In this document: positions 1-40,009 of the stretch, in pieces | How positions within the stretch are numbered: the stretch's first letter is position 1 | Layout: each line of letters begins with the position of its first letter | Virus record (IMG/VR): IMGVR_UViG_3300007734_000680 | Coordinates: 1 to 40,009 of that record | DNA from: a virus | Length of the DNA: 40,009 bases | Strand: one strand, 5' to 3' | Program-made: the position numbers and the translations under genes | Notes under the pieces: model-generated | What the model was told of the DNA's origin: nothing | What the model saw: only the letters and a program-made list of their open reading frames with translations | Database searches by the model: none

Positions 1-1376
1 ATACCAGCGACGCCGCATCGTCTAAGACGCTTGGCATCGCTGCCAATACGATGACCAACAATGCTTTTGGCTATGTTATTGAGAATGGTCAGTTGTCTAA
101 TATTGACACTTCGGCAGCAACTGCTGGATCTGCTGTATGGCTTGGAAGTACCCCAGGTTCATATCAATTTACTGTACCAGCGGAGCCAAATCATCAGGTT
201 TATCTCGGCGTTGTTACTAAGGCAAACGTATCTACTGGCGAGATCCTCGTCAAGGTACAGAATGGTTACGAACTTGACGAACTCCACGACGTGTTCGTGG
301 GCGGCGTCAGCACCGCACTCCCGCTCGTCTACAACAGCACCTCGTCTGGCTGGGTCGCACAGGCCCTCACGTCGGTCGGCATCGCGGACAACGCGGTGGT
401 GGCTGCAAAGATTGCTGCCGGAGCGGTTGGCTCTGCCGCGCTTGCGTCTGGTTCTGTTGTTGCCGCGTCGATTGCTGCTGGCGCTGTGGGATCTGCTGCA
501 ATCTCTGCTGGATCAATCAACTCCACACACATCGGCGCTAACGCAGTAGTGTCAGGTGACATTGCTGCCGGTGCCGTAGGTTCCGCTGCGCTGGCATCTG
601 GTGCCGTCGTTTCTGCTGCAATTGCATCTGGTGCTGTCGGTTCTGCTGCGCTGGCAGACAACGCCGTCGTGTCATCAAAGATTGCTGCTGGATCTGTTAC
701 TTCTGCAATCATTGCGGACAATGCCGTAGTTGCTGCAAAGATTGCTAACGCCGCAGTTGGAGCAGTTAAAATCAGTTCTGGAACTGCAACGTCAGGGACC
801 CTGCTCACGGCAGACGGATCAGGTGGAGTGTCATTTGCAGCCGCCCCTGCTGGTGGCGGCATGGTTTTAATTTCAACTGTGTCAGCATTTGCATCAGCAT
901 CACCGACCGCAAGCCTTGGGTTTACAAATATTCCTCAAACGTATACTAGATTGCATTTAATTGGACAGTTTTATGTTACTAGTGCAGGCGAGTATCAAAT
1001 TGGCATCAACCCTTCAACGGTAACCAACTCGATTGGCGGAACCACTGGGTTTGCAGGTCAAATATATTATATCTCAAAGACAAGCGACAATGGAGCTACT
1101 ACTTACGCAACTGGTTTAAATAATATGGAAGGTGTTGGAGGTGGTACGTTTTACTGTACTCTTCCAAGCATGACTAATAGGTGGTCAAACGTGGTTGTTG
1201 ACATCTACAACCCGCAAACTCTTGGTCCGACAAGCAAACTTGGATTTATTGCGCAACATAATGCTGGAAGGTTTGTTGGTCACAGTTGGGGACACTCTGA
1301 AGTAAGCGGTCCAGTAAGAACTCTTTGGGTAAGCGGTTCATTCCACATTGCACGATTTAGTCTTTACGGATCATAA
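1..1376 (+). CDS. Tail fibre protein, C-terminal part (continues from 39166)
   Basis: The frame is open from base 1: bases 1-2 complete a codon with the last base of the window, and codon phase is kept. The segment contains a block found in many phage fibres (around the residues VQNGYELDELHDV, near 260-300). Thirteen decapeptide repeats follow (384-773) of the type A-x-x-A-V-x-x-x-x-I/L, which would form a slender beta-structured shaft. The C-terminal ~180 residues are non-repetitive and aromatic-rich, as expected for a receptor-binding tip. An ATG at 51 is an internal methionine and not the start. A small coiled-coil gene follows after 9 bp. The function is inferred to be receptor binding; the receptor is unknown. 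Confidence 0.8.
   Translation, partial: TSDAASSKTLGIAANTMTNNAFGYVIENGQLSNIDTSAATAGSAVWLGSTPGSYQFTVPAEPNHQVYLGVVTKANVSTGEILVKVQNGYELDELHDVFVGGVSTALPLVYNSTSSGWVAQALTSVGIADNAVVAAKIAAGAVGSAALASGSVVAASIAAGAVGSAAISAGSINSTHIGANAVVSGDIAAGAVGSAALASGAVVSAAIASGAVGSAALADNAVVSSKIAAGSVTSAIIADNAVVAAKIANAAVGAVKISSGTATSGTLLTADGSGGVSFAAAPAGGGMVLISTVSAFASASPTASLGFTNIPQTYTRLHLIGQFYVTSAGEYQIGINPSTVTNSIGGTTGFAGQIYYISKTSDNGATTYATGLNNMEGVGGGTFYCTLPSMTNRWSNVVVDIYNPQTLGPTSKLGFIAQHNAGRFVGHSWGHSEVSGPVRTLWVSGSFHIARFSLYGS
384..773 (+). repeat. Thirteen in-frame decapeptide repeats in the tail-fibre shaft
   Basis: Thirteen consecutive 30-bp units encode decapeptides such as ADNAVVAAKI, AAGAVGSAAL and ASGAVVSAAI. Each places a small hydrophobic pair mid-unit and I or L at the end. 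The DNA copies are degenerate while the protein pattern is preserved, so selection acts on the protein. Known fibre shafts with ADNAV..AKI repeats suggest a trimeric beta-structured stalk. Confidence 0.8.
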
Positions 1377-1385
1377 GGAACAAGT

Positions 1386-1607
1386 ATGAATACCATTGCT
1401 ATTGATTGCCAAACTGGACAAATTGTAGAAAGATTGTTGACTTCAGAAGAAATTGTTCAAATTGAAGTCGAAAAATTAAAAACAGATGCTCAGTTAGCGG
1501 AAAACACTGCACGAGAAGCCGCTGCCGCTGCTGCAAAAGAATCAGCCCGCGCTAAGCTCGCCGCCCTCGGTCTCACCGAGGCTGAGGTTGCGGCGCTCGT
1601 CAAGTAA
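1386..1607 (+). CDS. Small coiled-coil protein downstream of tail fibre
   Basis: A 73-residue protein whose ATG lies 9 bp after the fibre stop, with a purine-rich AAGGAA upstream. Residues ~20-60 are highly charged and alanine-rich (REAAAAAAKESARAKLAALG) and should form a helix or coiled coil. The end, GLTEAEVAALVK, matches the ending of many small phage proteins encoded just after tail fibres. These are often guessed to be fibre assembly or attachment proteins, though the function is not established. The position suggests co-expression with the fibre and the lysis genes that follow. Confidence 0.65.
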   Translation: MNTIAIDCQTGQIVERLLTSEEIVQIEVEKLKTDAQLAENTAREAAAAAAKESARAKLAALGLTEAEVAALVK

Positions 1608-1622
1608 TGACTGTGGAAGAAG

Positions 1623-2207
1623 TTGAGCAAGACTGTGGCTGCTAAACTAGTCGTTCGCTCCCAGCTCGATCACGTCGAGAAGGGCGGCATACTAGACGAC
1701 TGCGGACCCTCTAGCGCTGCATGTGCAGTTTCGTGGGTACTCGGAAAGGATATCAGCGCTGCCGACGGGATCAAAGCCAAAGAAAAGGCCACCGGCCATA
1801 AGGACGTACAGGGTGTCAGCGACAATGGGTCAAGCTTATGGGATCTGATAAAAACCTGCAAGGAACTTGGCGCCAACGCCAGATATCCGCGGGACTGGAA
1901 CGACTGCGTCGAAAGCCTGAAGAAAGGCCACGCGATCATCATCAACGTCCAGGCTGCGAAGAACTACCCACCGCAGGCGATCAGCTCGTGGCACAAGCGC
2001 TACATCGGCAGGCACGCGGGGGCGACGTACGGCCACATGGCCGCAGCGGCGTGGTCTGACGGGATCGGGTTCCAGTTCGCGGACCCTACGTTCAGCGGCA
2101 AGGGCAAAGAGAAGTTTGCGGTCGTGGTGACCGAAGCTGAGCTCAAGGCAATCGCCTCGAGTAAGGGTGATGCACCGTTTAAGCGGTGCATCATCGTAAA
2201 GAAGTAA
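1623..2207 (+). CDS. Cysteine-peptidase-like endolysin (C39-like fold)
   Basis: A 194-residue protein with a papain/C39-like catalytic pattern. Cys27 lies in DDCGPSS at the start of a helix, His138 in YGHMAAAAW and Asp154 in FADPTF. This Cys-His-Asp order is that of the peptidase C39-like family used by many phages to cut peptidoglycan cross-links. The holin follows 9 bp later, which supports a lysis role. There is no signal peptide, so export would rely on the holin. The TTG at 1623 is chosen for a GGAAG just upstream, although the spacing is short; GTG at 1635 is an alternative. A bacteriocin-processing or inhibitor-type C39 protein is less likely in this context. Confidence 0.65.
   Translation: MSKTVAAKLVVRSQLDHVEKGGILDDCGPSSAACAVSWVLGKDISAADGIKAKEKATGHKDVQGVSDNGSSLWDLIKTCKELGANARYPRDWNDCVESLKKGHAIIINVQAAKNYPPQAISSWHKRYIGRHAGATYGHMAAAAWSDGIGFQFADPTFSGKGKEKFAVVVTEAELKAIASSKGDAPFKRCIIVKK
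2168..2193 (+). other. Inverted repeat at the end of the endolysin gene
   Basis: A perfect 10-bp stem (TGATGCACCG / CGGTGCATCA, 2168-2177 and 2184-2193) with a 6-base loop lies inside the last codons of the lysin, ~25 bp before the holin start. It has no T-tract, so it is more likely to influence translation or RNA stability than to end transcription. Confidence 0.5.
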
Positions 2208-2216
2208 GGAGATATC

Positions 2217-2432
2217 ATGAGCAAGTCAACAAAGGCACTACTGGCATCTTGGGGGCGATCATTCTTGGCGGCATGCCTCGCCCAGTTCCTGGTTCTCGGG
2301 GGCAGCGTATTTGACCTCAATGGTGACGGCGTCAAGTCGATTGTAGCGGCGGGTGTCGCAGCCATTGCGCCAGTCGTTATTCGCTACCTGAACCCAGAAG
2401 ACAAGGCATTCGGCGCAGGAGCGCGTGAGTAA
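2217..2432 (+). CDS. Holin
   Basis: A 71-residue membrane protein preceded by a good AAGGAG ribosome site. Two hydrophobic stretches are visible: residues ~8-28 (SWGRSFLAACLAQFLVLGG) and ~40-57 (SIVAAGVAAIAPVVIRYL). A short charged turn (DLNGDG) separates them, and the C terminus is charged (NPEDKAFG). This WGRSFLAA...PVVIRYLNP layout is a recognisable small phage holin family. It would form lesions in the cytoplasmic membrane and release the endolysin encoded immediately upstream. The end overlaps the next gene by 8 bp. Confidence 0.8.
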   Translation: MSKSTKALLASWGRSFLAACLAQFLVLGGSVFDLNGDGVKSIVAAGVAAIAPVVIRYLNPEDKAFGAGARE

Positions 2433-2913
2433 TATCAACTTGGCACCGGTGCTTACCGGTTGCCATGTATGCAGGAGCCCCCTCGCAGATCTGATTAGTC
2501 GGAGAATGCGGGAAGGGATGCCAGATACAAAGATCAGCAAGTGGCTGGAGACTGAGGGTCAGTACGTCAGCCGCATTACACTTGGCAAGCACCGCAGGGA
2601 GCATCTCACTACCGACTTCGAGCAGGCCAAGGCAGCTGCGATCAAGGTGATGGAAAAGCGCAAGAAGACCATGAAGCCAACATCTGGGACAGATCTTGCG
2701 GCGCTTGTTAGGGACTATACATTCTCTGCCGTTGAGAGCGGAGAGCTTGTACCAAGCCTTTCAGAGGGGCTCCGGGCCCAAGAGATCCTGGACCGCCGCC
2801 AAGAGAAGGGCGCAGACAGAGATCTTGCAATGACACTAGCATCTATCCTGGGCGGGGCAACAGTGGTCGAGGGAATTGCTACCCCCGTAGAACCAGAGCT
2901 TCTCACAGAATGA
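2425..2913 (+). CDS. Putative DNA-binding protein (possible small terminase subunit)
   Basis: A 162-residue protein starting at a GTG inside the holin 3' end. The N terminus has a CHVC pair followed by a helical segment (SRRMREGMPDTKISKWLE) and a helix with basic residues (SRITLGKHRREHL), resembling a helix-turn-helix. The middle is lysine-rich and the rest helical. The position upstream of the large terminase, separated only by accessory genes, and the HTH-like start fit a small terminase subunit, but I cannot see a decisive family motif. A transcription regulator is an alternative. It ends in an ATGA overlap with the next gene. Confidence 0.4.
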   Translation: MSNINLAPVLTGCHVCRSPLADLISRRMREGMPDTKISKWLETEGQYVSRITLGKHRREHLTTDFEQAKAAAIKVMEKRKKTMKPTSGTDLAALVRDYTFSAVESGELVPSLSEGLRAQEILDRRQEKGADRDLAMTLASILGGATVVEGIATPVEPELLTE

Positions 2914-3422
2914 TGACCTGGGTGTATGTCGGTGGAACGTTTGACATGTTCCACCACGGACACGCAGAGTTCCTGAGAAAGTGCAGGGACTATGGCAGGG
3001 TTATTGTCTCTTTGAACTCAGACGAGTTTGCAGAGCGCTACAAGAGAAAGCCGATCATGAATATCGCTGAGCGGATGGCTTCAGCACAAGCCTGCCGCTG
3101 GGTCGACAAGGTCGTTGTGAATATCGGTGACGAGGACACAGGGAAGACAATCGACTCGCTAACCGGAGTCAAAGTAATCTACATAGCTCACGGAGATGAC
3201 TGGACCGGCAACTCACTCCTTGGCCAGCTAGGTATAAGCCAGGAATGGCTAGACGAGCGGTCAATCCAAATGCTATACGTTCCATACACTCGGGGAATAT
3301 CAAGCAGCGATATCATTAGGAGAATCAGTGGCGACGTTCACAGCAATTGTAACTGCTCATGCGGACGAGGCAGCGATGCTGCGTACGATCAACTCGCTTC
3401 TGGACCAGACCAGGGCCCCTAA
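2910..3422 (+). CDS. TagD-like cytidylyltransferase (nucleotidyl transferase family)
   Basis: A 170-residue protein with the hallmark motifs of the glycerol-3-phosphate cytidylyltransferase group. These are GGTFDMFHHGH (residues 8-18, with the HxGH active-site signature), a lysine/arginine segment near RYKRKP, GDDW (95-98) and ISSSDI (130-135), equivalent to the ISTTxI nucleotide-binding motif. The known reaction of the family is CTP plus a sugar or polyol phosphate to a CDP-activated product. TagD makes CDP-glycerol for teichoic acids, but substrate choice cannot be read from this sequence, and some relatives use ATP. The start ATG overlaps the upstream stop (ATGA). The Cys-rich C-terminal ~30 residues overlap the following glycosyltransferase gene by 95 bp. 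The likely role is to activate a phospho-sugar or polyol for a phage-encoded glycan pathway. Confidence 0.75.
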   Translation: MMTWVYVGGTFDMFHHGHAEFLRKCRDYGRVIVSLNSDEFAERYKRKPIMNIAERMASAQACRWVDKVVVNIGDEDTGKTIDSLTGVKVIYIAHGDDWTGNSLLGQLGISQEWLDERSIQMLYVPYTRGISSSDIIRRISGDVHSNCNCSCGRGSDAAYDQLASGPDQGP

Positions 3423-3873
3423 TGAAATCATTGTCCTGGCTAGCGATATTAGCCTCTCTGAAGCTGAAAGGGCGTATCCAGCGATCAGGTTCTACCCAGA
3501 GCCAAACCTTAACGACTGGGGCCACGACAAGCGGGCCAAGGGGCTTGACCTGGCGACATCTGATTACGCGGGATGGTTCAACCACGACGACTCATACTCA
3601 AGCTCGTACATCGAAGAGATGATGGCTGAAGCTGAGTCTAGTCATGACGCAGTATTCTGTGGATGGTCAAAAAACAGCACGCCACAGTTCAGAAGCGGTA
3701 GCTCAACATCTGGTAACTACATTGTGAGCACAGAAGTTGGCAGGCGTGCCGGATACACGGATCGTCATTACGAGGCAGACGGTACGTTCATAGACAGAAT
3801 TGCCTCCATAGCAAAATCAGTGAAGTTTGTGCCAAAGGTACTATACTTCCACAATGAGGTGAGAAATGCCTAA
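3328..3873 (+). CDS. Family 2-like glycosyltransferase (GT-A fold)
   Basis: A 181-residue protein beginning at GTG 3328, with AGGAGA at good spacing upstream. The N terminus FTAIVTAHADEAAMLRTINSL is the usual GT2 first strand plus helix. PNEIIVLASD and a following PEPN segment continue the nucleotide-sugar fold. FNHDDSY (residues ~84-90) stands where GT-A enzymes have the metal-binding DxD. The protein is shorter than most GT2 enzymes and appears to be a bare catalytic domain. It overlaps the TagD-like gene by 95 bp in another frame, so the two are probably made together. The acceptor (host wall polymer, lipid carrier or virion protein) is unknown. Confidence 0.7.
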   Translation: MATFTAIVTAHADEAAMLRTINSLLDQTRAPNEIIVLASDISLSEAERAYPAIRFYPEPNLNDWGHDKRAKGLDLATSDYAGWFNHDDSYSSSYIEEMMAEAESSHDAVFCGWSKNSTPQFRSGSSTSGNYIVSTEVGRRAGYTDRHYEADGTFIDRIASIAKSVKFVPKVLYFHNEVRNA

Positions 3874-4183
3874 GACAGCAGCGTGGCAGCGCAAAGAGGG
3901 ACAAAACCCCAAGGGCGGCCTGAATGCCAAAGGAAGGGCATCGTACAAAGCCCAGACTGGCGGTACGCTTAAAGCTCCAGTCAAGAGGGGCGACAATCCA
4001 CGACGCGCATCATTCCTGGCCCGTATGGGCAGCATGCCAGGGCCTGAGCGCGACGAGAAGGGCCGACCAACCCGACTCCTACTCAGTCTCCAGGCGTGGG
4101 GAGCTAGCAGCAAGTCAGACGCGAAGGCAAAGGCACGAGCGATGAGCGAGCGGCTAAAGAATAAGAAGAAGAAGGAATCTTGA
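3866..4183 (+). CDS. DUF6321-like basic protein preceding the terminase
   Basis: A 105-residue, strongly basic protein. The segment GLNAKGRASYKAQTGGTLKAPV followed by RRASFLARMGSMPGPE resembles the DUF6321 phage family, which often sits beside terminase genes; this assignment is from memory of the family pattern. The C terminus is a lysine tail (RLKNKKKKES). It starts 8 bp before the glycosyltransferase stop and ends in a TTGA overlap with the terminase start. Function is unknown. A packaging-associated or DNA-binding role is a guess from position and charge. Confidence 0.6.
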   Translation: MPKTAAWQRKEGQNPKGGLNAKGRASYKAQTGGTLKAPVKRGDNPRRASFLARMGSMPGPERDEKGRPTRLLLSLQAWGASSKSDAKAKARAMSERLKNKKKKES

Positions 4184-5679
4184 GGTCTGTCCAAGGACAA
4201 GCCGCTCTCGATTTGGCTCGCGGTCGCGGTGACATCGAGTTCTTTGCTACTCGCTGGCTCGGTATCGAAGGCAACCCAGGACAGGTCCGATGGTGGAAGG
4301 CCTGCGCTGACCGAGCAGATGATGGGTTCAGGCCAAAGTACCTCACAACTGTCGTTTCCGCGGGTAATCGTGCCGGCAAAACGCTCGCGATGGCGGTTGT
4401 CTGCCTTCATCATGCCCTCTACAAGCTCGGGATTAGACCTCCCACCGGAGGAGATCAGGCGGATGCAATCCGCTGGATCAATGATCCGTACGAGTGGTAC
4501 CACGTGGGGATTCAGCAAGAGACTGCAGAGCTGGTTCATCGGGAGATAGCAATGATCTTGCAGGGGGCTCACCCTGCACAGAAGGGCCGAGGATGCCCGC
4601 TTACAAAGGAGCTCGGCAAGGTTGCCGACTTCGAGAAGAAGTATCGAGGTGAGTACCTGTGGATCAAGTTCAACCCGATAGTGGGCGGGGCCAGCATCCA
4701 CTTCCGGACGACCCAGGACAAGGCCAAGGCTCTCCTGGGCAAGGACATGCAGGGGATCTCCTTCGACGAGGCAGCTTTCGAGCCGCACTTGGTAACAATC
4801 TACCAAGAGGTGCTCAACCTACGACGACTTTCTACGGGGGGCCCTCTGCACTTCATCGGAACCCCAACAGAAGGCTACAACGACTACTCGGATCTGTGGG
4901 AGATGGGCAACCCGGACAATCCCAGCAGAGACGACCAGTTTATTTCGTTCCGGTTGTCCACGAGGGACAATATCGGGTACGGACTACGGCAGGAAGATTT
5001 CGACGCGGTCGTTAGGCAGCAGGCAGAGTACCTGATACCGCAAAACGTAGATGGATACTTCATCGAGTCACGGAAGGCGTTCTTCTCGTCTCAGGGAGTT
5101 GAAGCCTGCTTCGACAGCACATTGGAGGTCGAGGATGCGCCAAAGTCGGCTCACCGTTACGTCCAGGGTTGTGACCCTGGTATTTCGTCCGACGCAACAT
5201 GGGCGCTCACAATCGACATCACAAAGCGCACATCGATGCAGGGAGTACGTGCTCGGAAGCGCTCGGGCAAGCAAACGATCACTGCGGTCGTCAACATGGT
5301 ACGCGAAGGGCATTTGCTTTACAGTTCGAGCGCCCAGTGTACTACAGTAGTCGACTCGACCGGTATGGGTGGCAAGCTCTTCCGGGATGAGTTCTCGATC
5401 ATCAAGCCGCTCAGGGACTTCGACTTCGGCGGAACGAAGTCCAAGAAGCTTGAACTTCTAAACGACCTAAAGACAATAATCGACAAAGGGCAAATCAAGT
5501 TCCCCCGAGGGGGAATCTGGGAAGACTTGCGGAGGCAACTTTTGGCTTACAAACTTGAAGATAAGCGCATTGAGCAGGACGCCGTCATGGCGCTTGCTAT
5601 TGCTGTCCGCTATGCAATAAGGAATCCCGAAAAGGCCGCGGCCAACGTGGCCTTTTCCTATTTTGGAGCTGCTGAATAA
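4180..5679 (+). CDS. terL: Terminase large subunit
   Basis: A 499-residue packaging motor. The ATPase part has a Walker A variant SAGNRAGKT (60-68), a Walker B GISFDEA (192-198) and a coupling motif around FIGTPTEG (225-232). The C-terminal RNase H-like nuclease shows the expected acidic residues at D332 (GCDPG), D392 (VVDSTG) and D467 (EQDAVMA). It would cut concatemeric phage DNA and pump it into the prohead through the portal encoded next. The start is TTG 4180, overlapping the upstream stop (TTGA), and it ends in a TAATG overlap with the portal. The length is normal for the family. Packaging strategy (headful or sequence-specific) cannot be read directly. Confidence 0.93.
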   Translation: MRSVQGQAALDLARGRGDIEFFATRWLGIEGNPGQVRWWKACADRADDGFRPKYLTTVVSAGNRAGKTLAMAVVCLHHALYKLGIRPPTGGDQADAIRWINDPYEWYHVGIQQETAELVHREIAMILQGAHPAQKGRGCPLTKELGKVADFEKKYRGEYLWIKFNPIVGGASIHFRTTQDKAKALLGKDMQGISFDEAAFEPHLVTIYQEVLNLRRLSTGGPLHFIGTPTEGYNDYSDLWEMGNPDNPSRDDQFISFRLSTRDNIGYGLRQEDFDAVVRQQAEYLIPQNVDGYFIESRKAFFSSQGVEACFDSTLEVEDAPKSAHRYVQGCDPGISSDATWALTIDITKRTSMQGVRARKRSGKQTITAVVNMVREGHLLYSSSAQCTTVVDSTGMGGKLFRDEFSIIKPLRDFDFGGTKSKKLELLNDLKTIIDKGQIKFPRGGIWEDLRRQLLAYKLEDKRIEQDAVMALAIAVRYAIRNPEKAAANVAFSYFGAAE

Positions 5680-7973
5680 TGGCTAAGGTAAGAGGCGTAC
5701 CGCGTACATTCGTTGATGGCAAGGGGGTGCCGGGGCAGTATACTACTGACCCTGCGGTTGCCCCTGCCGCACAGGTCCGAGAAATCGGCAAGTCAATCGA
5801 CAAGGCCAAGCGCCTGTCTCGTGGGCAGGTTGAGCCTGGCCGAATGCCAAGCGCAGGGATCAACGTCAAGAACATCGCTTCGGTAGCCAAGGTACGAGGT
5901 GAATCGAGGACAGCAGCTCCGTCCTCTGTGCCCAATGCCGGGCTGTCTGGAAGCGGCTCTGTCGCAACCTCTCCGACTAAAACCAACTCATCTGCTGGCG
6001 GGCGTGGTAATCCTATTGCCAAGAACTATACCCCGCTTCAGATCGACAAACTGACGGAAACCCAGGCAAACTCAGTCATGATGCTCAAGAAGTCCCTTGA
6101 GATGCAGGACGTCAACCCTGACGAGCATGAAGAGTTTAAGCTGTATGGGGAGATTCTTACACGAAAGCAGCAGCTGGAGCCAGAGCAGAACAGACTTCGC
6201 AGCATCTTCCGTCGCTTCGACAGGATGTATCATCCCGACACTATCACGCTGGGCGGGGCCGACCACTGGGCCGAAGACCCGAGCGCTCGCCTCGCCGGCC
6301 GCGCCCACGTATCGGTAAACGTCCACGCCGCATACGTCAACATCCCGTCGTCGCTGCAGGCAGTGACCCCGGTCATCCACTACGTACCCGAGGCGGCAGA
6401 CGAAGAGTCGAGGTCTAATGCTGCAAATAGAGAGAGACTATTCTTTGCCTGGTGGAACGAGCAGAACATGGACCTCAAGCTAGAGACCGCTGCACTGACC
6501 AAGAGCCTATACGGATACACCGCGGCCAAGGTATACTGGGACGCAAACCTACGCATGCCAACGGTCAGTATCATCGAGCAGCCAGAGAATCTCTACATGG
6601 GGTTCGGAAACTCCGATTACACTCGTCTAGACTGGGCTCTGTACTGCTACGGCCTGTCACCTCAGGCAGTAAAGGAAGATTTTGGCATCGACATTATCCC
6701 AGTAAAGCAGGGCGAGAAGTGGTACGGATACTCAACGTCCGGCACCCACGATGACCCGCTTGGAACTGTTTACCAGAATCAGTTTGAACGCAACCCGCTT
6801 CGGCGCGAGACTGTTTACGAGCAACTCCAGGTTGAAGTCTACGACTACTGGTATAAGGTGCCGACGTCGGCCGGCAAGCCGCCGATGGTGTGGAACGCAA
6901 TCTACGTTGGAAACACTTTGGTGAAGCACACACGCCACCCAGAATATGCCGGCAACATCCCGTACGTCATGGTGCAGAACGGCAAGGTGCCAGGAAGTCC
7001 ATACGGCAAGCCGGAGCTCTATGACGTCGAGCAGCTTCTTCGCGAGAAGGACGAGCGGATCACAAACCAGGCCCAGATGATTCAGTCTGTGGTCGGCGGG
7101 CAGATGTGGCAGCTCATCGGTGCTGAGGCCCCAGACGAGGTGCCGCCGAACGCGTTGCCTAAGCCAAACAAGGTTGCAGCGCCCGGGCCAGGAAATGAGC
7201 TCCGTGCCCTTCAGCCGTTTATACCACAGTTCCAGATTGAGGACTACAATAAGCGAATCGACCGCGAAATTGCGGTTGTTACTGGACTCAATGACCTGCT
7301 TTTGGGCCTAGCGCCAACAAGCGTTCTTGGCTCGTCTAAGGCCATTGCTTCGTTGATTGCTAACTACGAGTCTCGCCTTGCTCCAAAGAGGAAGCTCTTC
7401 TACCAGTGGATCAAGGACGTTTGGGTGCTATGCGGACGGGTATGGTCCTCAAAAGATAAATCTATGGCAGCGATATTTGACGAGCAATACAGAATAGATG
7501 TTATTCCGCCTGAGCTTACCCCGCGTGACACGCTTGAGCTTGCTCAGACTGCAATCAATCTTGTACAGAACCGCATCTGGAGCGCAGAGCGCGCAATGGA
7601 TCGAGTTGGCGTTGAGGACCCTGAGGGCGAGCTTGACATCATTCGGGACGAGCAGACTGACGCAACCGTCAACCCTGCAGCTGTCTTGACAATGGCAAAC
7701 TTGCTCCAGACGTTCCAGGCGCTGCAGGCACAGGGCGTGCAAATGCAGCAGCTACAGGGACAGCAACAGCAAGCTGAACAACAGCTCCAGGCGCAACAGC
7801 AATCGCTGAACGCATCGAGGACACTTAACCCGCCGCTGACCGCGGCGCCCGGAATGACCAGCTTTGAGAACGCAGCGAACCCTCCACAGGAATCCCTGCC
7901 GGAGAACGCGCAAGCAGGAGCTCAGCTCCCGCTTGATCTCGAAGCCCCTGAAGAGAATGGGAGTGAGCAATAA
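5679..7973 (+). CDS. Portal protein
   Basis: A 764-residue protein directly after the terminase in a TAATG overlap. The first ~110 residues are basic, low complexity and likely disordered. From ~120 the protein shows portal-like features: long helices, a segment NMDLKLETAALTKSLYGYTAAKVYWD, and GLNDLLLGLAPTSVLGSSKAIASLI (around 540-565), comparable to the wing/clip helices of large portals. The C terminus is a glutamine-rich coiled coil. The size exceeds siphovirus portals (400-500 aa) and is closer to P22-type portals. It would form the dodecameric DNA channel at the head vertex. The assignment rests on position, size and these patterns. Confidence 0.85.
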   Translation: MAKVRGVPRTFVDGKGVPGQYTTDPAVAPAAQVREIGKSIDKAKRLSRGQVEPGRMPSAGINVKNIASVAKVRGESRTAAPSSVPNAGLSGSGSVATSPTKTNSSAGGRGNPIAKNYTPLQIDKLTETQANSVMMLKKSLEMQDVNPDEHEEFKLYGEILTRKQQLEPEQNRLRSIFRRFDRMYHPDTITLGGADHWAEDPSARLAGRAHVSVNVHAAYVNIPSSLQAVTPVIHYVPEAADEESRSNAANRERLFFAWWNEQNMDLKLETAALTKSLYGYTAAKVYWDANLRMPTVSIIEQPENLYMGFGNSDYTRLDWALYCYGLSPQAVKEDFGIDIIPVKQGEKWYGYSTSGTHDDPLGTVYQNQFERNPLRRETVYEQLQVEVYDYWYKVPTSAGKPPMVWNAIYVGNTLVKHTRHPEYAGNIPYVMVQNGKVPGSPYGKPELYDVEQLLREKDERITNQAQMIQSVVGGQMWQLIGAEAPDEVPPNALPKPNKVAAPGPGNELRALQPFIPQFQIEDYNKRIDREIAVVTGLNDLLLGLAPTSVLGSSKAIASLIANYESRLAPKRKLFYQWIKDVWVLCGRVWSSKDKSMAAIFDEQYRIDVIPPELTPRDTLELAQTAINLVQNRIWSAERAMDRVGVEDPEGELDIIRDEQTDATVNPAAVLTMANLLQTFQALQAQGVQMQQLQGQQQQAEQQLQAQQQSLNASRTLNPPLTAAPGMTSFENAANPPQESLPENAQAGAQLPLDLEAPEENGSEQ

Positions 7974-10624
7974 TGGCAATCAGGACTAAACGACGTGCTC
8001 GGTTCCGCCGGGCGACATCCGGAACTCAGAACCTAACACTGCTCATCTATAACATTCTTAAGGAGCAGCAAGCTGCGCAAAAGAGCGCACTGCTATCTGC
8101 GTTCGATGCCAACATGGCCAGCGCGTCATACGATTCAACCTATGGAGGTCAGCCAGTAGACCGAGCCGCGGTAGAGGCCTGGTACGCCCAGGCGATTGCG
8201 GCATATCCAGAAGGGACAACCGAGCGTGACCGTTTGGCCGCAGAACTTGCAGAGTTCCGCACTCGGGCGATTGACAAAGAGATGGAGATTTACGGCCGAG
8301 CCTACCAAGACGGAACGTATGCGTTTGGAGAGAAGGTAACGTTTGAATCCTATATGTCATTCCTTCGAGATGCAAGGAACGGCACGGATGACCCAGAGCT
8401 TAAGCAAAAGTACCTAACGGAAGAGTTCATTGTAAATTTCAATGACATAAACGACGACATGCTTGCAAAGGGCGCAAGTTCGTCTTCTATGCTTGCATTT
8501 TATCGGAGACAGCTTAAGATTGCCCAGGAGCAGGGAGTTGGAAACGAAAACATCCGAAAGATCGAGCGATACATAACCCAGGCCGCCAAGCAGGCTGCTG
8601 CCGACGGCAAGAGAGAGGCCCAGGAGAAGGCAGGAAAGATTCTTGCCAAGAGGACCGGAGAGGTCGCCAACGCAATCTCTAGCGCGATAGACGCAGCAGC
8701 AAATGCTGGAGAAATTAGCGGTCAGGCCGCGTACGAACTTAAGGCACTGACTCCAATGCAGTTGGTCAATTCATTCCTAAAGATGGACCCTGCTACTAAG
8801 GCGTCAATACTGCGATCAGGCACTAACGCCGGAGTTTTACTCAACGGTGAGAATATCAGCGGGCAGGGCATCTTTGACTACGTCAACAACACTAGGGACG
8901 AGCTCAAGGCATACGCAAACGCAGACTGGGTTGACATTGATACAAGGACCTACCTGCGTGGGATACTGTCAGAGTTTGACCGAACAATACTCGCAGGAAG
9001 CGGGCTGTTGACGGCAACGGAGTCCGCCGCTGACAGCGGGGATACTGCCCGATTCAACAGTGCTAAGGGACTGGGAAATCCACTTGTTAACGTCGAATCG
9101 TTCAAGCTTCACGCCCAGAATCTTAGCAATCCGTCACTGTCAGATGCTGTCGGCGCAGGATCTGTTGCGCTTCTAAATGGCCTTGTGCCTAATCCGGAGC
9201 AATTTAACGGAAAGAAGAACCTTTCTGAGCTTACTCCAATAGAAGCAGAAGAGCTTGCAAGCACATTTGGCGGAGAACTATTTATCGACGGGAACCGCCA
9301 GGGCGTCATCCGAGAGATCATTGCGTCCTACACTGGAGTCGCAAAGCTACAGTCTGGGGGATCGTATCTCGAGCTCACAATCGACCCAAACAGTGGTCAG
9401 CCTGTTGTCCAGGTAACGGACGAAATCAAGCCTGGACGAAAAATATATCTATATTCAACCAAACTAGACGGTGGCGCTGGCAGGGTCACGTCTGCGGTTC
9501 AACAGGTACCATCTCGACTCGTTGACGGAAACAAGAATCCCGTTGGGGAGGTCGTTCTTGAGATTGGAAACGACGGTAGCGTAAATAGATCTGTAATTAC
9601 TCCAGACGGATATAAGATTGATTTTGATGATTACGAGTTGTTCCTGGACTCGCAGGGGATTAATCCCCAGCAGGATGCCAACGGAGACTTTGTATTTGCC
9701 AACACATCTGGAGTATATAACGGCGAGGCCATGAAGCTAGACCCAAGATTCAGCAATCTGGTTCCACAAACAAAGTGGAACGGGGTTCTTCTCGGTTCTG
9801 ACTCGGCCGCAGCCGAAGAGGATATTCGGAATAGAATTACAGATCTTGCATACACAACACCAGGTGGCCCAGCGGCAATAAGCTTTGAAATTGATGAGCA
9901 GGGCAACAGCGTTGCACGAGTAAATGATCCGGCACTTGTTGCCGCCCGACTCGGACTTACTGAGTCTGACCTGAACCAGATCATGAAGGCAGCACCTAAG
10001 GGAGACGCTGAGTCGTTCGGTAGCAAGATTGTAAAAGAAGCCGGCGTCAAGTTCTTCCGCTCGCAAGAGGGAAACGAAAACAGGGCGTCCATGAACCAGC
10101 CGATTGACCAAGCTGAAATTGACCGCCTTCGCGCCCGTGGTCAAATGGCCGTGGCACAGTACGAGGAAAGAAAGGCAAAAGCAGAGCAGGATCGTTTCTT
10201 GACTCCGCTCAGGGCTCTTTCAACAGTAATACCTGCTGGGCCACAGATACTAGATCTGACTCAATCAGCGTACAACTTTGTCACGCAAACACCAGCCGAA
10301 CAGAAGGCGTTTAAGTCTGCGGTATCTCTTGGTGCATTCTCTGGGCCAAAGTATGCTCAGTCGGCAACGACAGGGTCGACTCCTTCAGACCCGTCAGAGT
10401 ATTTCTTTAGGTACACACAGATGTCTCCAGCGGCTACGCCACCATCCACAGGAACCGGGCTTTCGACATATATGAGCACATTGGCTGCACCGCCAAAGGT
10501 TGCTACGACAAGCCCTCGTCCTACGTTTACCCCTGCTGAAGTCCAGCTGTCTTTTAATCAGTACCGGTCAGACGAGAGGGCTCCTCTTAACATCTCGACT
10601 AGCACTTCGACTGTGAGGAAGTAA
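7973..10624 (+). CDS. Large virion-associated protein (883 aa), function unknown
   Basis: It starts in a TAATG overlap with the portal and ends the same way with the next gene. The N terminus is very basic (MAIRTKRRARFRRATSG). Residues ~20-250 are mostly helical and alanine/lysine-rich; 280-620 are mixed with several aspartate/asparagine-rich beta segments; the last ~130 are low complexity (Pro/Ser/Thr). I see no enzyme motif. Between portal and scaffold, large proteins of short-tailed phages are often internal head or DNA-ejection proteins. That is the most reasonable guess, not a demonstrated role. A minor capsid or head-spike protein is an alternative. Confidence 0.55.
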   Translation: MAIRTKRRARFRRATSGTQNLTLLIYNILKEQQAAQKSALLSAFDANMASASYDSTYGGQPVDRAAVEAWYAQAIAAYPEGTTERDRLAAELAEFRTRAIDKEMEIYGRAYQDGTYAFGEKVTFESYMSFLRDARNGTDDPELKQKYLTEEFIVNFNDINDDMLAKGASSSSMLAFYRRQLKIAQEQGVGNENIRKIERYITQAAKQAAADGKREAQEKAGKILAKRTGEVANAISSAIDAAANAGEISGQAAYELKALTPMQLVNSFLKMDPATKASILRSGTNAGVLLNGENISGQGIFDYVNNTRDELKAYANADWVDIDTRTYLRGILSEFDRTILAGSGLLTATESAADSGDTARFNSAKGLGNPLVNVESFKLHAQNLSNPSLSDAVGAGSVALLNGLVPNPEQFNGKKNLSELTPIEAEELASTFGGELFIDGNRQGVIREIIASYTGVAKLQSGGSYLELTIDPNSGQPVVQVTDEIKPGRKIYLYSTKLDGGAGRVTSAVQQVPSRLVDGNKNPVGEVVLEIGNDGSVNRSVITPDGYKIDFDDYELFLDSQGINPQQDANGDFVFANTSGVYNGEAMKLDPRFSNLVPQTKWNGVLLGSDSAAAEEDIRNRITDLAYTTPGGPAAISFEIDEQGNSVARVNDPALVAARLGLTESDLNQIMKAAPKGDAESFGSKIVKEAGVKFFRSQEGNENRASMNQPIDQAEIDRLRARGQMAVAQYEERKAKAEQDRFLTPLRALSTVIPAGPQILDLTQSAYNFVTQTPAEQKAFKSAVSLGAFSGPKYAQSATTGSTPSDPSEYFFRYTQMSPAATPPSTGTGLSTYMSTLAAPPKVATTSPRPTFTPAEVQLSFNQYRSDERAPLNISTSTSTVRK

Positions 10625-13600
10625 TGGGATACCTAGGATCTTCAGGTGGTTCCGGCGGATACACACCTCGTCCATCTGTCAGCATACCAAGGGCAAAGGC
10701 GCCTGAGCCGGAGAGGATCGAGGCTAATCTAGACCCGTCAACTCCAGCTGACACAATCTTTGGAGGGATAGGCAGTCTGTTCACTGGGGTTGTTGGCGCC
10801 GGCATAGGAGTCGCCAACGCCCTGTCAAAGGTTCCAGTAGTAGGAGACGTCGGCAAGGCAGTGGCCGGTGGCCTCGGCGCTTTTGGAGAGGTTGGCATCA
10901 AGGGGATTGCCCAGGTCAAGGATGTTGCAAAGGTAGGTCTAGATCTAATCAGCCTGCCTGGAAAAGCAGTCCAGACCGGAGGTGCAGCCCTGCGAGTTTC
11001 TGGGGTTTTTGGAGAGCAGCCACGCGACGTACAGGCAATGCTAAAAAACGGAAAGTCTTTTACTGATGTCGTTGGCAGCCTGGTACAGCAGAATCGCGGC
11101 TTTAGCGACGATCAAATGACAAACCTTGGCTGGTCCCTTGTGACTGACCCGCTAAACTATGTAAATATCTTTGGGCCTGTTGCAAAAGCTGGGTCTGCCG
11201 CGAGGTTGGCCAATGTTGAACGACAAGCGCTATCAAAGGCTGACGACATTCTGGCGGCAACAAAGCGCGGCGTTCAGGTTGCGCCAGAGTATGCGTCTAT
11301 GGTCGGCAAGCGTCCAGGAGACATCCGCGCAGAGATGTTGAAGCGCTTCATGAACGAAGATGAGGTTGCGTTCCTTAACCGATGGCGTGTCGCTGGTAGC
11401 CTTTATGACGCGACCCTCGGCAAAGCTGGAAAGGGGCTTTCAGCACTTGTTGACGCGGCCCGCGGGCCAGTCCTTGCTGCCGTCGCAAGGTCGTTTAAGC
11501 AGTCGCCGAAGCAGATCCTTGAAGGACTTGAGAGCGCCAACCAGGCCGATCTTGCGGCTGCGTATGGGGCATCATTCGGTCGCGGCCTTGTACAGGCAAC
11601 GGTATTTTCTGTTTCCAGAATATTCTCTAGGGGCGAGACAAATCTTGGTCGCCTACGTGCAAATGCCGTTATACAGCGGGTGACTGCTGGGCGAGAGAAC
11701 AACATCGCAGAATCCATTATTGCCAAGGAGCTTACGGAGGCTGGTTTGGTTTCCGGCGAGCAGGCCGGAATAGACATTGTTCGACGAGTTTCGGCAATGG
11801 ACGACGCTGCCAGAAGGCGCTATGTCCGCGAAGTGGCAGATGAGTACTCTGCATCCGCAGTCAAGACTGCAGGGGCGGCTGCCGGCGGAGACTACAAAAA
11901 GCTGATGGAAATCGGCGGAATTCGAATTCAGGACACACTTGACGAAACCACTGCCTTCCTGTCAGAGGGATCGCGCAGATACGCCACGCTTCCGACCGAG
12001 GTACAGCTGTCCATATTCCTAGAGAAGTCAAGGGCGGCTATGAGCCCGTACGGACGAGACGCTGTCCGGAGAATGCTCGGCGGAGAAGTGGTAAGTTCTG
12101 GCAAGAACGTAGACGGCATCTTGCGCGATATCTTCATGAAGGCGAGCCCGGAAGACCAGGCCAGGATGGTTCATATTGCTGAAATTGCAGCATATGGAGC
12201 GCAGGCCACAAGCACGGCTACAATACGGAATGCCTTGAAGGCAGCAGCAATCTCCGACAAGGCAAAGCTCGAGGAGATTATTGGTAAGCCAATCACTGTC
12301 GAGGCGTTCAATAAGCTTAAAGAGCTTCTTGGGACCGACGCCGGCAAAAAGCTTCTTCGCCTTAACCTTGTCCGCGCCAACACCCTCACGGAGGACAGGA
12401 TTACAGCCCTGCTTAATCTTGCTGACGGCATACGAAATGGCGAGAAGTTTAAGCGTGCGCTCCTGGCAGCATTCCCAGATGACATGCGAGACGACATAGC
12501 AAAGGTGACCACGCTTGACGAGCTGGCCCAGGTTGTGATTAAGTTCTTCCCAGATATAAGCGTTACCATGGGCAAGGCAGCCCAGGGGGAATGGTCGTCA
12601 ATAGGTGCGGCACTTGATGACATCCTCGAGAGTGGCAACTTCGTTAGGACGGCGTCCCCAGAGGAGCTGGCCTCGCTAAAGTCTGCCCTGGACACGCTTT
12701 CCCCAGGCGCAGGATCTGCAGCAATTAAGTCGATTGAGGCTGGGAAGTACTCGTTTGGGTTTTCTCCAGAGGGCGGAGTAGTACGACGCGCTGTTGCAAG
12801 AGGAACTGACGACGGGTTTGAGGTTGTAAACGAGCCTATTAGCCCATTTGTGGACAACATCGACGACTTTGTCGAGGGTATCGACGAGTCGGCAGACGCG
12901 TTCAGACTGTCGGGCCTACGACGGCTGTCGAATCGATGGCTTCGCCCAATCACGTCCGGACAAGTTCAGCAACAGCAAATAGACAATACCATAAAGCTGG
13001 TGCTTGACGGCGGCGGATCCATATTGCAGGCAAAAAAGCTGTTTGCCGCGATTAACGAGACCGCACTGCGACGGCAGATCTCTCCACGAGCGCTAGTATC
13101 CGATGAAAACGCGCTTCGTCAAATTCTTCAAGACTCGCTTGGGTCCAAGTTTGACGACGTAGTAGCAAAGGCCGATCCACGCTTTAAGCGACCTAGCGTT
13201 GTTCTGATGAAGATGTTTGCGGGAAGCTCTGACGTTGTCGGTTCAGCGCAGGCTTTCACTGGGATGCTTAAGACCAGGATACCAAAGCTCGCTGTGCTAA
13301 CAGATAACTGGTACCCGCAAATCAAGTTTAAACTCAATCCGCTATTCTACATACAGGAGGCAATTGAGTCACCGTTCTTTAATTACTTGCGCGGTATTCA
13401 GCGCCAAATCAACGGCGGTGAGTACGTTGTAACGCACGGATGGGCAAAGTATCTTCCATTTGCGAAGACATCGCTCGGCGGCCGGCTTGGTCTCTCCAGG
13501 GCTATCGGGCCCGAGATAAAGCCGGAGCTGGCAGCTCTGAGTCTTGGGGCAGGAGACTCTGCTCTTCGTGCTGACCTAGACATTGCCGAGGCAGTTATTT

Positions 13601-15090
13601 TCCTGCAAGGCAAAGAGGCCGGCACGATACTTGCAACTGAGTATGGACGAACAATGGCCGGGGCACTTAGAGAGTCCCTTAACCGTGGGTCTAACAACTT
13701 CATCAGGACAATCATGAACCCGTACCCGATGAAGAATATGAAGAAACTTGAAATGACATTTGCTATCGCCGCAGAAGAGTTTGGCAACAGGCTCAGGTAC
13801 TCGATGCCAGAGCAGTGGGTAGCAATGACAAAAACGTATCAGACGTCCAACCCAAAGATGGTCATGGCGTATTTCCTCCAAGACGTTACGCGTGGGTGGG
13901 TAAACCCCACGAAGGTCGTCGATGCGTCTAGGCCGGTTGGATTTGCATTCGCTGGCAAAGGATCTATCGAGGCTGCCAAAAAGCTGGACACAGAGATCGC
14001 CAGGATATCGGCAATGCCACGTGGCACTGTTCAGGAGCTCTCAGCAGTTCGCGTCGCCCTCATGAATGTTCGCGGTGGACTTCTTGCAGATTCTGCAGCA
14101 GTTGGAAATGAGGTGACTGCGGTAGAGAAGGCGCTCACGAAACTCGTCAATGCAGACGAAACAGCGGATATCGACAAGCTTGTGGAGTCCCTGACGGGGG
14201 CGTCTACGGCCGCATCCAGGGTTGCCGAAGAGGCCGTCAACGACTTCAACCTGCTTGACGGAGCCCTGCAAAAGATTATTGCAGGCGGCAAGAGCGAGCG
14301 CATTGCAGCGCTTGGCGGCTTCCCCCGAGAGAAGATTGCAGCCTCTCTAGCACGGCACCGATCATACGGGACCGATTTCCCTGGCATGGAGGCCGTTATG
14401 GGCAAGTTGCGCTCTGGTAAAGAGCTTGACACACTTGACGTTCGTGCGCTAGAATTGGGCCTAAATACCCTTTTGGATGCGCATGGCCCAGAAGAGATGC
14501 TGCTCCAGGCCTTCCGTCAATCTCTAAAAGACGCAAATGATGCGGCCAACAGAATCCACTTCTACAACCCAAACCGAAGCGCATTCGAGCGCTCGCTAAA
14601 CCACCCGTACTTGGCATTCTATCCGTTGTCGTATATGGTGGGGAAAGTTGTACCAGAGTTCTCCAGGGCACTATTCTTCAAATTCCCATTCACTAACGTT
14701 ACCCGGCCGTTTGCTGGGTACGAGATTGTTCACGAGGTTTCAGACTTTATTGCGATGAAGATCGAGGAGGATCCGAAGTTTGCGGATGTTCTCCTCAAGT
14801 CTGACTTCCTCTTTATTCTTAAACAGCTATTCCCTGGAGTCCCAGGTGATATCTCTGTCTCGGCCCCGCGATGGGCGAATCGATACTACGCCCAGCTGCA
14901 GCGCTCACAGCGCCCAGCCCAGGGCGGCCGTGAGCCGGCTTCTGCCGACCTAGGGTATGCAATTCGCGGTATCGCTGAGCAGGCAAAGGATCAAGGGCTC
15001 TTTGGAAATATTGAGCTGTTCGGCGGAGCCGTGAGCGAAGCATGGGACTTCCTTGGCGGCGCTGTCGACTTTAATGAATCTGGCAAGTAG
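10624..15090 (+). CDS. Giant virion-associated protein (1488 aa), possible ejection protein
   Basis: The longest gene in the window. After a Gly/Ser/Pro-rich start, residues ~45-120 form glycine- and valine-rich hydrophobic stretches (FTGVVGAGIGVANAL, AVAGGLGAFGEVGIKG) that could insert in membranes. The remainder is a long mostly helical protein with repeated amphipathic alanine/lysine/glutamate segments. A region rich in aromatics follows at ~900-1000 (LFYIQEAIESPFFNYLRG), with another near the C terminus (YLAFYPLSYMVG). No catalytic motif was found. Size, membrane-active-looking N terminus and position between portal and scaffold fit an internal protein ejected to cross the envelope. A tape-measure role is possible but the gene is not in the usual tape-measure position. 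Confidence 0.5.
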   Translation: MGYLGSSGGSGGYTPRPSVSIPRAKAPEPERIEANLDPSTPADTIFGGIGSLFTGVVGAGIGVANALSKVPVVGDVGKAVAGGLGAFGEVGIKGIAQVKDVAKVGLDLISLPGKAVQTGGAALRVSGVFGEQPRDVQAMLKNGKSFTDVVGSLVQQNRGFSDDQMTNLGWSLVTDPLNYVNIFGPVAKAGSAARLANVERQALSKADDILAATKRGVQVAPEYASMVGKRPGDIRAEMLKRFMNEDEVAFLNRWRVAGSLYDATLGKAGKGLSALVDAARGPVLAAVARSFKQSPKQILEGLESANQADLAAAYGASFGRGLVQATVFSVSRIFSRGETNLGRLRANAVIQRVTAGRENNIAESIIAKELTEAGLVSGEQAGIDIVRRVSAMDDAARRRYVREVADEYSASAVKTAGAAAGGDYKKLMEIGGIRIQDTLDETTAFLSEGSRRYATLPTEVQLSIFLEKSRAAMSPYGRDAVRRMLGGEVVSSGKNVDGILRDIFMKASPEDQARMVHIAEIAAYGAQATSTATIRNALKAAAISDKAKLEEIIGKPITVEAFNKLKELLGTDAGKKLLRLNLVRANTLTEDRITALLNLADGIRNGEKFKRALLAAFPDDMRDDIAKVTTLDELAQVVIKFFPDISVTMGKAAQGEWSSIGAALDDILESGNFVRTASPEELASLKSALDTLSPGAGSAAIKSIEAGKYSFGFSPEGGVVRRAVARGTDDGFEVVNEPISPFVDNIDDFVEGIDESADAFRLSGLRRLSNRWLRPITSGQVQQQQIDNTIKLVLDGGGSILQAKKLFAAINETALRRQISPRALVSDENALRQILQDSLGSKFDDVVAKADPRFKRPSVVLMKMFAGSSDVVGSAQAFTGMLKTRIPKLAVLTDNWYPQIKFKLNPLFYIQEAIESPFFNYLRGIQRQINGGEYVVTHGWAKYLPFAKTSLGGRLGLSRAIGPEIKPELAALSLGAGDSALRADLDIAEAVIFLQGKEAGTILATEYGRTMAGALRESLNRGSNNFIRTIMNPYPMKNMKKLEMTFAIAAEEFGNRLRYSMPEQWVAMTKTYQTSNPKMVMAYFLQDVTRGWVNPTKVVDASRPVGFAFAGKGSIEAAKKLDTEIARISAMPRGTVQELSAVRVALMNVRGGLLADSAAVGNEVTAVEKALTKLVNADETADIDKLVESLTGASTAASRVAEEAVNDFNLLDGALQKIIAGGKSERIAALGGFPREKIAASLARHRSYGTDFPGMEAVMGKLRSGKELDTLDVRALELGLNTLLDAHGPEEMLLQAFRQSLKDANDAANRIHFYNPNRSAFERSLNHPYLAFYPLSYMVGKVVPEFSRALFFKFPFTNVTRPFAGYEIVHEVSDFIAMKIEEDPKFADVLLKSDFLFILKQLFPGVPGDISVSAPRWANRYYAQLQRSQRPAQGGREPASADLGYAIRGIAEQAKDQGLFGNIELFGGAVSEAWDFLGGAVDFNESGK

Positions 15091-15110
15091 CCAGAGATAG
15101 GAGAAAACGC

Positions 15111-15671
15111 ATGACGGACGAAGTCGTGACACCAGTCGTCACAGAGTCGGTCAACCTTGACGTGCAGGACAATTCGCCTGTGGCCGAGGAACCCACTCAG
15201 GGCGCTGAGGACGTTACCACTTGGAAGAAGCGTCTTGCTGGTAAGGACCAGGCGCTGACGGCTACCAAGAAGGAACTTGACGATGCCAAGCGCCAACTGG
15301 AGGAGCTTGCCAAGTTCAAGGCACAGATTGAGGAGCAGAGCCTCTCGGAATACGAGAAGGCCCAGCTTCGAATCAAGTCCTTGGAGGAGGAGATCAACTC
15401 CAGCAGGGAACAGGCAAAGAGGGACAGGCTCGCAAGAGAGTATCCTCTCTACAATCAACTTTTGCAGGACACTGCCGGACTCGACGAGGACTCAAGGGCT
15501 GCCGCCTTTGAGAAATTCATTGCCGATGCGCGTGCTGCGAGTGAGGCGGAGACGACATCTCTGGTTGACCCTAATAACCCACGAAGATCTGAACCCAAAG
15601 TTAATACCAAGCGTGATTCGAAGGCAATTGCCGACGAGATGATCAAGCTTGGCAATCCATTCTTTGAGTAA
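15111..15671 (+). CDS. Capsid scaffolding protein
   Basis: A 186-residue acidic and lysine-rich protein immediately before the major capsid gene. The first ~35 residues are disordered and acidic. Residues ~38-105 form an uninterrupted charged coiled coil (TKKELDDAKRQLEELAKFKA, then KSLEEEINSSREQ). The C terminus is short and basic with a final NPFFE. This is the normal layout of phage scaffolds, which template prohead assembly and then leave. The start has a clear TAGGAG ribosome site. No protease domain is fused to it. Confidence 0.85.
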   Translation: MTDEVVTPVVTESVNLDVQDNSPVAEEPTQGAEDVTTWKKRLAGKDQALTATKKELDDAKRQLEELAKFKAQIEEQSLSEYEKAQLRIKSLEEEINSSREQAKRDRLAREYPLYNQLLQDTAGLDEDSRAAAFEKFIADARAASEAETTSLVDPNNPRRSEPKVNTKRDSKAIADEMIKLGNPFFE

Positions 15672-15689
15672 AGATTGAGGTAAGTTAAA

Positions 15690-16661
15690 GTGGCTACAAC
15701 TAGTACCGCTACTACGAACTTCTCTGATCTCGTAACGCAACTTGTTGCGGCGCGAGCTGAAGAGGAGTTGCGTGCACGAGCTGTGCACGCGATGCCGGGA
15801 CTTTATGTCCCAGCGCGCTTTGTGAAGGGCACAAACACCCTTCGCTACGCACGATATGCAGACCTTGGCGTCAATACAACGGCGCTTTCGGAAGGTGCTG
15901 CACCAACTGATCAGGCCTTGACGATCTCTAGCGAGTTCTTCACGGCTACGCAGTACGGCGCGACCGTCGCGGTGACGGATCTCGCTCAGATCGACAATCC
16001 GCATGACCTCATCGGCATCGCCGCTGAACGAATTGCGTATCAGGCGACCCGATCTATGGACGTTCTCGTTCGCGATAACATCCACTCGACGGCTGCTACT
16101 TCCGCCATTTTCGGAGCAACTGGAGCAACAACGCTTACTGCAAACACTGCAAACAGCGCCGTTGCTACAGCTGGCGTCCTTACTGGCGCATTCGTTAAGC
16201 AAATGGTTGCTCGCCTTAAGGGCGCAAACGTTCCTCAGTTTGCTGACGGAACGTATCGCTGCATCATTCATCCGGCGCAGGAGTATGACCTTGTGTCAGA
16301 CACCAGCGTAAGCGGCTGGATCGAGGCGAACAAGTACGTCAACAACACGCCGCTTCTCACAAATGAGATCGGTCAGTTTGCTGGCGTGCGCTTCATTGTG
16401 TCTTCGGATGCTAAGGTTTATGCAACTGCTGGTGCTTCAAGTGGGAACGTATACAATGCGCTCTTCCTTGGCCCAGATGCGTACACCATTGGTGATTCGC
16501 AGACGCTGCAGAGCTACTTCGTGGCACCAGGTGGTGACCACACCGACCCGCTCGCCCAGAAGGCGCTGGTCGGCTACAAGATGCGCTTCGGCTCCCTCCT
16601 CCTCGACGAGGCAGGCGCTCGCTATCGCATCCTGAAGACTCAGGCTACAGTCGCTGTCTAA
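15690..16661 (+). CDS. Major capsid protein (N4-gp56 family)
   Basis: A 323-residue protein starting at GTG 15690 with GAGG upstream. The sequence follows the N4-gp56 capsid family. The N-terminal helix leads into AMPGLYVPARFVKGTNTLRYARYADL, then EFFTATQYGATVAVTDLAQI and a helix AAERIAYQATRSMDVLVRDN. Further on are YRCIIHPAQEYDL and the terminal YKMRFGSLLLDEAGARYRI. It would form the HK97-fold shell. By my reading all its isoleucines use ATC or ATT, never ATA, unlike the large proteins upstream, which use ATA often. A strong hairpin follows it, suggesting a separate abundant transcript end. Confidence 0.9.
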   Translation: MATTSTATTNFSDLVTQLVAARAEEELRARAVHAMPGLYVPARFVKGTNTLRYARYADLGVNTTALSEGAAPTDQALTISSEFFTATQYGATVAVTDLAQIDNPHDLIGIAAERIAYQATRSMDVLVRDNIHSTAATSAIFGATGATTLTANTANSAVATAGVLTGAFVKQMVARLKGANVPQFADGTYRCIIHPAQEYDLVSDTSVSGWIEANKYVNNTPLLTNEIGQFAGVRFIVSSDAKVYATAGASSGNVYNALFLGPDAYTIGDSQTLQSYFVAPGGDHTDPLAQKALVGYKMRFGSLLLDEAGARYRILKTQATVAV

Positions 16662-16682
16662 TCGCAGCATAGTTAGCTGAGT

Positions 16683-16724
16683 GGGGCCCCGACGGTTGTA
16701 CCGCAAGTCTACCGTTGGGGCCCC
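16683..16724 (+). terminator. Strong hairpin after the major capsid gene
   Basis: A 14-bp stem (16683-16696 with 16711-16724, one G-U pair) encloses a 14-base loop, and C-rich sequence follows. There is no T-tract, so it may be a processing or stability element or an inefficient terminator that lowers expression of the glycosyltransferase downstream. Confidence 0.6.
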
Positions 16725-16753
16725 CCACACCCAGCCATAGGAGGATATCTTAT

Positions 16754-18013
16754 ATGGCTGATACTGTCAAGGTTCTAATCTGGGGGACTGCCGAGCAGGG
16801 CCCTTGCGCATATTTCCGTGGCCACATGTTCGACGAGGAGCTCAAAAGGCTTGGAATCGAGATGAGGCATATCGACAGGGTCGAGTTCGTCTCGCACCCA
16901 CTTGCTGCCGGGATGAGTCAAGACGAGGCTATGATGAAGGGCCTCCTCAAGATCGACACAAAAGATATCGATTGGGCTGACGTAATCATGTTCCGTCGAT
17001 ATTACAACTGCTCTGCTAAGTGTAGCACTTGCGGAATAGCAAGCAAAGATGCCGAAACTATAAAGTCTCATCCGCATAAGATGGATCTTCGGGACGGCAT
17101 CACAGAGATGACATGGCCAGCCTTTGAGAGTAGGTCTCACAACAAAGGCATTCTCTACGAAACAGACGACAACCATTTCTTCATCAAGCCGTGGAATGGC
17201 TATTTCCCAGATGTTATCCAGGAGTGGCCGCTGATTGAGAGAATGGCTAAGCGTGCCGATGTTATAACCACGAGCACCAAGCCGATAGCAGATTATTATA
17301 GTAAATTCAACGATAACATTAGGATAATAAGAAATGCAATTGATCCGTCGATTTATACTACTGACCGTGGCCGTCCTGAGCACGGTGGCAATCTTCCGCG
17401 TGTGGTCTACTATGGAAGCACGGTGCGAATGCGGGACTACGGCGGAGAATACGACCACGCGCAAAAAAGGAATGTAGGCGGGTACTGCGGAAAGGCCATT
17501 GAGGACCTTCGCAGTCCGGTCAAGAAACTATGGAATGTGTTTATTGGAGTAAATCCTGGAACCGAGCACGTGATTGCTCCGTTTTTTGACGAAGCGTTCC
17601 ACTACGTGGAAAACATCAGGGGGTTTGCCCAGACTCTGGCGTCGAGCTATCCGGACATCGGGATTGCGCCGCTTGTTGGTGATGACTTTGACCGAAATAA
17701 GTCCGAGCTCCATTGGCTAGAGTACACAATGGTGGGCGCTGCATTCGTGGGGCAGAAGTTCAAGTATGGCGAGTCTCCATACAGCATGGTTAGACACGGC
17801 GTGGATGGCATGCTGGCAGCTACTAGATCTGAATGGTATAACGCAATGAAGTCGCTGGTAGAGAGTAAGGACCTTCGGGAACAGCTTGCCGGCGCAGCCA
17901 AGGAGCGCATTTTGAAGGAGTACAACTACAAGGAAAGGGCCCAGGAGTGGGCCGAGGTGTTCCGCTGGGCCGCTGAGCACCCGAACTATGGCCTGCGAAA
18001 GAGGGAAGATTGA
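16754..18013 (+). CDS. GT4-like glycosyltransferase (GT-B fold)
   Basis: A 419-residue protein with an excellent AGGAGG ribosome site 8 bp before ATG 16754; an in-frame upstream TTG lies in the hairpin and is rejected. The N terminus VKVLIWGTAEQGPCAYFRGHMFDEELKRLG is a Rossmann-type strand and loop typical of GT-B enzymes. The C-terminal half has VITTSTKPIADYY, RIIRNAID, a SELHWLEYTMVGAAFVGQ segment matching the sugar-nucleotide-binding E-x7-E region, and a helical tail ending KERAQEWAEVF. A CSAKCSTC cluster at ~88-95 is unusual and may bind metal. It lies alone between capsid and connector genes, which suggests decoration of the virion or adaptation of the host surface. The stop overlaps the next ATG. 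Confidence 0.7.
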   Translation: MADTVKVLIWGTAEQGPCAYFRGHMFDEELKRLGIEMRHIDRVEFVSHPLAAGMSQDEAMMKGLLKIDTKDIDWADVIMFRRYYNCSAKCSTCGIASKDAETIKSHPHKMDLRDGITEMTWPAFESRSHNKGILYETDDNHFFIKPWNGYFPDVIQEWPLIERMAKRADVITTSTKPIADYYSKFNDNIRIIRNAIDPSIYTTDRGRPEHGGNLPRVVYYGSTVRMRDYGGEYDHAQKRNVGGYCGKAIEDLRSPVKKLWNVFIGVNPGTEHVIAPFFDEAFHYVENIRGFAQTLASSYPDIGIAPLVGDDFDRNKSELHWLEYTMVGAAFVGQKFKYGESPYSMVRHGVDGMLAATRSEWYNAMKSLVESKDLREQLAGAAKERILKEYNYKERAQEWAEVFRWAAEHPNYGLRKRED

Positions 18014-18699
18014 TGGCGACGTTCCAAAATCTTATAGACGACATCCAGACGGATCTACGCGACCAGAACGCACTGACATGGTCAGAGGCGGAGATCAAGT
18101 CGCTAATCAACCTTGGGATTCAGCACGTCGAGGGCGTGTACCCAAAGGAGATTGTCAAGGAGTACAGTTACACTGCTCCTTCGATCTCGAATGGACTGAA
18201 GACGGTCGATATATCGACTACAACCAACACTGCCGGTGGGGACAAGTTTCTAACAATATTCCGAATCGACGTCTTCGGAAGCTCGTCAGGAAACCGCACT
18301 GGGTACCTAGAAAGCATCGTAACCTCAACTGGTGACGGGGCTAACTCCGGCTGGGAGCTTCACGGCGGGATCCTGTACTTTCCCCCAGGATATACCATTG
18401 TTTCACCAGCTGTACTACGGGTGTACGGATACGGAACATACAATATATGCGCGTCGGGCGTTTCTGCGTCTGCCGTAACGGTAGACCTTGACACCGCTGC
18501 AGAGAACGCTGTTAAGGTATTTGTCCAGTCGGAGGCCCTATACCGACTTGTCGGCGACCGCGCCTCATTCCAGCAGTGGCAGGTTTCATCTGGCGCAACT
18601 GATGTGACACCAATAGGCATGAATCAGCTGGCCTTCAGTGCAAGGCAGCGATGGAAGGATGAGCTCCGAAGAATTCGACGCATGCGCCGGGTGAGCTAA
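18013..18699 (+). CDS. Head-tail adaptor protein (putative)
   Basis: A 228-residue protein starting at ATG 18013, which overlaps the upstream TGA. The N-terminal ATFQNLIDDIQTDLRDQNALTWSEAEIKSLINLGIQHVEGVYP is a helical block typical of phage connector adaptors that dock on the portal. The middle is beta-rich, and the C terminus is a basic helix (RQRWKDELRRIRRMRRVS). The position between capsid and tail genes agrees. No sequence motif is decisive. Another neck protein is possible. Confidence 0.6.
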   Translation: MATFQNLIDDIQTDLRDQNALTWSEAEIKSLINLGIQHVEGVYPKEIVKEYSYTAPSISNGLKTVDISTTTNTAGGDKFLTIFRIDVFGSSSGNRTGYLESIVTSTGDGANSGWELHGGILYFPPGYTIVSPAVLRVYGYGTYNICASGVSASAVTVDLDTAAENAVKVFVQSEALYRLVGDRASFQQWQVSSGATDVTPIGMNQLAFSARQRWKDELRRIRRMRRVS

Positions 18700-19554
18700 A
18701 TGGACTTCAATCAGCCAATCAGCCTGCAGACTGCGTCTGCAACGTTCCTCGAGATTAATACGATTACTTCAGCGGCTGGCCCTGCCACGCCGCTATCCGG
18801 CTATGCGGTCGATGGGGCCACACTTGGGGCGGCCAATGTTCGTGGCTACACAGTAGACGAAGCGCAAAGGGACGGGATCAAAGGTGCAGAGGCCTTCCTT
18901 GGGGCTCGAAACGTTACCCTGATTGTGTCCGCGTATGGCAGCACCATAGGTAACTTCTGGGACAAGGTTGACACCTTAAGCGGATCAATGGACCCGTACC
19001 CGAACGCGTTTGTGTCCGACGACGGGTTCCGCCAGCTGCGATTCTATTCCCCCACCGGAGCGACTACAAAGCAAGTATACATGCTCGTGCGGCCGTTGGC
19101 GATACCTGGCATTGGGGTCACAAAGAATCAGTCGATCGGAGCATCCGCAAAGGGATTTGCAACTAACACCCAGCTAGCGTTCTTGGCAAAAGACCCCCGA
19201 AAGATTTCAGTTGCCGAGTCAACGGTATCGATCTCGGTTGGCACCACGACTGTGGCGTACACTGGAAATTACAAGTATTACCCAACGGTAATTGTTACAG
19301 CGTCTGGGACTAGCGCATCTTATACCCTTGGCGGCAAGACAGTATCGCTCATTGGGCTGTCATCCGGAACAAGCTACTACATCGATCATGCCAAAGCTAC
19401 GCTCAGGATAGGATCTGCAACTGGCACTATTTCCCAGGGCAAGTTCAATGAGACACTGACCACGGGCTTTGGCGCCATATCCTCTGGCGGTAGCCTTGTG
19501 TTAAGCGGTAGCGCATCTGGAGGGTCAATGATATATAGAGAGGCCTGGCTATGA
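18700..19554 (+). CDS. Distal-tail (Dit)-like minor tail protein
   Basis: A 284-residue protein abutting the adaptor gene. Residues ~55-130 (AEAFLGARNVTLIVSAYG, then a YSPTGATTKQVYMLVRPL strand pair) resemble the ring-forming domain of siphovirus distal tail proteins. The C-terminal ~130 residues are a beta-sandwich-like Ser/Thr/Gly-rich domain ending IYREAWL, as in the Dit galectin-like domain. It would form the baseplate hub together with the next gene, which overlaps by 4 bp. Finding it without a tube protein upstream is unusual. Confidence 0.6.
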   Translation: MDFNQPISLQTASATFLEINTITSAAGPATPLSGYAVDGATLGAANVRGYTVDEAQRDGIKGAEAFLGARNVTLIVSAYGSTIGNFWDKVDTLSGSMDPYPNAFVSDDGFRQLRFYSPTGATTKQVYMLVRPLAIPGIGVTKNQSIGASAKGFATNTQLAFLAKDPRKISVAESTVSISVGTTTVAYTGNYKYYPTVIVTASGTSASYTLGGKTVSLIGLSSGTSYYIDHAKATLRIGSATGTISQGKFNETLTTGFGAISSGGSLVLSGSASGGSMIYREAWL

Positions 19555-21386
19555 GCCTAGCAACAGGCAAGTTTAGGATTATCCTATACAGCCTCGACAC
19601 CTCGACTGGGTGGCGGGGCTCTGTTGCGTCTGCCATTTATGACCCGATAGAGGTCGGCGTATCGGAGCGTGCGAATGAAGTTGGGGAGGCCTATTGGGTC
19701 CTTCCGAACAACCACCCCTTGATAGCTGACTGCATCCCGCTCACCAGACACTACGAGATCCACCGATACGACGTAGATGCGGCTGCCTACAAGTGGGTTG
19801 GCGCTGGAATACTGGATGATGCCGAGGTTGGGGAGAACGAAACGACGTTCCGCGGCATAGACTACATGGCCGTATTCAACCAGTACTACACTCCAACGGT
19901 TGCGTTGACGTTTACCTCTACTAGCTTTATATCTCCTGATATCTCCCCGTCAACTGCTACCGCAGACTTCCTAAACACAATATTTGGCTTCTCTGACGGC
20001 GCTACGCTTAGCGGAACGGATGGTGATGATGACCCATCTGGTGAGACTGCATCAGGATCTCAGGTATGGTTCTCCAACAAGGCCAACCTTAGGATCGAGC
20101 AAATTGACGTGACATCGAAGGTAAACGACACGCTCAGCATAAATGGATCTACTGTGACAACTCCAAGTTCCACGATTATATGGAATGCGGTCTGGGGAGG
20201 GACAATCACAGCCAATTTTGAATCGACTAAAACTTGGCGATTTAGGCTCGACGTGAGCCCCCCTGCGCCAGAGTCCCCGAGCGTTCCGGCTGTTACTGGC
20301 GGGGTTTACGAAGCTACTTTTACTGGAGACAGCACATTTGCAATTAATGATTGCTCGGTAACGCTGTACCCATACGAAACAAAAGCGGCAATGAGAGCGA
20401 TAATGATATCTAACGGAAGTACCACGTCAGCTGCTGACTCGGCCCTAGAGACCAACAAGGGTAAGTTTGCCTTGCGCAAAGGGGTTACATATAGTGCCCA
20501 CATTCACGGGGCAATTTACCGAACCAATTCAGGCAAAGGCTACGCACACTGGATACGAACAAAAAATCCGGGGAAAACAGAGAAGTTTACATTGGGAACC
20601 GGTTACGAAACCTTTACTGAAATATTTGACCGTGTGTTCAACGCCGCCAAAACAACCTTCCCGCTAAGCCGCATACGGTATGCGTCAAGGTCAGTGTCTG
20701 GATCACCGTACACAACGTTGCTAACCTTTAGCGCTGGAGAGCCTCCAGTAACATACCTAGCAAACACTGCAAGGCTTGAGATGGCGTCGAGGACCGACGG
20801 CGCCAAAACCATCTTTGGGATCTCTCACCCGTCATCAACCGGAAGCTACGACGGAAACTTTAGGGTTAGGTATAACGTGTCATCATCAAACATTGACACA
20901 ATCAGGCTTTCTTATCCAGAAACAATACGCGCCTACTCATACAGCCCTGGCACATCTAGTGTCAAAACACATATCCGCGTCATCCCGTCTACCCCGTTCC
21001 TGGCAGGCACCTCTAGCGGCGGCGCAGTGGGAATCTCTATCGACGGGGCCACGGCCTCCACTGGAGAGGCCGCGACTTTCGGAGAGATCCCGCTCCTGGA
21101 AACCAGGGCGGGTCTCGTTGACGACATTGCGGCAGACCTAGAGGCGCTCAGGTTGGCCGACTCGTCAAAATCCGAAAACACGAAGACGGTCAACATCGTG
21201 GTAAAAGAGGAGGTCCTAAAGCCATGGGATGGTTTCGACCTTGGGGATGCCGTGTCAGTTCACGTTGTTCATGGCAACGTCAACTTGCCCAATGAGTCGC
21301 TAAACATCGCTGGCATGGACTGGGTAGGATTTGCCGACGGCCACGAGGAGCTCACTCTTGAGCTCATAAATGGCACCAATTTCTAA
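19551..21386 (+). CDS. Tail-hub / Tal-like minor tail protein (ReqiPepy6 gp37-like start)
   Basis: A 611-residue protein with ATGA overlap upstream. The N-terminal ~110 residues (YDPIEVGVSERANEVGEAYW through GAGILDDAEV and FRGIDYMAVF) fit the gp37-like hub domain of actinobacteriophage tails. Residues ~130-350 are threonine/serine-rich beta domains that look inserted. The C-terminal part returns to hub-like sequence, with VVKEEVLKPWDGFDLGDAVSVHVVHG and WVGFADGHEELTLEL. It should form the tail tip that contacts the envelope and carries the fibre. No peptidase motif was seen. Confidence 0.6.
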   Translation: MSLATGKFRIILYSLDTSTGWRGSVASAIYDPIEVGVSERANEVGEAYWVLPNNHPLIADCIPLTRHYEIHRYDVDAAAYKWVGAGILDDAEVGENETTFRGIDYMAVFNQYYTPTVALTFTSTSFISPDISPSTATADFLNTIFGFSDGATLSGTDGDDDPSGETASGSQVWFSNKANLRIEQIDVTSKVNDTLSINGSTVTTPSSTIIWNAVWGGTITANFESTKTWRFRLDVSPPAPESPSVPAVTGGVYEATFTGDSTFAINDCSVTLYPYETKAAMRAIMISNGSTTSAADSALETNKGKFALRKGVTYSAHIHGAIYRTNSGKGYAHWIRTKNPGKTEKFTLGTGYETFTEIFDRVFNAAKTTFPLSRIRYASRSVSGSPYTTLLTFSAGEPPVTYLANTARLEMASRTDGAKTIFGISHPSSTGSYDGNFRVRYNVSSSNIDTIRLSYPETIRAYSYSPGTSSVKTHIRVIPSTPFLAGTSSGGAVGISIDGATASTGEAATFGEIPLLETRAGLVDDIAADLEALRLADSSKSENTKTVNIVVKEEVLKPWDGFDLGDAVSVHVVHGNVNLPNESLNIAGMDWVGFADGHEELTLELINGTNF

Positions 21387-21634
21387 TGTCATACGCTCAA
21401 TTTCAGGCCCTCATGGCCGCAATCAACGATGTCCGGTCCGAGCTCACGGAGCGCCTGGACCGTATTGAGCTGCGTCTCAGGGAGGTCGAGGATTACCAGA
21501 CCAAAGCAGAAGCATTGGAGGAGGCTGGACAAGAGCGTAACATTGCTTTACGATGGCGTGTGGGGATCGCTATTAGCGCCCTAGGGGCCGTCATGTCCCT
21601 CATAGTCCAGGTAATCAAACTGGGGGGAAACTAA
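21386..21634 (+). CDS. Coiled-coil membrane protein (XhlA-like)
   Basis: An 82-residue protein in TAATG overlaps on both sides. Residues ~10-45 are a charged amphipathic coiled coil (RSELTERLDRIELRLREVED). One hydrophobic helix at ~58-77 (VGIAISALGAVMSLIVQVI) follows, with a short tail. This matches the layout of XhlA-type proteins that follow tail genes in many Gram-positive phages and assist lysis or anchor to the membrane. It could be a second holin-like protein next to the canonical holin at 2217. The function is inferred from layout only. Confidence 0.55.
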   Translation: MSYAQFQALMAAINDVRSELTERLDRIELRLREVEDYQTKAEALEEAGQERNIALRWRVGIAISALGAVMSLIVQVIKLGGN

Positions 21635-22425
21635 TGTCTCAGGAAATACGCATGATCAAATCGCTGAGGGACCAAGGGATGTCCTTTGCAAAGATCGGTG
21701 AGCTCATGGGGCTTACCAAAGACCAGGCCCAGAAGAAGTTTAAGAGCTATGGGTCAGGACTTGACGACTACACAGAAGAACTGTACAATAGTACAGAAGG
21801 ACTGGACAAAAAGAATAATCGTAAAACGAATAAGAAGTTAAACAGAACTGTTAATAGTTCAGGAGCTCTGTATACACCAGGCGGAGATGACTACATTGGA
21901 GTCAACGTCGGGTTCTTTGATATTGAGAGCACCTACTCCAGCTGGCGCCGCATGCTATGCGGCTCGATTGCCGACCAATTTGGCAACGTCGAGACGTATA
22001 CTCTTGACACGCACCCAGGGAAGAACTGGCTGGACGATTCCAAGTTGGTCGAAGCCTACGCCCGGCGCCTAGAGGAGTTCGACGTTCTCTACTCCTGGAA
22101 CGGAAAGTTGTTCGACATCCCGGTCATCAACTCTCGCCTGCTGAAGAATGATCTGAAGCCATGCGAGCCGCAGATGCACGTGGACTTGATGTACAAGGCT
22201 ACGGGTTCCGCCCTGGCAATCGGACGAAAGTCGCTTGAGAACGTGTCGAAGTATTTCGAGGTCAACAACTCTAAGACCCCGCTTGACGTGCGTATCTGGG
22301 AGAAGGCTGACCACGGCGACAAGGAAGCATACGAATTGATCATCGAACACTGCGAAGCAGACGTATTGGTCCTAAGGGACGTGTTCGGAAAGCTGAAGAA
22401 GCTCGTCCACGTAATGCACCGATGA
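21634..22425 (+). CDS. DnaQ-like 3'-5' exonuclease domain with N-terminal helix-turn-helix
   Basis: A 263-residue protein. Residues ~5-35 (IKSLRDQGMSFAKIGELMGLTKDQAQKKF) look like a helix-turn-helix. A hydrophilic lysine/asparagine-rich linker (~40-85) follows. From ~88 an RNase H-like exonuclease is visible: ExoI FFDIEST, ExoII SWNGKLFDIPVINSRL and ExoIII HCEADVLVLRDVF. These supply the DEDD-type acidic residues for two-metal hydrolysis. Relatives include the YprB-like RNase H exonucleases. It may proofread or resect phage DNA in a genome with no polymerase of its own, or degrade host nucleic acid. The end overlaps the next gene (ATGA). Confidence 0.7.
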   Translation: MSQEIRMIKSLRDQGMSFAKIGELMGLTKDQAQKKFKSYGSGLDDYTEELYNSTEGLDKKNNRKTNKKLNRTVNSSGALYTPGGDDYIGVNVGFFDIESTYSSWRRMLCGSIADQFGNVETYTLDTHPGKNWLDDSKLVEAYARRLEEFDVLYSWNGKLFDIPVINSRLLKNDLKPCEPQMHVDLMYKATGSALAIGRKSLENVSKYFEVNNSKTPLDVRIWEKADHGDKEAYELIIEHCEADVLVLRDVFGKLKKLVHVMHR

Positions 22426-23279
22426 GGGTGGGCGTGGTCGGCAGCGGCCAGGTCGCCCAACACATCGTTGCCGAAGCAAAGGAATCTGGTATCGACGTCG
22501 TCCTCATCGGACGCGTCAATGGGGCAACTGTATCTAAGCGTGCGTTCGATCCCAATCGGACCTGGGAAGATGAGACAGATCTTCTTCTTGCGGTATCAGA
22601 TTGCGACGTGGTGATTAACACTGCCGCGTTCCGCGATCTAAACGCGTGCGAAAAAAACCCAGTGGTTGCACGACAAGTTAATATTGACCTGCCACGGCTC
22701 CTATCCCAGAAGGGGCCTCGGCAGGTCTTTTTGTCGACAGATTATGTCTTCCGCGGCCTGCATGATAGTAAGCGGAAAGAGAGCGATCCAACAGACGCCG
22801 TATGTGTTTACGGAGCCACAAAGGCAGCGGGTGAGCGGGAGGTCCTAGCATTGGGCGGGGCGGTCGTAAGGATCGCCTCGCCCTGGGGCATTTACCCCAG
22901 CCCAGAGCGGCCGCACTTTGTGGACGCCATAATACCGAAGGGAATTTCTGCCGGTAAGCTTGACATGCCAATCGATCAACATTTCTCGCCAACGTACTTA
23001 CCAGACGTGGCTGGGATAATCCTTGATGTGGCGACTGAGCCGAACATGGGCGGTATATTCCATGCGGTCAACGGCGGGTCAACCAACTGGAAAGACTTTA
23101 CCGCCTACATCTTTGAGGTGCTTAAGACCAAGGTTAAGGTCACTGGGTCTGTCCGGAATGACATGCTTCGCCCAAGGTTTGGGGCCTTGGATAACACGAA
23201 GCTACCCAGGCCTCGCCATTGGGCGTTGGCCCTGGAGGAGTACATCAAGGGCGATGTGAAGGCAGAGGAAAGACGATGA
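22422..23279 (+). CDS. RmlD-like NAD(P)-dependent sugar reductase (SDR)
   Basis: A 285-residue extended SDR. Visible features are the dinucleotide site VGVVGSGQVAQHI (residues 3-15), INTAAFRDL in the position of the NTAAYTxVD motif of dTDP-4-dehydrorhamnose reductases, the active-site serine strand STDYVFRG, and YGATKAAGE with the YxxxK catalytic pair. The substrate is probably a 4-keto-6-deoxy nucleotide sugar, although UDP or CDP sugars cannot be excluded. It is coupled to the second SDR by an ATGA overlap. A RmlC-like epimerase lies further down (26784), giving two steps of a deoxysugar route. A RmlA homologue was not found and no convincing RmlB is present. Confidence 0.75.
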   Translation: MRVGVVGSGQVAQHIVAEAKESGIDVVLIGRVNGATVSKRAFDPNRTWEDETDLLLAVSDCDVVINTAAFRDLNACEKNPVVARQVNIDLPRLLSQKGPRQVFLSTDYVFRGLHDSKRKESDPTDAVCVYGATKAAGEREVLALGGAVVRIASPWGIYPSPERPHFVDAIIPKGISAGKLDMPIDQHFSPTYLPDVAGIILDVATEPNMGGIFHAVNGGSTNWKDFTAYIFEVLKTKVKVTGSVRNDMLRPRFGALDNTKLPRPRHWALALEEYIKGDVKAEERR

Positions 23280-24220
23280 AAATACTGATTACAGGAAACC
23301 TTGGGTACCTTGGGTCGGTTCTAACAAACATGGCTAAGCTCCACGGGCATGTGGTGCATGGCTTGGACAATGGGATGCAGGCGGCGACGTTGATATCGGA
23401 GGACATGGTTTATGAGGTTGATGCTCAGTACAATGCGGTCAAGGATCTTGGGGAATCCAGGTACGATGTCATTTATCACTTGGCTGCAATTTCCAACGAC
23501 CCAATGGGCGATGCATACAGTGATCTTACCCATGCAACAAACGTTATCTTGGTAGAATCACTGTGCGCTAAGTACCCAGACGCACGTCATGTCCTTGCGT
23601 CATCTGCATCGGTGTATGGGGCTATCCCATCCACCGACATTGCCGATGAGAGGTACCCGTTCAACCCGTTGACGGCATACGCTGTTAGCAAGGTCGAGGC
23701 GGAGAAGGTGGTTCGCAGCCACTGGGAATACTCCATCCTGCGGATGGGTACGCTATGGGGAGGATCTCCTAACTTCCGGCGAGATATCGTGGTCAACGCT
23801 TTCATGCACGAGGGGATACACTCTGGGATCATCCGACCCAAGGCCCAGGCTAGGCGGCCGATGCTCCATGTAGCGGATGCTGCCCGTACCATGATGCTTG
23901 CTGGGAGGTCTGGTCTCTGGACCAACAGGGTGGTCAACGTTGCTGCGGAAAACACAACGGTAAGCGACATCGCCAAGGCCGTTGCGTTTTATCTGGCTAT
24001 CGACGTCGACTGGTCGGAGTCCAAAGAGCCGGACAAGCGCGATTATGCTATGGATTGCTCCAGGTACAACAGCATATCGGCCGAGCTGGCGCCGCTGCTC
24101 AAGGTCGGGGACATTGGCGCCATGGCTGGCGTGAGGTCGTCGATACTGGCGTACGGTAAGCCGTACCCGACCAGGCTTGAGCAGTTGCGGACTTGGTTTG
24201 ACACGTATAAAAATCCGTGA
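23276..24220 (+). CDS. NAD-dependent sugar epimerase/dehydratase (extended SDR)
   Basis: A 314-residue protein starting in an ATGA overlap with the RmlD-like gene. It has ITGNLGYLGS (GxxGxxG, residues 5-14), VIYHLAAISNDP, the serine motif SSASVYG, YAVSK (YxxxK) and RPMLHVADAARTM, all standard for nucleotide-sugar epimerases/dehydratases. The TDE triad of true 4,6-dehydratases (RmlB) is not seen at the serine motif, so a 4-epimerase or ketoreductase is more likely. The C terminus ends in LEQLRTWFDTYKNP, as in related bacterial enzymes. The last codons overlap a candidate promoter for the next gene block. Confidence 0.75.
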   Translation: MKILITGNLGYLGSVLTNMAKLHGHVVHGLDNGMQAATLISEDMVYEVDAQYNAVKDLGESRYDVIYHLAAISNDPMGDAYSDLTHATNVILVESLCAKYPDARHVLASSASVYGAIPSTDIADERYPFNPLTAYAVSKVEAEKVVRSHWEYSILRMGTLWGGSPNFRRDIVVNAFMHEGIHSGIIRPKAQARRPMLHVADAARTMMLAGRSGLWTNRVVNVAAENTTVSDIAKAVAFYLAIDVDWSESKEPDKRDYAMDCSRYNSISAELAPLLKVGDIGAMAGVRSSILAYGKPYPTRLEQLRTWFDTYKNP

Positions 24221-24226
24221 GAGAAT
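24198..24226 (+). promoter_or_regulatory. Candidate sigma70-type promoter for the recombination block
   Basis: TTGACA (24198-24203) is followed after exactly 17 bp by GAGAAT (24221-24226), four of six matches to TATAAT. It lies at the 3' end of the SDR gene, ~85 bp before the next start, where the tight gene packing is interrupted. The -35 is perfect; the -10 is weak. Confidence 0.5.
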
Positions 24227-24230
24227 AGGG

Positions 24231-24284
24231 TCGTAGAGACCAATTTCTACGAGGGCTCCTGCGTCGGTCTCCGCAGGGGCCCTC
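24231..24284 (+). promoter_or_regulatory. Two tandem hairpins in the leader of the recombination block
   Basis: A 7-bp stem (24231-24237 / 24246-24252) is followed by a 13-bp GC-rich stem (24251-24263 / 24272-24284, one G-U pair). The two share two bases at their junction. No T-tract follows. They would form at the 5' end of a transcript from the promoter just upstream, or act as a leaky terminator for the SDR genes. Confidence 0.5.
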
Positions 24285-24308
24285 AACTATCTGAGACTAG
24301 GTGAGAAT

Positions 24309-24965
24309 ATGCACGTGAAGGACAAGATCGTGGAGGTCCTCCGAGCTCGTAGTGCGGTCGGTCGGCCGTCGGTGCGCAAGTGGCGTGGCAGCCTCCTGGG
24401 GGGTTGCGTACGTGCGCACTGGTATTCTGCAAACGGAGTGCCGGCTTCTGAGCCATTTACCGATGACACCTTGCGAGTGTTCGCAATGGGTAATGCGGTA
24501 GGTGACTTTTTGGAGAAGGCGCTGCGCGAGGCATACGGGGATAGGATCAGGTTCGAGGTTCCGGTGGTCTCTGACGAGGACGACTTCGCCGGCAACATCG
24601 ACGCGCTGGTTCAGCTCGAGAGCGGCAAGGTGGTCGTGCTTGAGTTCAAGAGCATGAAGCACCAGGGGTTCATCAGACTCCGGGAGCCAAAGCCAGAGCA
24701 TGCCATACAGGTGGCATCGTACGCAAGGCTGATCGGTGCGAAGGATATCGAGGCGTGGGTCGTATACGTGGACAAGGAGAACTACGACATCCTGGAGTTT
24801 CAGGTCGACATCCCGTCCTGGGCTGACCGCGCCAAGAGAATCCTAAATGTGCTAAACTACTACGGCGACCGAAAACCGCCACGGTTGCCAGAGGCCGACA
24901 CACGGAAGTGGCCGTGTGGGTGGTGCAATTGGCGGACGGAATGTCTAGGAGGTACAAATGGCTGA
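24309..24965 (+). CDS. Cas4/RecB-like PD-(D/E)XK exonuclease with iron-sulfur cysteines
   Basis: A 218-residue nuclease. The catalytic core has D98 (GNIDAL) and E112-x-K114 (LEFKSM), with an upstream helix glutamate in GNAVGDFLEK. A single Cys33 (GGCVRAHWY) and three C-terminal cysteines C203, C206 and C212 (CGWCNWRTEC) form the 1+3 pattern that holds a 4Fe-4S cluster in Cas4 and AddB-type nucleases. The ERF annealing gene overlaps its end, so the pair is a likely exonuclease-annealase recombination module making 3' tails for strand annealing. No CRISPR array or cas1/cas2 is present, so a CRISPR role is not suggested. Confidence 0.8.
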   Translation: MHVKDKIVEVLRARSAVGRPSVRKWRGSLLGGCVRAHWYSANGVPASEPFTDDTLRVFAMGNAVGDFLEKALREAYGDRIRFEVPVVSDEDDFAGNIDALVQLESGKVVVLEFKSMKHQGFIRLREPKPEHAIQVASYARLIGAKDIEAWVVYVDKENYDILEFQVDIPSWADRAKRILNVLNYYGDRKPPRLPEADTRKWPCGWCNWRTECLGGTNG

Positions 24966-25479
24966 GGCCAAGAAGAACCTAGCTGCCAAGCTCGTGGACA
25001 TCATGAAGGCAGTGGGATACATCCGCAAGTCTGGTACGAATCAGGCCCAGGGATACAAGTACGTTATGGCCACCGATGTGGCCGACGCAGTTCGTGAAGA
25101 GATGGGGAAGAACAACGTGTCGATGGTCCCATCTTCGGTCGATGTGGTTGCAGAGGGCTTGACGCCTAGCGGCAAGCAGACTCTGCTCACGCTTCGATTT
25201 ACGTGGACACTTACCGATGGCGATACTGGCGAGACAATTACGTTCCAGTCTATCGGTACGGGGTCGGATAGCAGCGACAAGGCTGCGTACAAGGCGGCCA
25301 CCGGTGCGCTCAAGTACGCGCTTCTCACCGCATTCTTGATTCCAACAGGCGATGACCCAGAGAATGACAGCAACGACAAAGTAATTGCAGATGCAGCTGC
25401 CAGGATCTTTGAGGCCAAGCCAGCGGCAAAGGCGCCCGCTAAGACAGCGTCTACAGACTTTGAAGGGGTGGACTTCTAA
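24958..25479 (+). CDS. erf: ERF-family single-strand annealing protein
   Basis: A 173-residue protein. The core matches ERF recombinases: NQAQGYKYVMATDVADAV near the N terminus, a beta segment with LTLRFTWTLTD, and the signature GTGSDSSDKAAYKAATGALKY followed by LIPTGDDPE. The tail is Ala/Lys/Pro-rich with an acidic end (DFEGVDF), reminiscent of SSB-type acidic tips. ERF proteins anneal complementary single strands, for example to circularise or recombine phage DNA. It starts within the nuclease gene (8 bp overlap) after a GGAGG site. Confidence 0.88.
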   Translation: MAEAKKNLAAKLVDIMKAVGYIRKSGTNQAQGYKYVMATDVADAVREEMGKNNVSMVPSSVDVVAEGLTPSGKQTLLTLRFTWTLTDGDTGETITFQSIGTGSDSSDKAAYKAATGALKYALLTAFLIPTGDDPENDSNDKVIADAAARIFEAKPAAKAPAKTASTDFEGVDF

Positions 25480-25871
25480 TGGAGCGACTTGATCTTTGGT
25501 TCGGTAAGGAAGCGCCGGTGCGCAAGCGCATTGAGAAGCTCGGGGTCAACGCCCTGACCTTCCGCGGGCAGGCACAGACGGCAGAGTACGATTGGTGGGT
25601 AGCCAACAAGAAGAACGGCCCAGAGCCTACGGTTAGGTACCTGAACGCTTCGGTCACCGTGTTCGATGAGGCGCTCGCCGAGCACGTGGAGAAGATCTAC
25701 GCGTCATACGCCAAGAAGCTGGAGTCTGACAGCCGCGATCCTCGCCCGCACATCCATGTCATTGGACGATACAGTGGCGACAAGAAGCTCTCCGATGATG
25801 GCAAGCGCTACTTCGTTGACTTCAACGTCGTCGAGGCGAGCCCACTCATCTTTGGGCCGCTGCGCAAGTGA
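25479..25871 (+). CDS. Unknown protein in recombination block
   Basis: A 130-residue protein in a TAATGG overlap with erf. It begins MERLDLWFGKEAPV and contains a compact mixed alpha/beta sequence with RPHIHVIGRYSGDKKLSDDGKRYF near the middle-to-end. No motif is recognised. The position between the annealing protein and other DNA genes suggests a nucleic-acid role, perhaps an accessory to ERF. It ends in a GTGA overlap. Confidence 0.6.
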   Translation: MERLDLWFGKEAPVRKRIEKLGVNALTFRGQAQTAEYDWWVANKKNGPEPTVRYLNASVTVFDEALAEHVEKIYASYAKKLESDSRDPRPHIHVIGRYSGDKKLSDDGKRYFVDFNVVEASPLIFGPLRK

Positions 25872-26077
25872 GCATAGAGTTTAGCGGTGCCAGGGCTGTT
25901 ATCGAGGCATCTCGATGCGCCCTGGACCGCGAATACTCCAAGCGCGATCACGCAGAGTGCGAATGGTGCGCCCACGTACCGGCAGATATTGTTAAAAGTG
26001 TCTGGATGTGGATGCGAAACCCAGCAAATGCTGCGGAGATCGCTAAGGAAGATCGCGGTGAGGAGCAGCTCTGGTAG
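25868..26077 (+). CDS. Small unknown protein
   Basis: A 69-residue protein from GTG 25868 (GTGA overlap). It begins MSIEFSG, like the unrelated MazG protein at 27882 (MSIEFSK), probably by chance. It carries a CEWC pair near residue 31 that could belong to a metal site, and tryptophan-rich helices (VWMWMRNPANAAEI). Function is unknown. Its last codons overlap the probable start of the secreted protein that follows. Confidence 0.5.
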   Translation: MSIEFSGARAVIEASRCALDREYSKRDHAECEWCAHVPADIVKSVWMWMRNPANAAEIAKEDRGEEQLW

Positions 26078-26481
26078 CACTCGTCCTGGCCGCAGTGATT
26101 TCGTTCTGCGGCCCTGGACCGGTGGACAAGGACCGCGGGTGGGCGTCGTGGTACGACTCCCCATTAAGGTCAAGTCACTTGTACAACAATCCGTGGTACA
26201 CACGTGGCAAGCACAAGGTAATGAATTACGCAGCGGTTAAATCCTTCAAATGGGGAGACGTCCCTTACAACATCCAGGTGTGTTCGGTCAAGACCGGCAG
26301 CTGTGTAATCGCCAAGGTGGTCGACCATTGTGCCGGATGCACTGGCAAGAGGCTCGTCGATTTGAGCCCGATACTTTTTACAGCCCTTGGCATTCCGCTC
26401 CATCATGGAGTGGCCAAGGTGGTTCTCAGGAGGGTAAATGGCAATCAAGGGTCCTCTTACTGCAGCCCAACGGCGCGGTAA
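26071..26481 (+). CDS. RlpA-like double-psi beta-barrel protein, probably secreted
   Basis: The barrel is recognisable from GWASWYDSP, the NYAA segment, VIAKVVDHCAGC and RLVDLSPILFTALGIPLHHGVAKVVLRRV, which place an aspartate and a G-x-V ending as in RlpA/expansin-type domains. The first standard start is GTG 26095. However, the open frame extends upstream to give VALVLAAVISFCGPG, a good hydrophobic signal sequence with a cysteine. CTG 26071 lies 5 bp after an AGGAG site. I therefore favour 26071 with a rare CTG start, about 136 aa, with GTG 26095 as the conservative alternative. It may act on peptidoglycan, aiding lysis or entry. RlpA enzymes cleave naked glycan, but here the activity is unproven. 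Confidence 0.6.
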   Translation: MVALVLAAVISFCGPGPVDKDRGWASWYDSPLRSSHLYNNPWYTRGKHKVMNYAAVKSFKWGDVPYNIQVCSVKTGSCVIAKVVDHCAGCTGKRLVDLSPILFTALGIPLHHGVAKVVLRRVNGNQGSSYCSPTAR

Positions 26482-26812
26482 GAACAATCGAAAGAGAGGA
26501 AACGCAATTGAGCTCTGGGCCTGTAAGGAACTTGGCATTTCTCGTACAGGAATGTTTGGAGGGAAGGCTGACGGGGGAAGACACGACGAGTGGCTGGTCA
26601 TTCAGGTCAAATCTGGACCGTCGAACTTCTCCGAGAAGGTCTGGGGGCTTCTTGAGTCGCTTAAGCCGAATGCTTCGCAGCTCAAGGCGGTAGTCTTTGC
26701 CAGCGCTGACGGTCCAGGAGTCAAGCGCCGGGCGTATGTGGTAACAACCCTGGATGACTTTAAAGAATGGTTTGGAGGCAGATATGGAACAGATTCCGCA
26801 GATATTGAGTAA
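26438..26812 (+). CDS. Holliday-junction-resolvase-like nuclease (PD-(D/E)XK)
   Basis: A 124-residue protein with a good CAGGAGG site, overlapping the end of the RlpA-like gene. Residues ~14-32 (GKNNRKRGNAIELWACKELG) carry the leading glutamate of the fold. KADGGRHDEWLVIQVKSG (43-60) supplies the D and QxK catalytic residues. This is the small Hjc/VRR-type endonuclease layout. It would resolve branched intermediates made by the ERF/Cas4-like module before packaging. Other restriction-type nucleases of this fold are possible. Confidence 0.65.
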   Translation: MAIKGPLTAAQRRGKNNRKRGNAIELWACKELGISRTGMFGGKADGGRHDEWLVIQVKSGPSNFSEKVWGLLESLKPNASQLKAVVFASADGPGVKRRAYVVTTLDDFKEWFGGRYGTDSADIE

Positions 26813-27299
26813 AGGGATATTCCTGGATGCACGTGGGTTCTTCCAGGAGGTTGCCAAAGATGGCGACGATGTCATGAACGCGTTGGGATCAATTAGGCAG
26901 ATTAACATGAGCAAGAGCAAGAAGGGCACCCTGCGCGGCATCCACGCACAGACCGGAATGTCAAAAGCAATGTGGGTTCCGTATGGCTTAGCTCAGATTG
27001 TGGCCGTTAACCTTGACGTAAACTCAAATGACTTCGGCCAGGTAGTAACTCATCACATGTCAGCTGGCGACGGCAAGATCTTTTGGGCGCCTGACAACTG
27101 GGGGCGTGGGTTTCTTGCCCTTGAGGAAGGCACAATTGTGGCGTACGCCTGTTCAGACGTATACCGGCCAGGCCTTGAGTTTGGTGTGAATCCGATGACG
27201 TGCGGAGTGTCATGGGATTTCAAGAATATATCGGATGTCGAGCTTCTTGTTAGCGACAAGGATCGCGACGCCAAGCACATAGGAGATCTTAAGAAATGA
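26784..27299 (+). CDS. rfbC: RmlC-like nucleotide-sugar 3,5-epimerase
   Basis: A 171-residue cupin starting at ATG 26784 with GGAGG at good spacing. The family motif RGIHAQ (51-56) carries the catalytic histidine (LRGLHxQ in RmlC). NLDVNSNDFGQ, then NWGRGFLALEEGTIVAYACSDVY and the conserved E of GLEFGVN, follow the RmlC order, including the tyrosine of the YxxSDxY strand. The known reaction is epimerisation of a dTDP-4-keto-6-deoxyhexose. With the RmlD-like SDR at 22422 it gives two consecutive steps. It is separated from those genes by the recombination block. The start overlaps the nuclease gene by 29 bp. Confidence 0.75.
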   Translation: MEQIPQILSKGIFLDARGFFQEVAKDGDDVMNALGSIRQINMSKSKKGTLRGIHAQTGMSKAMWVPYGLAQIVAVNLDVNSNDFGQVVTHHMSAGDGKIFWAPDNWGRGFLALEEGTIVAYACSDVYRPGLEFGVNPMTCGVSWDFKNISDVELLVSDKDRDAKHIGDLKK

Positions 27300-27496
27300 T
27301 CCCAAAGAAGCCGCGCAGCAAGCCGTCAATCGACCAGGCACTCATGGAGTGGCGTGTCATCTTTGCCGGCGTGCTCGATACGATCAACGACGCGGAGAAG
27401 AACGAGCCCAACGTTGTAAACGAAACAGCCGTTGAAACTGCAGCGCAAGTTGCGGCTGAAATATGGAAGGGAGTAGACCATGGCGACGACGCCTGA
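27296..27496 (+). CDS. Small unknown protein
   Basis: A 66-residue protein in an ATGA overlap. It has a basic start (MIPKKPRSKPS), then an amphipathic alpha-helical body. No motif was seen and the function is unknown. Confidence 0.5.
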   Translation: MIPKKPRSKPSIDQALMEWRVIFAGVLDTINDAEKNEPNVVNETAVETAAQVAAEIWKGVDHGDDA

Positions 27497-27686
27497 GGAA
27501 ATTCAGCAACAGCCAAAACTGGCACAGCGGGTGATCGAAAAGATCACGTCGCCGGTAAGCGACCAGGCCGGTAAGCAGCGTATTGCGTTCACGGTGGCCG
27601 CAGCAGCTGCCACCACCGCACCGCAACCGTTTGCTGGGCTGCTAGCTGCGTTGCTGCTTATGCTGGCCTACGACCGGAAGCGATGA
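27480..27686 (+). CDS. Small membrane protein
   Basis: A 68-residue protein with a GGGAG site upstream. Residues ~38-63 (FTVAAAAATTAPQPFAGLLAALLLMLAYDRKR) contain an alanine/leucine-rich membrane segment ending in a basic stop-transfer sequence. The N terminus is helical and polar. Its function is unknown. Confidence 0.55.
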   Translation: MATTPEEIQQQPKLAQRVIEKITSPVSDQAGKQRIAFTVAAAAATTAPQPFAGLLAALLLMLAYDRKR

Positions 27687-27892
27687 TCTACTTCACTTGC
27701 CCAGAATGTGATAGTGAGGCCGTCTCGCCGCATCGCAAGAAGGCAAGGAAGTTCATGGTGTACGGTGGGCGCCAATATGTTGCCAGGATGTACGTGTGTA
27801 GTAATTGCAAACACAGATTCATCGTGGTATCTTTCATAGCTCGTGGAAAAGCAGCAGCTGCAATAGAAGAAAGGTTGGAAGATGAGCATTGA
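27683..27892 (+). CDS. Zinc-ribbon protein
   Basis: A 69-residue protein with CPEC near residue 6 and CSNC near residue 39, a two-knuckle zinc ribbon separated by a basic segment. The C terminus is a helical AAAAIEERLEDEH tail. It is likely to bind nucleic acid or a polymerase subunit. The ATGA overlaps on both sides indicate coupling. Confidence 0.6.
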   Translation: MIYFTCPECDSEAVSPHRKKARKFMVYGGRQYVARMYVCSNCKHRFIVVSFIARGKAAAAIEERLEDEH

Positions 27893-28223
27893 ATTTAGCA
27901 AATACCAAAAGGAATCCTCGGCTACTTCCGGCGCGTTCCAGGACCTATATAGCGAGCAGGCCAGGCTGGCCATCGCTGGTCTTGGGCTTGCCGGCGAGTC
28001 TGGCGAGGTGGTCGACTACCTGAAGAAGGTCGTTGGCCATGGGCACAAGCTCGACAAAGACAAGCTGGTTAAGGAGCTCGGCGACGTGCTGTGGTACGTG
28101 GCTGAGATCTGCAGCGCGATCAAGGTTGACATGGGAGACGTTGCGCAACACAACATTGAAAAGCTCAAGGCAAGGTATCCAGATGGATTCAGTAGCGAGC
28201 GGAGTATAAATCGTGCGGTATGA
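27882..28223 (+). CDS. mazG: MazG-like nucleotide pyrophosphohydrolase
   Basis: A 113-residue all-alpha protein. LAGESGEVVDYLKK (residues 37-50) and KELGDVLWYVAEI (64-76) give the E..E and E..D acidic residues that hold magnesium in MazG NTP pyrophosphatases. Phage MazG proteins cleave (d)NTPs or alarmones and are thought to tune host metabolism. This copy is a single short domain, as in other phages. The following DUF1599-like gene overlaps by 11 bp. Confidence 0.85.
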   Translation: MSIEFSKYQKESSATSGAFQDLYSEQARLAIAGLGLAGESGEVVDYLKKVVGHGHKLDKDKLVKELGDVLWYVAEICSAIKVDMGDVAQHNIEKLKARYPDGFSSERSINRAV

Positions 28224-28557
28224 TGTTCCGCAGTCATTCAAGGATTACTTCTACAGTCTCTACGGAGATTGCTGGGAGATTCTTGTTTCTCGACAGCGCG
28301 GGTACGGGCCGACTAATATCGAAGCTCTAGGGCCGCATGGAGTATTCTCGCGCCTTGCGTCGGACAAGTGCGCCAGGGTCTGGAACTCGATGAATGGCAG
28401 CATCGATGGCGGAAAGATCAAGCTCAATGAGGATTGGTACGGACCAGAGGTCAGGGACGCCCTGATCGATATTGCAAACTACGCCATGATCATGATCTCG
28501 CTTGGCGAGGAGAAGTGGTCCAAGCTAGCGAGGGATAAAGATGGCGAGCGACCCTAA
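28213..28557 (+). CDS. DUF1599 / nucleotide-modification-associated domain 1-like protein
   Basis: A 114-residue protein from GTG 28213 after a GGAG site. The pattern matches my memory of the Nmad1/DUF1599 family, itself related to all-alpha NTP pyrophosphatases: RGYGPTNIEALGPHGVFSRLASDK, followed by NEDWYGPEVRDALIDIANYAMIM with its acidic/asparagine motif. It sits next to MazG. Family members are associated with nucleotide or DNA modification, and a role in processing unusual nucleotides is an inference. Confidence 0.6.
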   Translation: MRYDVPQSFKDYFYSLYGDCWEILVSRQRGYGPTNIEALGPHGVFSRLASDKCARVWNSMNGSIDGGKIKLNEDWYGPEVRDALIDIANYAMIMISLGEEKWSKLARDKDGERP

Positions 28558-28738
28558 GGTGGAGCTTGAAAGATTGGTGGCCGGCAGGGTGTTCACGGCA
28601 GAACAGCTGGAGGCCATACGGTCCTCCGTCGCACGCGGTGACATCGACACTATTGCGCATGCTGCAGCTGGGGGCATTGCCCTGGCCATAGAGATAATTA
28701 GGAAGTATGAGCAAGAAACCCAAAGACGAAGCAGCTGA
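28541..28738 (+). CDS. Small unknown helical protein
   Basis: A 65-residue helical protein (LERLVAGRVFTAEQLEAIRSS at the N terminus). It overlaps both neighbours by short stretches. No motif was seen and the function is unknown. Confidence 0.5.
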   Translation: MASDPKVELERLVAGRVFTAEQLEAIRSSVARGDIDTIAHAAAGGIALAIEIIRKYEQETQRRSS

Positions 28739-28871
28739 GTACTTCCGGCGTGATGCCGCCAAGCAGGGGATGTCCCTCAAGGACTACTGCGACAAGTACG
28801 GCATCGACTACTGGGAGCTTCTTGGCAAGAAGCGGCCCGAGGTGCCAATTCACCAGACCCAGGTGACTTGA
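28707..28871 (+). CDS. Small basic protein (54 aa)
   Basis: A short gene with GGAAG directly before ATG 28707. The translation begins MSKKPKDEAAEYFRRDAAKQ and continues GMSLKDYCDKYGIDYWELLG, two helices separated by a glycine turn that could be a small helix-turn-helix. It overlaps the preceding gene in another frame by 32 bp, and the stop lies inside the next promoter's -35 box. Confidence 0.5.
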   Translation: MSKKPKDEAAEYFRRDAAKQGMSLKDYCDKYGIDYWELLGKKRPEVPIHQTQVT

Positions 28872-28896
28872 CGGTCCCTGGGTCATCTGCTAGGCT
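28868..28896 (+). promoter_or_regulatory. Candidate sigma70-type promoter for the helicase block
   Basis: TTGACG (28868-28873), a 17-bp spacer and TAGGCT (28891-28896; TAnnnT) lie in one of the few real gaps in this strand's gene train. The next gene has a perfect AAAGGAGG site 10 bp later, giving a short leader. Confidence 0.6.
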
Positions 28897-28918
28897 GCCC
28901 ATAGAAAGGAGGCCATCT

Positions 28919-29191
28919 ATGGATATGGCGTACACAAAGGAACAGTTTAAAGGTAGGTATTACAAGGGCAGCTGGGATGTGCCCAGGGTGCACAAGATGC
29001 TGGACTGGGCTATAGAGCGAGCTGTTTACCAGGGGCATACGTTCCTGAGGCTTGTGGTTGACGACAGGAATACTTATGCGCTAAACTGCTTATATTGCGA
29101 GTCGTGGGCTTGCATCTCTTCCTACAATGACGACTTCGGGATTTGGGGTGGAGTGGTATATCGAGAGTGCAATGGAGGCCAAGATGAGTGA
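28919..29191 (+). CDS. Unknown small protein, first gene after a promoter
   Basis: A 90-residue protein. ATG 28919 is chosen because AAAGGAGG ends 6 bp upstream. The sequence is aromatic-rich (RYYKGSWDVPRVHKMLDWAIERA) and has CLYCESWAC, three cysteines that may bind metal. Function is unknown. Confidence 0.6.
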   Translation: MDMAYTKEQFKGRYYKGSWDVPRVHKMLDWAIERAVYQGHTFLRLVVDDRNTYALNCLYCESWACISSYNDDFGIWGGVVYRECNGGQDE

Positions 29192-29327
29192 GGTAAAGGA
29201 TTTCTGGATTTACTGCCCATCGGTGGGCAAAAAGCATGGGCTCCTCGAGCTCATGAAGAACGAGGCCGGCGGGCTGCTGCTCTACTGCCCTAAGTGCTAC
29301 AAGCCGCGAAAGAAGAAGGGTCAGTAA
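29184..29327 (+). CDS. Small zinc-ribbon-like protein (47 aa)
   Basis: ATG 29184 follows GGAGG with 5-bp spacing and overlaps the previous stop. CP near residue 10 and CPKC near residue 37 are spaced like a truncated zinc ribbon, with a lysine tail (RKKKGQ). TAATG links it to the helicase gene. Function is unknown. Confidence 0.6.
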   Translation: MSEVKDFWIYCPSVGKKHGLLELMKNEAGGLLLYCPKCYKPRKKKGQ

Positions 29328-30616
29328 TGCACGTAGCACCGCATGACCAGATAGCTGAGCAGGCGCTTGTCGGCAGCGTCCTTATTGACCCGTCAATCTT
29401 CAGCCAGGTGTCTGAGCTGATCAAGCGCGATGACATTTACAATGCAGGGCTCCAGGAGGTATGGGCTGCGTTCGAGCGCCTAGACTCAAAGGGCGAGCCA
29501 ATCGACCAAGTCACCGTGTACGAGGAGGCCAAGGCATACCCTGGCATTGCCAATATCATCACCGAGACCATGACGTCTACTCCGTACGCCGGTAATCCGC
29601 AGGCGTATGCGAAGATCGTTGCGGACCAGGCGGTCTACCGCAGGCTGATTGAAGCAGCCCGCAAGATCGCCGAGCTGGGGTACAGCTCGCCCGATTCGAC
29701 TGAGCAGGCCCTCGACAGGGCCGAGTCGATCCTCTTCTCTGCTAGCAGAAGCCAGCGTAGCGGTAGGTTCTGGACCGCCCCTGAGATGGTCGGTCGAGCA
29801 TACGACCGCATCGCTCGCATCGCAGCGGGGGAGAGCAGGGCGGGCGTGCCGACCGGCATTGCCAGCATTGACCGCGTTACTGGTGGCTGGCAGAAGTCTG
29901 ACCTGATCATCATTGCTGCTCGCCCGAGCGTCGGGAAGACTGCTCTCGCCACGACGATGGCGATGAACGCAGCAGCTGCCGGCAAGAAGATTGCGATCTT
30001 CTCCATCGAGATGAGCTCGGAGCAGATCGGTGCACGCATGCTATCTGCGGCCAGCGGTGTTCCGCTTCACAAGATTCGCCAGGGTGTCCAGAATGGAATG
30101 GACCTTGCCCGCATTGCGGCTGGCGTGTACGAGGTTGAGCAGGCTGAGATTAACGTCGATGACTCGCCGGCAGCTACGCCAGGCGAGCTTCGCTCGAAGT
30201 GCCGCAGGCTGTTGTCAGACCGCGGCGTCGATCTGATTATTGTCGACTACTTGCAGTTGATGAGCCCAGATCGTGTATCCAGGGACGGCAATCGGGTGAA
30301 TGACGTGAGCGACATCAGTCGAGGTCTCAAGATGCTTGCCCGCGAGCTGAACGTTCCAGTGATTGCACTCTCGCAGCTTTCGCGATCATCAGAGTATCGA
30401 GAGTCAGGCGAGCCTCGCCTATCTGACCTACGTGACAGCGGTGCCATCGAGCAAGATGCCGACGTCGTGTTGATGTTGTGGAAGAAAGGCGACGTTGCGT
30501 TTGACGACATCGACGAGACCGTATATGCTAAGATTGCTAAGCACAGGAATGGGCCGACCGGCTTGGCTGAGCTACAGTTCCATCGACCCACTGCAAAGTT
30601 TAGTGAGGTGAAGTAA
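29327..30616 (+). CDS. dnaB: Replicative DNA helicase (DnaB family)
   Basis: A 429-residue protein starting in a TAATG overlap. The N-terminal ~110 residues are the DnaB N domain (EQALVGSVLIDPSIFSQV). After a linker come PTGIASIDRVTGGWQKSDL, Walker A ARPSVGKT (198-205), FSIEMSSEQI, Walker B LIIVDYLQLM (303-312), the sensor LSQLSR, and DLRDSGAIEQDAD with an arginine. The length is near normal. It would form the hexameric helicase at the phage fork and probably recruits the host primase and polymerase, since neither is encoded. No loader gene was recognised. Confidence 0.95.
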   Translation: MHVAPHDQIAEQALVGSVLIDPSIFSQVSELIKRDDIYNAGLQEVWAAFERLDSKGEPIDQVTVYEEAKAYPGIANIITETMTSTPYAGNPQAYAKIVADQAVYRRLIEAARKIAELGYSSPDSTEQALDRAESILFSASRSQRSGRFWTAPEMVGRAYDRIARIAAGESRAGVPTGIASIDRVTGGWQKSDLIIIAARPSVGKTALATTMAMNAAAAGKKIAIFSIEMSSEQIGARMLSAASGVPLHKIRQGVQNGMDLARIAAGVYEVEQAEINVDDSPAATPGELRSKCRRLLSDRGVDLIIVDYLQLMSPDRVSRDGNRVNDVSDISRGLKMLARELNVPVIALSQLSRSSEYRESGEPRLSDLRDSGAIEQDADVVLMLWKKGDVAFDDIDETVYAKIAKHRNGPTGLAELQFHRPTAKFSEVK

Positions 30617-30909
30617 TGGGAATGAAGATTGAGATCGACAACTGCGAACATGGGCTATGCAGCTGCATGGCGGAAAGAATCCAGGCAAAGATCATGCCAG
30701 AGGCACACGCAATTGGTTTTGCCGAAGGCTGCCTCAGCATCCTTGAAGAGCTACATCTAATCGCTGATGGCGTTGCCACCCTTGCCAAAGCCGGCAAAGA
30801 CCACAAGCCAATGGTTACAACGTTGGTCAGAAGGCTCGGTGAGTCGGCCAGAGCTGAATACGAGTCAGTTATTGGATCCGAGAAATCGGATTCTAGCCAC
30901 GTAAATTAG
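30616..30909 (+). CDS. Unknown small protein after the helicase
   Basis: A 97-residue helical protein with TAATG overlap. The N terminus has three cysteines (NCEHGLCSCMAE) that could bind metal. The body is an amphipathic helix pair. It is the last gene before a terminator-like hairpin. A helicase partner or loader is conceivable but not supported by any motif. Confidence 0.55.
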   Translation: MGMKIEIDNCEHGLCSCMAERIQAKIMPEAHAIGFAEGCLSILEELHLIADGVATLAKAGKDHKPMVTTLVRRLGESARAEYESVIGSEKSDSSHVN

Positions 30910-30924
30910 CAAGTGGCTGTCCTA

Positions 30925-30956
30925 CCCCAGGGGCCTGTTTTTCGGGCTTCCTGGGG
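30925..30956 (+). terminator. Terminator-like hairpin after the helicase block
   Basis: CCCCAGG (30925-30931) pairs with CCTGGGG (30950-30956), with an inner GCCTG/CGGGC stem around a run of five T. The structure lies in a 74-bp gap between genes. No T-run follows the outer stem, so termination may be partial. Confidence 0.55.
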
Positions 30957-30983
30957 CTCTGGGGGCCGGAATACGGAGGTTTT

Positions 30984-31265
30984 ATGAGTAAGGTGCAGAC
31001 GCCAGAATGGGCCGATGGGGCCATTCTATACGACGGATTTGATGATTGCCTGGTCGGGTTTGGGACGCAGTTCAACCGGCCAGTGGCGGTATACGATTAC
31101 AACAAGTGCCTCGCCAAATTGGATTTGCAGTTCCGCGCAGAGTGCGAGAAGGCGAGTGCATGCGACTGCGATCACGATTTGGAGGCGCAGGAGTGGATGG
31201 ACTTCAACGTCACCGGCGGATGGGTTGGCGACCATACGCCAATATTTTTAATGACGGGCCCGTAG
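30984..31265 (+). CDS. Conserved phage protein of unknown function overlapping the tRNA
   Basis: A 93-residue acidic protein with a GGAGG site. The segment DGFDDCLVGFGTQFNRPVAVYDYNKCL resembles small proteins of many unrelated lytic phages with unknown function. Its last three codons and TAG stop lie inside the tRNA acceptor and D-stem region, a 10-bp overlap, so processing of the tRNA would remove the end of the message. One CDCDH cluster may bind metal. Confidence 0.65.
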   Translation: MSKVQTPEWADGAILYDGFDDCLVGFGTQFNRPVAVYDYNKCLAKLDLQFRAECEKASACDCDHDLEAQEWMDFNVTGGWVGDHTPIFLMTGP

Positions 31266-31331
31266 CTCAATGGTTAGAGCACCCGGCTTATATCCGGGCG
31301 GTTCCTGGTTCGAGTCCAGGCGGGCCCACCA
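31256..31331 (+). tRNA. tRNA-Ile (anticodon UAU), CCA encoded
   Basis: The full cloverleaf reads cleanly: acceptor GGGCCCG with CGGGCCC, D-arm GCTC/GAGC, anticodon stem CCCGG/CCGGG with loop CTTATAT (anticodon TAT), T-arm CCTGG-TTCGAGT-CCAGG and a 3' ACCA. UAU reads the AUA codon, which most bacteria read with a lysidine-modified CAU tRNA. AUA is common in the large virion genes, so the tRNA probably supports phage translation. The variable loop is short (CGGTT), as expected for class I. Confidence 0.95.
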
Positions 31332-31346
31332 TCCTCGCCAATCCTC

Positions 31347-31368
31347 GCCCGCGTGATAGTAAGCGGGC
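31347..31368. other. Small inverted repeat containing the GTGATAGT motif
   Basis: GCCCGC / GCGGGC arms (31347-31352 and 31363-31368) enclose GTGATAGTAA. It lies 15 bp after the tRNA end. The loop carries one of four intergenic GTGATAGT copies. Confidence 0.45.
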
Positions 31369-31391
31369 AAACCTAAACCTGGGGCAAAAAA

Positions 31392-31423
31392 ATAGCCGAC
31401 GCCGCGTGAGCGGCGCCGGCTAT
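31392..31423 (-). terminator. Bidirectional terminator between convergent operons
   Basis: A 14-bp stem (31392-31405 / 31410-31423, one mismatch) with a GTGA loop. On the minus strand it is followed by six T (31391-31386) and directly follows the last leftward gene, a classical intrinsic terminator. Rightward transcripts from the tRNA region meet the same hairpin. Confidence 0.85.
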
Positions 31424-31426
31424 CTG

Positions 31427-31573
31427 TTATCGCTTTGTGAGTTGTGCACCGAATACTGCTAGGAAGAATACTACTGCAACGATAATTCGGAAGGTTATAT
31501 CTCGATCTCTCCGATATTTCATTTGCGGATCTTCTTCCTGGTTATACCAGTATTCGTTCCAGTCACTCGGCAT
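31427..31573 (-). CDS. Small membrane protein (48 aa), last leftward gene
   Basis: A short leftward gene. AGGAG precedes ATG at 31573. The polar N terminus (MPSDWNEYWYNQEEDPQMKY) is followed by RRDRD and one strong membrane helix (IIVAVVFFLAVFG), ending QLTKR. The stop codon lies 3 bp before the terminator stem. Position at the operon end and the membrane helix are clear; function is unknown. Confidence 0.6.
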   Translation of the reverse strand: MPSDWNEYWYNQEEDPQMKYRRDRDITFRIIVAVVFFLAVFGAQLTKR

Positions 31574-31584
31574 TGACTCCTGTG

Positions 31585-32208
31585 TTAATCATCTGATTTC
31601 CTTTCTGTGATTGCTGCATGCTTTTGCTGGCTGAAGTGGTCAACCCAATAGTTGACCTGCGGATAGACATTGTCTTTGAGGAACTCGTCCATTCCGCCCC
31701 AGCCTGATAGTACGAAGCCCCAGCACGACTCGAGTGGCTCCTCGCATTTTTTCTTGCATGTTACGCAGTCCCATGATCTGCCGATTGTGTAGCCAACGAC
31801 ATTGCCGTTGATTACATGGTCGAATGTTTCTACTGCGTTCTTGAGTATGGACTCAAGATTTTCTTTGTCTGTTTCTCCTAGTGCTTGCGACTCGGTAAGC
31901 GCAGCGAAGCCGCACTGGCCGCTGTCCCATGGATCGTTGAACGATCCTGTGCTGAGACGCACGCCGCTGTGCGCCAGCATGTACAGCGGTAGTGAGATTA
32001 CATATTTACCTGAGTCGAGTTCTGCCTGGAACTCGTCCATTGAGTCGCATGTGACATCTGGTTCGATGTATCGACCAGTGCCACGGCTGCCGATTATAGT
32101 GAAATTCTTGTGATCCTTTGGATCTACATCCAGATCTTGGTACACTGCCCACTCGATACCGTGCACATCGTTGCGTCCGGACTCGAGCGGTTTATCCGAG
32201 AATGGCAT
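31585..32208 (-). CDS. Conserved phage protein of unknown function (207 aa)
   Basis: A leftward gene. The pattern LPLYMLAHSGVRLSTGSFNDPWDSGQCGF in the middle, then a helical stretch and a CVTCKKKC cluster with SCWGF, recurs in phages of very different hosts but has no known function that I can name. The CxxC...C arrangement suggests a metal site. It overlaps the start of the next leftward gene's tail by 17 bp. Confidence 0.65.
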   Translation of the reverse strand: MPFSDKPLESGRNDVHGIEWAVYQDLDVDPKDHKNFTIIGSRGTGRYIEPDVTCDSMDEFQAELDSGKYVISLPLYMLAHSGVRLSTGSFNDPWDSGQCGFAALTESQALGETDKENLESILKNAVETFDHVINGNVVGYTIGRSWDCVTCKKKCEEPLESCWGFVLSGWGGMDEFLKDNVYPQVNYWVDHFSQQKHAAITERKSDD

Positions 32209-32566
32209 TGTATTCCTCCTTGCTGTTTTCTAGCCAATCATCGACTATGTGTTCTGCGATGGAATACCAGTTGATCTGGCTCCACGATGCGTGTACGAAG
32301 TCTGCGATTGGGCCGCTATTGAATTCGGATGAGTCGAACTCATCTAGATACATATTGTATGCATGGTCTTTTAGCCATTCTGCTGTTTTGCATGTAATAT
32401 CATCTTTGTCTACTGTTATTGGCTTGTCTTCTGTATCTGTGTAGTCATCGCTGACTATAACTTGAATGGCATCTTCTGCTACTTCATAGAAACTTGGATC
32501 ATTGGTAAGCCAGACATTTATGTTCCATGTTTCGTAGTTTGTCCAGCCATTGTATTCGCTACACAT
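32192..32566 (-). CDS. DUF7249-like protein
   Basis: 124 residues from ATG 32566, after GAGGAGG on the minus strand. The N terminus YNGWTNYETWNINVWLTNDPSFY matches the YNGWxNYETWxxxLW signature of a small phage/plasmid family of unknown function (DUF7249-like; assignment from memory). The rest is acidic and helical. The frame is open further upstream but the ribosome site decides the start. It overlaps the previous gene's stop by one base. Confidence 0.65.
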   Translation of the reverse strand: MCSEYNGWTNYETWNINVWLTNDPSFYEVAEDAIQVIVSDDYTDTEDKPITVDKDDITCKTAEWLKDHAYNMYLDEFDSSEFNSGPIADFVHASWSQINWYSIAEHIVDDWLENSKEEYNAILG

Positions 32567-32757
32567 TAGTCCTCCTCGTATAGATGTTTGTATTTTGGCC
32601 AGCATTCTGAGCAGTACGAATGGTATGGGTTAGGCTCGACGCCGCCTTCCCAGTCGCCTGATCTTTTGTTGCAGACTTCACAATCGAAGGCATCAAAGTT
32701 TATAACTGTGATACCTATTGCTGCTGCGTCTTTTACGAATTCGTCCATGTTAAACAT
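32566..32757 (-). CDS. Small zinc-binding protein
   Basis: 63 residues after an AGGAGG site. CEVC near residue 26 and CSEC near residue 49 form a zinc-ribbon pair separated by a charged loop. It is acidic overall, so a protein-protein role is as likely as DNA binding. Function is unknown. Confidence 0.55.
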   Translation of the reverse strand: MFNMDEFVKDAAAIGITVINFDAFDCEVCNKRSGDWEGGVEPNPYHSYCSECWPKYKHLYEED

Positions 32758-32767
32758 GTTACCTCCT

Positions 32768-32793
32768 GGGGGAGGAGCCGAAGCCCCTCCCCC
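32768..32793 (-). other. GC-rich hairpin between leftward genes
   Basis: GGGGGAGG / CCTCCCCC arms (32768-32775, 32786-32793) lie just upstream of the ribosome site of the zinc-binding gene. No T-run is present. It could be a processing or stability element in the operon. Confidence 0.45.
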
Positions 32794-32801
32794 TGTGATA
32801 G

Positions 32802-33233
32802 TTACTTGACTCCCAACTTCTTGAGTTGCGGCTTAGGCTTGGCAACTCGTGTGAGATTGACTGCGAATGTGACTACCGGCTTCTCATAGAGATCGTCGAA
32901 GTCAACATTGTTTGATCCGCAATCGTTTGCATCCCAACCGCTTGTGCTGTAGCCTGCATCTTCTGCGAGCCTTTGTCGTGCACCCCATCCGGTATATTTC
33001 TTGAGATCCTTGATTGCTTCGTGCAGATCACCGATGAACCGAACTGTCGCCATCTGGTGTTCTGTGTTGTTGTATCGCTTGGACATTTGGCGTCCGATTT
33101 CTACTACTGCTGACTCGAACGCATTGCTTAGGATATCTAGGTCAACCTCACCACTGATGTCGACACTGATGTTTTTGATGTCCGCCATCTTCGGCGGTAC
33201 GCACTTGTTCTTGTTCTTGATTGTCTTACCCAT
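32802..33233 (-). CDS. Unknown protein (143 aa)
   Basis: ATG 33233 is chosen because GGAG precedes it; the longer open frame upstream is arginine-rich shadow sequence. The N terminus is lysine-rich (MGKTIKNKNKCVPPK), then a beta strand and a long helix (DILSNAFESAVVEIGRQMSKRY). Next comes HEAIKDLKKYTGWGARQRLAEDAGYST and a basic C-terminal tail (KPKPQLKKLGVK). No family was recognised. It overlaps the upstream gene by 8 bp. Confidence 0.6.
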   Translation of the reverse strand: MGKTIKNKNKCVPPKMADIKNISVDISGEVDLDILSNAFESAVVEIGRQMSKRYNNTEHQMATVRFIGDLHEAIKDLKKYTGWGARQRLAEDAGYSTSGWDANDCGSNNVDFDDLYEKPVVTFAVNLTRVAKPKPQLKKLGVK

Positions 33234-33672
33234 TGTTCTCCTCCTTCTGGCGCTGCACAATGTACGCGCCTGTGCCGAAGTCGTACGAGATGTCGTACGA
33301 CTCATCAAACTTCTCGAATGATTCACCTGATTCGGTTAGTTGGAAGACTCTGTTTAGGATGGCAGTCAAGTACGACCACCGCTTGTCTTCTTCCACTCCG
33401 TCACCGTCGACGATCCTGTCGATCTCTTTGCCTGCGAATGCTGCTGCTTTGAGCAAGTTCTTTTGAACTAGCCGTAGATCTCGCAGTACTTCTGGATTGA
33501 AGCCAGTGAGATCGTCGAGATTATCAACGATCTTGTCGAGTTCATAGTAGAGTTCATTGGCTTCGTTCTCTGCATCTTTTGCGTACGATGTTGCGTTTTC
33601 TGCAGAGTTGCTTGCTGAGTATGAGTTACTCCTCGCTGTCTCGAGAAGTTCCCTTAACTTCTGAATATCCAT
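33226..33672 (-). CDS. Coiled-coil protein (148 aa)
   Basis: A leftward gene. Residues ~1-85 form helices rich in Asn/Ser/Ala/Glu (LRELLETARSNSYSASNSA, YYELDKIVDNLDDL), a likely coiled coil. The remainder is charged with DISYDFGTGAYIVQRQKEE at the end. It is acidic overall. Function is unknown. The surrounding genes suggest an early host-takeover or regulatory set, which is an inference from position only. Confidence 0.55.
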   Translation of the reverse strand: MDIQKLRELLETARSNSYSASNSAENATSYAKDAENEANELYYELDKIVDNLDDLTGFNPEVLRDLRLVQKNLLKAAAFAGKEIDRIVDGDGVEEDKRWSYLTAILNRVFQLTESGESFEKFDESYDISYDFGTGAYIVQRQKEENNG

Positions 33673-33847
33673 TGGTCTCTCCTATTCTGTCCAGGTTGAA
33701 GTCCTGAACGCTACTAATTGCTCTTGCTTGCTCGGCTTCGCATTGGTCGCATAGACCGTAGCCGAATCCTTCTGAATAGAAACCTGTTTCAACTGGATCG
33801 AACCGGATCTCACAATCCGCGCACTGAACCAGTTTCTTTCTGGCCAT
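33626..33847 (-). CDS. Zinc-ribbon protein
   Basis: CADC and CDQC motifs ~24 residues apart give a DksA/TraR-like two-knuckle pattern at the N-terminal half. The C terminus is disordered and charged. The run of G on the minus strand upstream (AAAGGGGG) fits ATG 33847; ATG 33853 and GTG 33856 are in-frame alternatives. It overlaps the coiled-coil gene by 47 bp. Confidence 0.55.
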   Translation of the reverse strand: MARKKLVQCADCEIRFDPVETGFYSEGFGYGLCDQCEAEQARAISSVQDFNLDRIGETNGYSEVKGTSRDSEE

Positions 33848-34118
33848 CCTCATCACCCCCTTTCTCTAGTAATTCTAGCATTTGCCATGATACTACGCAT
33901 TCTGGATCGTTGCATTCGTATGCGTAGCAGTTGAGTGTTGATGGTTTGCCTGGCCATTTGAAGACTGCCATAAATGGATCTTGCCAGACACGCATTGTGT
34001 AATCCTCTGCGTCTAGAATAAACTTGAGATCTTCTACTGCGTTGCGTTCTGTTGTGAATGCACCGCTGTGGTCTGGCATGCAGCCTGGTAGGCTGATCTC
34101 GCTATGATAGTGGTTCAC
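33810..34118 (-). CDS. Unknown small protein (102 aa)
   Basis: GTG 34118 follows GGAGG with 6-bp spacing on the minus strand and lies inside the end of the upstream gene, so the longer open frame is rejected. The sequence contains PGCMPDHSGAFTTERNAVEDLKF and a later CYAYECNDPEC cluster (three cysteines), with an acidic C terminus. It has a possible metal site and unknown function. Confidence 0.6.
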   Translation of the reverse strand: MNHYHSEISLPGCMPDHSGAFTTERNAVEDLKFILDAEDYTMRVWQDPFMAVFKWPGKPSTLNCYAYECNDPECVVSWQMLELLEKGGDEDGQKETGSVRGL

Positions 34119-34374
34119 TGCAGGCCTCCACTGTTTCCCATCCGAGTTCTTCGTATTCCCAGTCGTATTCATGTCCATGTTCATCAATCTCCTTTGCTGC
34201 TAGACTATTGCTTAGCGCATACACGATTGTGCTGCGGTACACATCTTGGTGCTGCACCACCCGGATGCGTTTTTCATATGTCGGATGGCAGGCTTCGCAT
34301 GGGCCCGGGCATCCGTGTTTTTCTGTCTGTTCTTCAAACTTTGCCAGATTGAACGACTTCGGCTGATGATACAT
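34102..34374 (-). CDS. Small Cys/His-rich protein
   Basis: 90 residues after an AGGAG site. HGCPGPCEACHP (residues ~20-31) is a compact Cys/His cluster that could hold a metal ion. The C-terminal half is very acidic (EIDEHGHEYDWEYEELGWE). Function is unknown. Confidence 0.55.
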   Translation of the reverse strand: MYHQPKSFNLAKFEEQTEKHGCPGPCEACHPTYEKRIRVVQHQDVYRSTIVYALSNSLAAKEIDEHGHEYDWEYEELGWETVEACSEPLS

Positions 34375-34591
34375 ATTGCAACTCCTTTCTTACTGATTTG
34401 ATGATATCGTCTACGAGTGCTAGGCAGCCTTCTCGGTCGTTCTGGGTCATTACCCACATTGACATGTTGATCTCCCAGCACATGAGGCAGTAGCTGCCTT
34501 GCACTGCTCCCCACATGCCATGCCAGTGAACCATTCTTGCCGTTTTGAAATCTTGCTGGCAACGCCGGCACTTGCTTCGTACTTCTACCAT
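34334..34591 (-). CDS. Small zinc-ribbon-like protein
   Basis: 85 residues. The ATG at 34591 overlaps the preceding stop (ATGGTAG), indicating coupled translation; no ribosome site was found. CRRC near residue 8 and CLMC near residue 35 form a zinc-ribbon pair around an aromatic segment. The helical C terminus is acidic then basic. Function is unknown. Confidence 0.55.
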   Translation of the reverse strand: MVEVRSKCRRCQQDFKTARMVHWHGMWGAVQGSYCLMCWEINMSMWVMTQNDREGCLALVDDIIKSVRKELQYVSSAEVVQSGKV

Positions 34592-34737
34592 AGGATCGGC
34601 TGGCCGTTTGCCGCTGCGTGTTTCTTGCACATGTGCAGTCCTTTCTTTGTGTTGAACTCATGCGTGTATACTACAACATATCCTAGTGCGCCGCATGATT
34701 TGTATACGCACTTGAATGCTTTGTTCTTGTACCTCAT
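34585..34737 (-). CDS. Small Cys-containing protein (50 aa), first gene after a promoter
   Basis: ATG 34737 follows GGAGG by 5 bp. KCVYKSC near the N terminus and CKKH near residue 38 could form one metal site. It is basic. It is the first gene downstream of the best promoter on this strand. Confidence 0.6.
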   Translation of the reverse strand: MRYKNKAFKCVYKSCGALGYVVVYTHEFNTKKGLHMCKKHAAANGQPILW

Positions 34738-34756
34738 GTTACCTCCTTGCCATGTG

Positions 34757-34785
34757 ATAGTACCATAGGGCGGAACTCCTTTCAA
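34757..34785 (-). promoter_or_regulatory. Strong sigma70-type promoter, leftward
   Basis: On the minus strand TTGAAA (34785-34780), a 17-bp spacer and TACTAT (34762-34757) with a TG one base before the -10 (extended -10). Transcription would begin ~15 bp before the GGAGG site of the 50-aa gene. The -10 overlaps a copy of the GTGATAGT motif. Confidence 0.7.
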
Positions 34786-34806
34786 TTACCGCGATTAGCG
34801 GTAATT
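34784..34806. promoter_or_regulatory. Perfect palindrome overlapping the leftward -35 box
   Basis: AATTACCGC (34784-34792), loop GATTA, GCGGTAATT (34798-34806). The left arm shares its first two bases with the -35 box. Such a 9-bp dyad next to a promoter is a plausible operator. As RNA from the upstream operon it would also form a hairpin. Confidence 0.5.
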
Positions 34807-34817
34807 GTACATTTGTG

Positions 34818-34834
34818 CGGTTGCGAAGCAACCG
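34818..34834. other. Small hairpin upstream of the palindrome
   Basis: CGGTTGC, loop GAA, GCAACCG (34818-34834). It sits between the terminator at 34859 and the palindrome, in a 170-bp non-coding stretch. Confidence 0.4.
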
Positions 34835-34858
34835 TTCCTTTGGGGGGTGAAAATAAAT

Positions 34859-34886
34859 CCGCCCAGCCGCGTGAGCGGCTGGGCGG
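34859..34886 (-). terminator. Terminator after the SSB-like/membrane gene pair
   Basis: A perfect 12-bp stem (34859-34870 / 34875-34886) with a GTGA loop lies 20 bp after the stop of the leftward membrane-protein gene. On that strand GATTTATTTTC follows, an interrupted T-tract. A new promoter begins just beyond, so this separates two leftward transcription units. Confidence 0.75.
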
Positions 34887-34906
34887 TAGTTGCTAGACCT
34901 GCTGGT

Positions 34907-35095
34907 CTAGATCCTGCGGTAGTGTTCGCGGAGACGGATGTTGATCTCATCTCCGATCCACAACGAAGTGCCGAGGATACCTAGTCCTGCTGGCACTCCG
35001 AATGCAGCGCCGAGTAGGGAGCCGAAGGCTCCGTAGCCGGCTGCTGCGCCGAACACTAGCGATGCAACCAATAGAATCTTCTCTCCTGCGTTCAT
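34907..35095 (-). CDS. Small glycine-rich membrane protein
   Basis: 62 residues after GAGGAGG. Two hydrophobic, glycine/alanine-rich stretches (KILLVASLVFGAAAGYGAFG and LLGAAFGVPAGLGILGTSLW) form a helical hairpin. The tail is charged (INIRLREHYRRI). The start overlaps the SSB-like gene by 4 bp. Possible roles include a membrane anchor or small toxin-like protein; nothing specific is visible. Confidence 0.6.
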   Translation of the reverse strand: MNAGEKILLVASLVFGAAAGYGAFGSLLGAAFGVPAGLGILGTSLWIGDEINIRLREHYRRI

Positions 35096-35430
35096 GCTGG
35101 AACCTCCTCATTCATGCTGTCTACAACGATGTTGGTATAGTACACTGGCTTACCACCTGCGACATCCTTCTTCTTGATGTCAATGTGTCCAGTGAAGTCT
35201 ACCATCTGACCTGCCTTGGCAGCAAGTGCCTCGGCTACCGTACCGCTTGCGATGCAGCGGATGTAGCGCACCTTGGTATCTTCACCTTCGCCGCTGGTGG
35301 CAGCAACTGTGAAGGTTAGGCGTGCTGTACCGTACTGCGAGAGTTCCTTGCTTGTGAACTGGTACGATGGTGTCGCACCGTCCGCTCGGAACTGCTGGAA
35401 CTTACCTGAGAGCCTAACCGTGTTAGCCAT
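35092..35430 (-). CDS. SSB-like OB-fold protein
   Basis: 112 residues from ATG 35430 with AGGAG upstream. The order of strands resembles a compact OB-fold: VRLSGKFQQFRAD, then ARLTFTVAATSGEG, VRYIRCIASG, then MVDFTGHIDIKKKDVAGGKPVYYTNIVVDSM. This is like phage single-strand DNA-binding proteins, but it lacks the long acidic tail of bacterial SSB and is short. As the first gene of the leftward strand next to the non-coding region, it would be made early and could coat DNA for the DnaB helicase and ERF. The assignment is by pattern only. Confidence 0.55.
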   Translation of the reverse strand: MANTVRLSGKFQQFRADGATPSYQFTSKELSQYGTARLTFTVAATSGEGEDTKVRYIRCIASGTVAEALAAKAGQMVDFTGHIDIKKKDVAGGKPVYYTNIVVDSMNEEVPA

Positions 35431-35619
35431 TTCTGCTAACTCCTTTTGCTATGTCCAGGTTGCCACGCGGAAGTCCCTTGTGGGGGCTGGACAACGAGGG
35501 TATCCATCGGTTGTCAAGGGCGCCGCCCGCAGGGCGGAGCCGCATTTGTCCGAGGAGCTGTGAAGCGACGAGGTGATAGTAGAGTGCTCCGGCTTGACCG
35601 GCGGGAGCGTGAGCGACTA

Positions 35620-35662
35620 GCGGGGCTGCGCATCGCTTATAAATAAATAAGCGCAGCCCCGC
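35620..35662. other. 12-bp hairpin with AT-rich loop in non-coding region
   Basis: GCGGGGCTGCGC (35620-35631) pairs perfectly with GCGCAGCCCCGC (35651-35662). The 19-base loop contains its own CGCTTAT/ATAAGCG pairing. It could be a terminator-like element, part of a structured RNA or an origin cruciform. Confidence 0.6.
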
Positions 35663-35723
35663 GTCACCCTTTACTCCGATGGTACCCTTGGAAGACCAGC
35701 CCCCAGACCGTATTTCGCCAAGA

Positions 35724-35778
35724 CGACCGAGCCTGCGCGTGAGCGCAGAAAAACGCGCAAGCGTTTTCTGCTCGGTTG
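35724..35778 (+). ncRNA. Candidate structured RNA: three-way junction with two GNRA loops
   Basis: A 9-bp outer helix (35724-35732 / 35770-35778, one G-U) encloses two hairpins. The first is 35733-35748, 6 bp with loop GTGA. The second is 35750-35756 / 35761-35767, 7 bp with loop GCAA. Both loops are GNRA type when read on the plus strand only. GCAG (35745-35748) can alternatively pair with CTGC (35768-35771), extending the second hairpin at the expense of the first. No known RNA family was recognised. Confidence 0.4.
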
Positions 35779-36088
35779 GATTGGCGTGTGCAAGTTGGCT
35801 TATCTTGCGCTGTGCTTGTTGCTGAGCGTGAACTGTGCGTGAGTGTGGGGGTAATACACCATCTACCAACCATACCCCCCTGCACTTCACACATGACAAT
35901 GCCCCTGTGCAGCCAATAGGCTTCTGTTCTGGCAGCGCACAATTTCCACTGAGGGGGCTCCTGGGCGGTGTTTTGATAAGATTTCCGCCCGCGTGGGTAC
36001 ACCCCAGCTCCGCCCTTGGACACCCCCAGTGAAAATGAGCCCCCTCCCTTCCTAAAGGCCATGCATATATTTTTTAAAGAAACCTTAA

Positions 36089-36117
36089 TCTGTACAATTT
36101 TCTGCAAAAAGTGCCAA
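36089..36117 (-). promoter_or_regulatory. Weak candidate leftward promoter upstream of the SSB-like operon
   Basis: On the minus strand TTGGCA (36117-36112), 17 bp, TACAGA (36094-36089) in AT-rich DNA. It would produce a leader of ~650 bases through the inverted-repeat region before the SSB-like gene. The -10 is poor. Confidence 0.3.
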
Positions 36118-36192
36118 AAACCTGTCTTATATATAGAGGACTATTACAGGTATACCGGAATCTTAAACAAAGAAGGTATATAAACCTTTAGG

Positions 36193-36205
36193 GGGCAGTC
36201 TGCCC
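36193..36205 (+). promoter_or_regulatory. Small hairpin next to the ribosome site of 36220
   Basis: GGGCA, loop GTC, TGCCC, directly before GGGAGA, the ribosome site of the next gene. It could modulate translation start; this is tentative. Confidence 0.3.
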
Positions 36206-36219
36206 TGGGAGATGTAACA

Positions 36220-36573
36220 ATGCCAGTACGCAAGGGAGTGGACCCGAAGCCGGATGGACAGACCTGGAGCCAGGGCCGCAAGGCCGCTGAGGGCGCCAGG
36301 GGGTATGCTCCTGCCCCGCGTGGTGGCACAAAGCCCGTACAGCTCGGCACTACCCGTGGCGCAAATGCCTATACGCGGGTATGGCGGCCTGGATTCGGCT
36401 GGAAGCCAGCGTTCGTACAGGCCGGAAACACCATCAAGGGCGCTAGGGCAGTTGATGTTGCCGGTGGCAATGTGCTGAAAGAAGCCCTTCGCGCCACGAA
36501 CAAGACTTCCATGGGGCCACTCAGCTTTGGCGGCGGTGGCGGCGGAGATCTAAGAAGCCAGAAGAAGAAGTAA
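36220..36573 (+). CDS. Basic glycine-rich protein (117 aa)
   Basis: First gene of the rightward late block, with GGGAGA before the ATG. The sequence is mostly low complexity: SQGRKAAEGARGYAPAPRGG, then a short ordered part (RVWRPGFGWKPAFVQAGNTI), a run of glycines and a KKK end. No motif was seen. The cluster of very basic proteins here suggests DNA- or virion-associated roles. It ends in a TAATG overlap. Confidence 0.55.
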   Translation: MPVRKGVDPKPDGQTWSQGRKAAEGARGYAPAPRGGTKPVQLGTTRGANAYTRVWRPGFGWKPAFVQAGNTIKGARAVDVAGGNVLKEALRATNKTSMGPLSFGGGGGGDLRSQKKK

Positions 36574-36977
36574 TGGCCCCGCGCACACGGTTGCAGCGGG
36601 CCCAGGCGTACGTCGACGAGGCCAAAGAGGTACTGAACCTCTCCCAGTGGGAGATAAAGGTCCAGGACTACCCGTCGGCGGAAGACGCGTATGCGGATAT
36701 CGAGCCGCATGACTACCTCTGGCACGCCAAGCTCCGCCTTTCAGAGGACTTCTGGAAGGAAAAGCCGGAGGATCAGGCCAAGATCGTGGCCCACGAGCTG
36801 CTCCACCTGCACTATGCCGGTGTCGAGCGTATTATCAACCACCTGGAGCCAATACTCGGCGGCCAGGCCCACGAACTTCTCTCTAAGTTCTGGGATATCG
36901 AGGTAGAGAGAGCTGCGGACGCGCTGTCCGGCCCCGTCGGAGGGCTACTGCCGACACCAGATTTCGGGGGCAAGTGA
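36573..36977 (+). CDS. HExxH zinc metallopeptidase-like protein
   Basis: A 134-residue protein. [15 protein letters not shown] (69-83) gives the zinc motif H74-E75-x-x-H78, and [11 protein letters not shown] (~109-119) provides a possible third ligand glutamate, an arrangement like small gluzincins. The N terminus is a helix rich in Glu/Lys followed by WEIKVQDYP, as in SprT/ImmA-like minimal proteases. It is cytoplasmic (no signal). It could process a virion protein, act on a host regulator or be structural. Substrate is unknown. Confidence 0.65.
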
Positions 36978-37114
36978 TGCCGCTTAAGAAGGGCTCCTCA
37001 CAGAAGGTCGTATCGGCCAATATCCGCAAGGAGCTGAAGGCAGGAAAGCCGCGCAAGCAAGCAATCGCCATTGCCCTGCGGGCAGCAGGTAAGTCCAAGA
37101 AGAAGGGGAAGTAA
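36977..37114 (+). CDS. Small basic phage protein (45 aa)
   Basis: A short gene; ATG 36977 overlaps the peptidase stop. [20 protein letters not shown] and [20 protein letters not shown] form a pattern repeated in many marine and freshwater phages, usually beside structural genes. Extremely basic; probably binds DNA or another virion part. Function is unknown. Confidence 0.75.
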
Positions 37115-37117
37115 CAA

Positions 37118-37273
37118 ATGCCGATGATCGAAGGGAAGAAGTTCCCATACACCAAGGCCGGAAAGAAGGCCGCCAAGGCTTATGCGGCTAAGCATGAGAA
37201 GGGCGAGTCCAAGAAGGAAATGATCATGGAGTACGGCAAGGTCAAGAAGAAGAAGGCAAAGGGGAAGAAGTAA
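37118..37273 (+). CDS. Small basic phage protein (51 aa)
   Basis: A short gene, ATG 37118 three bp after the previous stop. FPYTKAGKKAAKAYAAKH followed by MIMEYGKVKKKKAKGKK is again a lysine-rich helix. Families of this FPYTxxGxxxA type are common in phage head-gene regions. TAATG overlap with the next gene. Function is unknown. Confidence 0.7.
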   Translation: MPMIEGKKFPYTKAGKKAAKAYAAKHEKGESKKEMIMEYGKVKKKKAKGKK

Positions 37274-37668
37274 TGGCACCGCGAAAGAAGGTCAGCTCAT
37301 ACGACCTGGATTCGTATCTTGGCCGTTCCCAGTACGTAAACAGCTCAATCGACAAGAAAACTGCAAGGCAGCGCCAGAAGTCCTTCAAGGACACCGTTGG
37401 TCCAGCGGCTGGAGCCGGAATGATCGGACTTGCCGCAGCTGGAGCGCTTGCAGGGGCCCCAATCGGGCTTGCAGTTGCCCCCATGGCCGGACTTGCATAC
37501 ATCGCAAGCAAGGGCAAGGCAAGGGCAGAGCGCAAGCAAAAGGCAGCGGACTATTCAGCTGCTGCAGTGAAGCGAAGCCGACCACGTCCGGTGCTCCCAG
37601 CAAAGGCTGCAGCTGCCGCTGCAACTAAGAGGACTCGATCGGTACCAACCTCTACTCGGGCAAAGTAA
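37273..37668 (+). CDS. Basic protein with central hydrophobic segment (131 aa)
   Basis: The N terminus is basic (APRKKVSSYDLDSYLGRSQYV). Residues ~42-82 are glycine/alanine-rich and hydrophobic (AGAGMIGLAAAGALAGAPIG, LAVAPMAGLAYIAS), probably one or two membrane-seeking helices. The C terminus is Arg/Lys/Ala/Pro-rich low complexity. It could be a membrane-active ejection or minor virion protein; this is speculation from composition. No motif. Confidence 0.5.
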   Translation: MAPRKKVSSYDLDSYLGRSQYVNSSIDKKTARQRQKSFKDTVGPAAGAGMIGLAAAGALAGAPIGLAVAPMAGLAYIASKGKARAERKQKAADYSAAAVKRSRPRPVLPAKAAAAAATKRTRSVPTSTRAK

Positions 37669-38064
37669 TTGGGATACACAAAGCCCGGCCTGCGCGAGTC
37701 CATCAAGGACCGCATCATGGCCAGTGGCAAGGGCGGTAAGCCCGGCCAGTGGTCAGCCCGCAAGGCACAGCTCCTAGCTCAGGCCTACGAGAAGGCTGGC
37801 GGTGGTTACTCAGGCGAGAAGACCAAGGCCCAAAAGTCACTCTCCAAGTGGACGGGTGAGAAGTGGGGAACCAAGTCCGGCAAGCCGAGCACGCAGGGCG
37901 AGAAGGCAACCGGAGAACGCTACCTCCCCAAGAAGGCCCGCGAGGCCCTCTCCAAGAAGGAGTACGCGGCAACTTCAGCGAAGAAGCGCGAAGATACGAA
38001 GAAGGGCAAGCAATTCTCGAAGCAGCCCAGCAAGATTGCCAAGAAGACTTCGAGATACAGGTAA
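37669..38064 (+). CDS. DUF5872-like basic protein
   Basis: 131 residues from TTG 37669, abutting the upstream stop. Residues ~58-131 carry the recognisable LSKWTGEKWGTKSGKP, GERYLPKKAREALSKKEYAAT and KKGKQFSKQPSKIAKKT segments of DUF5872, a family found in phages and giant viruses, function unknown. The N terminus PGLRESIKDRIMASGKGGKPGQWSARKAQLL precedes it. A DNA-condensing or virion role is plausible from charge. Confidence 0.75.
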   Translation: MGYTKPGLRESIKDRIMASGKGGKPGQWSARKAQLLAQAYEKAGGGYSGEKTKAQKSLSKWTGEKWGTKSGKPSTQGEKATGERYLPKKAREALSKKEYAATSAKKREDTKKGKQFSKQPSKIAKKTSRYR

Positions 38065-38084
38065 GTCGGAGTAACAAAAATTTC

Positions 38085-38099
38085 GCCCGCTTCGCGGGC
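38085..38099 (+). terminator. Small hairpin after the DUF5872-like gene
   Basis: GCCCGC-TTC-GCGGGC (38085-38099) followed by TTGGGGG. Five A precede it. It is short of T residues, so termination would be weak. Confidence 0.45.
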
Positions 38100-38114
38100 T
38101 TGGGGGAGTAAGAG

Positions 38115-38864
38115 ATGGCACCAAGGGGATTCAAGCTCGGCGGTAGGGGCCGACGACAGATCAAGGGATCAATCGGCGGCGGCGGAGGGGTTCGCGTCCG
38201 CTCTAAGGGACGCACCACGTCCGCGCCTCCTAGCGGTGGCAATGGCGGTGGCGGTGGCGGTGGAACGCCAACCACGACGACGCCTACGGTTCCGGACTTT
38301 ACAAAGAATCCGATAGCGCCGTGGGGCAACAACACCAAGATTGGTCAGCTGTTCAACCAAGGCCTTGTAAAGCTGCCCAGCCTGAAGCCAGTAACGAATG
38401 CTATGGATCCACGTCTACAGGGCGTTGCCGGCGACAGTTTGCGCGAGCGCATGCAAACATACAACCGAATTGCGGCCGCGAAACGACCTGCAACTTCCCC
38501 AATGGATCCACGGATAAAGGCAACTGGTGTTGCTGGCGACAGTGGTAGGGAGCGAGTTTCGACTTATAACCGAATTGCATCAGGGCGATCACCGCTTCAG
38601 CGGCCAGCTCAGCTTGCCCGAATGAGCGGAACACAGCGTGGGTCTGCTGTTGCACGAGCCGGCTCCGCCTCGCTACGGGCCGGTGCGGCTGCGGCCAGAA
38701 CGGCTCGACCTGCCGCCTCAGGCGAAGGTTCGGCCCCAAGGTCTGCAGCACCAGCTGCTGCAAGGCCAGCCGCAAAGGCCCAGCCGAAGGCTCCATCAAA
38801 GCCAGCACCAGCCACAGCGCCAGCAAAGAAGCGCACGGCATCAACTTCGCGAAGGGCACTCTAG
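38115..38864 (+). CDS. Low-complexity basic virion-like protein (249 aa)
   Basis: ATG 38115 after GGGGGAG. The start is glycine-rich (GGGGGVRVRSKG, then GGNGGGGGGGTPTTTTPT). A central pair of imperfect repeats reads MDPR-x(4,6)-GVAGDS-xRER-x(2)-TYNRIA (residues ~97-119 and ~130-152). The last 100 residues are Ala/Pro/Arg/Lys-rich. The protein is very basic. No family was recognised; the position suggests a late or virion-associated product. Confidence 0.5.
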   Translation: MAPRGFKLGGRGRRQIKGSIGGGGGVRVRSKGRTTSAPPSGGNGGGGGGGTPTTTTPTVPDFTKNPIAPWGNNTKIGQLFNQGLVKLPSLKPVTNAMDPRLQGVAGDSLRERMQTYNRIAAAKRPATSPMDPRIKATGVAGDSGRERVSTYNRIASGRSPLQRPAQLARMSGTQRGSAVARAGSASLRAGAAAARTARPAASGEGSAPRSAAPAAARPAAKAQPKAPSKPAPATAPAKKRTASTSRRAL

Positions 38865-38889
38865 GCTGGATCCACGACCAGCCCCTCCT

Positions 38890-38919
38890 GGGGGCGGGCT
38901 CGCTGCTGGGCCCGCCCCC
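38890..38919 (+). terminator. Strong GC hairpin before the HNH gene
   Basis: GGGGGCGGGC (38890-38899) pairs perfectly with GCCCGCCCCC (38910-38919) around a 10-base loop. There is no T-tract. It separates the basic-protein block from the HNH and tail-fibre genes. Confidence 0.6.
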
Positions 38920-38937
38920 ACCTACTTGAGGTATTGA

Positions 38938-39165
38938 ATGAATAAACCGCGGGACTACCGTAAGGAGTACGACACGTACCATGGTAAGCCCGAGCAGGTT
39001 GAGAACCGCTCGTCGCGCAATAAAGCACGACGCAAGGTCAAGGCCGCTGTCGGAGAAAGCAAGATCCGCGGTAAAGATATCGACCACAAGAACGGAAATC
39101 CAAAGGACAACCGCAAGTCTAACCTTCGGGTTATGAACAAGTCCAAGAATCGGAGCAAGAAGTAG
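38938..39165 (+). CDS. Small HNH-like protein
   Basis: 75 residues with GAGGTATTGA before the ATG. The N terminus YRKEYDTYHGKPEQVENRSSRNKARRKV is a basic helix typical of a phage HNH subfamily. DIDHKNGNPKDNRKSNLRVMNKSKNRSKK (47-75) holds the beta-beta-alpha metal motif with D-H, N and a C-terminal N in place of the last H. It may cut DNA during packaging or be a degenerate virion component. No introns or intein features were seen. TAG is followed directly by the tail fibre ATG. Confidence 0.8.
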   Translation: MNKPRDYRKEYDTYHGKPEQVENRSSRNKARRKVKAAVGESKIRGKDIDHKNGNPKDNRKSNLRVMNKSKNRSKK

Positions 39166-40009
39166 ATGGCAACATTTAAGTTCGGCAGATATATCGACAT
39201 CCACTGGAACGGTTACGACATCGTCGGGCCAGCCGATACCGTCTTCTCCATTCCAGACCAGCTTTACGAGGAGTTCGATGCCGACATCTCTCCAGTAGAG
39301 CCGACGCTCCAGTGGATTGACACGAATGAGTTCCAGACGCTACAGAACTCAGTGCCAACATACACAATTGCAGCAACGGCTCCAATTGCCATTGGCTCAT
39401 CGACTGCAACGAGCGGTGCGGTAACCAAGACGTGGTCGCTTAACGCAAGTTATGCAACCTCTACCCATCTTCATTCTGATATTTATCAACCAGTTGGAAC
39501 CTATGTTTCATCGCTAACGGCAACGTCTCCATTATCTGGTTCGATTTCAAGTGCTGGTTTGCTTAGTGTATCAATAAACACTACTGGATTCCAATCGTCT
39601 GGAACCTACGTCAATTCCGTCATTGGATCCTCCCCTGCATCTGTTGCAACTTCGAGTGGTACGGCAACGGTATCGATCTCTTCTGGGACAAATCCAAATG
39701 GATACCTACTCACCGCAGACGGCTCTGGTGGCGTTATCTTCACTCCTGCGTCGACCTCTGGGCTTACGTCTGTGGTCGGCGTCTCGCCAATCTCCGCCAT
39801 CGTCAGCGGTGGTACGGTATCCGTCAGCCTAGCAGCGAACTACCAGACCGCTGGCACCTATGTCACAAGCGTTGTCGGTACGTCGCCAGTGTCAGCAAGC
39901 GGTACAACTGCCATTACCGTAAGCATCAATCAGGCTGCGCTTAGTGTTGCCGACGCATCAACTGCGTCTACAGTTCGCACATATGTTAAAAATTCATCTG
40001 GAAGCACAA
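39166..40009 (+). CDS. Tail fibre protein, N-terminal part (continues across the origin to position 1376)
   Basis: The ATG at 39166 directly follows the TAG stop of the HNH gene. The frame stays open to the window edge and ends with one unpaired base. The first ~75 residues look like a virion-attachment segment. After that come Ser/Thr/Ala/Val-rich modules built on a recurring GTYV-S-V pattern followed by short glycine-serine beta segments, typical of fibrous phage tail proteins. An LTADGSGG motif occurs here and again in the other half of the gene. With the left-edge segment the protein would be about 739 aa. The role is inferred to be host recognition and attachment at the tail tip. No catalytic motif is visible. 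The split is caused by where the circular sequence was opened, not by a mutation. Confidence 0.8.
   Translation, partial: MATFKFGRYIDIHWNGYDIVGPADTVFSIPDQLYEEFDADISPVEPTLQWIDTNEFQTLQNSVPTYTIAATAPIAIGSSTATSGAVTKTWSLNASYATSTHLHSDIYQPVGTYVSSLTATSPLSGSISSAGLLSVSINTTGFQSSGTYVNSVIGSSPASVATSSGTATVSISSGTNPNGYLLTADGSGGVIFTPASTSGLTSVVGVSPISAIVSGGTVSVSLAANYQTAGTYVTSVVGTSPVSASGTTAITVSINQAALSVADASTASTVRTYVKNSSGST

Follow-up and report, generated by a model that had tools for sequence, protein, structure and literature searches.

The six carbohydrate-pathway genes of the window (the whole 40,009-base virus record analysed here) recur at set positions in a family of podovirus-like environmental phages with genomes of about 40 kb, the longest relatives examined being 40-42 kb. 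They fall into two modules: a core module A, consisting of the GT4, RmlD-like, SDR and RmlC-like genes, and an optional module B, consisting of a TagD-like gene and one of two alternative glycosyltransferases. Such a constant complement of genes for making and attaching sugars, with one gene always directly behind that of the shell protein, suggests that the phages make their own sugar to coat the particle. Tentatively, we read the two modules as a glycosylation apparatus fixed in the family, by which the phages would decorate a virion protein, with the major capsid protein as the likeliest target.

Layout of the six genes

All six open reading frames are present and intact, and the families named in the first-pass annotation are confirmed by Pfam, see Table 1. 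The GT2 gene starts with GTG. Table 1 gives GT4 and RmlC from inner ATGs, which agree better with the relatives than do the mechanical starts at 16715 and 26754.

Table 1. Carbohydrate-pathway genes of the window and the proposed acceptor gene, with whole-protein Pfam matches
Feature	Module	Position	Strand	Evidence
TagD-like cytidylyltransferase (TagD/CCT/ECT/HldE superfamily)	B	2910..3422	+	Pfam CTP_transf_like 1.5e-18; HxGH
GT2-class soluble GT-A glycosyltransferase	B	3328..3873	+	Pfam Glycos_transf_2 4.2e-12 (46.7 bits, PF00535 cut-off 23.3); H86 D87 D88
Major capsid protein gene, proposed acceptor candidate		15690..16661	+	PHROG major head protein 1.7e-42
GT4-like GT-B fold retaining-type glycosyltransferase	A	16754..18013	+	Pfam Glyco_trans_1_2 7e-6, weak (26.5 bits, cut-off 25); structure model
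RmlD-like NDP-4-keto-sugar reductase	A	22422..23279	+	Pfam RmlD_sub_bind 8e-36; motifs
Extended SDR, Cj1427-like, proposed NDP-sugar C4-dehydrogenase	A	23276..24220	+	Pfam Epimerase 1.4e-25; motifs; PDB profile; structure
RmlC-like cupin NDP-4-keto-sugar 3,5-epimerase	A	26784..27299	+	Pfam dTDP_sugar_isom 8e-29, above its cut-off; catalytic residues

The genes are indeed dispersed, but to describe them as inserted and not grouped says too little. Most of their junctions with neighbouring genes are overlaps of a few bases. The TagD-like gene overlaps the preceding frame by 4 nt at its start and GT2 by 95 nt at its 3' end, GT4 overlaps the next structural frame (18010) by 4 nt, and the RmlD-like gene has 4-nt overlaps both with an upstream DnaQ-like frame and with the downstream SDR. 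Since the positions are also fixed across the family, the six genes are operon members at set positions, not random insertions.

Two modules in one phage family

RmlD and SDR are coupled neighbours in all 24 records studied. RmlC is found in 21 of them, which are all the records that reach its place, the other three contigs ending earlier. The TagD-like protein, on the other hand, occurs in 15 of the 24. Among 64 contigs covering the slot of module B, 48 carry TagD together with a transferase, 16 carry neither and none carries a single one; in some relatives GT2 is replaced by a different glycosyltransferase-like protein. A single six-gene pathway is therefore ruled out, as TagD and its partner transferase are present or absent jointly, irrespective of the core genes. 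Unrelated presence patterns, which would have spoken against the first-pass annotation, are not seen within the core of four constant genes but do occur between the two modules.

All six genes are under purifying selection, like the terminase (TerL) and portal genes: dN/dS is 0.017-0.13, calculated against one relative (G005) where computable, compared with 0.031-0.063 for TerL, portal and major capsid protein. Further, the distances of each of the six genes correlate with portal distances (Spearman 0.30-0.76, Mantel p 0.001-0.017). Synteny, this correlation and the dN/dS values rule out a recent or chance acquisition.

In a distant relative (G024) GT4, RmlD and SDR are present but RmlC was not detected, so RmlC may be dispensable. 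One frame of G024 (L515:246-1100:-) resembles by eye a sugar nucleotidylyltransferase and gave no match in Pfam or NCBIfam and no convincing one in PDB.

Outside these records, a DNA search of a phage collection gave no match to the window, nor did a tblastn search with TerL. A TerL host search in genome contigs gave 56 pattern matches, none of them a relative, and thus turned up neither a prophage nor a genome-linked relative. A literature search, mostly at the level of titles and abstracts, found no description of the phage family or of the gene set.

Phage sugar genes usually count as optional extras derived from the host, whereas four of those described here match the capsid and terminase genes in constancy. 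In a common and much-sampled uncultured family this predicts that virion glycosylation is essential. The paired and replaceable TagD-transferase slot is in turn a natural experiment on the role of virion glycans.

GT4 follows the capsid gene

GT4 lies directly downstream of the major capsid gene in all 75 GT4 loci with room upstream. The same holds for 24/24 records and for G024. In a separate count starting from capsid loci, GT4 was scored behind the capsid gene in 58 of 63. Four of the remaining five (L141, L142, L156 and L159) do carry GT4, in a stop-to-stop frame that started upstream, and the fifth, L155, is a fold-back chimera in which the capsid match stops at residue 209 and the other genes are reversed. 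After GT4 comes p18010 in 57 of 60 loci, and in the other three it is about 750 nt away.

The structure model of GT4 (pLDDT 83.7) supports a GT-B/GT4 fold, with a match to 6tvp at Z 24.4 (rmsd 3.8, 325 aligned residues). The capsid protein would be the most likely acceptor of GT4, the one pointer to it being gene neighbourhood. The glycosylated capsid foreseen by the first-pass annotation is a reasonable outcome. As controls, the named phages Page, StenR_269 and BRock, whose capsid proteins are related, were examined, and none of the three has an annotated transferase after that gene.

Active sites and enzyme identities

Degenerate active sites would have spoken against a functional pathway. 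Alignment showed the opposite, with intact motifs in the TagD-like, SDR, RmlD-like and RmlC-like proteins.

The SDR keeps SSASVYG and YxxxK in 24/24 records. The Asp-Glu pair of the TDE catalytic motif marks RmlB-type NDP-sugar 4,6-dehydratases; the SDR has Ala-Ser at these positions in 21/21, within the invariant SSASVYG, which rules out an RmlB identity. Its best PDB profile match is the Campylobacter C4-dehydrogenase Cj1427 (6vo6, 136.6 bits), 48 bits above the next (88.9). Cj1427 also ranks first in the structural comparison (Z 32.0, rmsd 2.2, 286 aligned residues), and this closest solved homologue goes together with a Ser-Tyr-Lys site. We propose from sequence and model that the SDR is a Cj1427-like NDP-sugar C4-dehydrogenase. 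However, identity to 6vo6 is only 22% in the structural alignment, the Z score for Pal is within 1 of that for 6vo6 and GalE-type epimerases follow closely (2p5u, Z 30.8), so that the protein may instead act as a 4-epimerase. According to the available part of PMC10680097, Cj1427 has tightly bound NADH and its turnover depends on alpha-ketoglutarate.

The RmlC-like protein has RG[IL]HxQ in 21/21 sequences and SxKD in 20/21, where the remaining one is truncated at the edge of its contig. The catalytic residues of S. suis RmlC are given in the available part of PMC7949155 as H76, K82, Y140 and D180; their counterparts H54, K61, Y121 and D160, matched by motif and not by direct alignment, are invariant in 18/18. 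In the same 18/18, Arg108 replaces the canonical Asn/His. The RmlD-like protein keeps STDYV[FY] and YGxxK in 24/24, with Tyr for Phe in seven. Both fall below their NCBIfam equivalog cut-offs (85 vs 155.75 bits for TIGR01221; 122.9 vs 224.05 bits for TIGR01214). In cellular loci, relatives of the SDR and RmlC are adjacent in 10 of 80, and three loci have the order cytidylyltransferase-SDR-RmlC-second SDR.

In module B, the HxGH nucleotide-binding motif of the TagD-like protein is found in 15/15 relatives. Its scores for the TagD (glycerol-3-phosphate cytidylyltransferase) model TIGR01518 and the HldE adenylyltransferase model TIGR02199 (rfaE_dom_II) are tied, at 58.8 and 57.6 bits, below the respective cut-offs of 165.4 and 181.5. 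The Arg of RTxGIST, which we take to be a TagD signature motif, is Tyr126 in 12/12 aligned sequences but Arg in the aligned ethanolamine-phosphate enzyme, and the activity is therefore uncertain. The acidic metal motif of GT2 is invariant in 12/12.

Proposed mechanism and its alternatives

We infer the following order of reactions, as well as the NDP base, the acceptor and the biological benefit. The SDR would oxidise C4 of an NDP-sugar (dTDP, GDP or CDP) made by the host, the cupin would epimerise C3 and/or C5 of the resulting 4-keto-sugar, and the RmlD-like enzyme would reduce C4, giving a sugar donor that the host pool lacks. Expressed from the structural operon, directly behind the capsid gene, the retaining GT-B transferase would then transfer the sugar to a virion protein, with the major capsid protein as the likeliest acceptor. 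Where module B is present, the TagD-like enzyme may produce a CDP-activated small alcohol or sugar, which the soluble GT-A partner, of either type, may attach as a further decoration. It is conceivable, if rather doubtful, that a dehydratase-free core pathway supplies the sugar for an obligatory decoration of the capsid, attached by a transferase tied to the capsid gene, and that the swappable cassette adds a second, CDP-derived decoration, which may act as a switch of virion 'serotype'.

The first-pass annotation had called the pathway incomplete. A Pfam scan of 30 window proteins showed neither RmlA nor RmlB, but a gap follows only if the product is a 6-deoxysugar; the six genes were rightly recognised, while 'deoxysugar' is an assumption. 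With Ala-Ser in the SDR and its likeness to Cj1427 a dehydratase-free route is possible, and the missing RmlB may be no gap. The available part of PMC10680097 gives a Campylobacter precedent, in which a C4-dehydrogenase is followed by a C3/C5-epimerase and a C4-reductase without a dehydratase. Should C4 dehydrogenation indeed be the activity of the SDR, this would be a phage example of that route. In the main alternative, somewhat unlikely in our view, host RmlA and RmlB supply dTDP-4-keto-6-deoxyglucose, which the phage RmlC and RmlD turn into dTDP-L-rhamnose or an isomer; the SDR would be a 4-epimerase or alternative reductase, and GT4 would still decorate the virion. The best profile matches of the RmlC-like and RmlD-like proteins are indeed dTDP-pathway enzymes, and the nearness of the RmlC-like protein to dTDP-sugar RmlC, rather than to the Campylobacter GDP-heptose epimerases, favours such a rhamnose-type pathway fed by the host, as does the structural closeness of the SDR to GalE-type epimerases. 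The missed equivalog cut-offs, Arg108 and the profile lead of Cj1427 argue against it.

Two further readings place the sugar elsewhere. TagD-type enzymes can produce CDP-glycerol for teichoic acid, which would suit a change of host wall or LPS glycans that blocks superinfection. Superinfection exclusion is one of the roles proposed for phage glycosyltransferases in the available part of PMC10202952. We nevertheless consider this outcome, also raised in the first-pass annotation, improbable: all six protein families appear soluble by hydropathy, with no clear membrane segment (top 19-residue mean 1.55), in practically all loci tested GT4 comes after the capsid gene, the TerL search in genome contigs gave no prophage or genome-linked relative, and a purely lytic phage should profit little from a lasting serotype change. 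Serotype conversion of the GtrABC type uses a membrane flippase and a membrane-anchored transferase, and the scan of 30 window proteins showed no flippase of the GtrA type. Glycosylation of modified bases in phage DNA as a defence against restriction seems very improbable, although replication and recombination genes surround RmlD, SDR and RmlC, and the GT-B structures that match GT4 include T4 alpha-glucosyltransferase (1y6f, Z 19.7, rmsd 4.0, 323 aligned residues). Many metabolite and polysaccharide transferases outrank the T4 enzyme, the genes to which GT4 is linked are late structural ones and not early ones, and the 30 window proteins include no thymidylate-synthase-like or other base-hydroxylating enzyme.

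Comparison with known systems

The core module resembles the heptose module of Campylobacter jejuni, which, in the available parts of PMC10680097 and PMC7949155, also combines a Cj1427-like SDR, an RmlC-like cupin and an SDR reductase and needs no 4,6-dehydratase. It differs in that no heptose-phosphate or guanylyltransferase gene was recognised in the window, the phage reductase is RmlD-like and the cupin is nearer to dTDP-sugar RmlC. With the RmlABCD pathway of dTDP-L-rhamnose the phages share the RmlC and RmlD families and their catalytic residues, in contrast to the unrecognised RmlA and RmlB, the scores below the equivalog cut-offs and the Arg at the Asn/His position.

In mycobacteriophages glycans have been observed on capsid and tail subunits (the available part of PMC12619734, on Freeman et al. 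2023). Phage-encoded transferases and a proposed virion-protein target are common to both, while the present family is known here from its genes alone and also brings enzymes that remodel nucleotide sugars. The Streptomyces and Arthrobacter phages Blueeyedbeauty (genes 76-78) and Atuin (169-171) likewise have a nucleotidyltransferase beside transferases, and their TagD-like protein is 44% identical to that of the window. Their neighbouring transferases have no BLASTP match to GT2, and the stretches examined hold no annotated RmlC, RmlD or SDR. Podoviridae sp. ctQWt234 (MW202801, Manatee Spring) differs in the content of its glycan cassette (Fe-S oxidoreductase, PhyH, methyltransferase and NodB-like), but this cassette too comes after a related capsid protein (27.9%), and the final transferase in it aligns with the C-terminal region of GT4 (32%).

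Six sugar genes and their junctions

The ORF listing of the window contains six sugar genes at the starts where the first-pass annotation had placed them, and all six proteins have Pfam matches. For GT4 the match is weak, 26.5 bits against a cut-off of 25; its AlphaFold model (alignment of 20 family members, pLDDT 83.7) aligns with retaining GT-B transferases (6tvp: Z 24.4, rmsd 3.8, 325 aligned). Five of the sugar proteins have NCBIfam matches, all of them below the equivalog cut-offs, and GT2 matches nothing in NCBIfam; names at the level of substrate are therefore unwarranted. The junctions are tight; therefore each sugar gene appears to belong to the operon around it. The overprinted TagD tail, HSxCNCSCG, is common to many, not all, relatives.

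Coordinates of the sugar genes, their junctions and other ORFs in the window
Feature	Start or span	Pfam match	Upstream junction	Downstream junction
TagD-like	2910	CTP_transf_like	ORF 2425 ends 2913	overlaps GT2 by 95 nt (3328-3422)
GT2	3328	Glycos_transf_2		ends 3873; next ORF starts 3866
GT4	16754	Glyco_trans_1_2		ends 18013; next ORF starts 18010
RmlD-like	22422	RmlD_sub_bind	DnaQ-like ORF ends 22425	ends 23279; SDR starts 23276
SDR	23276	Epimerase
RmlC-like	26784	dTDP_sugar_isom	ORF 26438 ends 26812
Holin-like ORF	2217-2432
RlpA-like	26095-26481
DnaB	29294-30616

A conserved core in the phage family

The window comes from IMG/VR. A DNA search with it against the phage collection gave no match, and no relatives of the phage were found in the genome contigs searched. 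Among viral contigs, TerL retrieved 269 related stretches (best 80 kept) and the capsid protein 92 (best 80 kept, 79 distinct). The family comparison covers the window and 23 further records of 26-42 kb, with a GC of 52-56%; relatives of the portal and capsid proteins (Bacillus phage Page, MW202801) suggest that the family belongs to the podoviruses.

Capsid protein, GT4, RmlD and SDR are present in all 24 records and RmlC in 21, while the remaining three (G015, G019, G022) stop short of its position; TagD-like is found in 15 and GT2 in 14. The order is constant: capsid-GT4; DnaQ-like-RmlD-SDR-Cas4-ERF; ORF 26438-RmlC, with RlpA intervening in G017 and G018; and the slot of the TagD-transferase pair, ORF 3866, TerL. 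As a tblastn query, the window's DnaQ-like protein has no match in some family records.

Scanning with an alignment of GT4 found 93 relatives, of which 79 loci were kept. The capsid gene lies directly before GT4 in 75 of 75 of these loci with room upstream, and from the capsid side GT4 is next in 62 of 63 loci (58 counted by script, 4 missed by its frame rule); as these loci come from overlapping and related contigs, they do not count as independent events. The sole real miss is the chimeric contig L155. This contig is a fold-back chimera, with a truncated capsid gene and with terminase and portal reversed. The distant relative G024 keeps both capsid-GT4 and RmlD-SDR (GT4 353 bits, RmlD 87, SDR 189), while TagD, GT2 and RmlC are not detectable in it by HMM.

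Outside the sugar genes, the window's clade has DnaB and a gene for an RlpA-like double-psi barrel protein on the + strand. Most relatives carry DnaB on the opposite strand, where the RlpA match also lies, G017 and G018 excepted; this points to rearrangement or replacement. The holin-like ORF has no tblastn match in part of the family; the contig L059 has a longer, related-looking ORF at that position.

An optional TagD-transferase pair

The slot is covered in 64 of 80 TerL loci and not in the other 16. It holds TagD and GT2 in 37, TagD and another transferase-like protein in 11 (detected by an HMM built from 3 of these 11), and neither in 16. A single member is never seen (0 of 64), thus TagD is always accompanied by a transferase. 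Several of the empty slots have flanking genes that almost touch. Pair-less records covering the slot (G006, G015, G020) still have GT4, RmlD and SDR; G006 and G020 also have RmlC, and G015 ends before it. The TagD-like proteins have HxGH, with Tyr replacing the signature Arg in 12 of 12 aligned, and the solved structures that match them best are of ethanolamine-phosphate, choline-phosphate and glycerol-phosphate cytidylyltransferases.

Selection

Compared with the family record G005, dN/dS is 0.067 for TagD, 0.133 for GT2, 0.038 for GT4, 0.078 for RmlD and 0.017 for SDR (dS near saturation), and 0.031, 0.047 and 0.063 for TerL, portal and MCP. RmlC is not computable against G005 and gives 0.158 and 0.068 in other pairs; some other pairs are higher, e.g. 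SDR 0.211 in G007-G011. Pairwise distances of the sugar genes correlate with portal distances.

Chemistry of the core enzymes

In the SDR, SSASVYG and YxxxK are invariant. It has Ala-Ser at the positions where 4,6-dehydratases have Asp-Glu, and because of this replacement it should not be an RmlB. A profile search of PDB puts the Campylobacter C4-dehydrogenase Cj1427 on top (136.6 bits, next 88.9). Structurally the SDR matches Cj1427 with Z 32.0, rmsd 2.2 and 286 aligned at 22% identity; Pal is level with it to within Z 1, and GalE-type enzymes come next at Z 30-31. PMC10680097 describes C4 oxidation of GDP-heptose by Cj1427 with alpha-ketoglutarate recycling; the later steps belong to a C3/C5-epimerase and a C4-reductase.

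The RmlC-like protein, set against catalytic reference positions from PMC7949155, has invariant His54, Lys61, Tyr121 and Asp160, and an invariant Arg108 where known enzymes have Asn/His. In the RmlD-like protein, whose nearest solved structure is 1vl0, the active-site motifs are intact in 24 of 24. The three proteins together would make an oxidase-epimerase-reductase set.

Cellular genomes contain 482 SDR relatives, of which 80 were kept. An RmlC relative is present in 20 of these 80 loci, in 10 as the immediate same-strand neighbour of the SDR (some overlaps in these loci are stop-to-stop artefacts), and an RmlD relative in one. In three genomes (L311, L322, L344) a gene resembling glucose-1-phosphate cytidylyltransferase (279-298 bits, cut-off 300.25) is followed in a row by SDR, RmlC and another SDR; neither SDR has the TDE motif. 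A further 18 viral SDR loci had been classed as unlike the family; RmlC occurs in 4 of them and RmlD in 2, one of the latter being G024. The cellular SDR relative at L374:7845-10319 forms a fusion with a C-methyltransferase (Methyltransf_13/14), and two further C-methyltransferase genes lie downstream; branched-sugar pathways may be another use of this SDR type.

Proposed role and known systems

Most likely, a donor sugar would be prepared by the enzymes encoded among the replication genes, and GT4, encoded among the structural genes, would attach it to a protein of the virion. All six sugar proteins look soluble, as would suit an acceptor in the cytosol. The Pfam scan of 30 window proteins, a set without TerL, portal, capsid and several small ORFs, showed no base-hydroxylating enzyme, GtrA, RmlA or RmlB.

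In some relatives, though not in the window, a small gene of the HAD-type phosphatase kind separates the DnaQ-like gene from RmlD (L180:12529-12921 in G008, L175:8889-9251 in G006; also G009 and G022). Its weak matches to EcbF/BcbF, which are capsule phosphatases, fall below the cut-off (7.7e-9 and 1.2e-6); it is a possible seventh sugar gene. In G024 an ORF between DnaQ and RmlD (L515:246-1100, - strand) has no family match and by eye resembles a sugar nucleotidylyltransferase; if this reading is true, the phage makes its own NDP-sugar.

Phage virion glycosylation is already known, as PMC12619734 describes. The literature searched yielded no description of a trio of nucleotide-sugar remodelling enzymes fixed in the core of a phage with a capsid-linked transferase. 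None of the three named phages looked at has a transferase annotated behind the related capsid gene, while MW202801 carries a different glycan cassette at that position. Streptomyces and Arthrobacter phages have TagD-like homologues at about 43-46%, beside transferases.

Follow-up and report, generated by a model that had tools for sequence, protein, structure and literature searches.

A structured non-coding region that changes with ssb in a tailed phage: a possible folded single-stranded DNA control element

Between positions 35431 and 36219 of the window, i.e., the whole stretch of 40,009 nucleotides analysed here, lies a real, conserved, non-protein-coding control region that adjoins the ssb gene of a phage. 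This gap folds strongly, its helices carry compensated changes and its loops are strand-biased; moreover, it changes together with ssb, and in two relatives it contains an inverted relic of that gene. Tentatively, we read it as a cis control region between divergent operons, the left half of which may act as folded plus-strand single-stranded DNA (ssDNA) beside ssb, as a promoter or a priming site. Two parts of this reading are inferred: the acting molecule would be DNA and not RNA, and RNA synthesis would start there.

The gap and its neighbourhood

The 40-kb window, taken from an IMG/VR record, belongs to a tailed dsDNA phage, as indicated by weak matches to terminase, portal and distal-tail proteins. 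It also encodes a major head protein, whose relatives in named phages are distant only, and replication and recombination genes of the DnaB, exonuclease and Erf type. Searches for relatives in the named phage and plasmid collections gave none, and a prophage and host search of genome contigs with the major head protein and block D gave no match. Between portal and major head protein, the stretch 7973-15090 encodes a pair of very large proteins (883 and 1488 aa) that have no match and are possibly injected virion proteins. A tRNA-Ile with the anticodon TAT (reading ATA) is located at 31256-31331, where it abuts the end of a plus-strand ORF; the relatives L016 and L004 have a tRNA as well.

With 789 bp, the gap is the largest in the ORF tiling of the window (the runner-up has 319 bp), in good agreement with an initial reading of the sequence alone, from which a non-coding gap of about 790 bp stood out. 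It separates the leftward ssb operon from a divergent, rightward operon that starts at 36220. A protein-coding role of the gap is ruled out, since the window ORFs within it are interrupted by stops and frameshifts in relatives and no frame stays open. Rather than forming a single uniform structure, the gap falls into four blocks, A to D, and the left edge includes the Shine-Dalgarno sequence of ssb (35440-35447, minus strand). The blocks and their neighbours are as follows.

35092..35430, minus strand: ssb, an OB-fold single-strand-binding protein of 112 aa, first gene of the leftward operon (Pfam SSB, PHROG 44)
35422..35447, minus strand: small hairpin (GTTAGC/GCTAAC), seen in the sequence, with the ssb start codon in its loop and the Shine-Dalgarno sequence AAAAGGAG just upstream
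35451..35720, plus strand: module A, an imperfect inverted repeat of about 270 bp forming a rod with a branched top, recognised by fold z-score, conservation and compensatory changes
35716..35786, plus strand: second imperfect palindrome (module B), its top formed by two hairpins, one at 35733-35748 with the loop GTGA and one at 35750-35767 with the loop GCAA
35721-35940: module B, variable
about 35945-36035, no strand assigned: module C, GC-rich (GGGGGCTCC ... GGGTACACCC ... CTCCGCCC ... ACCCCC)
36091..36219, plus strand: module D, AT-rich, stopping at the start codon of the rightward operon
36220..36573, plus strand: gene that opens the rightward operon, its sequence varying among close relatives (51-73% identity)

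The product of ssb matches Pfam SSB (E=1.9e-5; 25.1 bits, just below the 26-bit cut-off) and PHROG 44 (E=1.5e-5), and it is 91-93% identical in three relatives. The start-codon hairpin keeps its arms, loop position and Shine-Dalgarno sequence in all four close relatives. Further into the leftward operon, a 12-bp perfect GC hairpin at 34859-34886 resembles a terminator on the minus strand and has a GTGA loop on the plus strand, and relatives carry identical copies. It neighbours a second hairpin at 34818-34834, CGGTTGC-GAA-GCAACCG, which reads CAGTTGC-GCA-GCAACTG in relatives. On the other side of the gap, a protein search with the first rightward gene (36220..36573) found no relative. The gene behind it (36573-36977) encodes a well conserved protein with a HELLH zinc-metalloprotease-like motif, which has no match in Pfam or PHROG and has relatives in 26 viral contigs, several of them with a differing neighbourhood.

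Relatives of the region

A search with the ssb protein retrieved three viral contigs of IMG/VR that carry module A, a poorly conserved module B, and modules C and D. Phages that keep C and D were reached via the 36573 protein: L014, L016 (ssb about 30% identical), L018 and L019 (cut at the contig end). In the more distant relatives found through this gene, as far as inspected among L020-L038, the ssb neighbourhood is not kept. One further candidate ssb relative, L053, was dropped, as its hit overlaps a long unrelated ORF.

Module A can be aligned only where ssb is more than 90% identical; in L014 and L016, with their ssb of about 30% identity, it is replaced, and C and D are retained. Its linkage is therefore with ssb rather than with the rightward operon. 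In its place, L014 and L016 have a different sequence with an equally long rod-like fold (z about -7).

The remaining blocks differ in their constraint. Module B reaches 50-65% identity in most pairs and 93% between L002 and L003. Module C occurs in every phage of the group and is conserved in 7-8 phages; its alignment yields 12 consensus pairs only, with weak covariation. The 129 bp of module D are 97-99% identical in close relatives, well above the identity at fourfold sites (83-87% in most pairs); the module is kept in L014, L016 and, more weakly, L018 and L019, and the next gene diverges at once. Most likely, module D holds the promoter of the rightward operon along with its 5' leader. A frame in L016 (ICKKCQKPVLYIEDYYRYTG...) looked protein-like, and a coding role of module D is ruled out, as this frame meets stops in relatives.

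Predicted fold and strand preference

The sequence-only reading described the gap as dense with nested helices. Folding far beyond chance was indeed obtained: as RNA, the first 630 nt of the gap have a z-score of -7.5 when the plus strand is folded and of -5.6 for the minus strand. Module A (281 nt) reaches z = -6.6 on the plus strand as RNA, compared with a best value of -5.15 among 54 window/strand samples elsewhere; its RNA fold z-scores range from -4.9 to -6.6. Folded as DNA, the plus strand has z = -8.3 and the minus strand z = -6.6. Density of simple local hairpins, in contrast, did not hold up, with about 6 per kb in the gap versus 7.5 per kb elsewhere (stem of at least 5, loop of 3-8). 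The earlier count of short helices is thus not itself evidence. The fold signal of the gap lies in long-range helices and in loop type, and local hairpin density is uninformative. The mutually exclusive pairings noticed earlier are present as well; e.g., GAGGGGGCTC at 35951 pairs with GAGCCCCCTC at 36037 or, judged by eye, with the adjacent upstream CCCCCAGTG.

The earlier argument that GNRA loops favour the plus strand was strengthened by a count over loop types. When stems of 5 bp or more that are capped by 3-4-nt loops are counted in the gaps of seven phages, the plus strand has 16 G..A and no T..C loops (11 versus 0 when counted as distinct stem tops), whereas the same class in the rest of the window gives 10 G..A and 13 T..C. 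Pooled over four phages, 13 hairpins with G..A loops were counted, against a shuffled mean of 0.5 and a largest value of 5 in 500 shuffles. In L014, the tandem-GA mini-hairpin pattern GAGC-N(3-6)-GCGA occurs eight times, always on the plus strand, a number that none of 200 shuffles reaches. In each of the three sequence types, the DNA z-score of the plus strand, which is the ssb template strand, is lower than that of the minus strand. The plus strand, i.e., the template for ssb, is favoured both by fold energy and by loop type. We do not claim a stricter rule by which GNA loops would invariably sit on the template strand, since several gap hairpins obey it and the coding sequence of relatives breaks it.

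RNA prefers the GNRA subset of GNNA loops. The caps in the gap are mostly GNA, or GNNA other than GNRA (GCCA, GTTA, GGCA); GNRA loops (GTGA, GCAA, GCGA) also occur, and as these are equally typical of RNA, they count against a DNA reading. DNA mini-hairpins in which a GNA or GNNA loop closes a G-C stem are known for their extraordinary stability (PMC4686876).

A rather unlikely alternative is that the plus strand acts as a structured RNA of 300-700 nt, either a new ncRNA or a very long 5' leader of the rightward operon. The strong overall RNA fold would suit it, and so would the GNRA tetraloops and tandem G-A pairs on the plus strand; as RNA, this strand also has the better MFE in all six phages and the better z-score in five, among them L002 with a negligible difference. 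However, such a transcript requires a start in or beside the ssb start region, where a promoter-like site was not found, and it has no Rfam match. It would also be exchanged along with its antisense neighbour ssb, and many of its loops are GNA triloops, a loop type that stands out in DNA and not in RNA.

Conserved helices of module A

Module A is 87-96% identical in pairwise comparisons of four phages. The following helices, all on the plus strand, are referred to below.

35482..35490, plus strand: P1 5' arm GGGGGCTGG, partner 35696-35704, invariant in four phages
35696..35704, plus strand: P1 3' arm CCAGCCCCC, pairing with 35482..35490
35523..35537, plus strand: P5 hairpin CCGCCC-GCA-GGGCGG, loop GCCA/GCGA/GCCA in relatives
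35550..35573, plus strand: P6 core hairpin C-GA-G-GA-GCU-GUGA-AGC-GA-C-GA-G with tandem GA/GA, its outer pair C-G/A-U covarying
35589..35601, plus strand: P7 hairpin CCGG-CTTGA-CCGG, CGGG/CCCG in L003
35604..35617, plus strand: P8 hairpin GGAGC-GTGA-GCGAC, CGCAG-GTGA-CTGCG in L002
35620..35662, plus strand: P9, 12-bp perfect stem GCGGGGCTGCGC/GCGCAGCCCCGC with an AT-rich loop, arms changing in step in relatives

Across the four close phages, P1, P3, P4 and P5 are invariant. In P2, P6, P7, P8 and P9 both sides change with the pairing kept, the sole broken pair being found in P2 of L002; since covariation was counted in only four phages, these are few events. P6 was the sole element of module A whose sequence was also found in the L014 version, where it lies about as far from ssb. 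An extended core of the tandem-GA pattern, CGAGGAGC..GCGACGA, occurs once in the window clade, once in L014 and in none of the other phages fetched.

Compared with the fourfold sites of ssb, module A is the more conserved between the window and L004 or L003 (94% versus 83-84%). The order is reversed between L002 and L003 (90% versus 98%), which is due to the simultaneous change of several linked P8-P9 positions in L002.

The compensatory changes in P2, P6, P7, P8 and P9, together with the strong fold z-scores, bear out the earlier suggestion of a conserved nucleic-acid structure. As judged from the alignments, module A would belong among functional structures of this kind, with two caveats: the sequences are few, and template switching between the arms of an inverted repeat can yield joint arm changes without selection (PMC8794818, PMC8604942). 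Here, covariation speaks strongly for a single strand that was paired at some stage, and less strongly for RNA function.

Inverted ssb relics in sister phages

Read on the plus strand, the rod of L014 has a far arm that repeats, in degenerate form, the leader, Shine-Dalgarno sequence, start and coding sequence of ssb. Local alignment of the relic with the phage's own ssb scores 277 in L014, against a shuffle maximum of 85 (500 shuffles), and 100 against 71 in L016. Each of the two relics matches the ssb of its own phage best, and the duplications, or copying between the arms, were therefore separate in the two lineages. In L014, positions 1218-2303 form a 1.1-kb imperfect palindrome that holds the ssb gene and its decayed inverted copy. 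Single-base indels between the arms are unusually frequent, with about 53 one-base gaps versus 85 mismatches. Blocks C and D lie beyond the far arm, as expected, which makes a sequencing foldback unlikely. The GU-wobble asymmetry between the L014 arms (19 versus 6) favours the plus strand; the same count was not used for other phages, whose alignments are at chance level. On this alignment evidence, the structure travels with ssb and, in two relatives, is an inverted ssb relic, which the sequence-only reading had overlooked.

It is not very likely, in our view, that module A is a mere mutational fossil, i.e., an inverted ssb duplication whose arms stay matched and whose loops stay stable through quasi-palindrome template switching, giving structure without function. 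The recognisable relics of L014, with its 1.1-kb palindrome, and L016 would be expected in this case, as would the single-base indels between the L014 arms and the clustering of the L002 changes in P8-P9, as if one event had made them. The arms of an inverted repeat become alike through template switching, and the outcome can look like compensatory change (PMC8794818, PMC8604942). On the other hand, module A is mostly at least as conserved as the ssb fourfold sites (with the L002-L003 pair reversed), while the neighbouring module B falls to 50-65% in comparisons with the window. Furthermore, the window clade has the rod and no detectable ssb relic, and the core P6 motif is found at a similar offset in clades with different ssb.

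The position of the rod also allows for a function of the minus strand as the 5' leader of the ssb mRNA, the fold of which would control ssb translation, like T4 gp32 acting on its own mRNA; we regard this as unlikely. Module A starts within a few bases of the ssb Shine-Dalgarno sequence and is replaced along with ssb, and in L014 and L016 this sequence (AAGGAGG) is paired with CCTCCTT at the foot of the rod. The start codon in a conserved hairpin loop points in the same direction, with gp32 as a precedent (PMC535899). In the window clade, however, the Shine-Dalgarno sequence lies outside the rod, the minus fold is the less stable one, and loop bias and tandem G-A pairs favour plus. The gp32 operator itself combines a short pseudoknot with a UUAAA-rich, unstructured stretch behind it and is not a rod of 300 nt (PMC535899).

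A folded ssDNA control element

According to our preferred reading, that of a folded plus strand acting as ssDNA beside ssb, replication would expose this strand, i.e., the ssb template, which would then fold into the rod with its mini-hairpins. The folded strand could be the start site of leftward RNA synthesis, as an ssb promoter or as a site for complementary-strand priming, and ssb expression or priming might thereby be tied to the presence of ssDNA. The rod would belong to the ssb unit and be rebuilt via inverted duplication of the ssb end whenever the unit changes, and the right 130 bp would serve as promoter and leader of the rightward operon.

Several points count against this reading. 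No -10/-35 pair matching at least 9/12 was found in the gap, and in the window weak 8/12 sites lie outside module A; the consensus may not fit the sigma factors of the host. Entry as ssDNA is not to be expected of a tailed dsDNA phage, so that the exposure would have to arise during replication. Quasi-palindrome template switching can make and keep paired arms without selection (PMC8794818, PMC8604942), and snap-back on one strand might also skew the loop types.

An origin or control region had already been considered from the sequence alone. This stays plausible in view of the divergent operons, the ssb neighbour and the AT-rich module D; the GC skew, proposed as a check, simply follows gene direction. 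A phage replication origin in the strict sense, with D as unwinding element and the hairpins as primer or helicase-loading sites, is very unlikely. The non-coding stretch between divergent operons beside ssb and the conserved, AT-rich D would be in keeping with an origin, which overlaps with the folded ssDNA element if the hairpins are priming sites. Yet iterons were not seen on inspection of the gap, the sign of the GC skew switches only where gene direction does, and D stops exactly at a start codon, as a promoter or leader would.

From a biological point of view, the inverted ssb relics are of interest as long hairpins made by inverted gene duplication, in a setting where covariation usually counts as proof that an RNA is functional. 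The loop bias, being strand-specific, offers a cheap way to distinguish DNA-acting and RNA-acting structures also in other phages.

Comparison with known systems

The window and five relative loci were searched with the Rfam 15 covariance models, and nothing except tRNA matched at the gathering threshold; at E<=5, the gap gave nothing beyond two weak microRNA-precursor matches. The earlier idea of a GOLLD, ROOL or other large phage RNA found no Rfam 15 family to support it. Like GOLLD and ROOL (PMC12286853), the gap is a many-helix phage non-coding region; unlike them, it has no covariance-model match, a conserved core of about 270 bp and a position not beside tRNAs. Membership in this type of giant RNA is practically excluded: size, many-helix look and a tRNA in the phage genome would speak for it, but the covariance searches contradict it and the sole tRNA of the window is about 4 kb away.

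With template-switch quasi-palindromes (PMC8794818, PMC8604942), the gap shares inverted-repeat arms that are kept alike and change in step, and it differs in its additional bias of loop types towards one strand and, in L014 and L016, in the inverted gene relic within the arms.

The translational operator of gene 32 in T4 and RB69 (PMC535899) is likewise a structure adjoining the start of a phage ssb gene. It is a short pseudoknot with UUAAA repeats on the mRNA strand, whereas the gap holds a 270-nt rod that folds better on the opposite strand. No UUAAA repeats were seen in the gap, and its minus strand does fold, though less than plus, in pseudoknot-free fold predictions.

STAXI (RF01728; PMC2864571) is a structured element near ssb-type genes for which an ssDNA function has been considered, and the gap has its ssb at 35092-35430. 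STAXI, however, consists of tandem pseudoknots with UUCG loops, and the gap has no Rfam match.

Frpo is a folded ssDNA promoter upstream of ssb in plasmids and is stimulated by SSB (PMC11541004, PMC9849209). As in the Frpo/ssi promoters of conjugative plasmids (PMC11541004, PMC9849209), the better-folding strand of the gap is the template strand of ssb. The gap differs in having no canonical -10/-35 (no boxes of 9/12 rebuilt by stems), in being longer with branched hairpins, and in residing in a dsDNA phage rather than in conjugative ssDNA. A blastn comparison of the gap with the 72,556 plasmids of PLSDB gave no match, and thus no sequence similarity to plasmid Frpo. Since both a -35/-10 pair and a plasmid sequence match are missing, we do not file the gap as a member of the Frpo/ssi family. 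The more specific reading of an Frpo-like switch in a tailed dsDNA phage, in which an ssDNA fold of the ssb template is recurrently rebuilt by inverted ssb duplication and ssb is read when ssDNA appears, is quite unlikely. Control of ssb by ssDNA is already known from conjugative plasmids, and an equivalent in a dsDNA phage, if true, would mean that phages too read ssDNA as a signal.
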